Assembly: GCA_935421135.1 (NCBI GenBank)
Contig: OW285194.1
Coordinates: 3,343,501-3,407,500, forward strand
From: Bugulina stolonifera
Lineage: Eukaryota; Bryozoa; Gymnolaemata; Cheilostomatida; Bugulidae
Direction: 5' to 3'
DNA length: 64,000 nt
The notes under the pieces are model-generated. The model worked only from the letters and a program-made list of their open reading frames with translations, did not search any database and was not told the DNA's origin. This document shows, one piece after another, positions 1 through 64,000 of this stretch; positions within the stretch are counted from its first letter, which is position 1, and the number at the start of each line of letters is the position of its first letter. Made by a program: the position numbers and the translations under genes.

Positions 1-359
1 ATGTACTTACCTGTATCTATACATGTATAATTACAATGTATGTACAATATATATTTTGTATTTGAATATGCAAATAATGTATAATGATATAATGATATAC
101 ACATGTATGATAATGTCTAGTGGTGAACCAGAACTGCAATTGTTTGTACAGTCAGAAAGCAAGCAGACCCTCTCCTAACGTCACTTGGACTACAGGCACA
201 TGCTTAGGACAATCATCAACCAGGAAAAAGCTAGCACTATTAATAGTCATGTTGATTAAGTTAATTTACATGCGTGTGTGTGTAATAATCCTGAATTGTC
301 CTCTTCTTTCTGTTCTACCCTCATGTTAGTCCCTCAAATCTGTGAGTTTCTTGGGGAGG
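1..359. other. Intergenic, no gene seen
   Basis: AT-rich sequence with scattered ACATGTA-type motifs. No ATG-initiated reading frame here has codon structure, splice context or homology that I can support. Confidence 0.5.
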
Positions 360-535
360 TGCTGCCTGTCTCAGGGTTTTATGTCAGATTTGTCCTCCCT
401 GTGAAGTAGCACAGGAGCATTAGAAAGTAGGATGCCCTTCCTAACTCAACCAATTACCTTAATAGGATTTGAATATGGGACACTAAAGTCAAAGTCCAGA
501 GACCAGTGCGCACTGGAAGACGTTGGTAATTGACA
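360..535 (-). repeat. SINE-like repeat
   Basis: Read on the minus strand, this stretch has a box-B-like ATTCAAATC, an upstream box-A-like TGGTCTCTGG, and then AGGAAGGGCATCC. Motifs of that last kind occur in the 3' domains of RTE-mobilised SINEs of many invertebrates. The order (pol III-like head, then a GGGCATCC body) is what suggests a tRNA-derived SINE. No target-site duplication or tail could be delimited, so the edges are approximate. Confidence 0.4.
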
Positions 536-935
536 ATATACATAATTATTATGCATCCACGTTTGTGAGATACATGTAGTGCAATGTTTTCCAGTTTATG
601 AAAGTGGTACTGTCATAATACATGTACATAATTATATGTACAGTGTATATATCCCGAGAAATCATCTATGTATGAAACCATAAGACATACACTAATTATA
701 TAATACTGCATGTTTCATAGCATGTGCCAACTAAATTCATTGAATTTCTGGCATAACTATTGACTTAACAATACGTGTTCTGAAAAACAATGCATTGTCT
801 ACATACTTATTAAAAAATTTATTTTGCGAACTAAATCGTCAGATTCACGAATTGGAACTTAAGAGGTGGACTACTCAGCACTTCAACTCTGACGCTGGTA
901 ATGCAATTCATATATTACATTGTACATCTAGAATA
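536..935. other. Intergenic, no gene seen
   Basis: AT-rich DNA with several ACATGTA palindromes. Nothing coding can be supported. Confidence 0.5.
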
Positions 936-1395
936 CTGGTCAGGACATTTGCCTATACGACCTCAGCTGGCCTGACGGACCTTATAGCACCTTAAGTGCC
1001 TAGTAGTTGCCACAGCTCTACTTGTCTAGTCTCTGATATTCTGCACTTAGTTACCTGGTAACTCATACCTACATTGTTATGCATGTTTTGACCATACATT
1101 TGTACTTACATACCACTTATATACTTAAAATATGCATTACTGAGTAATTATGTCTTTTTTATACCCATGTAAAGAGGGCCGACCTCTCAGATTTGCCTGA
1201 TATTGATTTTGTACATGAATTAGACGATTTTAAGCGTCCTTTGTTGAACCCAACCTTTTTTGAGTCAGCCATCGTGCTTTCGGCCGCCATATTTTTGCGC
1301 AATCTCTGGACGACACTAGGTCGTCTTTTTCCGACATTACGTCGGCACAACTCCCCAAGAACTATTACAATACACATTGTTACTTACGCATTTTG
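936..1395 (+). mobile_element. Partial LTR of the TGTAAT-family retroelement
   Basis: The stretch aligns by eye with the 5' two thirds of the solo LTR at 19231-19984. Shared landmarks are GGTCAGGACATTTGCCTA, CTTAAGTGCCTAGTAGTTGC, TATACCCATGTAAAGAGG and GACGACACTAGGTCGTC. It stops before the TATA box and AATAAA landmarks of complete copies, so it is a truncated relic. Its open frames on both strands are fortuitous. Confidence 0.75.
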
Positions 1396-1691
1396 AAATA
1401 ATTTGTAGAACCAGTAGGTATCACTAAATTAGTAGCACACTTAAATAAAATGTTTATTCAAATGTTAAAAGAAATGTCAGTAACTCTGCCACTTCCACCT
1501 TGTAAATGAATTAAGAACACATCAATACCATTCGCATCTGTATAATTGTAACAGGTCAGTCTAGTGACCACAAGGTCATTGGAAGCAATTAAACAGACAT
1601 CTCAAAGATGTTTATTCTTCAATGGTTATCGAGTCAGCTATTAAAAGAGATGAATGAAAACTAACTTAAGCTTCATTTAGATTTTCATCAT

Positions 1692-1737
1692 AGACATACA
1701 CATACACATGCACATGGCCATACACATGCGCATGTGC

Positions 1738-1810
<73 letters not shown>

Positions 1811-1866
1811 TACACCTTATACACCTACACCTTATACACATACACCTTATACACATGCACATACAC
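1692..1866. repeat. CACATA microsatellite
   Basis: A hexanucleotide array of CACATA with minor CACATG and CACCTTATA variants. The 63-codon Met/Cys-rich frame on the minus strand is only the translation of the repeat. Confidence 0.95.
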
Positions 1867-2084
1867 AAATGTTCCTGAGTTTTCCTTCAACATTTATTGT
1901 TGTACTCTAATAACAAAATGTTTATATTAGAATAATTAGATTGTGATGGACTAAGGACCTAGTCTATGTTTAATGGAACAAAAATTCGTGTTATGAATAT
2001 ACATGTACGATGTAGTTAATTCTATTCCATGACTTCTTGCTTAAACTCTAATACTTTGAGATAGAGAGTTTGATATACCAGAGT

Positions 2085-5000
2085 ATGGCAGGGGATTCTC
2101 TAACCTGTGTGGACAAAGTTAGAGAATTCATGCAAGCAGCGGAACAAGGTCATCTTATAAAGTTTAATACTCTTCTTTCCAATGGTCTTACAGTCAACAC
2201 CCAGAATAAGGTAAGCTATTGCATGACTACGTTCATTGTATGTATGGTTTGCAGTTTAACCAGCTCATAGTGTTAGAATAAGCAGCTTTTAGTGTACTTT
2301 CAGTGTACTTTTTCATCAACCTAAACAGGTTTTATGATACCGTCAAGTTTTTATTTTTACTGCTTACTTTGTTCAAAGCATATAACGTGTTCAGACAATG
2401 TAGGCTTTACACTGATTAAGAAGCAAAACTGCTAAAATTTTTTGAGCCTCACTTCCAGCGAGCATAATACATGAATATTGTAGAAAATAATGTGATGATA
2501 TCGGTATGTACTTGTGTTGTGGTATGATGTTGTACTGACTTGAATGTGTCATAATTCTGGTTCAATAATGGCATAATGCCCGTTCGCAACACCATACCCA
2601 AAGTTATTCCTGACGCCTTGGGATTTCTTGACAGCCAAAATAACTAGCCTATCTATGCCATAGAGCATTGTAACTATAGATCTCTGCATTTCAATATTGG
2701 CCAGTCACTGTGTACAACATTGTAATATGTATGTAAATATTTTGTTCGTAATGTGCCAAAACTTCATGTTAGGATGGGTTCACAGCGCTGCATTTTGCTG
2801 CATATGGAGACAGGAGGAATATCGCTGACAGGATATTGCATAACTCTATGTTTGATAACTCTGTAACTGTTAGAAATGCCCGCAGACTGACAGTTCTTCA
2901 TTTGAGTGCGAAAGTCTCGGGGTGCGTGATTTTGCTTTACCAATACTTTCGTACAAAATTTATGAATTGCTGCATAAATGGGTTTTAATAACTGGAATTT
3001 GTTGAATCTAGTAAACCTGTGTTATATTTTCTATTTGTTCTACTTATTTTGTTGATATAGGTCAGCTTATTTCAATTATGCATTCGCTTGACCTTGCAAT
3101 TGTAGTTTGTGTCTTCATTGTGACAGTAACACTCTGCTTGACAGGTTGTGTGTAGCAAAGGCTTATCACAGCATCTATCCAGACTCTGTGAACTCCAGAG
3201 ATGATGCAGGAAATACCCCGCTGCACTCGGCATTGGAAGGCGAAAAGCCTAGTTCAGCTATGATCATGTGGTTGATGTCCGTTGGGGTAAGCCAAGTTAA
3301 TGAAATCCTCTCTAGCTTATTTGATACTACTCAGGTAGAGAACACAATTACTCATGTTATCCCAGATTTTAATTAAATTATGTTTTCTGCGCCATAAACT
3401 ATTCAGTCTAAAATACTTCACCATGTTGCAGGCAGATCTTAACATTAAAAATAACATGGGGTTCACGCCGTTGATGACAGCTGTAAGGTCAAGGAGCCAC
3501 AGCATTCTACCAATGATCAATGAATTAACCGAGCAGACGGATGTAAATTCACAACATTGGCATAACTCAGGTAAAATGAAAGCTTCCTCATGCAGCTTAG
3601 ACTGGCGATGTTACCCACTCTATTACTATTCTCAGAACTTGAAAGTAAAATGTTGTGTAATATGCTCATTAAGGATGCCACAAAACTGAATTGAAATTTG
3701 TTCTCAAACATTGTAATGTAAACAAAGAAATGTAATTTCCAACAACACAGCTTGCTTGCCATTATCGTGTTGAATGCACATGGTTGTCGTCTAGCCCTGA
3801 AATTCACGTGCTAAGCATGCATTTTCCTTCTACAGGTTTCGCATTAGCATAACTCTCTACTTTTACGTCTTGTTTCTTGTCAATAGTTAACAGTGCACTA
3901 CACATAGCTGTATTAGCTAATGATATCACTACTGTAAAGAAGTTGCTACAGCTGGATGCTAAGCTAGACTTTCTTGTTTCCCTTGACATACCGTCTATTC
4001 AGGAAGCAGGCCAAAGGTAGTCTAGCAGTATATGGTTTTTTTTACACTCTCGCATTGCATAACTATGTCAGTTTTTCATACTACATGACTGTGCTATTTG
4101 GATATACCTGTTCATTATTGCTAGCGGACATAATTATACTAGAGAAAGTATCATTGGCTGTTGATTGAAGGAGTTTGACTCCTATTTCCAGTTTGGTGTT
4201 AGAAGGTTATACATGTAGAACACGCAATTATTAGTAATATGCTCAAATATGATTATGGTGATAATTATGATTTTGATAACAGCGTTTATCAACATATGGT
4301 TACCATTCGTTCCTTGACCTTACGATCTTTCCACAATCCTTAAATAACCATTCTACAATGCATTACAGAAACTTAGCAAAGAAAAATTTTCTCTTAATCA
4401 AACTAACAAGCTGTTATTTAAATTTTTGAACGTCAACTTGTCTCTCAAATTTTAGTAAAATTTGTATTCCTTTGCGTAATAGCTAGTTGATACACATGTC
4501 AGCAAAGCCCATTAGGAGTTGTACTGGATGTTGTCTTTGTTTTATCAGTATAACCTTGGATGTAACCAGTGAAAACATGGCTACACTAGCACTAAGGAAT
4601 CTCACAGCTGATAATATTGATGTCGTGCAAGAGATACTAAAGGCTTCTGCAACGCCACCAGCTGAAGGGGTTATATTTGAGGTGAGGTGCCACTCTTCAT
4701 TCACAACCTTTATCCAATGAGGTGTTTGTTAAGCTATGTCTGGGAATTGCAGTTTTGAGAGTCACACTGCTAGACACCACCTCAACATGCTATCAGCTCT
4801 AACTAGAACCAGTTTGATCTTGAACAACATAGATGATTATGCAAAACAGGATAGAAAATGTGTGATACAACCATCTGGTTCTAGTTAGTGCTGATAGCAT
4901 GTTGTAGTGGTGTCTTGCAATGTGATTCTCTCTTTAATTGCACCAGATATATCTGAGACACCGCTAACCGCTTTTAGCCAATTTTATCCAACAGCAACTT

Positions 5001-6176
5001 TTAGCACTAATTTCAACTATTGACAATACACAATGTCTATTGTGAAATTAGCAAAGTTCTGTCATTAGTGTGTTATGGGTAGGCCTTGCACTTTTACATG
5101 TAATAATGCAGATGCATATTCCTTTACGATAAAATAAATAAATACATGTCCATTGTGTTCACTGTTGCACATGCAATGATTTAGTTCTACTGCCGCTTCT
5201 TCAAACGGAAAGCAGCAGGACTTCCTGTGAGTGATGTCTATGAGAAGTTCACAGACACAACTAAGTGTCGGCTTATCAGGTAAGTCATACTAACCGGGAG
5301 ATCAATTTTCCTCCTTGGGGCGAAAACCTCCAGGTCATCGGCGGGACTCGAACCCACGTCTTTGCAGATAACTTGCATCATTGCTGCAAGACCAGAGCGG
5401 CTAGTGCTAGACCACTTGGCCCCCAACACCTGATTATAGTGTGAAACTAAGCCGCATGAAGGTTGAATTGCAGATGGTAAGTTTGACTTATTTGAAGCCA
5501 CTTATATAGTGCTCAGCAGGGACAAATGCTGACAGTTTGAACTAACCAAGTTTTTGAATCGTCCAAGGTTGAATTAAGCAAGTTCCACTTAATTAGCTAA
5601 CTACGGCAGACACCTAGCATAATCAGTCAACTACAACGTAGACTCCTTCTATAAGCAGTCAATGGCCACAAGCACCTGCTACAACCAGGTAACCTCGACA
5701 GACACTATCTTTCAATGATCGGTAGAAATCCATCAAAATTGATTTCTGCTGATCAAGTAATTCTTCCTAATTTATATACATTGTGCATATATAATGGTAA
5801 TATTGAGCTGAGCATTATCTGGCATTGCTTAGCACAGCTTATCTTTTCTAGAACACTAGCAATGGCCTTGACCCTCTGCAGTGGCCCTGTACGAGATGAG
5901 CTCAAGCTAAAGAAGCAATTTCGAATTGATGATGATATTTTCTCCGAGCTTATCAGCATGTATAGTAGTACAGAAGGAGAAACACATGCGGTAGCTATTG
6001 AGCAGAGAAAACAGTTGTTGAAATGTGGACTGTTTCACAACGTAACCAAAGCTATGGCAGGATGGTTTCTACACCCAGGTGTAACAGAAGCTATAGATTT
6101 AGGATGGGTTTACACACTATATGCTTCTAGGCTCAGTAAATTGTTCAGTGGAATTGTTAACAAATGTGCATTGTAG
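2085..6176 (+). CDS. Ankyrin-repeat protein, 8 exons, 425 aa
   Basis: Eight exons join in frame with GT-AG borders: 2085-2210, 2773-2921, 3106-3286, 3432-3570, 3887-4016, 4549-4681, 5185-5279 and 5852-6176 (1278 nt including the stop). Ankyrin repeats are recognised from the TALHFAA, GNTPLHSAL, GFTPLMTAV and NSALHIAVLAND signatures, giving roughly four or five repeats between residues 15 and 230. The region from residue 240 to the end has no motif I recognise; it is helical-looking, with many Leu, Lys and Glu. There is no signal peptide or clear membrane segment, so an intracellular scaffold or adaptor is likely, and the partner cannot be named. The first ATG (MAGDS) was chosen over an upstream in-frame TTG. 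Introns carry an inverted-repeat element (4749-4941) and a SINE-like unit (about 5290-5432). An AATAAA lies 122 bp after the stop. The gene model is strong; its biological role is unknown. Confidence 0.85.
4749..4941. repeat. Inverted-repeat MITE-like element in ankyrin intron 6
   Basis: The left arm (about 4749-4813) and right arm (about 4876-4941) are reverse complements with few mismatches. They share AACATGCTATCAGC and CTAACTAGAACCA and have a loop of about 60 nt. The layout suits a small non-autonomous DNA transposon or hairpin. No clear target duplication was found. Confidence 0.75.
5290..5432 (-). repeat. tRNA-related SINE or tRNA pseudogene in ankyrin intron 7
   Basis: On the minus strand there is a box-A-like AAGTGGTCTAGCACTAG and, about 50 nt later, GTGGGTTCGAGTCCCGC. 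The latter has a paired T-arm stem and a consensus box B (GGTTCGAGTCC). The anticodon arm does not fold convincingly, so this is not called as a functional tRNA gene. A head of this kind followed by an unrelated body is typical of a SINE. Confidence 0.55.
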
Positions 6177-6297
6177 ATTATTAACTGTTTCCAAGTAATC
6201 AGGACAAGAGTATGGTATAGTTTTAGTGGAACTAAAATTGTTCCTCTCAATATACCTGAATGACATTATTGTGATTTGTTAATCGTTACCTACAAGG

Positions 6298-6303
6298 AAT
6301 AAA
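6298..6303 (+). terminator. Polyadenylation signal of the ankyrin gene
   Basis: The first AATAAA downstream of the ankyrin stop codon (122 bp) is in the expected range for a 3' UTR. Confidence 0.55.
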
Positions 6304-7708
6304 CGGCTGCCAACAGTTATGTACGGCTAGCTCTGATCGGCTGCTATACTAGTCAGTGCAAATCTGCACAGACGGTCGCCTATCCCGGCTCAATTTTAAC
6401 CTGAGATCCCAAAACCCAGCTTTTGCTAATTCCGATAAGAAGTCAATGTATTTTTATACATCCAACTAGGACCGGTTTATGCATCTCATAATTTGGACCA
6501 GTTTTTAGTCTGAGGCTGACTATGTTGTTCCTTGGTCGGAATCGATTTCTGTACATAAGGTGCACGGCTTTGCATGCTTACTGCCGATGCTTGTTTCTTA
6601 ATGAACCACTCTTGGTAACTGAGCTATACATGTGCTGGATATTTTCTTACTGTTTGCTGCTAAAAGTACAGTATCAGACAGTCTTCCTAGACTTGTGCAA
6701 AGTTTCTATATACCAAGTTTATCCTGTAAACGATGCGTATACTCATTTGCCGTAGTTCTCTCGCCAAAATGGGCAAACCGTTGCTCTTTAACGAGCGCCC
6801 AGCCTGTAGTCAAACGCTTAGGCTATAGAAATATAGGTCGGCAATAGTAGTTGACAGTCTGCACAAAGAGGGTACTTTTACCATCTTTGGTATACATGAG
6901 ACATAAATAAACCAGACCAGGTGATCAGTAGGATGGTTCGAACTTTTTGGGCCTTTTTCCTATAATGCTCTTCTAAATGCTTGCATCTTCTATTGATGCT
7001 ATCGGTATAAAGATCATGTATTCTGAAAATAATGGGCTAGCATTACATGTACTTTTAGCCAATCTCAGGGCAATTTAATACATGTACACAGTAGATTGTG
7101 ACAACCACCAGTGCTATTATATACATGTACATGTAAATACTTTTCAGTATCGTTATGTAGTTGAGAACTGTTGATTGAGGTTTGAACTTACAAGGAAGTT
7201 GATCAAATATTGAGATTTTTCTCCCCAACAATACTCATTCTTTTGTTCTCTCTTTGCATGCTTGGGAATTGTTTTATTTCCTCTCCCAAGATTGATGCAC
7301 TAATAATTACTGCACATTCATCTGATACAGGTAGGAGACCAAGCAATGACTCTATGCACTACCTAACAATGTTTCATTATTGGTCTATTACTAGGGATTT
7401 GAGATATGTGACTGCGCACAACTGAACATAGGTTTAATTTTACTAAATTATTACTTGAACCATTATCGCAATAATGTACTCATCATATCATGACACAAAA
7501 TTCAACATTAAATGATCCAATGGCTATTGTCGTAGATGTCACCGCAGTTAGTTGTGCATACGGCAACTGCATAAGCATAGGTTACTATGAACATATTGGG
7601 TATATTTCATTTTTTTGGTGGTTGATATAACATACATGTACTTCCTTGAATATAATAACTTAATATACATCTGGAATAGCTAACATTAATTTGGGGTTCA
7701 TACTTTAA
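6304..7708. other. Intergenic, no gene seen
   Basis: No supported gene. Open frames here either lack an ATG (for example the hydrophobic frame at 7210-7425, which opens with TTG) or have no splice or codon support. Confidence 0.45.
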
Positions 7709-8285
7709 TTATAGTAGAGGTCTAAGAATCTTCATATTCCTGTAGCGGAAAACCCCCATATGGTTTGATTCAGATAATGGATTTTCAGCATCTCTCCTTA
7801 AATCAGACAATCTCCTTGGCATTCCAAGACGTCCCAAGCACATGCAAGTATTTGTCATGTAGGTGGCACATTCTCCAGGCAGGTAAGCTGGGAGGCGACG
7901 GCATGCCCGGTTGCATTGCCTACTGCTCATTGGACATCCGGCATCAGCACTAACGACCTTTAAACCTTGAAGTAGAATACATTGAAAGTTATGGCCATGA
8001 TAATGTACAATATAACAGAAACCGATTAATTGCAGTTTTTTTCCTTGGGAGCATAATTATCAAACTGCTTGCATAAAAAAGTTCATACTTTTGTTCAGAA
8101 TCACGTAGTTTCTCATTTGCAATATTTACTGCATTTGTAGGACACAATATAATACTTCAAACAAATAACTAGCTTCGGTCCATAAAATCAGGCAAATGTT
8201 GTAGTATGTAGTAAAACATTGCATACTTACCAGCTAGGCAGAGTGTTATACCTACAACAGCTGTGAAAAAAATTCCGAACTGCAT
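7709..8285 (-). CDS. Divergent six-cysteine secreted peptide (CS-alpha-beta-like)
   Basis: Two exons on the minus strand. Exon 1 (8285 to 8231) encodes MQFGIFFTAVVGITLCLA, a typical signal peptide, and ends at GTAAGT in phase 1. Exon 2 (7965 to 7709) follows a CTTCAAG acceptor. The joined frame is 103 codons plus stop. The mature part has C-x6-C-x3-C-x10-C-x7-C-x-C, exactly the spacing of the genes at 17.5, 22 and 62 kb, although almost every other residue differs. It also has the GxC-x7-C segment that resembles the defensin gamma-core. A basic C-terminal tail follows the last cysteine (PRRLSDLRRD, ending KILRPLL). The family pattern suggests a secreted host-defence peptide; activity is inferred, and a toxin-like or signalling role is possible. 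A TATA box lies 61-70 bp upstream of the ATG. Confidence 0.75.
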
Positions 8286-8345
8286 CGTTATGATCTAAAT
8301 TTTGTGTGAGAGATTAAAAGAAATGAATTCATGTGATACAGCATG

Positions 8346-8355
8346 CCTTTATATA
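8346..8355 (-). promoter_or_regulatory. TATA box of the divergent cysteine-rich peptide gene
   Basis: TATATAAAGG on the minus strand, 61-70 bp before the ATG at 8285. The placement resembles that of the TATA boxes of the sister genes. Confidence 0.6.
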
Positions 8356-8359
8356 TGAC

Positions 8360-9729
8360 TTACTTGTTCTAACACAGATTACTTATTTCGTGTACAGTGA
8401 ATGAGCCAAATGATATGCCAATACTTGGCATAAATCCAATCGCTTTAAAAATAGCGCACTGTTCATATTGATTATTGTTCAAATGAAAATAGCAATAAAA
8501 TTATTGTACATTGTAAGTTTACTCTGTGATATATTGTTGTGCCAAGCTGCAGGTTATACTAGACGGTGATATACATGTACATTGTGTAATACAATGGTAC
8601 AAACACATTTAAGCAATTACATGTACATGAGTACAAGCACTAACACATTATTTTCATGCCTGTTAGACAAATAATATATCTTGCTCTATTAAATGAGACT
8701 GCTCTGTAAGTGAGGGACACAAAGCTTCTATTTTTACCTGATATAAACAATAGAATTGCGGTTTGGGTGTGTGCTATTATACATTTCAAGTACAATGTAT
8801 ATTACTTATTCTCACTATCTTATTATCATACGGTTAGTAGGTTCATAAACATAGAATAATACTTCTAACAGATGGCAGTTTGTCTCCAAAGTCAAACGTA
8901 GTGACTATTTGCCTGGGAAAATAAAACTGTATCTCATGTTAATAAGCTCATAAGGGTAATTCATGTTAGTTTCGATGGAGTTGGAATTTCATGGTCAGTA
9001 TCTATGAAAGAAAGGGCATTTGACCAATTAAGTACAGTCTTATTGTAAATTAAAAATATACATGCACTTACACTGTTGGCATACCCTCTCAGGAGACAAC
9101 AGCCGCACACTAAGTGGCCTGTTTAAGGATGGCAAAGCGTCCCTGCTCCGAAAACTAAACATGTATATGCATGTGTATGAGGGAGATAGACGGAAAAACA
9201 AAAACTAAACTTAGCAATTGGAGTTGTCTACATCCACTACCGCTGTGACAGCTAGCAAACTGTGCCCAACCTTGAAATGACGAACAAGCACTTTAAACCG
9301 ATGATTTTGACAGCTAGGACAATTATGAATGCTCATTGTAATATAAAAATGCTTCATTGTTTAATTCATCAACTTGAGTCAAAATTTAATTATATCTTGT
9401 ATCAATAATGCCCAATTCTGCAAAACACCCTTTTACAGTAACTGCACTCTTCATCATTGTGAAAATATAATTTTAGTGTTGTGCTAATCACATGCAATTA
9501 CTCATACATTTAGATTGCAATCTATGGCTTGTTAGCTTAATTTCTCTGCTAATTACTACCGTAGCATGTCTAACTAATACAGCAAACAGTGTGAGTGTAT
9601 TAGAAGCTTCCAAACAGTTTGAAAGATTTTAATATGTACTTGCATGTCTCAAATATTATAGGAACAAAAAATAGGCATGCATGTAAATCGACTAAATTAT
9701 ATGAAAAATATGAATTCCTAGTATTGAAG
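8360..9729. other. Intergenic, no gene seen
   Basis: AT-rich intergenic DNA between the 7.7 kb peptide gene and the small repeat at 9.73 kb. No supported coding or RNA feature. Confidence 0.45.
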
Positions 9730-9780
9730 CCCACTGTGGGGAATCCCACTGTGGAGAATCCCACTGTGGGGAATTCCCAC
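9730..9780. repeat. 15-bp tandem repeat carrying kappa-B-like sites
   Basis: Three units of CCCACTGTGGGGAAT (the middle one with GAG for GGG) followed by CCCAC. The unit junctions create GGGGAATCCC (9738-9747), GGAGAATCCC (9753-9762) and GGGGAATTCCC (9768-9778). The first matches GGGRNWYYCC, the last contains the matching GGGAATTCCC, and the middle one differs by one base. The repeat is directly visible; binding by a Rel protein is inference. It sits between two members of the cysteine-rich peptide family. Confidence 0.6.
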
Positions 9781-10064
9781 AGCAGCTTGCATAAAGTAAG
9801 AGACACTCATGTAGATATACTCAATTTCAATCTAAAAAAAACTTTACATACAAAATGTTGACTAGTTTTAGAGGCCATCAATAATATCCAATAAAAGCCA
9901 CCAGATAGTCTAATCCATAAACACTGCTTGTACATGTACATTTATTTTACATGTAGTTTGACGTAAACACACAAAGACTGATTTCATGTGCATTATTTAT
10001 GTACATGTATAAAATGTGTCTTATTGATTCCAAATCACATGACAGTGAGTAGATTAGTATAATA

Positions 10065-10243
10065 TTGTAATGTTTTGCTGGTGTGTGTTTCATCTGGGGT
10101 GACCTACTTGCAAAAATGTAGAACCTGTGAGTGGTGCTAGGCCTTCTCCATTACATGTAAGATCGACAGGTACTTGTAATTACTAAGTTAACCAAGACGA
10201 CCCATGTGGTCCCGAGTTAATGCTATCTTGCTATTATACATAT
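10065..10243 (-). mobile_element. 3'-end fragment of a TGTAAT-family LTR
   Basis: Begins TGTAATG, the inverted LTR terminus. It contains GAGTGGTGCTAGGCCTTCT, TTACATGTAAGATCGAC and CAAGACGACCCATGTGGTCC, which are shared with the minus-strand LTR at 37517 and, in reverse, with 19.9, 49.0 and 53.1 kb. Only the U5-side end remains. Confidence 0.75.
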
Positions 10244-11656
10244 ATTTCAGAAAAAGTTGGTGGTACTGAGGCTATCACTAGGGTCCTTTAGGTTAATACT
10301 AGAGGATCCTTAGAAAAACTGTGGTAAGTAAATCTTAACGACATTATCTAGTTTTCATGCATCAATATTATACTGAGATATTATATAACTGGTAGGTCAG
10401 GTATGGGACTAAGCTGAGTGTGGTGTCATACATACAATCATGTACATCATTGCATATTATTCACTTCATCTTACAGTTTGCTTAAGCATTTTGGAACATA
10501 TTAATTGACAAGTCCAGGTATACAATGTAATATGAACAGGATGCGATTCAGTAAAAACGTTTGTGCTCATTGATGATAAGAAGAACAGAAGTGAAGCTTG
10601 TCAAACTCTGGCTTCATGCCTCATACAAAGACCCTTACAACTGACCAGAACCAAATAATTATGCCACTTCATCACATACCATAGATCTCTAGACCCCAAT
10701 CTCACTTTAATAAATTTGTTGTTGTCTCTGAACTGATTGCTTTTAAATATTGACTGACTATTCGACCATTCCGGGCTACATACAGTTGCATCTTGTCAGA
10801 ATCTTTGTTGAGCACCAGAAACCGAGACTTCAGAATCATGATGGCATAAAAATTTTACTCCCATAGAGACTTTGTAGATGAAAAGTGAAGTTTTAGGAGG
10901 ATAGAAAGCATCTCTTCTGAAAAAAGTTCTCTGCGTAATGAAGCAAATAAGGTATGATGTCTATTAATGTTTATAGTATGAAACCATTTTCAAATTATTA
11001 CCTTCTGTGGTGCCAGATAAAATTTTGAGGACTTAATGAAGGCTAAAGGCACTTTGGCAAAATATTTCATCTATCTTGGCAGCGCCTATATTATGAGCAC
11101 AGGCTTGTTTGTAAAGGAAGCAGATCAATTATATAGATTTATATTTAATAAACTTTTAACATACAGGAGAGTATTTTAATGTTGATATTGACAGTACAAT
11201 TGTGAATAACCTATTGTTTTAGCAATTGTATTTCATTGTGTAATTGTGCGGTTAAAAATGATTAATTCTACATACACATGTACATGTATTTGCAGCCAAA
11301 TATAAGAATAAACAATTTATGTGTTATGATTATTATAATATTATTATCACATCTCAAGTATGTAAATTCTCCATGATGAAATAGGAACTAGTGTGAGAAG
11401 GGTGATCATTGGGTTGAAACAAAACTCTCTAATTTATCTCCCCAACACCACACAATAAAATTTAGTATAACCAAAATCGTAGTATAAAAAAGACAATGTA
11501 GCAAGCATTTCCAAAGAGATATTGGATATTGAGTTACAATTTTACATTATTCTATTGCTTCTATAGATCAATTATTCACACAGTATATAATTTATTCTCA
11601 AAAATGAATTTGTATTAAGAAGCAACTTGGTGAACAGAACACAATATCTCAGTACA
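10244..11656. other. Intergenic, no gene seen
   Basis: No supported gene. The last 150 bp precede the decayed peptide copy at 11657 and would have been its promoter; no TATA box as clear as in the intact copies is visible. Confidence 0.4.
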
Positions 11657-12806
11657 ATGAACATTAATATAATATTGTACTATGCAGCAGTTCTGGGGAG
11701 CCCACATGTATATGATGTGTGGTGAGTGAATCAATGTTTTTACATGTATATGATGATATGAAGATTGATGTATTATGGATTATAGTTCATGGATACGTAT
11801 CATTGGAATTTAATACTAAGAGTGTATTTTAGGTAGGAACTTGTGTATGTACATAACGGGTTTACTGCATAAATGCACAACTTTTGGGAATACCACAAAT
11901 TAAAAAAAGAAAAAAAAATTTTGGTGCTACACATATGTTGCGTTTTCCTTGGAAACAAAAGAAGTTGTCTGCTCATTAATTTAACCAATGGGAGAGTAGA
12001 TGAATCTAAGTGACTGAAATAATAGCCTGTAAACCCACAAAAGGCAACTGGAGTTAGTGATGCATTTACATTAAATCTCTTTGAGGTTCACCTCTCCTTC
12101 TTATTGGAGCATACAATGGAGATTAAGACCTCTACTATTTTAGCAATAATATATATCGAAACACATGGGTTAAAAATTAGGTTCAACTAAATGTAAAGAT
12201 TTCCTATGCATAACATGCACCTGAGATCTTTTATTCAAAATTATAGTTGAGGGTGGATACAATGTAGCTCAGAACTGTCTATTGACAGCTCTGAGGTTAT
12301 TTTATTCTCCTGGTATTTATAATAGGGATTGAACCCTTCCTACAGTGCCGGTCTATTGTTGAAATAATTTAAAAACCGTTGCTATACTGCTTTCATCTAT
12401 TTTGCAGTCAGTAGAATATATTATAATTTAAATATTTACTTTCTCATTATGGTAAAGTCTATTCTTTAACTCACAGCAGAAAAAATGCAGATCTATTTAG
12501 ATCTTTGCTTTCTTACATGGGAATAATAGCTAGAAGGTAAATTGGGAAGTTTTAATACACTGTTTATCCAATATAATTACATGTATGATGACATCTGTAT
12601 TGGTTTCAGGCAGTGTTAAAGGATATAGAGGATGTCCAGGTAATGACAGGAAGTGTCATGAAGCATGTCGTAGCCTTAGACTGCACTTGACTGGAGCTTG
12701 TTCTAAAGAATTAAAGAAGACATGTCTGTACAGAACATCTGATGGAATTTCGAGAAGGCTCTTTTTCTGGGAGAGGATGAATCACGATCGAGTAGAGATA
12801 AAATAG
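11657..12806 (+). pseudogene. Decayed copy of the cysteine-rich peptide gene
   Basis: Exon 1 (11657-11721) aligns with the signal-peptide exons of the family and ends at the same GTGAGTGAATC donor. It is 65 nt rather than 61, and the net +4 puts it out of phase with exon 2. Exon 2 (12610-12806, acceptor GGTTTCAG) keeps five cysteines, but the final Cys of the C-x-C pair is Tyr and the tail is shortened. The frame break and the missing cysteine argue for a pseudogene. An alternative would be an undetected splice site or assembly error restoring the phase, but the lost cysteine would remain. The intron is 888 nt, longer than in the intact copies. Confidence 0.75.
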
Positions 12807-14337
12807 CCAGATTGTCTTTGTTACTTATTGTCTTTGTTATTTATTTTGGAAAGGTGCTATTGTAATGACTGACCACCGGTCCATTCGTATCATCGGTTTA
12901 ACTAAATACTATCAGGTATAAATGCTTCAAAATATATTGTTCAAAATATCAATGTGATCAGGAGAATGAGATATGTCTTATGTTGCAAGAATCTTTTTGA
13001 TTTATTCATTTAAAAAAAACTTGATATATTGTTCTGTCAGTTATTCTTTATGCTTCAGCATAGGTAAATTAACTGGGAAAACAATGTATTGCCATTGGAT
13101 GTCCATTCAAATATGAGCAGTTCTATTGGATAACTCAAAGTCAGCGATTATGGCATGGGCTCTATTGTTAAACTACAATGACTTTGTGATGCATTGTTTT
13201 GCCAGTTATTCTGTTGGAATTTGGTCAATCCATTGTTTTCTCAGTTGAACTATTGCAACATTTGCCCAATGCAGGGTTTCATATAACTTAAAAACACTAT
13301 TTGCAATATTGGAATTCAAAGTTAACTTTTTTACTTATGAAACTGTATGTTATGAACATCTCAAAAATGCAAAAAAAATCTACATCAAAATTTTGGTGAT
13401 ACATTGTTTTCTCAGATATGGGCAGTATCGAACAGCGCTGTAGCGCTACTCTTTTGGGGTCGTTCATTACAAGTAGGCCTAGTTATGCAATGCATTGGCA
13501 AGCTACAGTGTACATGTACATATGAAGAGTTGAATTCCAAAATGCGACATAGACCATTTTCAAAAAAATTGAGGTTGAAATCCCACGGTGTTCTTCACAG
13601 TACAGAGCTTTATATGAACCAAAATATTTTTTTTAAAATGCTGCTTATCCACAGTAATAACATTGGAAATACCAGTATACTGTTCCAAAATGAGATATAT
13701 CCATGATTGTTGAATTCCAAAATGAGACAAATCCTTTTGTCCAATGACAATGTGTGCTCTTCAGCTAATCAGCCAATCAGTATCAACCTAGTATTTCATG
13801 CAGAACTCAATAATGAATTCAATGTACAACCCTGCTGGTTTTGATTCCTTGGATGAAAGTGTTCAACAAACCTCTTCTAATAGTAACAGCAAAAAAAGAC
13901 CAAACAAAGAGGCTCACCAACAAACTATTAGAAAAAAGCTCTTCATAGTGGAGAAGTGACAATGTCAGAATAACACAATACGCTGGCCCAGGGCTCAAAT
14001 GTGCCAAGTGGACAAATTCTGATTTTGAGTAATTTACATTTGAAGTTTAGATAGCTGTAGGTAGCTTCATTGGTTTTAGATGTAATTATCCAGTACTTAC
14101 AATATTTACACATTATGACTATGTAGTTATTTATATATGGTTATTGTTTGAAATCCCCATTGTCATAGATTAACAAAGGATTAACAAATCTGTGATGGCA
14201 CATTTGTTCACTGAACTGCTGTGAATTCAGAGAACAATGTGCCAACTGGCTTGTCCCAATACAACATTAGTGACTATAGTAAGGGTTGCACAAAGAAACT
14301 CAACAAAATTTTCAGCCAGTGGATCAAGCTTGTTTAA

Positions 14338-14560
14338 AGATGATGTAATATAATATAAATCATTATAATATAATATGATATAGTATAATATAAAATAATA
14401 TAATATAATATAACATAACATAATATAATATAATACAATAATTAGTAGCCTATAATACAATATAATATACAGTGTACTAATAATATTATAATATTCATTG
14501 TAATATATTATAATATTCGTGAAACTTAAGACAATAATTATGATATTATAGATATACATG
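14338..14560. repeat. AT-rich low-complexity tract (TAATA repeats)
   Basis: Nearly pure A/T built from ATAAT and ATAATAT units. The Tyr/Ile-rich minus-strand frame over it is an artefact of composition. Confidence 0.9.
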
Positions 14561-15790
14561 TATATACTGAGCAATGGAGGAAAATAATATGATAAAACAA
14601 TTATTATAGTTCCATGCCTAACAACTTAATTAGACTCTAATATATACATGTACACTACATTATATCATTTCTAGTACCATAATACTACGCATTATAATAC
14701 TATGTCATGTTATATTAAAGAATGTAAATGCAATACGCGTAATAAAATAATGTAATATACTATTAATGTATTATTTTTGTTATTATGTTATGTGCATAAT
14801 ATATATAATATTATAACAGCCTACATGGAAACAGTGCATATCCTACATAGTTTTAGTGGATGTACATGTACCTTAGAATGTCATTAGAGCTTACTTTTTA
14901 AACATGTTCCACAAGTCTGGCATTTTCTCACTGCAAAGCTCAGTGGTTGAGGTTTTACTAAGTTTTACTTAGTTAATAATGATTTGACTATCTCATTTAA
15001 TGGGGCTATTTTAGCGAAATTCTCGCAATAGGTTCTTTCTTCTTTATATATTTGATCGAGTTCTAGCATTGGAATGCCAGAAATACTTTGGTATTTCGTT
15101 TGTGATGGGTTGTGAGATAAATCATAGTATTATTTATGTTTAGTATAATATCTGTACATACAGTCATGTATTTACCAAATTAACAAGGGGGCAATAACAC
15201 AATTACTAAATTGAGTGTTGACAAAAACTCAATTTTACGTTAGCCTCGTATGATGTAGTATAAAACCTAGTTATCGCTGCAAATGCCGCTGATGAGTCTA
15301 TAAATACTGTAAATATTGTTTATAGGGCTAAATATATAGCTAATACTTGATTTCAGTATGCATAGACCGAGGAAATATATAGAACAACAATGAAACTTGC
15401 CAGTTGGCACATTTGAGCCCTGTGTTTACACAGTGGCAAAACCCAGATGGCACAAATGTGTCACTCAAATAATGAGATCTAGTGGGCAGAATTTTTTCAT
15501 TTTTGAGTTTTAGATAGAACAAGCATCTCAAAGTGACCTGAGCATAAAAACTCAATTTTTTGGAAATGACCATTTGGCACATTTGAGACCTGGGCCAGCG
15601 AATAGCCAATTTGATCCATTTCTTAATTTTTGGGCAGACATGCATGCACGTGATAATGTTTAGATTGCTGTCAGAGATTGTGACAAGGGCTTCATTGTTT
15701 ACTTTGAATTATTGACTAATTTAGTACAAGCTGTTATATGACAATAATAACATTCAACTGTTTGATTCAGTTGCATATATGAATCAGTGT

Positions 15791-15826
15791 CAAAGTGAGA
15801 CATATCCGAGGATATGTCTCACTTTG
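15791..15826. repeat. Perfect 17-bp-arm palindrome
   Basis: CAAAGTGAGACATATCC is followed after two bases (GA) by its exact reverse complement. The same GAGACATATCC word recurs imperfectly in the surrounding 3 kb. Confidence 0.9.
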
Positions 15827-16044
15827 GAACGGGATGTAAAATTCAAAGGACTGTAGCGCGGCCACATTGCTCACATGATTTTCATAAAACATCCCAATGA
15901 TTGGGCCTAAGTCTAACATGTTGAAATGCGAAAAACTTTGTGGTCTGTTGTACAAAGCTTTGCTGTGAAAATTCTTTCTCAAATATAAGAAATTGGAAAA
16001 AATGGACATGTCTCATTTTGGAATGCAGCTCTTCATATTATACA

Positions 16045-16262
16045 TGGACACTGTTACATGTGCTTACATGTATTTACATGTACAGTGTACATGTAAGTAC
16101 ATGTACAGTGTACATGTACTTACATGTACACTGTACATGTACTTACATGTACAGTGTACATGCACTTACATGTACACTGTACATGTAAGTACATGTACAG
16201 TGTACATGTAAGTACATGTAAGTACATGTAAGTACATGTAAGTACATGTACTTACATGTAAA
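16045..16262. repeat. Palindromic ACATGTAC satellite
   Basis: Alternating TACATGTAC, AGTGTACATGTA and AAGTACATGTAC units form a short satellite in which nearly every unit is self-complementary. The overlapping plus-strand frames are repeat translations. Confidence 0.95.
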
Positions 16263-17310
16263 ATGTGATAGATGGAACTGTTGACCCCCAGAACCTTGAT
16301 GCTGCATGTTCTACTAGCTAAATTCAGCTGGCCATGCCGAAGCTCTCCCCATCCCCTTGTACTGATACCTGTACTTAGTACTTCTGTTTGATCACTAAAC
16401 TAGAATTCTGTCACAAGTTTCAACAATGTGACGATTAGAATAGTTCAGAGCTGTGTTGAGATTGACGGTTGGAACATTATAATATTGGTATCAATAGAAA
16501 TCATACAATTAGCAAAATATCACCACATTTTTGTAATACAAACCGGTGAGACAGGTGAAGAGAGAGCACAATAATAGGCATTGGGAGAAAGCAGTTGGGT
16601 AAGGAGAAATTGGTTACAATATTAAATCTTCTACATATCGCCAAAGGAAAAATAATCTGGGAACAAAGTTCGGAAGGTACATTGTAAATGTATGTACATG
16701 TCACTACCACAAACATGTACTTCTTGGTTATCTGTACATACAGCTATTTCACTTAGTGTTAAATGCGAACAACAAAGTTTGTTTTTTTACCAAATCTCTA
16801 TTGCCACAACATTGTTAGCCATGTATAGTTTCTAGCTATATTATGCTTATATTAGTCTTGTCAGGTAGTATGAGGTATTCCAGGGTTGTAATTAAGGTGA
16901 TAAGCCTTTGGCCCATCTCTGGTTGTATCCGCATCAAGCATACTGTGCCTGTACAGTCCTGCAAAATACATGTAATATTATTCGACCAATATTGATTAAA
17001 ATAGTAGATTCAGTCAGTGGCATTAGAAGCTGAAGCAAACTATCAATTATATTTATGTCAAATAATGTTCTACTGGAGTGAAAAAAAAACCCAAGCAACA
17101 AAATCTGGGATCAGCCCTGTCTGCTGCCAACTGATACATTGATCAATGTAACGCTGAATCAAGGTTCTAATAAACAATTGTAATAGTTTAAATCAAGAGC
17201 CAGTATTGTGATGGAAAACAGAACGCAATATTCCATTAAATGCATTATTTGTCGCCGCATAAAATCTGGTAGTTGAGATAACTTTAGACGCATTGTGAGC
17301 CAGCATCCAC

Positions 17311-17384
17311 TGATTGGTTGATAAACCAAATTATTCCATTGTTTTCAAAACATTAGAATGTGCAGCTACACATAGGTATATAAG
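17311..17384 (+). promoter_or_regulatory. Conserved promoter block of the 17.5 kb peptide gene
   Basis: TGATTGGTTG (an inverted CCAAT box, 17311-17320), then CAAATTATTCCATTG, then TATATAAG (17377-17384), 86 bp before the ATG. The TATA element with its flank GGTATATAAGTCAGTGTCT and the CAAATTATTCCATTG block recur upstream of the 62 kb copy. The TGATTGGTT block recurs upstream of the 22.8 kb copy. Conservation across duplicates in non-coding DNA supports a functional core promoter. Confidence 0.7.
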
Positions 17385-17469
17385 TCAGTGTCTAAAATTT
17401 ACTGACATTGAGGAACTGGCTGGTCGAAGTGTTCAATTTTCAAAGAACCGAAGACTTTATCTCATCAAA

Positions 17470-18095
17470 ATGAATATCAATATATTGTACTATGCAGTGA
17501 CTGTGGGAATCTTACTTTATATGACGTGCGGTGAGTGAATCAGTATGTCTGTGAATTTTCTCTATAATATCACTGTCTGGTCACCATTTAAAGCTTATCA
17601 ACTTTTAATTCCCCAATTATTAAAGAACTTCCTCCAGGACACTGACAGAATAATAAATTTCAAAAAGGCACTTATAGGTGTTTCTGTGCAGCACTACATA
17701 TAGTTGAGTGAGTGTATATATATAACATGTACACATAGATGTATGGTTGTGATTAAATTAAGTGTAATTTGTTCCTGCTTAGAGCTTTATGAGCACCTGA
17801 AGCTGTCACTTTCAAGTTACTTACAGTGTTCATTCACTAGGTGAAAGTCTCTGTATTGGTTTTAGGTAGTGTTGATGGAAATGAAGGATGTCCAGGTGAT
17901 GACAGGAAATGTGATCAAGCATGTCAAGCTCTAGGCCATCACTTGAGTGGAGCTTGCTCTAAAATTCTACCGAATAACTGTCTGTGTGGAGGACCACATG
18001 GAATCTGGAGTAGGTACCCTGCCAGAGAAAGATTAAATAGGGAGATACATGCAATTCAGTACCCACGGACTATAATGCCACCAATATGGCATTGA
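17470..18095 (+). CDS. Secreted six-cysteine peptide, CS-alpha-beta (defensin-like)
   Basis: Exon 1 (17470-17530) encodes a 20-residue hydrophobic signal segment beginning MNINILYYAV. A phase-1 intron of 335 nt (GTGAGT...TTTTAG) is followed by exon 2 (17866-18095). The precursor is 96 aa. The mature region has C-x6-C-x3-C-x10-C-x7-C-x-C, from GCPGDDRKC through NNCLC. This is the C...CxxxC...C...CxC order of cysteine-stabilised alpha-beta peptides, and GAC-x7-C fits the gamma-core GxC(x3-9)C. After the last Cys comes an approximately 40-residue basic tail with RYPARER, longer than in ordinary defensins and a candidate for processing. The upstream in-frame extension to 17314 lacks an ATG and contains the TATA box. 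Defence against microbes is the family inference; no target is known. Confidence 0.85.
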
Positions 18096-18133
18096 TCGTT
18101 TACATCTAGTTTGGAAAGGTGGCACTTTTTAAT

Positions 18134-18139
18134 AATAAA
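18134..18139 (+). terminator. Polyadenylation signal
   Basis: AATAAA 38 bp after the stop codon of the 17.5 kb peptide gene. Confidence 0.65.
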
Positions 18140-19230
18140 ATTTCATCGAAAAAATAGAGAATTTTTACGTTACTCATAACTACATTTGTATAGTGAAACT
18201 CTGGAATTACCAAAGTCACATGTCAGTGTCATGATATGATTAGATAGTTGAAGTCTAAAAGGTATACAGGGAAATAAATACATGTAAATGGGGTAATAGG
18301 CATACTCGAACATTGTACTGGGTCATAATAAATATGAGGCTGTTTGTAATAGAACAATTCAACAGGAGTGTTGGCGATTGGCTAATGCATGTTATTAAGG
18401 GTAACCCTCCCCCCCTTTACTTTTGATTACATACAATGTACATGTAATGTACATGTATAAACCAAGCGAAACTTACACCTAGCTGTAAGGTGAAGTTTAG
18501 TAGGTCAGTTTAAAGAGACATTGTGTAATAATGGCGTGCATGTAACTCATTTATTGAAGCATGCTCCGGTCACGATAATATTGATCATGATGATCATGGC
18601 TGTTACACGTGCATCCCATGTTCCACTCGATAAAATGGTTCTGTAGGTAGGAAAAAACCCACTTCTATTCTCAACTAATAGAAGCATATACATGTATCCT
18701 AGTACCCCATGCGCACAATACTGACTTCAGGTGCACGCTGTATTTAGTCGATGCCAGCTAAAAGGAGAATAAAGGCCTGACTAGTATAGTTAACACTAGG
18801 AGTTTGGGCCAACAAGACTGAATTCTACACCATTCACGTCATGATAACTATCAGACATTGAGAACTTTTAGGGTCGATGATGTACATGTATAATGGTTTA
18901 GAAACACCAATAGTATTATTGCATCTACTTAGAGGAGTATTGGCCTTCTAAAATCAGGCATTCGGGTAAGCTTTACAACATTGAGTATTACGTAGGTTAA
19001 AACACTGAATGTGCGAGCGATGCACAATACAAGGTACATGTAGCTACATGTATTATAATCATACAATATAAGGATTGGTATGCACTTGGTATGACATTGT
19101 ACAAGAATGATTAGATAGTGCGTGGCAAGTTTATGCAAGTATAAAGTGAGTTAGGCAACTGTCAAGACACTAGTGTGCGTTAACTAAATTTACAAATTTA
19201 CATGTATTTAGAACACGCTGTTATTTGTAT
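18140..19230. other. Intergenic, no gene seen
   Basis: No supported feature apart from scattered ACATGTA motifs. Confidence 0.45.
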
Positions 19231-19984
19231 TGTAACGGTCAGGACATTTGCCTATATGACGACAGCTAATCTGATGGACCTTATAGTACCTTAAGTGCCT
19301 AGTAGTTGCCACAGCTTTACTTATCTAACTTTTGGTTTCTTGCACTTAGCTACATGTATCTTGTTGCTCATACCTACATTGTTGTGCATGTTCTAACCGT
19401 ACACTTTTAATAATTACATATCATTGATTGAGCAATTATGTCCTTTTCATCCCCATGTAAAGAGGCCCGGCATCTCTGAATTGCCTGATATTGAATTTGC
19501 ATGTGGTCTAGATGATTTTAAGCATCTTCTGTCAAACCCGACTTACTTTGGGTCGGCCCTCGGGCTTCCGGTCGCCATATTGTTGTGAAATTTCCGGACA
19601 ACACTACGTCGACTTTTTACAACAATACGTCGGCCATTATACAAAGCACATTGTTTGTATGTTTGTTGTCTCAGTTCATGCTTGGATCTCAATAAAGATA
19701 CATCTATACTTACAACGTATATACAGGGACTTTCACTTCGTAGATAGGTCATTCCAGTTGTTAAGGTCTTCAACCTTGCAACCCGAACTGCCTACTAGAT
19801 CGGATCACTCTCTTTCAAGCATCGACTGGGGACCATATAGGTCGTCTGTGGTAGTTATCAGACTACTAGTACCTGTTGATATTTAATGTAATGAGAGGGC
19901 CTAGTACCACTCATAGGCTCCTCATTTTGGACACGGGAGTAGTCTTAGGATGACAGCACATACCCCAAAAAAACCATTGCAACA
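19231..19984 (+). mobile_element. Near-complete solo LTR of the TGTAAT family
   Basis: Starts TGTAACGGTC and ends ACCATTGCAACA. In order it carries the family landmarks: the GAGGCCCGGCATCTC region, the ACGTCG-rich U3 segment, CTTGGATCTCAATAAAGA (poly(A) signal), GGGACTTTCACTTCG and the U5 end. No internal region is attached, so it is a solo LTR left by recombination. It is older than the 44-53 kb copy, judging from many differences. A target duplication was not evident. Confidence 0.8.
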
Positions 19985-20576
19985 TTATTGGCTAAAATAA
20001 TGTACACTCGCGGCTGAGAGGGCAAACCTTTTATGCAGGACCAGGGTCTGAACATATAATTGCGGGTCAGGTATTTGATTATTGTGGTTGATTACAAGTC
20101 ATTATCATACTAACCAATGAACTTTTTTTGGAGTTTACCATGTACATGTGCATGTATGAATTATCAGGTTATTTAGAAGCTTATTTTGTACATCCGTGAA
20201 ACTCAGACTCGATCTTAGTTGCCACTCGCATCCAAATTAGTACTGTGGTACGACATCAGTGAAAATGGCTTTGGTATAGAAGGCAGGGCCTTCTGTGTCT
20301 GGTCGTCACTTATTTATTGGGTTCCGATAGAGACATTTCTCTTGTACCAATGCAAGATTGAAGACTCTTAACTAAAGTTCTCTTGGTAAGTGACCTCAGG
20401 GCACATAGGTTGAGGTTGGTTCATTCTGGAGACTGTCAGTGTAAACCACAAACCTAGCAGCTTGGAAGCAGTAGAATAATTTGACTTGTCACCCAGCCAT
20501 AAAAATATCGACAATGCATCCACGTATGTAACCATACTTACATGTACTTCGCCTTAATGCATTTACATGTACTTCT
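19985..20576. other. Intergenic, no gene seen
   Basis: No supported gene between the solo LTR and the hAT-type element. Confidence 0.45.
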
Positions 20577-20584
20577 GTATACAT

Positions 20585-21770
20585 CAGGGGCGGATCTGGC
20601 TCAGTTTGAAGGGTTCTGCCAACAGGCGGGGGTCCAGGGGGCCGGCCAGGCCCCCTGGCGGGGTCCGGGGCAGCGCCCCGGACGCCGAAGCTATATGCTG
20701 GATTTTGTGTTAAATGAAGCAAATTTATGCACACTTACACTTGGAATCAACATGTTTCTGTTACATGCTAGTTGATCTCAGTAACCAGTTAAAAAAATTT
20801 GGGTTTCTGGAGACGCGTAAAGATTTAGTAAGTGAGGATTTACAACTAAGATAAATGCAGGAATTTCTACTTTGCAGAAATGCAATAATAATAAATTTAG
20901 AGCAGTGATATCTTGGGCAAGTATGTTGCAGGGGCTACTTTACATATTATGAATGCTTGACTGTGTATTAGAAATAGAAATTTAAAATTAGCTTATTTAT
21001 AACTATGGTTACTGTGCCAGGGCTCAAGATTATTTTGTAGCCTATTAAAAATATGCCATCACATGACTTTATGAAAAGAGAAATGATGCTAAATTTTGTG
21101 GTAGATAGAGATGAAAGTGTTATTATCCTAGGTTTCCCAAAAGCTGAAGAGTATGGACAATTTAGTGCATGGCATCTACATGTATGTGGAGACATTACTT
21201 TTTTTGTAATGTTTGAGCCTTGAGAGCATGTGCACATGACATGAAGTAGCTTATGAAATTTCAGAGGTACATACATGTATATCTTCAAAAATAATGCTGT
21301 GGCACTGTTACAACATGTATTACTCAGCCCAGAGCCATTGAGTGAATGGCTCTGACTCAGCCCAGCAGCAGCAGCTCATTGATAGCAGCAATTATTTTGT
21401 TATTATAACTGGTAATAACATTTACTGTGGTCACAAGTATAGTCTATCAAAAGTCACTCATTGTAAAGTAATTAGTGTAGTCTTATTTCCTGGCAAATAA
21501 AAGACTGCCAGTAGTGGGAGGGTACTGAAATATCCTTACTATAAATTGTATAGGATGAAAGCTCAATTCCTAAGCTATCTTTTGGTATGTTATAGCCATA
21601 TAGCATCATTTTCATCATAATATGCTTAGATTATGCTGGGCAGGGTAGGATGCCTCCGCAAATAAACTTACAACTGTGTGTTATCATGGATAGGTGGCAA
21701 TTTAATTTTTTTATTAGAAATGGAAGGTCCCGCCATGGCAGGGAGGGCGGGACCCCCAAATCCGCCCCTG
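20585..21770. mobile_element. Non-autonomous hAT-type DNA transposon
   Basis: Both ends are the inverted repeat CAGGGGCGGAT(C/T)TGG. The element is flanked by a perfect 8-bp direct repeat GTATACAT (20577-20584 and 21771-21778), the target-duplication length of the hAT superfamily. Subterminal DNA is strikingly GC-rich against the AT-rich surroundings (GGGTCCGGGGCAGCGCCCCG near 20660). No transposase frame is present in the 1186 bp. Confidence 0.88.
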
Positions 21771-21928
21771 GTATACATGTATTTTATTTTTTGATTCTTA
21801 CATTAACTCATATCATAGCACTTGTTTGTGACCCTGATCCATTATATTCTAGTGTTATTTAAGCATTTAGTGTGTAGCTCATGAGTTCTCATCCTTGACA
21901 AAAAATAACATCTTTCCACAAATGTGAA

Positions 21929-22829
21929 TCAATTCTTATTAGGTATTTTCTCACATATGTGAACTTTAGGGCTATTCATGGACATCTTCGTCATAATTTT
22001 CCAGAAATAGTACCTCGTCCAGTTTCCATGAGGTCCTCTGCACAGACAGTGATTCTTTGGAAATTTAGAGCAAGCTCCAGTCAAATTCTGTCCAAGATCA
22101 CGACATGCTTGATCACACTTTTTATCATCACCTGGGCATCCTCTATATCCTTGAACACTGACTGAAACCAATACAGATACCATCATCCTGGTGAATGGAC
22201 ATTCTATGCATTACGCTGAATTCAACCCTAAGCAAAGAAACTGAGTGAGGATTTAATTTCATTGGTAAATGCCAGCAAGGCTTTACTTTGTAAAAGCAAC
22301 ATAGTTTGTCCTTTTTAAATATACAGTTCTCTTTTGTATCCCATAAGGAGCATATGCAGCATATTTGGGCATTGCATAATTATGCAGCAATGACAACTCA
22401 TTTTATTCTGCTATACACAGAAGATTATCTTGCTCAGCTCGGTTGCATGGTAATAATGTTTAACGTAAGCAAAGGGATTTCCCTTTAGAGCAAGCATTAG
22501 TCGAGCTTGAATGTTGACAATACTGTCGGTCATTAAAAGCAGTCTCATCTTAACAGTATATAATTTTCAAATATGTCTAATAATGCCTCATAGCAGTATT
22601 TAAAAAAGATTTGACTGAACCAGACATTTTCTCATCTCCTAAAATAGAAATCTAAATCGGTTATAAATAGGTTTCTATCCTAAATATATTTACACCATTA
22701 AATCCCAATGGTGGATATCTCTAATCCGTGACAGACGATCCATGCATACTGCACACCAATTTACTCACCACATCTCATATACAGTAAAGTTCCCACAGCC
22801 ATTGCATAGTAAAGTATACTGATGTTCAT
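21929..22829 (-). CDS. Secreted six-cysteine peptide, CS-alpha-beta (defensin-like), second copy
   Basis: Exon 1 (22829 to 22769) encodes a signal segment MNISILYYAMAVGTLLYMRC. The phase-1 intron is 607 nt (GTGAGT...GGTTTCAG) and exon 2 (22161 to 21929) completes a 97-aa precursor. The six cysteines keep the family spacing (GCPGDDKKC through NHCLC). The C-terminal tail (RYYFWKIMTK...IPNKN) differs from that of the 17.5 and 61 kb genes, so the tail evolves faster than the cysteine core. The intron contains GGGATTTCCC (22474-22483). The upstream region is homologous to that of the 17.5 kb gene for several hundred bases. The role is inferred from the cysteine pattern only. Confidence 0.85.
22474..22483. 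promoter_or_regulatory. Kappa-B-like site in the intron of the second peptide gene
   Basis: GGGATTTCCC fits the Rel/NF-kappa-B consensus. It lies in a segment (AGGGATTTCCCTTTAGAGCAAGCA) that also occurs, slightly changed, at about 54.23 kb, so it may simply belong to a dispersed repeat. Function unproven. Confidence 0.3.
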
Positions 22830-23290
22830 TGTGCTGGAATAATATTATCTTCTGTTCTGTGAAGATTAAAAACTTCAATCAGTCATTCCCGAATACCAGT
22901 TCATTCTAGAGATTGAAATTTATATGCTCATATGAATCATTAACCTAATTGTTTGGAGACAATAGAAGAATGGGACTAAATAACCAATCACCAGAATATG
23001 CAGCCATTTAAAGTGCATCCATACCTATCTCAATTGCCCAAAATTACAAACAGAAACCAATGTATTCTCTGCAACATTTTTCTCCCTTTCATTCTACATT
23101 GTAAATTTCTATCACAATACTGGCTCTTGAATCAATATTCATTACCAAGGCTCATTAGTTCCCCCATTCAGCATGATTTTCAATTCATATCAGTTGGTAG
23201 CAGACACCAATGTTATCAGATTGTGTAGCTTCGAGTTTTGTCCCATTGTTTGATCCAACACTGCACTTGATATTTTCGTTACTTAAGCTT
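22830..23290 (-). promoter_or_regulatory. Upstream region of the 22 kb peptide gene, duplicated at 17.1 kb
   Basis: On the minus strand it contains TTCTGGTGATTGGTTA (CCAAT box) and TCTGCTACCAACTGATA. It aligns patchily with 17090-17469 and with the minus strand of 62029-62230. The TATA position holds TATAAATTTC rather than the TATATAAGTC of the other two copies. Confidence 0.6.
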
Positions 23291-23328
23291 CTAATATCAC
23301 TGTCTGTGTAAGACTCAAACAAGCCCAG

Positions 23329-23505
23329 ACCGACATGAAGGTATAGAAAACAATTTCACACAGTGTCAGCCATTGTAATGGAGATCAAATGGCGAATGTT
23401 CGCCAACAACACAAATAATATTTGTGTTGTTGGCGAACATTCGCCATTTGATCTCCATTACAATGGCTGACACTGTAAAATTGTTTTCTCTGCCATCACG
23501 TCCTA
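23329..23505. repeat. Long palindrome with perfect 57-bp arms and a 3-nt loop
   Basis: 23360-23416 and 23420-23476 are exact reverse complements separated by AAT. Imperfect pairing continues outwards (GAAAACAATTT on both sides, then GACATGAAGG against GACGTGATGG). The paralogous upstream region of the 61 kb gene lacks it, so it looks inserted after that duplication. It could be a fold-back MITE or a hairpin-RNA source. Confidence 0.95.
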
Positions 23506-24480
23506 CAAGTTTGAGTTAAAATATTGTGATGTTGCACCGGTGTCAGTTTATTTTCTAACGGTATTAAAACTTTCAAATGCAACAACAGCTGTAAAACTTA
23601 GTAAAAATATTCTAAATCTGAATCTTGAAGTTTGTGACCAGAATTATGCTTCAGTGATCAATCAGTAGTACCATGAACAAGTAGTGCCAGTACAAGTAGA
23701 TATGGCCCATATTAAGGAGCTACCTAGTTATATCCATTACACTGTATGTATTTCATTGTGCTGCAAATGGGAGATAAATCTAAACAGTCTAGTTTCCACC
23801 AAACTAGCATTTCTAACCACAGCTACAGCTTCATCGTAGATAATCTAATTACAGTGTAAATGTGTGACAATATTATATCATGGCACTCAAGTGTACATTT
23901 ATTCTACATGCACCAAGATAGAGTTATTGACTTATTATAACTGCTAAATTACACAATAGACAATAATATACAATTACTAATACGATGGCTATTCACAATT
24001 GTTGAATCACAATCGACACTAAAATACTCTGTTGTACATGATGTATTATCCAATTTTTTAAAAATAATCCATTCGTTCTTTTAGCATATAATATCCATGC
24101 ACATTGATAAGACATTATTTGCCTGCGGTACGCAGGCAGTTCTCAGCTCTCCTTAGGCCCGTTAACATTTTATTTGCTGTCATAGAAAGTGATAATTTAA
24201 ATTGTTCTAATATTAACGCCACCAGTAGTATGTAGACATCTCCTTGCACAGACTTCTTGAAGTTAATAGCAAGCTGATAAATCTTGAAGAGAAGAAAAAG
24301 AGTGAAACATCCCTTGTCTCTGACAGATGGTGGAAAGGGTCCCATACCCTACATAGCCAATTAGCTCTCAGATTTCAAAAACTGCGTTGCCATGTGGTGG
24401 GAGCGTCATGCATGTACATATACATTTATCAATTAACTGGATGTATTTCATTATGATAATCGTTATAACAAAAGACGAAA
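23506..24480. other. Distal upstream segment duplicated near 62.5 kb
   Basis: No gene. 23930-24260 aligns with 62390-62720: shared CGATGGCTATTCACAATTGTT-type words, AAATACTCT(G/T)TTGTAC and GTCATAGAAAGTGA. The homology shows that the peptide gene and its flank were copied together. Confidence 0.6.
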
Positions 24481-24539
24481 CGGTCTACCGTCTGCGGTTT
24501 GCGGTCTGCCATCCTCCAATCAGATATGGGGTCGAAAAT

Positions 24540-25040
24540 TGGGGTGATTAATATATGTTGCAGTGCTGCCGGTCGGGATCTCGGCTCCGGGTGGCCCTCA
24601 AATCTTACCTAGGGTGGGGTGGGTGCTCATCCCACCCCCCCCCGCCGGATGGGTGTTGGAACTCAGGCTATGCCAGCAGCGAGGATCTCCTGGACCCGTG
24701 ATTTATATATGTTACAACGCTGCGCGTCAGAATCAGGGCTCCGGGTAGTGCTAGGATATTGGGACCGGGTCCTCAAGCATTGCTGCCGGGGCGGGGTCGT
24801 AGCCTTAGTCCCTCGATCTTGACCAAGGGCGGGTGGGCACCGGACCCACACCACCCGACACATTTGTGTTGGAACTCGGGCTATCTGTTTCGAGTTGTCT
24901 TCTTAATGCAAGGGGGCACAACTCCTCATGGAATAATTGTAACATACCAGTGCCACCAGAGGTCAGGTATATGCATGACCACAGTACATGAACACCAGCC
25001 ATCGTTTCATGCAAGCGAAGCGAGCAAATTTTGCAGTAAG
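24540..25040 (+). repeat. GC-rich repeat family, partial dimer
   Basis: Two tandem, diverged units share ATATATGTTNCA, GGCTCCGGGT and TGTTGGAACTC(A/G)GGCTAT. The unit tail (CACAACTCCTCATG, ACCAGAGGTCA, GCAAATTTTGCAGT) recurs at 41.0-41.26 kb and, inverted, at 40.5-40.99 kb. It is probably the 5' part of the retroelement whose RT relic follows. Boundaries are approximate. Confidence 0.6.
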
Positions 25041-25613
25041 GCTTGCGTCGCATACAAAGCACGAAGTGCTTGTTTAATAAAAGCGAAGAAGGATGCGAAC
25101 CAGACCATACATGTAGCAGTAGCGAAGGAGAGAAGATGTTAGGAGTTATACAGGGATCTGGAACAAACGGAGCACAGATGATCTTTAAGGTAGCAAAAAC
25201 AGAAAAAGGAGAGCTCCAGATATCGGTCAGCTGGTATTTGAGAAAGATAAACAAGATAAGGTACATGTACTTACAGACAATGATGAAATTAAGAAGTGGC
25301 GGAGGCAATATTTTGATGCTTTGGTGAATACCAGAAACGACAGGAAGGAACTGGGCAGCATTGATGAGGTAGAAGAACGTGAATTGATGGTGGAGGATGT
25401 AAGGGAACAACTGGAAAAGATGGCAGATAGCAAGCCAACAGGTCCGGACAAATTACCAATAGAAGTAGTTAAAACGCTCAAACAGGGAGGGATAATATGG
25501 ATGCAAGCTATGTTAGCAGAAGTTGGAAGAGATGCAGTGCTGTTCACAGCCGACTCAGTGTTGTGTGAAGAACATCTGGAAAATATTGAAGAGAAATTAG
25601 AAAGTTGGTTGGG
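25041..25613 (+). pseudogene. Relic of a non-LTR retrotransposon reverse transcriptase
   Basis: A broken frame reads ITVEEVREAL-type sequence as ELMVEDVREQLEKMADSK followed by PTGPDKLPIEVVK, the conserved start of the RT domain. It then jumps to LFTADSVLCEEHLENIEEKL, which corresponds to the block around the catalytic FADD (here FTADS). The fingers and palm between them are deleted and the catalytic Asp pair is altered. Upstream frames retain pieces of the linker (FKVAKTEKGE). Dead element. The open frame on the opposite strand is only its complement. Confidence 0.75.
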
Positions 25614-25781
25614 GCAGGTAGATTTTAAATGAAAGTAATGCCAATTTTTCTTTATGTAAATCTTTGATATAACACAGATACGCAATAAATAATGTAAATA
25701 GTATTAATGTCATTTATTGTCTATCTATGTTATATTAAAAATTAGCATAAAGAAAAATTGGCATTACTTTCATTCAAGATC

Positions 25782-26049
25782 TGTGAAGGACGCTAGTGAT
25801 AGTTACATTCAGATAAATGGAAATAATGGATTCGATACGATGCGATATGCAACAGACACGGTGATTGGTTAAGAACCGAATGGCGAGAGGACTGTGGGAA
25901 TTACGAGGACTTTTGGAGAGTGATGAAAAGAGAGAGAGGGAGGGATTTTGGAGGAAAAGAAATCTAGGAGACATACCGAGCAAACATCTATCTATATGCA
26001 AGGTATAATATTATTACATTGTATTATATTCTCTAAGGGTCACTTTACA
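25782..26049 (+). repeat. 5' LTR of the Gypsy element
   Basis: 268 bp, beginning TGTGAAGGACG and ending CACTTTACA (TG...CA). Paired with 31620-31887. Confidence 0.95.
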
Positions 26050-26066
26050 TGGTACCACGGGTAAAC
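26050..26066 (+). other. Primer-binding site region
   Basis: TGGTACCACGGGTAAAC directly abuts the 5' LTR and starts with the TGG that pairs with a tRNA CCA end. I cannot assign the tRNA. CACGG/GTAAAC could also serve as a splice donor for the third ORF. Confidence 0.55.
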
Positions 26067-26165
26067 AAACTACAAACAAGTGACTTTGAGGCGAGGAAAT
26101 AATACCATTACCAATCAACTATCAATAATAAATCATCATACTACCGGGAAACAGCAAAGCTCAGG

Positions 26166-27164
26166 ATGTCTAGCAAAATAAATATCCCACAATTAAAGAT
26201 TGAACAGAATAATGAGATAGAAAGTTGGAACAGATTCCTGAAAAGGTTCGAAATAGCCACCATTTCAATTGACTTTGGGGCTAAAATAACAGAGGCTGAT
26301 GCGGAAAAGAAAACAAAGGAGATCAGCAAGAGACAAGGTGCAGCTTTGCTGAACAGCCTTGGGGAGGAAGGGATGGAGATCTTTGATACATTTAATGTGG
26401 CAGTAAAGGACATTCAATATGATGATATAATAAGTAAATTCAGAAACTACTTCTCGAAACGAGAAAATAAGACTATACTCCGTCATAGGTTCCTAAATAT
26501 GAGGCAAGGCAAAGAGGAGGAGCTTGGAGAATTTATTCAGCGAGTTTTGAAACAATCCCATTCATGCCAATTAGGAGATATGCGAGAAGATCTAGCCATA
26601 CACATCATAATAAATGGAATGCTTGATGAAAAACTAAAATCTGAGCTGCTTCAAATCGCAGATATTGACATGCCCAAACTCATGTCTACTAGCGCCAAAT
26701 ACGAGTCAGCAGGCCGAACAATGGACGAGCTTAAGGGCAATAGGAAGGACATAGAGATGGGAAACGTGACTACCAAGTGCACATGCCACAGTGAAAACGA
26801 CCAAGAGGTAGGGGCAGTGAATAATCTAGGAAGTAACCATTGTGGCAGCCCAGCCCATTTCCTTCGGAACTGTCCAACGGTCCCCTGTTTTAACTGCGAA
26901 GGCCAAGGGCATCTAGCAAGACAATGTCCCAAACCTCCAAAGAGAGGTAATACTAGAGGAGGAATGATAGGAAGCCGGGGAGTGAGCCGAGGAAGGAATC
27001 AAGGAAGAAGAGGTTTTAGAGGTAGAGAACGGGGGTATCGAGGGACATACTATCAAACCGCCGCTTATCAAGAGAGCACTAGAGAATCTCGGCAGGAAGC
27101 CATCAAACATGTCATAGATCTTAACCAAGACTGGGATGGGGAATCGAGTGACGAGTCCCTATGA
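26166..27164 (+). CDS. gag: Gag of the Gypsy element
   Basis: 332 codons from ATG. The N-terminal two thirds is a capsid-like helical region. At residues 241-254 is an intact CX2CX4HX4C zinc knuckle (CFNCEGQGHLARQC), preceded by a degenerate knuckle (NHCGSPAHFLRNC) that has lost its first Cys. An RG-rich nucleic-acid-binding stretch follows at about residues 265-305 (SRGRNQGRRGFRGRERGYRG). The frame ends at UGA followed by CUA, and pol continues in the same frame. This points to translational readthrough for Gag-Pol rather than the frameshift used by many relatives. Confidence 0.9.
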   Translation: MSSKINIPQLKIEQNNEIESWNRFLKRFEIATISIDFGAKITEADAEKKTKEISKRQGAALLNSLGEEGMEIFDTFNVAVKDIQYDDIISKFRNYFSKRENKTILRHRFLNMRQGKEEELGEFIQRVLKQSHSCQLGDMREDLAIHIIINGMLDEKLKSELLQIADIDMPKLMSTSAKYESAGRTMDELKGNRKDIEMGNVTTKCTCHSENDQEVGAVNNLGSNHCGSPAHFLRNCPTVPCFNCEGQGHLARQCPKPPKRGNTRGGMIGSRGVSRGRNQGRRGFRGRERGYRGTYYQTAAYQESTRESRQEAIKHVIDLNQDWDGESSDESL

Positions 27165-30032
27165 CTATATGGCTTGAATGGACTGAATAATAGAACCAAG
27201 ATGAGTAATGCTAAACCGGATCCTAAACAGCGTTACAAAATGTCCATCAAGGTAGCAGGTCACATAAAGACATTCCGGATTGATACTGGGGCAGACTTAT
27301 CAGTAATCAACAGTGAAACAAGGAGGAGCCTAGGTATTCCTAAAGATTATTTCAAATCCTCTACAAAAACGCTAGTTGATGCCGGGGGAAGGTCACTTCC
27401 ACAGGAAGGGGTACTGGAAGTTGAAATTGAAGTTGGAAACAGGAGGGCTACGGGGACATTCCACGTAATTAACCAAGCCCCAACAAACCTCTTGGGGGCA
27501 CCAGAGATAGAAGCCTTGGGCCTAATACCCAAAATATACAATGTACAAATAGAGGAAAAATTTCCTAAACTTTATGAAAGGTTAGGTAGGCTACCAGACA
27601 AATACCGAATAAAACTGCGCGAGGACGCCACTCCATACGCGCTGTCGGTCCCTAGAAAACTACCTATTGGCTTAAGAGAAGCGACCGAGAGAGAACTGAA
27701 AAGGATGGAAGAGCTGGGTGTGATAGAACCAGTTCAGGAACCCCGGGATTGGTGTGCCGGGATGGTGGTGGCACCAAAGTCATCAGGGGAGGTAAGAATC
27801 TGTGTTGACCTTACCAGATTAAATAAAAGTGTGAAAAGAGAAAACTATCCTTTGCCTAGGACAGAAGAGACGTTGGCAGTCCTAAAAGGCAGTAAAATAT
27901 TTTTGAAAATGGATGCCAACTCAGGTTTTTGGCAAGTTGAGCTCGAAGAGACATCGAAACCATATACCACCTTCATCACACCATTCGGGCGCTACCAATA
28001 TCGTAAACTACCCTTTGGAATATCAGCCGCTCCTGAAATATTCTAACGCCAGATTTTGAAAATCCTTAGTGGTTTAGAAGGAGTCGTCTGCATGATGGAC
28101 GACATATTGGTATTCGGAGAGGATGTGAGTGAACATGATAGACGTCTCGAGGCAGTAATGAAAAGGTTAGAGGAAGCCGGGATGACACTCAATAAAAAGA
28201 AATGTGGGTTCAGAGTCAGGGAAGTCGTTTTCCTGGGACACCATATTGGGGAGAATGGCATCTCGCCAGACCCAACCAAAGTACAGGCAATCACAGCTCT
28301 GGAACCTCCCACTTGTTTGAAGGAACTGAAGAGCTTCCTAGGGATGATTAATTACCTCCACAAGTTCAGTCCTCGTCTCGCGGAATTAGGTAAGCCACTA
28401 CAAGAGCTGAACAGCAAGAAAGGAGAATGGCTGTGGGATCATGACCAGCAACAAAGTTTCGAAGCTCTAAAGAGAGAAATCACTCAGGCCCCAGTTCCCA
28501 AATATGATGTCAAGGCCAAACACCGGGTCACGGCGGATTCTAGTTGCTATGCTATGGGAGCAGCCCTGCTGCAGGAGAACGGAAAGAAGCAGTGGCAACC
28601 CGTGGGCTTTGTATCCAGAAAACTAACTGAAGCAGAAAAGCGATACGCCCAATTAGAAAAGGAGGCTCTTGCTATCACATGGGCCTGTGAAAAGTTTGAT
28701 TTCTTCCTGGTAGGTACGTACTTTGAAGTGGAAACAGACCACAAGCCTCTGGTAAAGTTGTTAGGAGAGAGTGATCTGGCCAATCTTCCCTTGAGGTGCC
28801 AACGCTTTAAGTTGCGATTGATGAGATATAACTTTTCCATATTCCATACACCGGGCAGCCAAATGTATTTGGCAGATTTACTGTCCAGACCAGCAGGAGA
28901 ACCGACAGAGAAGGAAAGAGCTCAGAAAAATAGGGTTGAGATGCATGTAAGGGTGATAACAGCAGCTGAAGAGATCTTTGATGATCAGATACTTGAGGAG
29001 ATACGGTGCAAAGCAAGAGAAGACGAGGAGTATACCACCTTACTAAGTGAAATTCTGGAGGGATGGAAAAGAAAAGGAAGGACCTACAAAGGAGAGATCA
29101 GACGGTATTGGACTCAAAAAGACCACATGTCATGCCAAAATGGAATGGCTATGAGGGACGACAAGATAGTAATCCCGAGAAATTTAAGGGATTCTATGAT
29201 AGAGAGGATCCACAGAGGGCACCAAAGACTGGAAAAGTGTCTAAGAAGAGCCAGGACAAGTATGTACTGGCCCGGTATGAGGTCCGATCTGGAGAAATAT
29301 ATAGAAAGCTGTAACCGGTGTATCATAAGTCGAAAGACGAAAGCATTGCCAATGAAACCCACAGAACTACCAGACAAACCCTGGCATACTCTAGGGTCGG
29401 ACCTGTTCGAGTACAGGAAACGGAACTATTTGCTGATGATAGACTACTACTCTAGGTGGATTGAGGTATTAGAAATAGAAGCGAAGACTTCCGAAGCGAT
29501 TGTGAAAAAGATGAAGAACGTGTTTGCCAGATTTGGCACACCTTGTAAACTTTGTAGTGACAATGGACCATGCTATGTAGGCCAGTTCTTCAGGAATTTC
29601 ATGGAAGATTGCAAAATAAACCACATCACCAGTAGTCCCCATTACCACGAAAACAATGGTTTGGCTGAGCGGAGTGTGCAGACGGTAAAGAGTATGTGGG
29701 ATAAAGAAAGGGACAAGAATCTGGCACTTCTCATATACAGGAATACACCACTAGAGAGTGGTAGATCTCCCTGTGAGCTACTAATAGGCAGAAACGTCAG
29801 GACAAACATACCAGTAGGAGACTCTGGTATCACAGAAGAAGAGTTTAGAGAGAGGGACGGTAACCTCAAAAGGATGCAGAAGGAAGCGAGAGACAGAAGG
29901 ACTAAAGCCAGGGAACAAGAGGAGTTCAAGGAGGGAGACGTCGTATGGGTTAAGAATGGCAAAGAGAAGGGAAAGAGAGGCATAGTAATTGGAAGGAGAG
30001 CCAGACAGTTACAATGTGAGAGTAGCGGGTAA
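27165..30032 (+). pseudogene. pol: Pol of the Gypsy element, interrupted
   Basis: In frame with gag after the UGA. Order: aspartic protease (FRIDTGADLSVI, with the second motif NLLGAPEIEALGLI); RT (catalytic KMDANSGFWQ, LPFGISAAPEIF, then MMDDILVFG); RNase H (TADSSCYAMGAAL, KEALAITWA, ETDHKPL); integrase zinc region (HRGH ... CNRC) and DDE core (GSDLF, CSDNGP, NNGLAERSV). A TAA at 28044-28046 replaces the codon after APEIF, where relatives usually have Gln. The frame is then open to 30032. Near 29990 the reading shifts, because the conserved integrase C-terminus continues in the +1 frame. All catalytic motifs outside these two lesions look intact. Confidence 0.9.
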
Positions 30033-30462
30033 GACAGTGAGGAGAAACTGGAGACATATGAGGAGGTTGAACATCAACCAACCTATAGACGAAGAGTCTA
30101 GTAGCATGGTCGAGACAGAGTCAGAAAAGGAGGAAGAGTCCAGTGAAGAAGACGAGGTGAGCGAAGCAGAGGAAGAGAGCGAAGGGGAGGAAGAGAGAGA
30201 AGGCTATGGGGAAGGAAAGAGGGCCCAAGACAAACTAAAATCACCACCAATCAAGAAACAAAAGACAGACTTTACTAAGACCAGACATAACGAGGTAAAG
30301 GAAGAGAGAGTTCGAGAGCAATCCGAAGTTCAATCCAGCAGGAGACCAAGGAGAATGGTTTCTAAGAAACACCTGTCTTCGGACTATGTGTGGAATCTTA
30401 AAAAAAAAAAAAAAAAAAATATGATATTAATATACTGTGACAAACTGACAGATGAAGACTAG
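29989..30462 (+). pseudogene. Pol C-terminal tail in shifted frame
   Basis: Continues the integrase end as DSYNVRVAGKTVRRNWRHMR, then an acidic Glu/Ser-rich tail, then RRPRRMVSKKHLSSDYVWNL, the kind of ending seen in Gypsy polyproteins. A 20-nt A run (about 30400-30419) codes a Lys string and may be prone to length error. It has no ATG of its own and belongs to pol after a one-base shift. Confidence 0.8.
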
Positions 30463-30614
30463 TATACGTCATCAGACTAGGTTTAATTTTCTTTCAAATT
30501 TTATAATCTTCATACTCTCCACTTCCCATTGTCTACTCATCCAGGTTGTCCAGCCTGAGTCAACCAACCCCTAGTAGCTATTGGGACCAAAATCCTTGAA
30601 ATTTCCATTTGCAG

Positions 30615-31508
30615 ATGCTGACCATCAGAGGAAACAGCTTGGTTAGAAATCTGAGGGTAGAAGGTGCCACTATCTTCTGCAAAGGAGGTCAACATTTGAG
30701 GGAGATGCTGGATGAAGCAGATGAAGAGGAGACAACCCTGTTTGTTTTTGGCATACCGGACTTGTGGAGACGAGGTGTGAGAAGGATGGAGAAGGAGCGT
30801 GTTGCCGACTTAGAGACTCAGATGAGGCGTGTAAAAGGGAAGAAGAACTGGACTATGGCCACTTTCTTTCCACCGCAGTACGCCAATGACATAGAGAGGG
30901 AGACAGTCAGACAACTCAATTATCTACTGACTGAGATTAACTTATACAATGGAAACTCAACGGTAGATTTACACAATGTCATGTACTACCGAAAGGATAA
31001 TTGGATTGTTTTGAAAAGTCACATGTACGAGGATAGTGTACACTGGAATACAGCGGGAGAGATTAGAGCGAGGGTAAAGGTTCAACAATGGTGGGGGACA
31101 GCAATCAGACAGCAGAAAGCGAGAGAGACTATAGAGTCCCAGGTCAGGCTGCTAAGGGAAGAGACAGAGCAGAAGATAGAGAACTTTATTGGGAAAAAGA
31201 GAGCCACATGTGAAAGAAACATAAAGGAGTTCACAAGACAGGAAAGAGGAAGGTTGGAGGAGAAAGTCCAGCAGCTAATGACAAGTAGTGAAGTGGAAGT
31301 GCGAGAGGAGGAGAGAAGAGAGCGAGAGAGCGGTAGTGAGAAGATGAAGGGTGAAGTGGAAGTGCGAGAGAAGAAGAGAAGAGAGCGAGAGAGCGAGAAG
31401 CCACAAGAAAGCAGGAGATCGAAAAGAGAAAAGAATGACGATCTAAGAATGGTCATAGAGGCCAAGAAAAGGGACCGACCCACCAGTAGGTCCCGGTTAA
31501 GTTTTTAA
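30615..31508 (+). CDS. Third ORF of the Gypsy element, SGNH/GDSL-hydrolase-like
   Basis: 297 codons in the env position. The N-terminus reads MLTIRGNSLVRNL (block I of SGNH hydrolases, with GNS for GDS; Ser8). FVFGIPDL at residues 43-50 corresponds to the GxND block with Pro for Asn, and DSVHWNTAG at 140-148 to the DxxH block (Asp140, His143). So Ser, Asp and His of the triad are present while the oxyanion Asn is changed. Residues about 170-290 are a charged coiled coil with a duplicated EVEVREEERRERES-type unit. There is no signal peptide or membrane anchor, so it is not a classical envelope. TTTCCATTTGCAG immediately before the ATG looks like a 3' splice site, which would allow expression from a spliced mRNA. 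The family call is by motif only. Confidence 0.7.
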   Translation: MLTIRGNSLVRNLRVEGATIFCKGGQHLREMLDEADEEETTLFVFGIPDLWRRGVRRMEKERVADLETQMRRVKGKKNWTMATFFPPQYANDIERETVRQLNYLLTEINLYNGNSTVDLHNVMYYRKDNWIVLKSHMYEDSVHWNTAGEIRARVKVQQWWGTAIRQQKARETIESQVRLLREETEQKIENFIGKKRATCERNIKEFTRQERGRLEEKVQQLMTSSEVEVREEERRERESGSEKMKGEVEVREKKRRERESEKPQESRRSKREKNDDLRMVIEAKKRDRPTSRSRLSF

Positions 31509-31597
31509 CCAGATGGCACAGTTTGCCATCTTGTCATGTCCAGTTTAACAGCAAAATCAAAAAAAGAAAAAAAAAAACTTATAAGAATAAAAAAAAC

Positions 31598-31619
31598 AAA
31601 AGGAAGAAAGAAAAGGAGA
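31598..31619 (+). other. Polypurine tract
   Basis: An uninterrupted purine run ending GAAAGAAAAGGAGA abuts the 3' LTR and would prime plus-strand DNA synthesis. Confidence 0.85.
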
Positions 31620-31887
31620 TGTGAAGGACGCTAGTGATAGTTACATTCAGATAAATGGAAATAATGGATTCGATACGATGCGATATGCAACAGACACGGT
31701 GATTGGTTAAGAACCGAATGGCGAGAGGATTGTGGGAATTACGAGGACTTTTGGAGAGTGATGAAAAGAGAGATAGGGAGGGATTTTGGAGGAAAAGAAA
31801 TCTAGGAGACATACCGAGCAAACATCTATCTATATGCAAGGTATAATATTATTACATTGTATTATATTCTCTAAGGGTCACTTTACA
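31620..31887 (+). repeat. 3' LTR of the Gypsy element
   Basis: 268 bp. It differs from the 5' LTR by two substitutions seen by eye (GAGGACTG against GAGGATTG, and AGAGAGAGG against AGAGATAGG). Confidence 0.95.
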
Positions 31888-31898
31888 GATCTACCCGC

Positions 31899-34239
31899 TG
31901 ACAATTTAATATGAGTAAGTTACCCTGGTAACCATAAGTTTTTGTGTGGGTTCCAATTTCCATCAAAAACATTCATACATGTAGAGTATGTAGCAATATT
32001 GTTGTTATTATGACAGCCAAGAACTAAATGTAGGTCTATTTGTATAGTAGAAGTCATACGGAATAGTGGATGTGTTTTGCATGCCGTTGTTCAGCTGGCC
32101 TAACTTTCTACTCGATGGCTTTGGGCACTATTGACTTTTACTAAAATAACTATCGAATAGCTTATTGAGCTGAAAATGAAAGCGAGTTGGCTGAGATTGG
32201 CTGACCTGCTATTGAAAGTTGAAAGAAGCGTGTCACAGCTATCTACTGGTGCTAAAGAAGAGAATAGCACATTCGGATAGCGTTTCCACGCGCTGGTTCA
32301 AGCCCGGTTAATAGATACCGTAGGCAGTATAGGACATCGATTTAGTACTATATAATAGTAAATCAATGAGTAACGAGTATTGATCAACTGCAGCCATGTT
32401 GTCATATGCACTCTGTCTATAGTACTGGGACCCATAAACAGAGTTAGTGGTTGATAGTGCCGGTGCATTCTCAGATGATCCTTGATTTGTCAAACTTTGG
32501 TGATTATCTCACCTTTTATCTTTTGTGAGGATCAGGCTGCACACTGTTCTGCACTGTTCTTTATGAATTGTCTGGTAGCCCTTTCAAGAAGTTGTCTGCT
32601 CATGAGCAAGGCGGTAATACTGTAGTGTGGTCAATCAATCAATCAATCAAAAATAATGTTTATATTTACTTTAGTATTTGTGATTAGATTATGATGTGAG
32701 CGATATAATGAATGCATACAGGACTTTGGAGCTATTACACCACACTACGTGCTCTGTAGAGGAAGTGGAGGAAAATACAGGTTTTGTGGTTTTGTGGTTG
32801 TTACTTAATAATTATGACAGTATTGGGATGGAGTTCATTATTTGGAAGCACTTATACTACATTTTATTATAAGCCTACATTGTGCCATCTAGGTCAATCT
32901 ACTGGCTGTCATAGTACGACCTGTGTTGAATACAGTTGAGGTGTAGGTGGGTAGTTGTGATTTTAAGCCATTCTTTAGTGCAGGCCATTTTGAGATGTGC
33001 AGACAAATTTGAGAAGGGTCTACATTGTAAGTCACCATTTCACGGTCTGACTACATTTTTAATCAACAAGTGATACTGTATTACATTGTACATGTATGTA
33101 CTTGTATTTTTATCTGAGATTTAGTAATAATCCTAATATAAGCTCATGTCAAATTGCTACACCATATTCATGCGCGCTTGGCATAGCAACTCATTCTACG
33201 TATAATGTTATGCAACTCATAGTATGCGATTACAATTATTCAGTGCTGCTGGCAGTTACGGTTCTAAATAATCGGTTTATGCATAATAATTTGGGCATCA
33301 CCTCCAACATTTTGAAAAATAATGCTTATGGTTATATTAAATGTATTGTATTGGGTATATTGCGCGTGTTAAATGTTCGCAGCCATAATGTGTACATTAT
33401 CTATACTATATGAGCAGTATGTACATCGCTCACTATACTTATACCTATAAAGCAATTATGCATATATTAGGTGTCACTATAGTAAATAGTGTGTATGCTT
33501 AAAGCATACTATGTACATGCATTCTACATGATACTTGTACTGTATGTGTAATCATGTATGCTTAACTACCGGAGAAACATTGACATTGCCAACTGTTAGT
33601 AGTACGTGTGAATACAAGCACGGGGTAAATATGCGATATTCATTTGAGCTAGTAGAAATATATGATAATCATTCACATAATATATTTTCTATAGTGCTTA
33701 TAAATAAATGCAAAATGCAAAAGCAAATGGATAACATTACACAACTAACATTGAAAAACACAATTATTTCCAAACAACAAAAGCACACTGTAATCATAGT
33801 ATCAGTAGTTGACTAAAGTGGGTGTGTAGAAATTGAAATGCCTTTTTTCATCCAACATAAAAAATATTGGATGTCGTGAAACTCTACTGCATATTTAGTG
33901 CTGTATATGCGATGTTAATTACTAATGCATCTACATGGATTTACATGTATTCCTTCACAGTGCTACTACTTTTGCATAAAATGGTAAACACGTCCTCTAA
34001 AAATATACAGCTATAAAAATCGACACAGTAAAATGTTAGTTTGTCGTGGCATAGCATTAGGTAAAACTGGTAACTGCATTAAGGGTTCTGACCACTTTTA
34101 TAGATGGGAAAAGATGGCCAAACACAGTAACAACCCAAATATACCAAGGCGACCACAATCCGACGAGTGCCTTGTGTGCAGGTGGCTCATAACACATACT
34201 GCCTAACGGTGAAACTTCCTATTTAGGGTTCCTGGGTTG
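31899..34239. other. Intergenic, no gene seen
   Basis: No supported gene. Small items are a TCAA tetranucleotide run at about 32630-32650 and a TGGTTCAAGCCC box-B-like word at about 32293. Open frames at 33.1-33.8 kb have AT-driven composition and no splice support. Confidence 0.45.
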
Positions 34240-34400
34240 GTATGATGATGTAATGTGTTCTGTCGACTGTGCTCGGTCATTAGGCATTGTAGAGGCCTTG
34301 GGTTCAAACCCCAGTCATGGACTGGTGTCTTCATGGATGCGAAATCGAGTTCCTGACTGCTCAGAAGACAAATTCAAAATTCATTGCAATAAATTACCAT
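34240..34400 (+). repeat. SINE-like unit
   Basis: Contains GCCTTGGGTTCAAACCCCAG (box-B-like) followed by CATGGATGCGAAATCGAG and CTGACTGCTCAGAAGACAAA. The same order, diverged, occurs at 40.13-40.29 kb and inverted at 39.95-40.1 kb, so this is a dispersed family. Confidence 0.55.
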
Positions 34401-34548
34401 CAAACACTAGCTGTGTTGTTTTACATTATCAATACTACATTCTACATGTACACTGTATATTATTACAAACATATCAAATGCCAAAGTCAGGAGAGTGGGA
34501 TGGCAATTAAGGCCATAGATTAACAAATTAGTCAGGTACAAAGTAATG

Positions 34549-36699
34549 TCATTCATCATCTTCTGCATTCGTCTCACTGCACTGGATCACATGACGATCG
34601 TAATATACTCCCTGATCTCTGTATATTTTTCCACAGTATTGACATACTCCGTGTTGGTCCTTGTGATGGGCATCTAAATTTTCTCTGGTGTAGAAATTCC
34701 TAGCTTTACACTCTTTGAGCGGATTTTTGCACTTGAATGAAGTAAATTTTTCAATTGCAGAAAACACTGTTTCACTTTCCTTTTCAAATGTTAGTGAAAC
34801 TCTGCAAATGTTGAAAATTTGATCCAATGTAGCCTCATTACGTGTACTATCTGTATTCTTTGCATTTTTTCCACCAAGTTGAATTTTGAAACATTCAATG
34901 GGGTGTGAAATTAGATGGTTTTTTTGTAAATTAAGTTTGCTTTTAATTTCTTGCTCAATAGCGGCTTTATTTGCGTCCTTGGCGAATATGGCTACCCCAG
35001 TTTTATCTGGCATATTGCTACTGAGATAATTTTTCAAGTCGGAACTTGGCATATGACTCTCTCCTACTGTGATGCAGACAACTAGCTCATTTCCATAACT
35101 GAAACTATCCACATTTTCCTCTTCACTTAATTGTTTTCCGAAAATTACCAGCCAGCTTTGCCAAATCAGACAGGAATGCTCTTCATCCTCCAAACACTTG
35201 GTATATTTGCATTTTTCAAAATCCTTCCAATTATGCTTCTTTTGTAAGTTCTCCCAGTCCTCTTTGTTAAAAAAGCATGCTACTACACAGTTATTGCCCA
35301 CTTGAGCACATTCTAACTTTTGATGTAATGAGTTCAGCACATCGGCATGAGACTGCGGTTTAACATCAAATTTTCTCACCATCCTAGCAGCTGTGATGTA
35401 GTCTACCAGTCGAGAAATTTTGTCTTGTTCAGAATAGGTTGACTTGGTTTTGTGGTCACGACATTTTTCTGCCAACCACTTGAAACTGCTGTTTGGACTG
35501 TCGGCATGTAACCTTTGAACATGTCTGTCGACATCTTGATCAGACGCCAAGTTACCTACTTCTACATGACGGGACTTTAGATACCACTTCAGAGCACAGT
35601 TTACCTCGTCTGTACTTATCGAGCTTTCCGTTTCACCAGAACTTTTAGGTCTACAGATTGGTGGTTGCAGAAAAGATGCTACCTTTTCATAGTCGGTAAT
35701 CACTGTAGAATGACAGTTCACTGGAGTGTGGAGGTCCCTAGCCTTGGCACAATCTCTCCACTTTCTTTCTAGACTTCCTCTAGATTTAATGGCCTCACAT
35801 TTAACCGTTTTCGATTTTTTAAGAGCCTCTCTCATGATGTCAGCTGGTACTTTTTTTGTGGAGTATGTGGTGTCCAGTGTGCCTAAAAGTTTTTCCCAAT
35901 GCTGATCATCAGTTGTTTGCATTGCCGTTGGATGTTCCGGCTTCTTTGATGGAATGGTGAAGTACACAACATCATGATCGCTAATAGCCGTTCGCAGAAC
36001 TTTAATTTTGCGGCCACCCAATAGGGTTTTGCTGATGTAAACATGGTCTATTAGAGAAGATGTGCTCCCTGTAACTCGAGTAGGAAGTGTGACCATTTGA
36101 GAGACTCCGAGTGATTCTATATCCTCTACTAACTTTTTGTTTGTGCTGTAGAATTTGTTCTTTGATATAATATCAATGTTGAAATCTCCCAAAATTAGCA
36201 GCTCTTCAGCATCTCGTTCACTGATGTGACTCTTCAACCAATCAACAAAACCTTGCTTTGATCTATCTGGTGGCTTATACGCTGCTACTAAACAAAGTTT
36301 GAGCGGTGTAGTAAACGTCACAAGCAGAAGCTGGTAATTATTCTGCTCATATTCTTGAAATGTGTTGACTTCTTCTTCAAAAACTCCTTCCTTCCAATAA
36401 ACTAATAGACCACCTCCTCTGGATCCACGTGGTCTATGTGAAAAGCGTTTCTCATACCCGCCAATATTAACCTCCTTCTCTCCTTTCAGTAGCTTACTCT
36501 CCACAACCACAAAGATATCAAACTGATGTATGTGAATCAGACCTTTAATCATATCAAGCTTGTTTAACATCCCATTGGCATTCAACAATCCAATTCTCAG
36601 TCCAGCCTCCTCCGGCCCTTTCATCGACTCTGCAATATTACTGGATTTAATAAGAGGCCTTATTGTCGACATCATAAGCATTTGATATGCTATAGGCAT
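34549..36699 (-). CDS. Stand-alone EEP endonuclease fused to zinc-finger-like C-terminus
   Basis: One uninterrupted ORF of 716 codons from the first ATG (36699); a nine-codon upstream extension opens with TTG. Residues 35-250 form an endonuclease/exonuclease/phosphatase domain of non-LTR retrotransposon type with all catalytic landmarks: LLNANG (Asn42), VVVESK (Glu67), AAYKPP (Tyr141), ILGDFN (Asp172, Asn174), LIDHVYIS (Asp218) and ISDHD (Asp241, His242). Residues 255-650 match nothing I recognise; no RT palm motif is present. Residues 657-707 hold two Cys/His clusters, CX6C-H-H and CQYCGKIYRDQ...HVIQC, resembling C2H2/C2HC fingers. Intact length amid decayed elements suggests selection or recent mobility. 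It may nick DNA and bind nucleic acid in the nucleus; it could be a domesticated endonuclease or an ORF of an unfamiliar element. TTCCCTCCAG just upstream could be a splice acceptor from a 5' non-coding exon. Confidence 0.8.
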   Translation of the reverse strand: MPIAYQMLMMSTIRPLIKSSNIAESMKGPEEAGLRIGLLNANGMLNKLDMIKGLIHIHQFDIFVVVESKLLKGEKEVNIGGYEKRFSHRPRGSRGGGLLVYWKEGVFEEEVNTFQEYEQNNYQLLLVTFTTPLKLCLVAAYKPPDRSKQGFVDWLKSHISERDAEELLILGDFNIDIISKNKFYSTNKKLVEDIESLGVSQMVTLPTRVTGSTSSLIDHVYISKTLLGGRKIKVLRTAISDHDVVYFTIPSKKPEHPTAMQTTDDQHWEKLLGTLDTTYSTKKVPADIMREALKKSKTVKCEAIKSRGSLERKWRDCAKARDLHTPVNCHSTVITDYEKVASFLQPPICRPKSSGETESSISTDEVNCALKWYLKSRHVEVGNLASDQDVDRHVQRLHADSPNSSFKWLAEKCRDHKTKSTYSEQDKISRLVDYITAARMVRKFDVKPQSHADVLNSLHQKLECAQVGNNCVVACFFNKEDWENLQKKHNWKDFEKCKYTKCLEDEEHSCLIWQSWLVIFGKQLSEEENVDSFSYGNELVVCITVGESHMPSSDLKNYLSSNMPDKTGVAIFAKDANKAAIEQEIKSKLNLQKNHLISHPIECFKIQLGGKNAKNTDSTRNEATLDQIFNICRVSLTFEKESETVFSAIEKFTSFKCKNPLKECKARNFYTRENLDAHHKDQHGVCQYCGKIYRDQGVYYDRHVIQCSETNAEDDE

Positions 36700-36726
36700 G
36701 TTAGAAAGCACTCTGGAGGGAACCAA

Positions 36727-37516
36727 CTTTATTATACTTACTCTATAGATAACTAAATGTACATTTTAAGTGGTAAACAACTACAACATGGTTTGGTGAA
36801 CACTGAACAGGCAGGTTTTTAATCAGGCATGATAAGACAACTCCAGTGAATGTGAAACACAAAATGATGCAACAACAGTTGGGGAGGGGTTAATTGATCA
36901 ATGAGTTATGGTAGTGTGCATGTGAATTTTAAAGTTAATGCCAAAATGTAATAGTGTATATGTACATGTACTCAGTAGATATCAATATAAATACATGTTC
37001 ATGCAATACTTCTACTCCATATTATACTGTATATTATGGTAAATTATAACAAGTGTACTCAGTATAATATATCCTCAACAGCAATAGCATAACTCATTCC
37101 ATTTTCAAGTAACGTCCGTTTCCATGCGATGTTGCCTACACAGTTTTGTGTAGACAACTCCGCATAAAACGAGTAAGTAAACCACGTTCTGTGCTTTGGC
37201 ATAGAACCATTTTTAAGGCTGGTCTAGGAAGGCCCCCAACATAACTAAACGGAGCACCGGTTTATTACCAGTGCATTAAATAGTTTCTATCTAGATTTTT
37301 CTATGATATATACTATGTTTTTCATATACTGAAGTATTTAGGAGGTGACGTCTATTAAAATTAAACAGTAGGCAGGAAATAACAGACATTGAACATGTTA
37401 GCCATTAACGCTAAACCGCTCCCCTAACCTTTAAGCTATTTACAGTGCGTAGGTACAATACAATGTAGTAGTAGAGCGTGGTAGTAAACAATACAACTGA
37501 ATCACTAGTTTAGTAT
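36727..37516. other. Intergenic, no gene seen
   Basis: Upstream region of the EEP gene. No clear core promoter beyond TATAATAAAG at about 36729-36738 on the minus strand. Confidence 0.4.
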
Positions 37517-38060
37517 TGTAATGATTTGTGGGGGGTTGTGCTGCCGTCCTAGGACGACTCCCTTATCCAAAATGAAGAGCCTATGAGTGGTGCTAGGCCT
37601 TCTCATTACATGAAAGATCAACATGTGCTAGTAGTCTAATAACTACTCAAGACGACCCATATGGTCCCGAATCAACCCTTATTTACTATACTGAGAAAGA
37701 GAGGGACCCGACCTAGTATGCAGTTCAGGTTGCAAGGTCAAAGACCTTAACAACTGGAATGACCTATCTACAAAGAGAAAGCCTCTGTATAATAAGTATA
37801 GATGTGTATTTATTGAGATCCAAGCATGAACTGAGACAACAAACATAAAAACAATGTGCTTTATAATATAGTATGAGAACTTCCGGAGGAAATTCCGGTA
37901 AAGGGGGTTTGGGGTTTGGCAGTTCTGAGAGGTCGGGCCTCTTTACACGGGTATAAAAAGGACATAATTGCTGAGTGATGCATACAAGAGATACCTAAGT
38001 GGCAATCTACTACATAGACAATTAATACAAGCAAATGTAATGCGATGTAGGTGTATATAA
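37517..38060 (-). mobile_element. LTR of the TGTAAT family, minus strand
   Basis: Starts TGTAATGATTTG (the inverted 3' terminus). It contains the reversed landmarks GGTGCTAGGCCTTCTCATTA, AAGGTCAAAGACCTTAACAA, TTTATTGAGATCCAAGCATG (poly(A) signal reversed) and GAGAGGTCGGGCCTCTTTAC. Its upstream limit near 38.06 kb is uncertain. It lies head to head with the plus-strand copy at 38298. Confidence 0.8.
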
Positions 38061-38297
38061 TCAGTGTGATGTAGTCGGGAGGCTATGCTAGAATTATGTG
38101 TAATCGTTACTAACAGTATTAGTTGTTGTTAGACCTGGAAATATAATTATAGTAACAGCAATGCATAGATGAAACTGTGATTTGCAGTCACATAGTTTGA
38201 TCGTGAGAGAGAAGCTGGTACATGTAAGTACCTGTAAGTTTCTGGCTCCAGAAGAATTTATATTGTTAACCTTATTATAGCACAGTTGCAGTAATAT

Positions 38298-38878
38298 TGT
38301 AATGGTTACGCACAGTCTTCCAACCACCTGACTTTAACTATATGCGTATCCATGTGTATATCTGCTTGTATTCATTGCTACTTACAATGTAGTTCAATAT
38401 TGTTTGTATACTTGAATGTGGCATTGCTGAGTCACTGTACTGCTTTTATACCCATGTAAAGAGGCCTGACCTCTCAGAATTACTTGATATTCATTTTGTA
38501 TATGAATTATATGATTCTAAGCATCTTTTGTAATAACCCAACTCATTTTGGGTCGGGCATCCGGCTTCCGGTCGCTATGTTGTTGCGCAATTTCCGGACA
38601 ACCCTACGTCGTCTTTTCCTGACACTACATCGGGCTTTTTACCGGAACTGCCTCCGGAAGTTCTCTTACTATATAAAGGGCATTGTTTTTGCATTTGTTG
38701 CCTCAGTTCATGCTTGGATCTCAATAAAGACACTTTTATACTTATATACAGAGACTTTCACTTTGTAGATAACTCATTCTAGTTGTTAAGGTCCTTGAAC
38801 TTGCAACACGAACTGCCTACTAGGTCGGATCACTCTCTTTCTCAATATAGTAACAAGCATGCACTCAGGAATACTTGA
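38298..38878 (+). mobile_element. LTR of the TGTAAT family, 3'-truncated
   Basis: Begins TGTAATGGTTACGCACAGTC and includes CTATATAAAGGGCATTG (TATA) and TCTCAATAAAGACAC (poly(A) signal). It breaks off within U5 at about 38878. A further short piece of the same family (TTGACATTGATTTTGTGTAT...) is joined to it up to about 38955. Confidence 0.85.
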
Positions 38879-39461
38879 CATTGATTTTGTGTATGATCTA
38901 GATGATTTTAAGCATCTTTTGCCGAACTCGACCTATTTTGGGGCGCCTTTTTATGGCTAATATTTCCTGCCTACATCTGCTCTATATGCAACTACGTCCC
39001 CTGAAATACGTTGTGTAATGTTGCAAACAAACCATTTATCATGATAAAGTTTATTGGGAGACTGCAAGTTGCTGGTAAGGCTCCCATAAATGAAACAAAG
39101 GAAATTCACTGGAAAGACAACTCCCTTCTCAATGTGTGTAGATAATTTCGCAAAAAATAAATGGATGCTGCTGTTGACTCAATACAATGTGTGTGCTCAG
39201 TATATTATACTAATATAATACATGTACTAGCTATATTATACTAATATAATACAATGTACTAGGTATGTTATACCAATATAATAGATGCATTCATTATGAT
39301 TATATTAATATAATACGTATACTAGTAAAGAGAAGATTTCAAGTCTAAAATTGCCTAGATTCTTATTCGCGCTTAGGTTTTACCCTGTGGTCCGCATTTC
39401 TCAAAAAGTGTTTATTTGCAGGTTAGATCTTACCTAAGTAACATATATTTTACACTTAGCG

Positions 39462-39824
39462 TTAAATGAATGACTCTCTTTTGTTACCTCCATATTGTTG
39501 AAGAAATATTCTATCAACTGCATCATCGCATGCCTCACATGCCTTCCATTTTTTCTCGTCTTTACAAGTTGTCTCCTTTTCATCAGTCACATCACTTCCT
39601 TCATCAGTTTCCTCCGTTTCATCAGTCACATCACTTGCGTTATCAGCCATCTCCTTTTTAACTGCCACATCACTTCCATCATCAGCCGGCTCCTTCTCCT
39701 TTTTAACTGCCACATCACTTCCATCATCAGCCGGCTCCTTCGCCTTTTTAACAGTGACATCACTCGCATTATCAGCCATCTTCTTTTTAACAGTTACATG
39801 ACTTCCATCATTCGAGCTACTCAT
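39462..39824 (-). CDS. Small charged-repeat protein, hypothetical
   Basis: A 120-codon ORF from ATG at 39824. Residues 1-80 consist of diverged 15-residue (45-bp) units of the type DDGSDVAVKKEKEPA, alternating acidic and basic. The end is non-repetitive (KWKACEACDDAVDRIFLQQ). There is no signal peptide or membrane segment; it would be disordered. The repeat array stays in frame through insertions and substitutions, which favours coding, but GGAG/GTAACA near the end could be a donor to a missing exon. A non-coding minisatellite cannot be excluded. Confidence 0.4.
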   Translation of the reverse strand: MSSSNDGSHVTVKKKMADNASDVTVKKAKEPADDGSDVAVKKEKEPADDGSDVAVKKEMADNASDVTDETEETDEGSDVTDEKETTCKDEKKWKACEACDDAVDRIFLQQYGGNKRESFI

Positions 39825-39954
39825 GTTTATACAGAGTATTCTGGTCTACAAAAACACAGATCTGTACGGTATAATTATTATGGAGTAACCTTGATATGCA
39901 GTTTACACACATAGAGTACATGCAGCTGCAGAAAATAAATGCATTTGAATGATG

Positions 39955-40290
39955 ATTTTCAACAAGGAATTTGTCTTTTGAGCAGCCTGAGACTTGTTTC
40001 ACATTTATGAAAATACCAGTCCCTGACTAAGGCTTAAACCCGGGGTTTCTATGGTAACTGATTGCATAGCACAGCGGACAGAACATGCTACCACTACCCC
40101 AACAACTCTATAAAGGAAGCTTCACCGGTGAGCAGTAAACATGCTCAGATCTAACTGAACGCAAGGCAGCCCTTGTATTGTGGCCGTATTGTGTGTAGTT
40201 GGCTCAGAGCAAGTCCACTGCTCACTGGTTCAAATTTCATGGATGTGACACAAGCTTCTGACTGCTCAAAAATAAACTCTTGTCAAAAAA
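39955..40290. repeat. Two SINE-like units head to head
   Basis: On the minus strand 39955-40110 reads GGGTTTAAGCC, CAGGGACTGGT and CTGCTCAAAAGACAAATTCC. On the plus strand 40130-40290 reads CTGGTTCAAATTTCATGGAT and TTCTGACTGCTCAAAAATAAA. Both match the unit at 34.24 kb. Confidence 0.5.
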
Positions 40291-40529
40291 TGTGTATCAA
40301 GAGCGCTAAGCCCCTAACACCCTACACAGTAGAACATTTTATGTACATGTACATGCAATTGCACTATTATAAAATATTTAAAAATTTTAACCAATTGATA
40401 GGGTTGCAAAATTTGTTTCGGGTATATCCATTACTTTGAATGAAGTGTTTTATGATACATTGTACATAATCAGTCTTAAAGTATTAGTGACATAGTAGTC
40501 ACATGACATAGTAGTCACACGACATGGTA

Positions 40530-41270
40530 GTTGAGCACCCACCCCGCTCTAGGCGGAAGTCGATGTCTTAATGCTGTGAACCCGCTCCAGCAGCGATGCT
40601 GAGAGATCTGGTCCTAGCATCACCCGGAGCCAAGATCCAGACTGGTAGCATTGCAACATAATATATAAATCACGGGTCTAAGAAGGTCTCTGCCATCAGC
40701 ATAGCCCTAGTTCCAACACTTGACTGGCGGCGGTGAGTCGAGTACTCACCCTAGGGTGCAGGCTAGTGTCACGGAGCACAAGCCTAGGTCTCAGCCTTAA
40801 TCATCATGTAGTGGACATGGTCGCAGCAGGCCGTAGATCGTTTCGTTTTATTGTACGCACTTTGTGTTTGGCCTGCAACGCAAGTCTAACGACATTAGTT
40901 GCTGTCTTTGCTCGCGCGTAATGATGTCTAGAGTTCATGTACTGTTGTCATGCATGTGTATGACCTCTGGTGGCACAGGCATGTTGCGATAATTCCATAT
41001 GGAGTTGTGCCCGGTGCCCATCCCATCCCACCCCACCCCACCTACCATATTGGTGTTGGAACTTGGGCTAAGTAGTCGGATTGTCTCTCTAATGCAAGGA
41101 AACACAACTCCTCATGAGTTCACTGTAACATGTCTGCGTCAACAGAGGTCATACGTGTACACGCGCGTGGCCACAGTACATTTCATGTCAGCAAAGCGTG
41201 CAAATTTTGCAGTGAAACTTGCATCGCAGACCAAGTGCAAAGTGCTTTTAAAATGTACAATGTAGGTACA
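40530..41270. repeat. GC-rich repeat, inverted pair
   Basis: 40530-40990 is the reverse complement of the repeat at 24.54-25.04 kb (reversed CACGGGTC, ACCCGGAGCC, ACCTCTGGTGGCAC). 41000-41270 is the same repeat in forward orientation (GTTGGAACT, GGGCTAA, CACAACTCCTCATGAG). The two arms face each other. Confidence 0.6.
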
Positions 41271-42240
41271 ATTATGTACTTATATTCCGGTTCATGACTA
41301 CATGTAGATGCTTAGTAATTGATTCAAAATTTAGGGCTTCGAATTGCTGTTCCGGAGGTGGAACATGAAGTTGCTAGTATAATAAACACAACTACATGTA
41401 TTAGTAAAACACTAAACACTAGAACACTACCATCACTACTTGGTATAAGTATATTTATGTACCCTAATAAAATACCCCCAGCTACAGCCTACACCACACT
41501 CGCACAGTGTACCACAACTACATGTACATGCAATAGTATACTGAGATGAGTACACAATTACTGGTATTAATAAAAAAGGCTACCCACCCTCATAAGTTAT
41601 ACTAGCCTTAGGTCCCAGTATCCAGATGTTGTGTATTACTGGACTTGCTATAATTATAGCAGTAATAGGGACAGTGTATCAAAATGTGTAGTCGATGCTA
41701 TAGTTAGGCACATACACGCTGAACTCAAACCAAGTCATATAGGAGTGTGATTCCTAAATTATAATATATATATGTGTATATATGTGAAATTGATGTTCAA
41801 GATCTAATTCTGATTTTGTTCAAAATTGGCATATGTGGAGAACATGAGGTCTACAATACTAAGAAAGCAACAGCAGAGCTTAATTAGTATTAAATACTTC
41901 ACTAATTACTGTTACAGAGGTGACATTAGATAAAAACAATAGACAAGATCTCCACTCTGTTAGAAGGAGTGTGAATAAATGAAAGTTGTACAAAATTCAT
42001 ACTTTCAGCTGTATCTGACAAGAGGAAATGCCACATTATTATCACATTGTCATAGACCCACTATGTGCCAATAATAACACATACTGGTATTGCGGACTAT
42101 CATACATGTAATATACAACCAAATCATTGTTCCAGTAAACACATACCATACTAGATATTATATAGATGCACTGGTAGATTGTGACAGCCATTACATGTCA
42201 TGTGTTTCATGTATGTAGATACCTACCCGCCTATGTTAGG
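41271..42240. other. Intergenic, no gene seen
   Basis: No supported feature. Confidence 0.45.
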
Positions 42241-42244
42241 ATCA

Positions 42245-43018
42245 CCTTCGTACACAACTACAGTATATCATACACATAGTGTAATGTATTACTGTACAGT
42301 GTATGTTATTACACCTTTGTACACAACTACAGTATATCATACACATAGTGTAATGTATTACTGTACAGTGTACGTTATTACACCTTCGTACACAACTACA
42401 GTATATCATATACATAGTGTAATGTATTACTGTACAGTGTATGTTATTACACCTTTGTACACAACTACAGTATATCATACACATAGTGTAATGTATTACT
42501 GTACAGTGTACGTTATTACACCTTTGTACACAACTACAGTATATCATACACATAGTGTAATGTATTACTGTACAGTGTACGTTATTACACCTTTGTACAC
42601 AACTACAGTATATCATACACATAGTGTAATGTATTACTGTACAGTGTACGTTATTACACCTTTGTACACAACTACAGTATATCATACACATAGTGTAATG
42701 TATTACTGTACAGTGTACGTTATTACACCTTTGTACACAACTACAGTATATCATACACATAGTGTAATGTATTACTGTACAGTGTACGTTATTACACCTT
42801 TGTACACAACTACAGTATATCATACACATAGTGTAATGTATTACTGTATGTTATTACACCTTTGTACACATAACTACAGTATATCATACACATAGTGTAA
42901 TGTATTACTGTACAGTGTATGTTATTACACCTTTGTACACAACTACAGTATATCATACACATAGTGTAATGTATTACTGTATGTTATTACACCTTTGTAC
43001 ACATAACTACAGTATTAT
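42245..43018. repeat. 69-bp minisatellite, about a dozen copies
   Basis: Tandem 69-bp units containing TACACAACTACAGTATATCA, CACATAGTGTAATGTATTAC and TGTACAGTGTACGTTATTAC. Units are nearly identical, with CGT/TGT variation and two shortened units near the 3' end. Because 69 is a multiple of three, long frames open on both strands; these are not genes. Confidence 0.97.
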
Positions 43019-43019
43019 C

Positions 43020-44638
43020 ATACATATTATATTGTACTATTACTAGTGAAATGGTAGGTAACACATGTAACAAATAGTGACCAGAGTTATCCATTCAGCG
43101 GTCATATTTACCCCGATTAGGTCATGCAACTCAACTTTCTATGTGATGGAACACTCGACTACATTGGAGTAATCTACTCAACTAGTGCATGAACTTGAGT
43201 TTATCACATTAATGTATATTCCGGTGATCCATCGCAGATAACTTATAAACCGTGTATGTTATATTCATGTCTACTCTATGTACAGTACATGATATTTAGA
43301 TGAGTGAGACTAAAATTATCAATAGTGATGTGATTAATGATTATAAGGCTCTAGTCAGAATACAACACAAGGCTACTGATACTTACAGATTACTGACTAG
43401 CAATCATACAATAATCACTGAATGTCTAATCTCAGCCAAGTACAGATGCTTGAGTACAGATGTTTGATGTACAGATGCTTGAGTACAGATGTTTGAGGAA
43501 GCGCTAGTCTCTGTGTATTGTATCCTGTGTTATCGTGTGGTAACTAGTGAGTACTGAGTTGCACTGAGTGTGTAAGGAAGAAATAAAGTTACATGTAGTT
43601 AGTTGGCAGTCACAACTCGCTGAGTGATGAGTTGCTAGCAGGAATGTGATGACTCTATCATTATACTATACAATGTATTTGTACTTCACACTGAATACCT
43701 AGCTACTGTTTCAGTCAAAAATTACTCAACATAGAGGGTGGGGTTGGCAGACACCCAAAGAAGACAAGGCGATGGTATAGAGGCTATTATAATGCAAGTA
43801 ATATACATGTACATGTCGTTAGGTTATAAAATATATGGCGGCCTATACTACATTGTACCAACTGTATTAGTTGTTATACATGGATGTGCTACTTACATGA
43901 TTGTACTATGAAGTACGGAGTATCATTAGTGTCATGCTTGATTGAGTTTGGAGTGAGGAGGTGTGATGAAGGGGTAGGTGACTCCCAATTGACATATTAG
44001 GCTGTATAGACTGTAGAGGATGCTCTGTGTTGTGAATATCCCTTTAGAGTTGATGAGAGGTACCCACTATCACAGAGCTGTTATCAGCCTGCACATTGTA
44101 CGTGTGCACAGGAGAAAGAGGTGCGACTAATTATTGCTTTCAAGACGAGATATGTTGATTTTTTGTTGTAGCCTATGTTAGTATTGTATAATATTGTAGT
44201 AATGGTATCTTTAGTACTCTAATTCATGATAGTTGGTTCTAAAATTAATGTGTGTAAGGTAGCACAATTCCAAACCCTTACTTGAAAAATACAGTATAAT
44301 AATAATTATAATATGACTAATCAATTACTAGATGCTTATTGGAATGATTGATAACTCGATGTATATGTACATGTACATGTAACAAGAAATAAATCGGTTG
44401 ATCAGGCAGATTCATAAATATTGTTGAAGTTTGACATTACACAAATTTTGATTAATGAGGTAGTATTATTGCACCAAACACAGATAATATGAATGAACTA
44501 CTATGTATATGGGACTATATAATTAAAATGAAGCATGCTTGTGTAATGATTCTCTTCATGGCCACTTACAGTCTGTACAACATAAATTAAACAGGGCTGT
44601 AGTAATCACATAGCAACATACCACAAGTCACATACATT
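43020..44638. other. Intergenic, no gene seen
   Basis: A short direct repeat of GAGTACAGATGTTTGA/GTACAGATGCTT lies at about 43440-43500. Otherwise nothing supportable. Confidence 0.45.
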
Positions 44639-44690
44639 ATATTGTAATGGTACGCACAGTCTTTTCTAATCACCTGACACTCATTATTAT

Positions 44691-47110
44691 CACTGGCTTT
44701 CGATGCTTCGCACTACTACAAAGCCAGATTTCGTTCGAAGTTATCCACTCCATTCGACGTGAGCATGTCCATGCTTCGCAGTACATGCAGTAGACACCGG
44801 AGTTGTCTGTTCAATAGCATTATCCACTCCGTAGTCAAGTTTTATTTTGTTTTGTAGTTGTCTACTCCTGCTGTATGTTGCTTATGAGCATTTTATATGC
44901 GCTTGTTGTTGATAAATGATAAGTGAATATTATATTTCAGATCAAGTAATTTTGTTTATTAGATCATAATCAATATAATGCACACATCTGAATTAAAATA
45001 ACACAATTTATCATTAATATGTTATAATATCACAAACAAGAGGTAAGTTAGTAGCAATAATCTAGAATAATTTTCCTTGATTAGTTTGGAAGTTAGCTTT
45101 CCTTGATCGGTGATGATGAGGAAACTGTAGGGCAGGCTGCAGCTTGTTTGAAGGCTATTTTGTCAGCTTACATAAATTTGGCTAGTGCACAACTAAACCA
45201 CCCTAGTGGCCATTCCACCTCTACACTAGCAGGAGGAAAGATATCATCACTTTCACAAAATCATGAAATATTCATAGATGTAAAGAAGAAGCAGACATAG
45301 AAATAAAGAAAAGAAAACTAAACACTTCAACAATTAGTCAATACCAGGCACAGTATACCTAGCACTAGCATTCTTAACCACAATAGATGATTGGAGAGTT
45401 GTGAAAGATTGTTGTGAAGACGCATGCAAGGAGACAGATATTGTATTGAAAGAGGGCTGAGGACAAGATTGTGGAGTAAAAGATGGTTGTTAGAAAGGTG
45501 CACGTGGAGTGTTATAATGTGCTGATGGTGTTGGATATACAAAATAAGTAGCCTAGATGGTGTGTATGTATGATATTGATCGTGTAGAGTAGAAGGTGAT
45601 TGCAGAGTAGCTGGCTTCTCTGTAATGTTGGAAGATTGACTGACAAATAATTTACACATCATAGAAGAGAAGCCTTCCATCATGACCCTGTTTGACTATG
45701 AATTATCCTGCTAAAGGCTTCCATATTGACTGCTCGCAGCGCTCCATTTCTTGGCAGAGTTTCGGTATAAAGAGTTGAGAGTGATCTATGTCTGAAAACA
45801 GAAGAGAAAGCAGTCATCCAGCGTCTCATAATGTTTCATGCTGATATCAAGCAATAAAAGCTAAATTTGATGATCTGAAACTGTGGAAATTCATTAGCAA
45901 CAGATTAATGTGACAGATTATTGTGCGAATCTCTTCTGTTGTTGGTTTTGCAAACTTGTGAGAGTATGACTTCTCAACATAACAAAAACAGTCACATCAA
46001 AGGGAGCCTGCAAGAGAGATTGGTAGCCGAGTAAAGTAGAGTAGGATAGGATTCATAGGAAGCATAGAGCAGTTATTCATTAGAATGTAAAACTACTAAA
46101 ATTACAGTAGTTTAACCAAGCATGCAGTGTGGATAGGTTACAGCTCATTCTACTTGCACCAAAGGTAGAAGACGGCACATAAATACATGTATACTTATCT
46201 GAATTTTTAACGTGCAGAATATCCTGGAATATATATTCATATAGATATAGAACATTTTTAACATGATTGTATTGTAAAGCACAAATTACCAAAATTAAAT
46301 ACACTATATTTTCTCCGATAAATAATATAAAATTTATAATTAGAATACTAGTAAGTAAGCAAATCAATCAATTTACCGTTGCAATGAATTTATAATAAAT
46401 TCGATTTTATTATAAATTTACTGTAATGGAATGACCAGGGTTAATTGATCGATTTACTTATTATTAGAAAAATATGGTGTATCTTGATAAAAATGAATTT
46501 TAAATTCAGTTCAATTTTTTCCTTTTGAAAACCATCGGTTATAAAATATTATTCCACGTAGTTATACCTGATTTTGAACTTTCCGTCTTCCTTCCATTTC
46601 ACTTGCTATTAGTGCCCTGTCTTCTTTTCTTCTCCCAAGCAGTAGTACGATTTTCATTTACAATGTTGTTAGAGTTAGACCAACTAACTTAAACTAAAAC
46701 TTAACTTCAGCTAACAAATTTAGAAATTTTCTAATCTTTTCGTGTTGGATTGGCACCTTTCAACAATATTTCTGAAAGATTTTGTTTCTTTTACCAAAGC
46801 CTAAAATATTAATGTTTCATCGTCTTCTACGAAGCAACCATGGCATCTAAGGGTTTTGAAAAGAGAGTTAAAATTAGATTTATGCTACTCGACAATTCAT
46901 AAAAACCTCCAACGGAAACGAGCACTTGCAGTCGACCTTTTGAAACGCTGCGAACCGCTTCGAATGAACCATTCCATACTTCGAATCGCTTCGCATGGCT
47001 TCGTAGCCGTCATTTGAAGCAAAAAATCATACGAAGTCATTCGAAGTTTCCCATTCCATGCTTCGCAGGGACAGACAATTCGAAGTACTTCGAAGCATCA
47101 AAAGCCAGTG
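44691..47110. mobile_element. Non-autonomous CACTA (EnSpm)-type transposon, 2.4 kb
   Basis: The ends are CACTGGCTTTCGATGCTTCG and the inverse of CACTGGCTTTTGATGCTTCG (one mismatch). A 3-bp TAT is duplicated at the insertion point, as shown by comparison with the uninterrupted 3' LTR (TTATTATGTGTGC). CACTG termini with 3-bp duplications characterise this superfamily. Both subterminal zones are packed with CTTCG/CGAAG words (TTCGAAGTACTTCGAAG near the right end), as is usual for CACTA elements. Internal frames at 45103-45300 and 45327-45683 are not recognisable as transposase. Confidence 0.85.
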
Positions 47111-47543
47111 TATGTGTGCTTACATGTATATATTATCTGCTTGTATTCTGTATAACTTAACCAAACCCCATTATGCCATTGTACACTCATATATGATAAT
47201 TACTTTTTGTGCCTTTTATACCCATGTACAGAGGCCCAACCTCTCAGAATCACTTGATATTCATTTTGTACCTGAATTTGGTGATTATAAGCAACTTTTG
47301 TATAGCCCGGCCCGACCCATTTTGGGTCGGCCGTCGGGCTTCCGGCCGCCATATTGTTGCGCAACTTCCAGACGACCTATGGCGTCTTTTCCCGACACTA
47401 CGTCGGGCGGAAGTACTTCTACTATATAAAGGGCATTGTTTTTAAAATTGTTGTCTCAGTCTTTGCTTGGATCTCAATAAAGACACATCTATACTTATTA
47501 TACAGAGACTTTCACTTCGTAGTTAGGTCATTCTAGTTGTTAA

Positions 47544-48870
47544 AGGCATTCATCAGGCTATTTCCTGTTAGTATCGGTAGGCATCGTGTATCATAAGGCT
47601 ATTTTCACGATTAGTTATTGTACAGATGATCCACCATTTATGAATAATAATATATCAAAAGATAGCTCAGAAACTGAACTTTCTAGCCCTGTAGATAGTA
47701 TTGGGCTTGCAACAACCCCTTCCCCAATATTGACAGTTTTCTTTCAATTTTATTTGCCAGACAATGAGGCTATGCTAATTACTTTACAATATGAGCCTTT
47801 GCAGGAGCCAGTGTAACCAACAAGCATTTGATGTTATCAGTTGTGGTCACAAAAGTGATGACTTTTCCAGTAGGCTCAGTGCCAACAACTTCACTATACA
47901 TGGGCAAATAATAAATATTATTATTCTGTAGATCTACCTGCCTATTTTGCATGAATTATGGAATTATGATATAACTCTAATACAAGACATTATTGAAATG
48001 CAGCAGTTTCAATACCTCCACATTGTCCAATTACTATTTTGAAATGTTGACAATCTCCAATGTGCGGCTATTATTTCCATTACTATGATATCAACACACT
48101 TTCTTGGGTAAACCTGGAGTGTGTTATGTAATAATTGTGTAAATAGGCTATAAATAAGCATATATACATGTACCTACATATTGTACTATTTTAGTAAGCA
48201 AAATACCTACAAATTGTAGATTTAGTTGATCTAATACCCATTGTTAGCCTGGATTCTAGCTGCAGAACTTGGGCATGTATATGTGTATGCATGTATGTTC
48301 TGTATGTACATGTATATGCATGTTACTTGTAGACTGCATATTATTCCCCCATGTTCTCCAGCTAGCATCCAGTAATTTCCTCATGGGATTAAACTGGATA
48401 TTTTTACATGCACTTTATAACAAGAAATTATTATCTGCATATAAATGTACACGTAATATTAAACAAGTAATCTATACAATAATTACATAACATATTCCAG
48501 TACCATGGTTTGCCCAAGAAAGTATGAATATCACAGTAATGTAAATAATAGCAGCAGTGGAGATTGTCAACATTTCAAAATAATAATTGAACTGTCAGGT
48601 TTAAAACCTAAAGAATGCCACAAAATAAACATATTATCAAATCCCTGAATCATTGCTCTAACAATTTTTTGTAGGGTTTGTAATTTACAAAACAACAAGT
48701 AGGTGGTTTAGTTCTGTTGTACGGTAGATGTTTCTTCTTCACATATATAATACCATTGGGCAGCTAACTGTAAATTTTATTGCCTTTTAATGTTTGGCAG
48801 CCTGAATTTGAGGAGCCGATACAGTAATCAATTCTGCCCATGGGCAAACCAGGTGCAGTGACGAATGCCT
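47544..48870. mobile_element. Non-autonomous piggyBac-type element, 1.3 kb
   Basis: The termini AGGCATTC(A/G)TCA are inverted and flanked by TTAA on both sides (47540-47543, 48871-48874). The uninterrupted LTR has a single TTAA there. An internal inverted repeat of about 80 bp (48034-48114 against 48507-48585, sharing TTTGAAATGTTGACAATCTC) may be an older nested element. No transposase. Confidence 0.88.
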
Positions 48871-49104
48871 TTAAGGTCTTTGACCTTGCAACGCGAACCG
48901 CCTACTAGATCGAATCACTCTCTTTCTGAGTATAGTACCCAGGCTAGACTCGGGACCAGATGGGTTGTCTCTGGTAGTACTTGGACTACTGAGACCGCTT
49001 GATCTTTCATGTAATGAGAAGGCCTAGCGCTACTCATAGGCACTTCATTTTAGGATCAGGAGTCGTCCAAGGACGACCGCACAAGAAGCCAAAAACCATT
49101 ACAT

Positions 49105-49124
49105 TGGTGGCAGCGGTGGGATTC
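49105..49124 (+). other. Primer-binding site for tRNA-Leu
   Basis: TGGTGGCAGCGGTGGGATTC, one base after the LTR, is the complement of a metazoan tRNA-Leu 3' end (GAATCCCACCGCTGCCA plus CCA), from memory of the tRNA-Leu(UAG) family. Confidence 0.8.
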
Positions 49125-49440
49125 CAAAGGTCGTACTCTTACAGTACGAAGCAGAAGGAAGGTGACCTTGGCCTCGGGTAACCCGACCAACCTCACTCTT
49201 CAAGACTTCACTGGCGATTAAGGACTCGGACCCGGGAACCCGCATGACGAGAAGGTGACAGAAAGCTAAAGCGCACCCTTAATTCTCGTGGTTCCGCTGG
49301 ATGCAGCCCGACCTACGCCGGCCCTTCAACTAAAGACTGACCTCGGATCCAGAATAGATTGACGGTACTCAATACGTCGACTAGGCGGACCCAGCCTCTC
49401 AATTCAAGTAACTAATCCCTCAACTAGACACCCTACCGGC

Positions 49441-49947
49441 ATGGACCGACTAAAGGACCCGCTACAGCAGGTGATGTAACAGACAGGACAGGACCCCGAC
49501 ACACTCACGTACAATGGACAAGAGGAGGTGGAACGCTTTATAGAAGACTTCTCCACTATGGCAGCGCGTTGCAACTGGAACTACAGAGCACGCCTCATAT
49601 GGCTCAGAGCCGCCCTACAAGGACCTCCACTAGAGTGTGGAAGACCCAAATCAGTCGATGAGATATTTGCCCAGCTGAGGGGGCAGTATGGAATAACTGC
49701 CAGAGAAGCTCGCTGGAAGCTGTCCACCTTTGAACAGCCCGTTCACACTTCACTCAGAAGTCATGCCGCCCTCGTCCGCAGACTTATGGCGAAAGCCTTC
49801 GACGAAGCACCTCCTGCATCCTTGGACGAGTGTACCCTTGAGAAGTTTTGCCTCACGGTCTACGACCCCAGTCTACGTAGGTACTACGTACGGATACAGC
49901 CCCATGATTTGGATGACGCGGTCGTGGCCGGAACACTCTTTCTGTAG
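49441..49947 (+). pseudogene. Gag-like ORF with an early stop
   Basis: An ATG at 49441 opens a frame broken by TAA at 49477-49479, then open for 155 codons to TAG at 49945. The reading LTYNGQEEVERFIEDFSTMA, WLRAALQGPP and VDEIFAQLRGQYG resembles Gypsy-type capsid sequences. No zinc knuckle follows in this frame. After the TAG other frames carry on, so the gene is decayed. Confidence 0.65.
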
Positions 49948-50029
49948 AAACACGACCAAGGGACGACCCCTCATCAGGAGGAGCTTCCCGATGACCTCAT
50001 ACGGAAAGCTCTTCACATCCTCTTACAGC

Positions 50030-50345
50030 AGTCGAGCCGACAGACACATCAGAACCCGTCTCAGTAGACGAACCCATTCCCACTGAGGCCGACAGAGGCA
50101 TCAAACCAGGAGAAGGTGGACCAAACCCAAACAGTGGTCATCTACCTAGGCCGACGGATACATCGGAACCCGTCTTAGTGGAAGAACCCATACCCACTAG
50201 GCCTAAATACAGAAGCACAAACAAACGACAAGGTGGACCTGACCCAGCCGGCAAACACCCACCTGGGCCGACGGTACAACCAAAACCCGTCCTAGTGGAA
50301 GGACCTATACCCACTAGGCCCAAAGAAGAGAGTAGCCACTCTAAC
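50030..50345 (+). repeat. Degenerate coding repeat, about 120-bp units
   Basis: Three diverged units, each with CCGAC, AACCCGT, GTGGAAG and CCCACTAGGCC words and Pro/Thr-rich translation (PIPTRPK). This is an internal repeat of the retroelement's coding region. Confidence 0.6.
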
Positions 50346-50437
50346 CAGGAGACACCACACGTAGCTAGCCAGCCCCACGCCAGGCCGTACTGGATCAAAC
50401 AGAAGAGCTACATCTGAACCTCTCAGATGACGTTCAA

Positions 50438-50986
50438 GTGTTAACAGCCGGACCTGATCCAGAGGACGCAAAGTATCGCGTAGCCGACCTCCAAGACATA
50501 TTCCCGGCGACGGAGAAACAGTCTATACTGCCAGCAGTTCATATCCAAAGAGCGAGATGTTCTTTTACAAAATTCAGTATTGCCAAACAAGTTCAGCCGA
50601 AGATACAGATTGCCGAGCTCTCGAAATCCCGCAAAGAGGATAGAGGGCAATCGAAAGCAGATAATGCCGAGTTCCCGCGCTTATTTGACGAGTCGAACAA
50701 AGAAAATGTGCCTGAGGCATTGCCTACAAATGAGCAATACGCTCATCCCTCGGCTAGTATAAATACGACGGCTCACAGACGAGTAGTCCTTTCTCGTCCA
50801 GCACTCTACAGTGACACATGTGCATGTATCCCTACATGTGACAACCCCTGCACTCTTGCTCGTGTCTCTGGTAGAACTACATGTAACAGCAGTCATATTC
50901 TTTCTGTTCCTGAAATGGACGGGCCGGCTACCTCTCCTCAAAAGGATCACTCATCTCAGCCTGTCTTCACAGCTGAAGGTAAGTAA
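50438..50986 (+). pseudogene. Unassigned open segment of the LTR element
   Basis: Open frame without its own ATG; it continues from upstream Leu/Asp-rich coding and ends AEGK*. GAAG/GTAAGT at its end is a plausible splice donor. Composition is Ser/Pro-rich with a Cys-rich patch (CACIPTCDNPC). No family recognised. Confidence 0.35.
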
Positions 50987-51172
50987 ATGTCAGTACTACG
51001 AGCTAGGATCAAACCAGTGTTAAAGGTGCAACCTATGTCTGTAGAAATGTCAGGCATGAACTCTCTCTCCCTCCCCACTTGGCCTGGACCAGTCGGGACA
51101 GAGGAGGATTCCCCTGAACATTTTCACTGAAGAGAACATGAGATAGAAGGCGGAGGTTACACATCAGATGAA

Positions 51173-51690
51173 TTGTGTATTGTAGATATCTCTTCCCTTC
51201 GAAGGACACTTATGTCGGACGGCACCCCTCCTCCTACTCCACCTCTCGTCACCTCCACTCTAAAGCAGGCCAGCACAAAACTACACAGACTTACTGATAA
51301 GCTACCTCTCGAACAATCCCAGCATACCGGAGCTACTAAACCGTGGATAAGCGCCTCCACTCAGCAGGCTCGGGATGAGTTGGCACGGCAAAGTCAGTCT
51401 ACCTCTAAGTGTGCCAAGTGTGGCTTCTCCGGAGCCACCAAGAGACTAAACATACACATGTAGCAGCACTTTGCACGATATTATTGTCGGTGCGGCTGCA
51501 ATTCAGTCAGCCGTGATGCTTTAGGCCATGACGTCAATCGGAGATCCAGTATATGTAGGGAACGTCTGTTCCTCACAGACGAGGCCAGCTATCCAGCTCT
51601 CCTGAAATGGTGGGGCCCAAAGGATCCTCCACCATTTTTACCCTGTCGTCCCATGATAGAAGGCCAAGCTAGAGCCAATTGACCTGTCTA
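51173..51690 (+). pseudogene. Zinc-finger ORF interrupted by an amber codon
   Basis: The frame 51173-51463 ends with CAKCGFSGATKRLNIHM then TAG. Translation in the same frame continues QHFARYYCRCGCNSVSRD and LGHDVNRRSSICRE up to TGA at about 51681. Together they form two Cys/His fingers (CxxC ... H...H; CxC ... H...C) broken only by the TAG (51461-51463). A point mutation is the simplest reading; stop readthrough is possible. It is unusual cargo for a pol-less LTR element. Confidence 0.55.
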
Positions 51691-52495
51691 TCAGCCCAGT
51701 ACCCGCTCTACGCGAAAAAGACCTCCGAAGAGACGGCACAGCTCCTCCCCGTCTCCTGAACTAACGCCAGGATCCGCACCCACTGATCCTGCCTCCTTCT
51801 CTTCCTCGTCATCAACCACCACTCCTGATGGACCTTCTCCTTGGCGACCAGCTCTCAGCACGTCTGAAGTGCATGCAGCTCCCCTGGACCGACGCGAACG
51901 TCTGCCATCCTGGAAAGCGCAACCTGCCCCCAGGAAGAGCAAGCCAGCTGCCCATCCTGGAACCATCCGCGAAGGCTCTCCACCTACAGTGTAAAGTCTC
52001 TCGTACAACTTCTCCAGTTCTGATGATTGAGTCTCTGCAGCTTACACCCATACTAGAAGTCTCACCCCACTGCTCTCCACAAGTTCCCGTCCAGAGTCGA
52101 CGTCAAGTCTTACCCTCTCTAGACCCTCCGGCTGTTCCTTCTAGCCAGCCAGCACTGGCTGCGTCTCCCGTATTGCCAGAGTCTACACCCTGACGCCACA
52201 TGTCCTGCATCTCCAGATCTGTCACTCATGGTTTCACAGCAGCTTGCTGCCATCAAGCCGCGGATCCACTACATAGCCTGCCGACAACAAGTGGGGGACA
52301 CTTTACGCCAGCACCTGGAACCTCTCTACGCTCGAGAAATATCTCTTCGTACCTTAGCCGGCCAGTACCTGGGACAGCCTCAGCAACTTCAACTGATACA
52401 AGCAGAGCTGGAGGTAGTTCTAAGAGAATCTGCTCTATACCGTACCCTTAGGAACTTAACACTAGAGACACCTATGACCTAGTGTGAGGGAGCTG
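51691..52495 (+). other. 3' internal region of the LTR element
   Basis: Pro/Ser/Arg-rich interrupted frames, for example RSTRKRPPKRRHSSSPS just after 51690, ending in GTGAGGGAGCTG (a weak polypurine tract) beside the 3' LTR. No intact gene. Confidence 0.5.
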
Positions 52496-53158
52496 TGTAA
52501 TAGTACGCACAGTCTTCTCTAATCACCTGACACTCGTTATTATGTGTGCTCACATGTATATATCTGCTTGTATTCTGTATCACTTAACCATATGCCATTG
52601 TACACTCATGTATGATAATTACCAAGTCTTTTGTGCCTTTTATACCCATGCCACTTGCTATGCATTTTGTACCTGAATTGGATGATTATAAGCAACTTTT
52701 GTATAACCCGACCCATGTTGGGTCGGCCGTCGGGCTTCCGGCTGCCATGTTGTTGTGCAACTTCCGGACGACCCTATGTCGTCTTTTCCCGACACTACGT
52801 CGGGCAGAAGTACTTCTACTATATAAAGGGCATTGTTTTTGCGTTTGTTCTCGCAGTCTTTGCTTGGCTCTCAATAAAGACACTTCTACACTTATTATAC
52901 AGAGACTTTCACTTCGTAGTTAGGTCATTCTAGTTGTTAAGGTCCTTGACCTTGCAACACAAACCGCCTACTAGGTCGGATCACTCTCTTTCTAAGTATA
53001 GTACTCAGGCTAGACTCGGACCAGATGGGTCGTCTCTGGTAGTGCTTGGACCGCTCGATCTTCCATGTAATGGGAAGGCCTAGCACCACGCATAGGCACT
53101 TCATTTTAGGATCGGGAGTCGTCCAAGGACCAAAAACCAAAAACCAAAAACCATTACA
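52496..53158 (+). repeat. 3' LTR of the TGTAAT-family element
   Basis: 663 bp, from TGTAATAGTACGCACAGTC to ACCATTACA. TATATAAA at 52820-52827 and AATAAA at 52873-52878. A short deletion near 52650 relative to the 5' LTR removed the GAGGCCCAACCTCTC segment. It ends with CCAAAAA tandem units not seen in the 5' LTR. Confidence 0.92.
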
Positions 53159-53281
53159 ATATTATAGCCAGACAGATATACCAGAATAAACAGTAACAGT
53201 TATACAGCAGTGGTTCCCTTAGCTAGCTAGTAGATGTTAAATAGATAACCAAGCTCCCTAGGACAGATTGATTATGTAGTG

Positions 53282-54017
53282 GTGGAGGTGGAACGAGACT
53301 CGAGATTTCTCGAGTCTCGTATTGACTTGTCTTGTCTCGAAAGTCGTCTCGAGATGGCAATTAGTATTTGAGACTGGTAAACAAATAGCAGCTAATAATT
53401 TTTATTTTAAAATAAATTAATAATTATAATACAACTAATTGCTAATCAACAATAAATCTATCTAATAGAGTATTATTATTCAAACTATTTAGTAATACTA
53501 CCTACATGTACATTCCCAGCACTGATTTTCTAGTAATAGCATTGCAGCTAACGCTGAGCTACTAGTCGATCACTACAAGTCATACAGAATTACTAACGAC
53601 TGTCAATCACCACTCCCACAATGCAATGTTATGTCTTTACCAAAAGTTGTCTACTCGTGAGATTATTTCATTAAAAGAAACATAACTCCATACTAATTTG
53701 TCAAATTAAATTTTAATATTTTAGTACCCATGTACAGTGTACATGCAATGTAATGTACATGTACATAGAATACATGTGCAATATATTTCACAGCCCCCTG
53801 TTAACCTTTTATTGAAATGCATAATGATACAATACAGGGTCTACAGAGTAGCAATTGAAACTATTGGAGTTCCAACATGCATATATCTAAAATTTGGTAA
53901 ACTTGTTAGAAAAATTCTCTTGAATCCTAAAACCCAGTCTCGTCTTGTCTTGGATTTTTTCGAAGTAGTCTCGAACTTCGTCTCGAATCCAACAATGCTG
54001 TCTCGTTCTACTTCTAC
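53282..54017. mobile_element. Inverted-repeat element with GTCTCG subterminal motifs
   Basis: The ends GTGGAGGTGGAACGAGAC and the inverse of GTAGAAGTAGAACGAGAC pair with three mismatches. Both subterminal zones carry several GTCTCGA/GTCTCGT words. Flanks share ATGTAGTGG-like sequence, but no clean target duplication could be fixed. Probably a non-autonomous DNA transposon of undetermined superfamily. Confidence 0.65.
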
Positions 54018-54349
54018 ATGCATGTAGTGGTAAGGCCTACTCGGCCAAACCCTCGGCAAGGGTTTCTTGCCAGACAATAGGCCTATTCGGATATTGCACC
54101 GTGCAAGCTTATAAATAGCAATCTGCGGCAATAACAATATATTTTATTCAATAATATAATAGCGCTAGCTATAACGCAAGGCAAGCCGTGCCTGGCAATA
54201 ATAATATAAAATATATTCACTTAGCGAGGGGATTTCCCTTCAGAGCAAGCACTAGTCACGCCTGAACGCTCAAGCTGCATTCGGATAGTTAGACCAGTGC
54301 TATATGAACCAGTACCAGTTTCCGAATACGCCTAATATGAACCATTCAT

Positions 54350-54857
54350 GACTGAATTAGGTATATTGACTAGTCTGAGCAAAACCGTTGTACCCGACCT
54401 ATTTTGAGGTGACCTCCAGCTTCCGGCGTCATCTTGTTGTGCAATTTTTGGATCACACTATGACGGCATTTTCACCATAATTTCTTCCGGAAGTTACAAT
54501 ACTATGCAAAGTGCATGGTTTTTACTAACATTGTCTCAGTTGATGGTTGGATCTCAATAAAGACACTTCTGTTATTTACTACTTATACAGAGTCTTCATT
54601 TGAGAACAGGTAGTTCCAGCTGACAAGGTCCCCAACCGTGCTACCCGAACAACCTACTAGGACTGAACACACTCCTTCTCAGTATAGCAAGATAGTATCA
54701 ACTCGGGACCACGTGACTCGTCTTGGTTAGTCATTGGACTACTAGTACCTGTCGATCTTTCATGTAATGACGAAGGACTAGCACCACTCATAGGCTCTTC
54801 ACCCTTTGCAAGTGGGTCATCCCAGACGACATACGCAAACAGCAGAAAACCATTTTT
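54350..54857 (+). mobile_element. Partial LTR of the TGTAAT family
   Basis: Shares CCCGACCTATTTTGAG, GGATCTCAATAAAGACACTT, CCTACTAGGACTGAACACAC and GACTAGCACCACTCATAGGC-type landmarks with the other LTRs. The 5' third is missing and the TATA zone is degraded. Confidence 0.75.
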
Positions 54858-55736
54858 AATATACAATAAATGAATATTTTAGCCAATTAGAAATAAGCTT
54901 GATATTGCAATAGTATCACACAAAAGTATGATTACTGAGTTAGGATTTTACCCTAGTAAGTCGTGAATATATTACTTAGTTAGCTTTGTATTTTAATGTG
55001 CGTATTGCATGTATTCCCGGTTTTCTCTTTAAGTAAATTGTGGATTTAGAAGTATACATGGATAGAAGATGAATATGAAAAAGTTAATGTGGAGTTGTAT
55101 TGAGTATACATAATATAAGGTAATAGATAAACGTGAAGCGTGACGTAGTATTTATTTTATTAATTCTGCCCCTGCAGGTAAAGAGCAATATTTCACAAAT
55201 ATTTTAAAAAATGCTTGCCAAAGTCTAGCTATAAAGTACAAAGTTTCCTGCGAATCTGCTAAATATACTTCATGGTCTACCTTCTAAGCCATTCCTTCAC
55301 AGTATAGTTGTCGAAACTCATCTTGCAGGGTAAGTCATGTTTGATTTAATATACACGATACTGTAATTATCACTAAGGGAGTCTTCTTATCAACAACTAG
55401 GACTCTGCTATTGCACGGAGCATCGCATGAACCAGTGCAAATGTAAGTGTATGCAGATTCTCTCATTTATTCTGTCTCATTCCTGCTCCAAATGCCTTTA
55501 CTTCTACTTCTATCGTGCAGAATTTCATTCTTGATTCATATCACAGCAGTGGCTCGTTATTCTGTTAATTCAAGAAATCAGATCTACTTCCTACAGTGTA
55601 GTCACGCAAACATTCTGCTTTTCTTATGAGTGAATTATTAAATAAGTATACCACCTTTACAAAATAAGCGAAAACATTTGTGCAATGTATGTTATTTAGT
55701 TGTGCCATTGTAGTTTGTGGGTGCACAATTACATTT
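54858..55736. other. Intergenic, no gene seen
   Basis: A short open piece around 55400-55442 (reading LLLHGASHEP before GTAAGT) resembles an ankyrin fragment but has no supported partner exon. Confidence 0.4.
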
Positions 55737-55925
55737 ATCTCCCTATTCAATCTTTCACTGGCAGCGTACCTTCCCAGATTCCATGTGTGATCTTTTACAC
55801 AGACAGTGTACTAGCCTTCTTTACACTTTTAGAGCAAGCTCCACTTGAGTTAGATCACATAGCTTTACATGCTTGGTAACACTTCCCGTCATTACCTAGA
55901 CATCTCTCATTTCCGTCAACTTTAC
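55737..55925 (-). pseudogene. Decayed exon 2 of the cysteine-rich peptide family
   Basis: From an acceptor-like CTTAG (exon start 55925) the minus strand reads GKVDGNERCLGNDGKCYQAC, then a TGA at the position of the first helix end. SSGACSKS follows, the fifth cysteine is lost, and TAA comes before THGIWE. Two in-frame stops and the lost cysteine mark a dead copy, closest to the 17.5 and 61 kb genes. No exon 1 was found in the next few hundred bases. Intron-like homology resumes near 56281, suggesting an insertion in between. Confidence 0.8.
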
Positions 55926-55969
55926 CTAAGACCAGTATCATAGATACATTTCTCTGTTTAATGATCATT

Positions 55970-56530
55970 GTTTGCGGATGTGTTGTGTAATCTTTATTTG
56001 CTTTTATAACTGGTTGAAAAGAACATCGAGATGTGGTGAATACTCACTGTTATATAGTCATTACGGCTATGGCTATTCTACGTGTCTCAGGAAGAGACTA
56101 TACGATATCATCGATTGACTAGGAATAGAGGAGGTGTTCCAGTTGAAAGCTAAAAAAGCTTGAATAAAGAACTACAACCTTATCTTCATTAACTTTGGTG
56201 AGTGAAGAAGTGAGTGAAGTCACATCTAAGAAATCTATATATTGGTACGGACCTAATATTTAACACTCACTCTATGCATTATTAACTCTAACTGCTTTGC
56301 ATTCCCATCCAGTTAAATTACACTCCAAGCAAAGAAAAAAAGGTTTAGTTTTCAATGGCTTCTTATGCTCTCCTTGGCACAAAGTGCCTATTGTAAGGAA
56401 TTGTGTACGGATACGTAAAAATTTTTAGATCTCAATAAAGCAATTACCCTTAATAGCATTATCGAGATCTACAATATAAAACTCGTAGTACCTAGCATTG
56501 CTACTACCTGTTTTATTCACCATAAAAGAT
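55970..56530. other. Decayed flank of the peptide pseudogene
   Basis: 56281-56345 resembles the intron start of the 61 kb gene (both hold ACTCCAAG(C/T)AAAGAAAAAAA). AATAAA words at about 56435 may belong to another relic. Nothing coding. Confidence 0.4.
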
Positions 56531-56533
56531 ATA

Positions 56534-57558
56534 CAGAGATGTGCAAAATAGTTGGGACGCTGTAATGCAGTAGCTAAATTTCGAGTGCACTTTTAGTTCT
56601 GCCATTATATCAGTTGTTGTCCATCAAAAGGTGTAAATATATATATCATTTGAATCCTCTCACCCCAAGGAACCCATTTATACCTATCTCAATTGTATTA
56701 TCACACCTCCAGTAAAGTTAAAATGCAGTATACATTTTGAGTCAAGTTCTGCATACACGACCAATAGTCGCCCCATAAGGGATTGATTTATGTCTTAGAC
56801 TGATTTGTCTGCTAGCAATGGGCTTCAAAAGATTTTCAGACTTCACTCTGAGCATAAGATCTTCAATCGTTGCATAATTTTTCGCTCATTTACCTGTAAT
56901 GTTTTTATAAATTGGTTGTAAGCTGCAGTTAAAAGAATCGCTATTTCATGAAATGACCACACTTCAGGACTAGAAGTTGACCACTCTACTCTTGCATATT
57001 GATAAGACGATCAGAGAAAATTCTACTAAATAGTGCATTCTAAATTCTACTTTGTATAACTTCATCAGAAGGTGGAAGGAAATTGGTACTATGAAAGATT
57101 TTAGAGCTGGAATGAAAACTCCCTGTCTTGAAGCATTGCCGTTACGAGAAACAATTATTTTCCTAACTGCTTACAACAGATTTATGCAAATTTTGCAGAT
57201 AAGAAGACAAAAAATTATGCAAAATTTGAATATCTTATGCTCTGAGTGAAATCTAAAACTCTTTTGAAGTTCATTGCTAGCAGAGAAATTAGTCTAAGAC
57301 ATAAATTAATTCCGTAGGGGGCGACTTTTGGTCGCACATACAGAACTTGACTCAAAGTGTATAATGCATTGTAACTTCACTGGAGGTCATATAATGCAAT
57401 TGAAACAGACATAAATGGGTTCTTTAGAGTGAAAGGATTCAAATGATATATATATTTATACCTTTTCATGGACAACAACTGGTATAATGGCAAAACTAAA
57501 AGTGTATTTGAAACTAGGCTACCACATTAGAGCGTCCCAACTATTTCGCACACCTCTG
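56534..57558. mobile_element. Tc1/mariner-type element with very long inverted repeats
   Basis: The ends CAGAG(A/G)TGTGC(A/G)AAATAG are followed by TTGGGACGCT and lie between TA dinucleotides, as in Tc1/mariner. The inverted arms extend about 370 bp (56534-56890 against 57190-57558), sharing AGTTGTTGTCCAT, TATATATATCATTTGAATCC and TTGAGTCAAGTTCTG. The 300-bp centre contains an ORF (57052-57249) reading RRWKEIGTMKDFRAGMKTP, reminiscent of the helix-turn-helix region of Tc1 transposases, so the element seems internally deleted. Confidence 0.85.
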
Positions 57559-58397
57559 TAAGTGTGAACTACCTTAGCTTGCATAATTATATTTGTTTTG
57601 CCATATTGTATTTATCTTCTAATGTTGTGAAAATTGCCTTAATGCCACCTATTGTACAATATAAGTTATTTATTTACACTTGTACACATGTATAATAATG
57701 TAACCTCAATGTATGGCTTTACAAGGCCGAGAGTTTATTATATAGTTCTACTTTTATACTGAATGCACACTTGTGTGTACAAGATTATGTGCCTTTTTCT
57801 GCACATGACCGACTTTAATAGATCATTTATGCATTTACTTAAAACTGAGTAGAGGTTGGACTTTTGCCAGACGCTGAACTAAAAATGTAAAACTATTAAA
57901 AGGCTATGTTCTTTGTAATCAGATCATTTGATACTCGCAGCTCAATAAAGATAGATCTACTATTAGGAGGCATTGGAGTTGTCTTTTCTAGAATATCATA
58001 GTTCTAGCAGGACTTTTTTTATGGGCTGAGAGACTGAAGTCCTAAACTAGCATGGATCATACTCGTGGTAGCTCTATCTTATAAGTAACAGCTGGAAACG
58101 ATCTGGGTCACTACAGCAGCTTAATCAACAAGGCTATTACTGCTCAGTGTATGTGATTAGTAAGTAGACTCAATAGACCAATCTTGAATGATCTCCTACC
58201 AGTGCGTCGTGTGGTTAGCACAATTTCATTACAATATTCGCACTTGGATCTGTGTTCATCTACATATACATGTACATGACTTGTATACTTACAACCATAC
58301 AGGAAAGGGTGATATTACTTGATCCAATATTATGCTTGTGCGGTCCAAAATTCATGAACATTACTTTGACAAAATTATCACACTATTTTCATCTTAA
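57559..58397. other. Intergenic, no gene seen
   Basis: Contains GCAGCTCAATAAAGATAGATC and following sequence that resembles the R/U5 arrangement of an LTR, but no matching ends were found. Confidence 0.4.
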
Positions 58398-60069
58398 GGT
58401 TATGTAACTGGGGTTCTCAAAAATAAAATTCCTTTTAACACTATATAGGCATTACTACCTGGAAAGGCATAAGAAAAAAATTGGGAAAGTCTAAGAAATA
58501 TTTTCAAGTTATGGCCCATAGTAATTTTGGGGTCCGTTTACTACAGCTCCAATTTTATGAATGAAATGGCTAGACAGGGAACTCCGTCGTGAAGGTATGA
58601 CACAATGTTACAGATGCAGAAGAATAATCAATCTCATTTACATAGTACTACATGGTGTATGGCTAACATATAATTCATGTTTTAACAAGCTTTTCTCTGT
58701 CTTTGTATATGTAATATCCCATGCAAAACATATGTGTGGTGTATATTCTTATAAAATACATATATCCACTGTTCTAGGGCAGTTATTCTACTAGATATGT
58801 TTGTTGGGTTGTTTTGCAGCAGCTAGTGACAGTCTAAAAGCCAACACAAAACAAAATACGCAAAAAAAACAATGATTTGATCCTAGATCTCATATTTGAA
58901 TAATTACATGTACAGTGTGCAGCTCTGGTGGTCTAAATGGCTTGCCTATGTGCAGTTTACTAGGAGTTATCCCACCTTTTAATTAAGGGAAAACCTTGCT
59001 GCTAAGCAACTGACATGTTCCGGAAGCTCCGCCTACCTTCATTCATAAAAAAAATGGCTATAAGAAATAGAAAAGTTGATCGTTTTTAAGCCAGTTAGCA
59101 GCATTAGGATGAGTGGATGTTCAATATTTAGTAGCATTGCAATGGAATATCATTCCACCAGTACTATAAAACCATTTAAACTGTAGAGCCTCTTTTAAAT
59201 AGCTGCATGTCAAATTAAATTAGCAAATTAATATTTTATTCTCTCAGATTTGAACAAGTATTTTAAATCTACTTCATTAAGAGCTTTATTTGAATTATTA
59301 AGGATTTGTTTATATGTAGCCCCCATGATGAAAGCTTGCTGAAAATGAATTTGGTTAGATATCCGAGCAAATGCTGCTCTATTTCGCTGTAGTTGACGCC
59401 AAAAGTTGCTAATTTTAATTTTGATAGCGGTTCAAAAAAGGAATTTCCCAGAGTTTTTGAAGCATCCACAAAGCCAAATAACTAATCAAAGACAAGCCCG
59501 CTTCTTCATGCTTCAATTGAGCTAAAACTATTAATAAATTGGCTACTACTGCAAAGTGAAGTGAGATAGTTGACGCCAAAGTAATGTGAATAAAGCAACG
59601 TAAATTGGCCAAAATCAAGAGAGGATAACTTCATATGATATGCGTGCCCTGCAGTCTAATACTATCCTACCTGTTCCTAAACACTAATAGAAACACCTGC
59701 ACATGCTAGTTTACGTTATGGAAAAGAATTTATTCTACAAATAAGACAAAACTTCGATAAGGTTTTACAGGCAACAAGCCAGCATAAGAAAAAGTTCTAG
59801 GAGGTCATTATTTTATTTTATCTCCTCATAACACTAGCCTAGGTAAACATTCATGCATATTTAACAATATTATGCAATAATTTAACTGAAAAATAAATTC
59901 TTCCAGTAACAGCAGGCAAACTTCATAGCGCTGTTTTCGGTCTTTGACCCCCTGTAACGTTGCGTCATGTGACTTAATGCTAACGCTGAAAGCTGTCCAG
60001 GCCCTTTCAGACATGGTTAAATATGTGGGAAAAATTTCGAAGGAAAATTCAGACCCCAGTTACATAACC
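58398..60069. mobile_element. Non-autonomous piggyBac-type element, 1.7 kb
   Basis: The terminal inverted repeats GGTTATGTAACTGGGGT are exact for 17 bp and flanked by TTAA on both sides (58394-58397 and 60070-60073). Internal frames show no transposase motifs. The termini differ from the 47.5 kb piggyBac-type element, so two families are present. Confidence 0.88.
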
Positions 60070-61056
60070 TTAATTATCAGGCTTGGGTAGGACTGTGAAA
60101 AAGTTGAAGTAATTGAACAGACTTAGTGTGGCATTATGAGAATGTATTACAACTTATCACACCTTAGTGTTCAGTACAGCTTTAACATCAAAATTAAAGC
60201 TGGCTTTAAAATTTGTTTTCAATACTTAAAACCTGTCACTACTCTAATCCAAGCTATGCAGCATAAAATTGAAGTCAGCTGCATTACATAAAAAATCTCC
60301 TTCCAGCTGTTAAAGGGGTTCTGTCTTGTGTTTTGAGGAAATTAGTTATTTGGTGGTACAGCACATTGTGTGCCTGGTTACGTCTTATTACCCTTGTACT
60401 GCAATTGCATGTGCCTTATGTTTTTGCATCTAGGCTATTATATTATGTAACTGTAGAATAACTAGGCATAGAAGAAAAAATTGTATCTATCTTTATAGTG
60501 TGGCCAGATGAAATACCAGACTTACTAAAAAAAGTCAGTATAAAGAAAGCCTAGAAAAATTTAATAGCTTACACAGGTTACCCTGCAGCCACATGTACAT
60601 GTATATTAGTAAACTTAGTGAAACAATTTGGTTACTACTGTTTAGTACTCTGTCTATGCAAGCAGCTTGAATTCAAGAAATTTCACTATAAGACATTGTG
60701 GGATCAAGGTATAGAGATCATTGCTATATAACACAGACACCTATTGGATTTTGAGATTGAAGTCAACCAACAGGATTGTTGTACTAGACTTGGAGGGAGA
60801 GGATTGACCAGTTTCAATTCTATTTCATCATCAGTGAGTCTAGACGTGCTGTTAAATTATATTCTTTTCAGACTATGTATTGACTTGACTAACATAAAAC
60901 TTCTTGCATTCACTTTGATCTACCTACAACTTGTAGGCTTTATACGTGTTTTGAATCATAATATTATCATATTATCACTGGCTTGTGACTTTGTTAGTTC
61001 AATAGTTTAACCGAATTCTCAGTCATCTAAATATATTGCGTGTTTCTTATGAGTTT
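60070..61056. other. Intergenic, no gene seen
   Basis: The open frame at 60744-61010 is hydrophobic but AT-driven and unsupported. Confidence 0.4.
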
Positions 61057-61062
61057 TTTATT
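61057..61062 (-). terminator. Polyadenylation signal of the 61 kb peptide gene
   Basis: AATAAA on the minus strand about 60 bp after the stop at 61122. Confidence 0.6.
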
Positions 61063-61121
61063 ATTCAATGAAGGTCATCTTTCCAAACTATTCAATCGAA
61101 CAAATTTATATGTTATAATAT

Positions 61122-62028
61122 CTAATATGGTCCTAGAGTGGTAGTCCACAGGTACTGAATTGCATATATATCCCTGCTAGTTCTTCTCCTGGCAGGGTAC
61201 CTCTTCCAGATTCCACGAGGTCCTTTGCACAAACAGTTATTCTTTACAATTGTAGAGCAAGTTCCTGTCAAGTTGTGGTTCACGCTGCGACATGCTTGAT
61301 CACATTTCCTGTCGTCACCTGGACATCCTTCATTTCCTTTAACACTGGCTGAAACCGATACAGAGACCATATTCATCTGGTGAATTAACATTATATGCAT
61401 TGTCCAACTAACAGCTTAGCATACCATTAAGCTAAATAGTACTCCAAGTAAAGAAAAAAACGAGTATAATAGCAATCATATATGCATGCATGCACTTCAC
61501 TAATGCTGCACCTTTCATTGCCCTTTTGAAATTTACATTTATTTTTCTCTCTTGTAGGAGACGTTTGAGTAAATACAAATATTCAAAGTTGAAAGTTACA
61601 CTCATGTTGATAGACTTTACAACATGGTACCCAGACTGTCATAATATATTACTGTTATAGAAGAAGCATTACCTGTTGCTGCCATATTGTACATACAGCT
61701 GATCTCGAGATTCATGAAAACAGTTTGCAAGCCAATTTCATTATAATAATCAAGCATTTATAAAATTTGGTATACTACGCATAAAGTAATACATGTACAT
61801 ACACTGTACATATTATCTATGTATGTGTACCACACATGTCAGTTTCTATTCTAAATAATATAGAAACTGACATGTACACAAACTTTGTATATGCACTATT
61901 ACTGTATATTCGTAATCTACATGTATTTAAATACATGTACATGTATTATGTACATTGATTCACTTACCACACACCATGTAAAGCAAAACTCCTACAATTG
62001 CTCCATAGTACAATATATTGATCTTCAT
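61122..62028 (-). CDS. Secreted six-cysteine peptide, CS-alpha-beta (defensin-like), third copy
   Basis: Exon 1 (62028 to 61968) encodes the signal segment MKINILYYGAIVGVLLYMVC. The phase-1 intron is 619 nt (GTAAGT...GGTTTCAG) and exon 2 (61348 to 61122) completes a 95-aa precursor. The core from GCPGDDRKC to NNCLC keeps the C-x6-C-x3-C-x10-C-x7-C-x-C spacing. The tail KRYPARRRTSRDIYAIQY is clearly related to that of the 17.5 kb gene, so these two are the closest pair. The intron holds a 16-bp perfect hairpin (ACATGTCAGTTTCTAT and its inverse near 61836-61877). Upstream TATA and homologous promoter support expression. Function is inferred from the cysteine pattern. Confidence 0.85.
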
Positions 62029-62230
62029 TTTATTGGGATATTGTGTTCTTTTCTTTAAACAGTATATTAGTTCAACCAGTCAGTTCCTGAAATATCAAAT
62101 CATTGTAGACACTGACTTATATACCTGTCTGTAGATCCCAATGACTTGAATACAATGGAATAATTTGGTTGCTCAATCAATCACCAGAACATGCCGCCGT
62201 TCGCAATGCATCCAAAAAAACATGTACCTC
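62029..62230 (-). promoter_or_regulatory. Promoter of the 61 kb peptide gene
   Basis: TATATAAG at 62123-62116 within GGTATATAAGTCAGTGTCT, identical to the 17.5 kb promoter. CAAATTATTCCATTGT and TTCTGGTGATTGATT lie farther upstream, in the same order as in the sister genes. Confidence 0.7.
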
Positions 62231-63480
62231 AATTGTCTGACTTTATGCCAGTGCTTATATCCACACAGCTACCACCTTATCATGGGCACTCTCCTTGGAT
62301 GTATGACGGTATTCTAATTATTATGCTACACAATTGTGCACCTGGTCTATTAAGCTAAAATTAATAAGCCTATTTTAACAGCTGGATTACACAATGAAAA
62401 CACAATCACTAACACAATGGCTATTCACAATTGTTCCATTGCTGTCAACACTGAAATACTCTTTTGTACTTTAAGATTAATTTATAAATATATGGTTCTG
62501 TAATTGATTTGCTCCCTTAGCAGGCAAGTGTGCACACAATATACAAAAAACCGCTGCTGTTAATAGACACATCGTTTACCAAACTACACAGGCAATCTTT
62601 AGCCGTCTGTTAGTAGGTCCTTTAATTTTTGAGCTGCGGTCATAGAAAGTGAGATTTTAAAAATTGTCCCATATTAAAGATGCCACTACACATAGCCATT
62701 AGTACTCCGGCTGCTTGACTACACAGATAAATTATTTCAGAAGCAATGCTGTCTCTCCGTCTAAAACTTTACCTTGCATCTACAGAGTCTCTATGAGGGT
62801 AAACTATCTGTCATCCTGTTTCTGCAGTTTTGGTCTCTGGTGGTAGACCAAGAATCCGACAATTAATTTTGACTTGGAATGACAGGGTAGTTAGTCGAAA
62901 TTTAGAGGTAATAGTGACAGACAACGAAAGAAATGAATTTTCTATCAAATCAAGATATCTGTATTTGACTTTATTGTGTGACTGATCAATTTGTGTCATT
63001 TGTTAATCACAGCTTAGTATCCATATATGGATACTACCAGATTCTGTGACACAGCATGGTGCCATTCTTTGTGTTCTCAATCGTTGCGAGGGAAGGATGT
63101 TATTAAGGCAGCAATCACAAGCAATTACAGAATATTACTGTTCATTCAAACTGGAATCAAAGACGTTTAATGTACATGTGTATCTGATAATTACAATATA
63201 GTATGTCTAATAGGTAAACAAGTATAAGGATTTCTGAAAGCTGGTGAGATTTTAGCAGTGTTCAAATGTCTTCATTGCTAGAGAAACATACATGCACATG
63301 GTTGTATTATATTATGGGCTCCACAAATACTTATTGTTTTGAATAAAAATATGTTATAAGTCCAGCCATAGGTTGGGTTTTGCAACTACAAGTACATGTA
63401 TATGCCCCTTTGCTCAATGTAACAGCTGTGCTAATAGTATTATAAAATGGAGTTTATTCTGCTTACTTGCATAAAAAGCG
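62231..63480. other. Duplicated distal flank and unannotated sequence
   Basis: 62390-62720 is paralogous to 23930-24260. No supported gene to 63480. Confidence 0.5.
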
Positions 63481-63481
63481 C

Positions 63482-63601
63482 ATGGAAGTTATGGCAATGG
63501 AAGTTATGGCAATAGAAGTTATGGCAATGGAAGTTATGGCAATGGAAGTTATGGCAATGGAAGTTATGGCAATGGAAGTTATGGCAATAGAAGTTATGGT
63601 G
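63482..63601. repeat. 15-bp minisatellite, eight units
   Basis: Units of ATGGAAGTTATGGCA with A/G variation (translated MEVMA/IEVMA). The open frame across it is a product of the repeat length. Confidence 0.95.
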
Positions 63602-64000
63602 AACAAAACAGTTGTTAATGAGAGAGTTAAGCGCTATGGTTTTGGGGCCGTTGCAATCTAGGAATAACTGTCACCTGTCTTTCTCCAGCTTTTTCACGTT
63701 AAGCTATTAAGACTCACAAAAGAGACTGAGGCTCATTCAAAAAGGTACCACGTAAATTATTTTACCTGGACCACCACTAAAAACGGCTACAACTAAACAG
63801 TACTACACATCAAACCATTTAAATGGTTTCCTCCTATTTTACCAAAATCTTACCAAACAAAAAACATCCCTTTTTTAACAGAATAATTTTCAATAATTCC
63901 TCTAGACAATATACATGTACATGTACATCTACATGTACATGACTTGTATTACTAAAGAAATAATTGAACCTCTTCGATGACTCACCAAATTTAGATACAC
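63602..64000. other. Intergenic, no gene seen
   Basis: ACATGTAC words cluster near 63910-63945. No gene supported to the window end. Confidence 0.45.

Follow-up and report, generated by a model that had tools for sequence, protein, structure and literature searches.

A clustered family of defensin-like peptide genes with long, mostly basic C-terminal tails in the bryozoan Bugulina stolonifera

Introduction

Several copies of a small gene, each encoding a putative secreted peptide with six regularly spaced cysteines, lie in a 64,000-nucleotide stretch of chromosome 8 of the bryozoan Bugulina stolonifera (OW285194.1, 3,343,501 to 3,407,500; hereafter, the window). These copies raise the question of what kind of peptide they encode, how the family arose and what its members may do for the animal. 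B. stolonifera is described as a culturable, colonial filter feeder, and its published assembly, tzBugStol2.1, as comprising 234,982,697 bases in 30 scaffolds with a chromosome 8 of 16.4 Mb (PMC10213821). An original prediction, made from the letters of the window alone, described a dispersed family with the cysteine order of CS-alpha-beta peptides and an unusual tail, and read it as an innate-immunity family under birth-and-death evolution. Here, we follow up this prediction in the window and in the genome sequence searched for further copies (234,951,659 bases, 27 contigs).

Results

Four intact genes and two damaged copies lie in the window

The four intact genes and two damaged copies that had been predicted are present, and their coordinates and translations agree (Table 1). 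Each intact gene has two exons and a clean translation, and in all four the predicted signal-peptide exon, which contains 18 or 20 codons and one further base, is followed by a phase-1 GT..AG intron (265, 335, 607 and 619 bases). The six-cysteine spacing C-x6-C-x3-C-x10-C-x7-C-x-C, searched for with TGY codons, occurs four times exactly in the window and five times with at most one mismatch, compared to 0.03 expected by chance, and none of 100 dinucleotide shuffles of the window reached five. A looser pattern of three cysteines shows only weak enrichment (15 versus 7.8 expected by chance; three of 100 shuffles as high). Gene 1 is the most divergent copy in the window and lacks the Trp at tail position 7 that is described below. 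In the damaged copy on the plus strand, joining exon 1 to exon 2 leads to a stop after 24 residues; no exon 1 was seen for the dead copy on the minus strand. The observation of a gene family in the window is confirmed. Open reading frames of mobile elements are also present inside the 64 kb.

Table 1. Features of the gene family in the window (position 1 is the first letter of the window).
Feature	Position	Strand	Basis or remark
Gene 1, whole gene	7709..8285	-	
Gene 1 exon 1, signal peptide	8231..8285	-	Gene model; TATAWA at -70 of ATG (locus L032)
Gene 1 exon 2: signal end, six-cysteine core, tail	7709..7965	-	Gene model, spacing scan
Damaged copy, whole span	11657..12806	+	
Damaged copy, exon-1-like piece	11657..11721	+	Out of frame relative to its own exon 2
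Damaged copy exon 2 (L016)	12610..12806	+	Frame open; Tyr replaces last framework Cys
Gene 2, whole gene	17470..18095	+	
Gene 2 TATA box, TATAWA	17377..17382	+	-93 of ATG
Gene 2 exon 1, signal peptide	17470..17530	+	Gene model
Gene 2 exon 2: core and tail	17866..18095	+	Gene model, spacing scan, structure model
Gene 3, whole gene	21929..22829	-	
Gene 3 exon 1, signal peptide	22769..22829	-	Gene model
Gene 3 exon 2: core and tail	21929..22161	-	Gene model, spacing scan
Dead copy, exon-2 remnant	55703..55920	-	Contains stops
Gene 4, whole gene	61122..62028	-	
Gene 4 exon 1, signal peptide	61968..62028	-	Gene model
Gene 4 exon 2: core and tail	61122..61348	-	Gene model, spacing scan, structure model
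Gene 4 TATA box, TATAWA	62118..62123	-	-95 of ATG

The window lies at the left end of a large cluster on chromosome 8

Searches of the B. stolonifera genome with four members and two outlying relatives, taken as a union, yielded at least 36 exon-2 loci between 3.351 and 3.828 Mb on chromosome 8 (26 on the plus and 10 on the minus strand), a count that is a lower bound. The window covers the left edge of this 476-kb cluster. Thus, the family is dispersed inside the window as originally described, but not across the genome, where all clear copies belong to this one cluster. Outside it are weak relatives, two on contig C4, with six cysteines each, and one on C11, with four. Because the FGCP motif is kept in one of the C4 relatives and in L041, the locus at the cluster's right end, the family may descend from an AITD-like gene, an argument from motifs and not from a tree.

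Of the 36 loci, 34 were read, and 30 of these have an open exon with all six cysteines, of which 22 match the 6-3-10-7-1 spacing exactly. The other four (L016, L018, L026 and L039) lack six framework cysteines in an open exon, and the remaining two loci carry an internal stop according to the search listing, so that six of the 36 loci are broken or miss a framework cysteine. Upstream of 24 of the 30 six-cysteine loci there is an exon-1 candidate; since 91 of 600 pieces of 1500 bases taken at random from the window also pass this test, a few of these candidates may be false, and the test accepted a doubtful exon 1 with the donor GTATGA at L025.

Among 21 modelled genes, protein distance and genomic distance are correlated (Mantel r 0.32; a value reached in nine of 5000 permutations). 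Each gene shares 38 to 90% identity with its closest copy, and no more than 70% in 17 of the 21 cases, which argues that most duplications are not recent. The birth-and-death evolution that had been proposed fits the clustering, the six damaged or cysteine-deficient loci and the correlation of protein with genomic distance.

Sequence homology and predicted fold point to CS-alpha-beta defensins

We used a profile (A2) of 25 intact members, from which the near-duplicate L014, the locus L006, the four copies that lack the full set of framework cysteines and later-found copies were left out. Cysteine conservation in A2 is therefore by choice, and all family-wide counts given here rest on the 30 open six-cysteine exons instead. 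Searched against the sequences in the PDB, A2 gave 11 matches at E up to 1, led by BmKDfsin3 (1.4e-4), micasin (0.0048) and eurocin (0.0067), followed by plant defensins, and with MGD-1 also matched. We take all 11 to be CS-alpha-beta defensins. Of two control profiles, in which the cysteines were fixed and the other columns shuffled, one matched 12 lactoferrin chains (E 0.058 at best) and the other had no match at all, with no CS-alpha-beta defensin in either case. The sequence signal of A2 thus exceeds the cysteine pattern, and a match caused by that pattern alone is rejected on the strength of these two shuffles.

Single members match weakly, at E values of 0.04-0.3 at best, and Pfam scores are below cut-off wherever given; at E up to 10, nine of the 25 A2 members reach Gamma-thionin and six reach Defensin_2. 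In the genome, the arthropod defensin model PF01097 gave four matches with E no greater than 1, all of them below the cut-off and outside the cluster, and the big defensin model PF14862 gave no match at E up to 1. One search for relatives in the protein collection returned no candidate and another returned three, none of which was scored.

The core has six framework cysteines, with GxC before the fourth cysteine in 27 of 30 exons; a few tails have extra cysteines, at no common position. An AlphaFold model of gene 4 with moderate confidence (pLDDT 75.6) predicts a helix at residues 8-18 and strands at 23-26, 33-37 and 43-47, the third strand coming from the tail and being added to the helix-strand-strand arrangement. 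In the VIA fold comparison, CS-alpha-beta chains take 12 of 24 rows, including the top eight. Of the checks named in the original prediction, the profile search thus supports its framework and the structure prediction is compatible with it at moderate confidence; we consider membership in the CS-alpha-beta family well supported by sequence and less firmly by the predicted fold.

Among the structural matches are the scorpion toxins scyllatoxin, tamapin, PO5, Cn2 and BmBKTtx1, and one C4 relative scores against the Pfam scorpion toxin models at E 6.6e-5, below cut-off. With the same fold, the peptides could target ion channels or membranes in animals such as predators and foulers, in the manner of scorpion short toxins, and provide the colony with a chemical defence; a sponge ASABF peptide has been reported as haemolytic and mollusc-repelling (PMC3210614). 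The fold alone does not discriminate between an animal and a microbial target. However, the cluster family finds its best sequence matches among antimicrobial defensins, and we regard animal targets as unlikely. The C4 relative also matches ARD1 and heliomicin (E 0.003-0.011).

A basic tail with a conserved motif follows the core

The tail, 19-42 residues long in the 30 six-cysteine exons, opens with a GPxGxW motif in which G2 is present in 25, P3 in 23, G5 in 26 and W7 in 27 exons. Hydrophobic residues occupy position 10 in 29, position 13 in 23 and position 16 in 25 of them. Net charge of the tail is positive in 28 of 30 (median +5, versus +2 for the core), and the tail is more positive than the core in 22. 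The unusual long basic tail noted originally is real in this sense. The motif positions vary less than random sets of tail positions (seven of 5000 sets as low), in a test that is partly circular given that the positions had been picked earlier from the same sequences. The hydrophobic moment of tail residues 7-20, computed at eight angles for 31 cluster tails (L018 included), does not exceed that of shuffled tails at 90, 95 and 100 degrees (z 0.2, -0.8 and 0.6), does exceed it at 105 and 110 degrees (z 3.5 and 5.4) and falls below it at 160-180 degrees. We rejected an amphipathic alpha-helix and claim no helix in the tail because the moment reflects a three-residue repeat and AlphaFold places a strand in the first part of the tail.

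Comparison of substitutions among copies, likewise named as a check, covered 21 gene models including L018, which lacks a cysteine. Pooled pN/pS is 0.42 in the signal peptide, 0.22 in the loop between the first and second cysteines, 0.68 in the helix and 0.49 in the tail motif; the three substitution analyses pooled only pairs with dS under 0.8 (58, 56 and 60 of 210), which share genes, and the first also pooled 77 pairs with dS under 1.2. Ratios above 1 were obtained for the other tail positions (1.19, bootstrap 0.90-1.60) and for the loop between the fourth and fifth cysteines (1.26, 0.74-2.95). Positive selection was dropped as an explanation since both bootstrap intervals include 1. From these ratios, the signal peptide, the first loop and the tail motif look constrained, while the other tail positions and the fourth-to-fifth cysteine loop do not.

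Dibasic pairs occur at tail positions 14-15 in 11 of 30 exons, compared to 1.7 expected from composition. The pairs resemble those of processed prohormones and, with the many divergent copies, the variable tail and fourth-to-fifth cysteine loop and the weakly charged cores, would be in line with signal or recognition peptides built on a defensin fold, for instance in colony recognition or in gamete or symbiont interaction, for which copy number would provide specificity and not killing. By contrast, the basic tails suit binding to microbial surfaces, and we know of no receptor or partner; we hold a recognition function to be quite improbable. Trimming at the dibasic site is a guess.

Most modelled genes have a positioned TATA box

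Upstream of 17 of the 21 modelled genes, TATAWA is found at -150 to -40 of the ATG, compared to 13% of 110-base pieces drawn at random from the window, with the proviso that related genes are not independent witnesses. NF-kB-like sites are present in one of the 21 upstream stretches and lend no support.

The positioned TATA boxes also bear on whether most copies could be non-functional relics of an old expansion. The six loci that are broken or short of a framework cysteine, and the mobile-element reading frames in the window, would be expected of such relics. However, an open six-cysteine exon is kept in 30 of the 34 loci read, pN/pS is well below 1 in the signal peptide and first loop, and the promoter element is in place, all of which make a relic cluster very unlikely.

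Discussion

We suggest, with a probability of roughly 75%, that the cluster encodes secreted host-defence peptides that belong to an expanded CS-alpha-beta (cis-) defensin-like family and carry their positive charge mainly in a C-terminal extension; the CS-alpha-beta naming follows PMC5116183. The gene models, the framework, the cluster, the promoter element, the constraint pattern and the sequence homology were established directly. We infer that the peptides are transcribed, secreted, folded and processed, and that they kill or control microbes. Overall, the interpretation originally given is partly supported.

Most of the modelled genes carry a TATA box ahead of a signal-peptide exon, which a single phase-1 intron separates from the exon that holds the remainder of the signal peptide together with core and tail. 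In the folded core, CxxxC would pin the alpha-helix to a beta-hairpin that ends in CxC, with predicted disulfides between the first and fourth, second and fifth, and third and sixth cysteines. The conserved GPxGxW turn opens the tail and adds the third strand in the structure model; beyond it, hydrophobic residues recur at every third position, interspersed with basic ones. Because most of the net positive charge is in the tail, the tail would probably lead binding to microbial surfaces, and the variable residues of the tail and of the fourth-to-fifth cysteine loop could spread the range of targets across copies.

A close likeness is to the GXGCP, or ancient invertebrate-type, group (BmKDfsin3, MGD-1, eurocin, micasin, plectasin and actifensin), with which the family shares the short n-loop six-cysteine framework, GxC at the fourth cysteine and the GCP motif (G before the first cysteine and P after it in 29 of 30 each). 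However, an aromatic residue before GC is present only in L041 (1 of 30) and G at position -3 in 1 of 30. The plectasin residues that have been tied to lipid II binding include F2 and H18 (PMC12284004); the same source gives a histidine before the third cysteine for 72 of 88 peptides and a length of at most 43 residues for 119 of 123 in its published set. Unlike these, the Bugulina peptides have this histidine in none of 30 and add a tail of 19-42 residues. We expect that the charged, Trp-bearing extension leads binding and that lipid II contacts, if any, differ. Tentatively, and at less than even odds, we propose a two-module peptide of the bryozoan lineage, in which an AITD-like core lost two features tied to lipid II binding and is extended within the same exon by a strand-forming GPxGxW turn and a tail; this tail would supply the charge and account for most of the binding. 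Diversification of the tail and the fourth-to-fifth cysteine loop, with dibasic trimming in some copies perhaps, would then turn one 476-kb locus into a repertoire of peptides with different targets.

Other known systems share parts of this design. For instance, scorpion, other arthropod and mollusc defensin genes are described as having two coding exons, a phase-1 GT-AG intron and an uncut core exon (PMC6435467); in all four intact window genes, the phase-1 intron likewise falls within the signal part and leaves the core exon whole, but the Bugulina family differs in its missing histidine before the third cysteine, its long tail and its large tandem cluster. Mussel mytilins, like the Bugulina family, have a signal peptide, a CS-alpha-beta core and a C-terminal extension; as described in PMC7168163, however, mytilin genes have four exons and encode an anionic extension, whereas 28 of 30 Bugulina tails are basic and the genes make do with two exons. 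ASABF-type peptides of nematodes and the sponge Suberites share the CS-alpha-beta order with GxC and are reported to have eight cysteines (PMC3210614); eight or more framework cysteines, a feature of ASABF and macins, are absent from the Bugulina core, which has six. Big defensins, one of which has been reported from the bryozoan Flustra, are described as joining a beta-defensin-like domain to an N-terminal hydrophobic domain (PMC7203481). They share a phase-1 intron ahead of the cysteine domain with the Bugulina genes, for which no PF14862 match was obtained. In the main text of the Flustra genome paper, the words 'defensin', 'antimicrobial' and 'immun' are all absent (PMC13326412). The earlier suggestion that the family may be undescribed fits the protein collection, which yielded no relative, and the best-ranked open-access papers listed, among which no description was seen. 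The family is ordinary in kind and unusual in scale, lineage and tail.

Because the Pfam arthropod defensin model at its cut-off misses this family, the effector content of neglected phyla may be underestimated. Once confirmed, a CS-alpha-beta array of this size, with at least 36 loci, would represent effector diversification on a large scale in a little-studied lophotrochozoan phylum. It would also make it testable whether an ancient defensin fold can shift its target through the loss of lipid II-binding residues and the gain of a charged tail.

Other features of the window and the genome

Features within the window, and a weak relative elsewhere in the assembly
Feature	Position	Strand	Basis or remarks
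Short open frames with ankyrin-like repeats	window 2052-4165	+	left edge of cluster
Ty3-type retroelement	window 26103-31508	+	ORFs and domains
Open frame, 738 residues	window 34552-36765	-	endonuclease/exonuclease/phosphatase domain
Tandem array, 69-base unit	window 42243-43024		11.5 copies, 95% matches
GC-richer stretch with gag-like open frames	window 49428-50986	+	composition, ORFs
L037, weak relative	C11:5476300-5478400		four of six cysteines

The Ty3-type retroelement encodes a zinc knuckle in a gag-like ORF together with protease, reverse transcriptase, RNase H and integrase domains, with the reverse transcriptase divided over two ORFs by an in-frame stop. A GDSL-like ORF, scoring below the cut-off, lies 3' of these domains. 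The domain found in the 738-residue frame is likewise present in LINE-type elements. The GC-richer stretch contains a 117-base repeat, and for two of its ORFs there is no Pfam match at E <=0.01. The 69-base tandem array has open frames on both strands. The ankyrin-like frames, one of which has an Ank_2 match below the cut-off (E 0.0053), are probably exons of an ankyrin-repeat gene.

Elsewhere in the B. stolonifera assembly, long cox1 frames that are rich in AT occur on contigs C12 (21.7 kb) and C26 (45.4 kb); in these frames TGA is read as Trp, and they differ from the animal cox1 of the same assembly. These contigs look like protist mitochondria, presumably of ciliates, and perhaps come from organisms that live on the bryozoan colony.

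Outside the cluster, L037 combines four of the six cysteines with a good signal-exon candidate and with GEW and NHW in the tail, which suggests a copy in which one disulfide has been lost.
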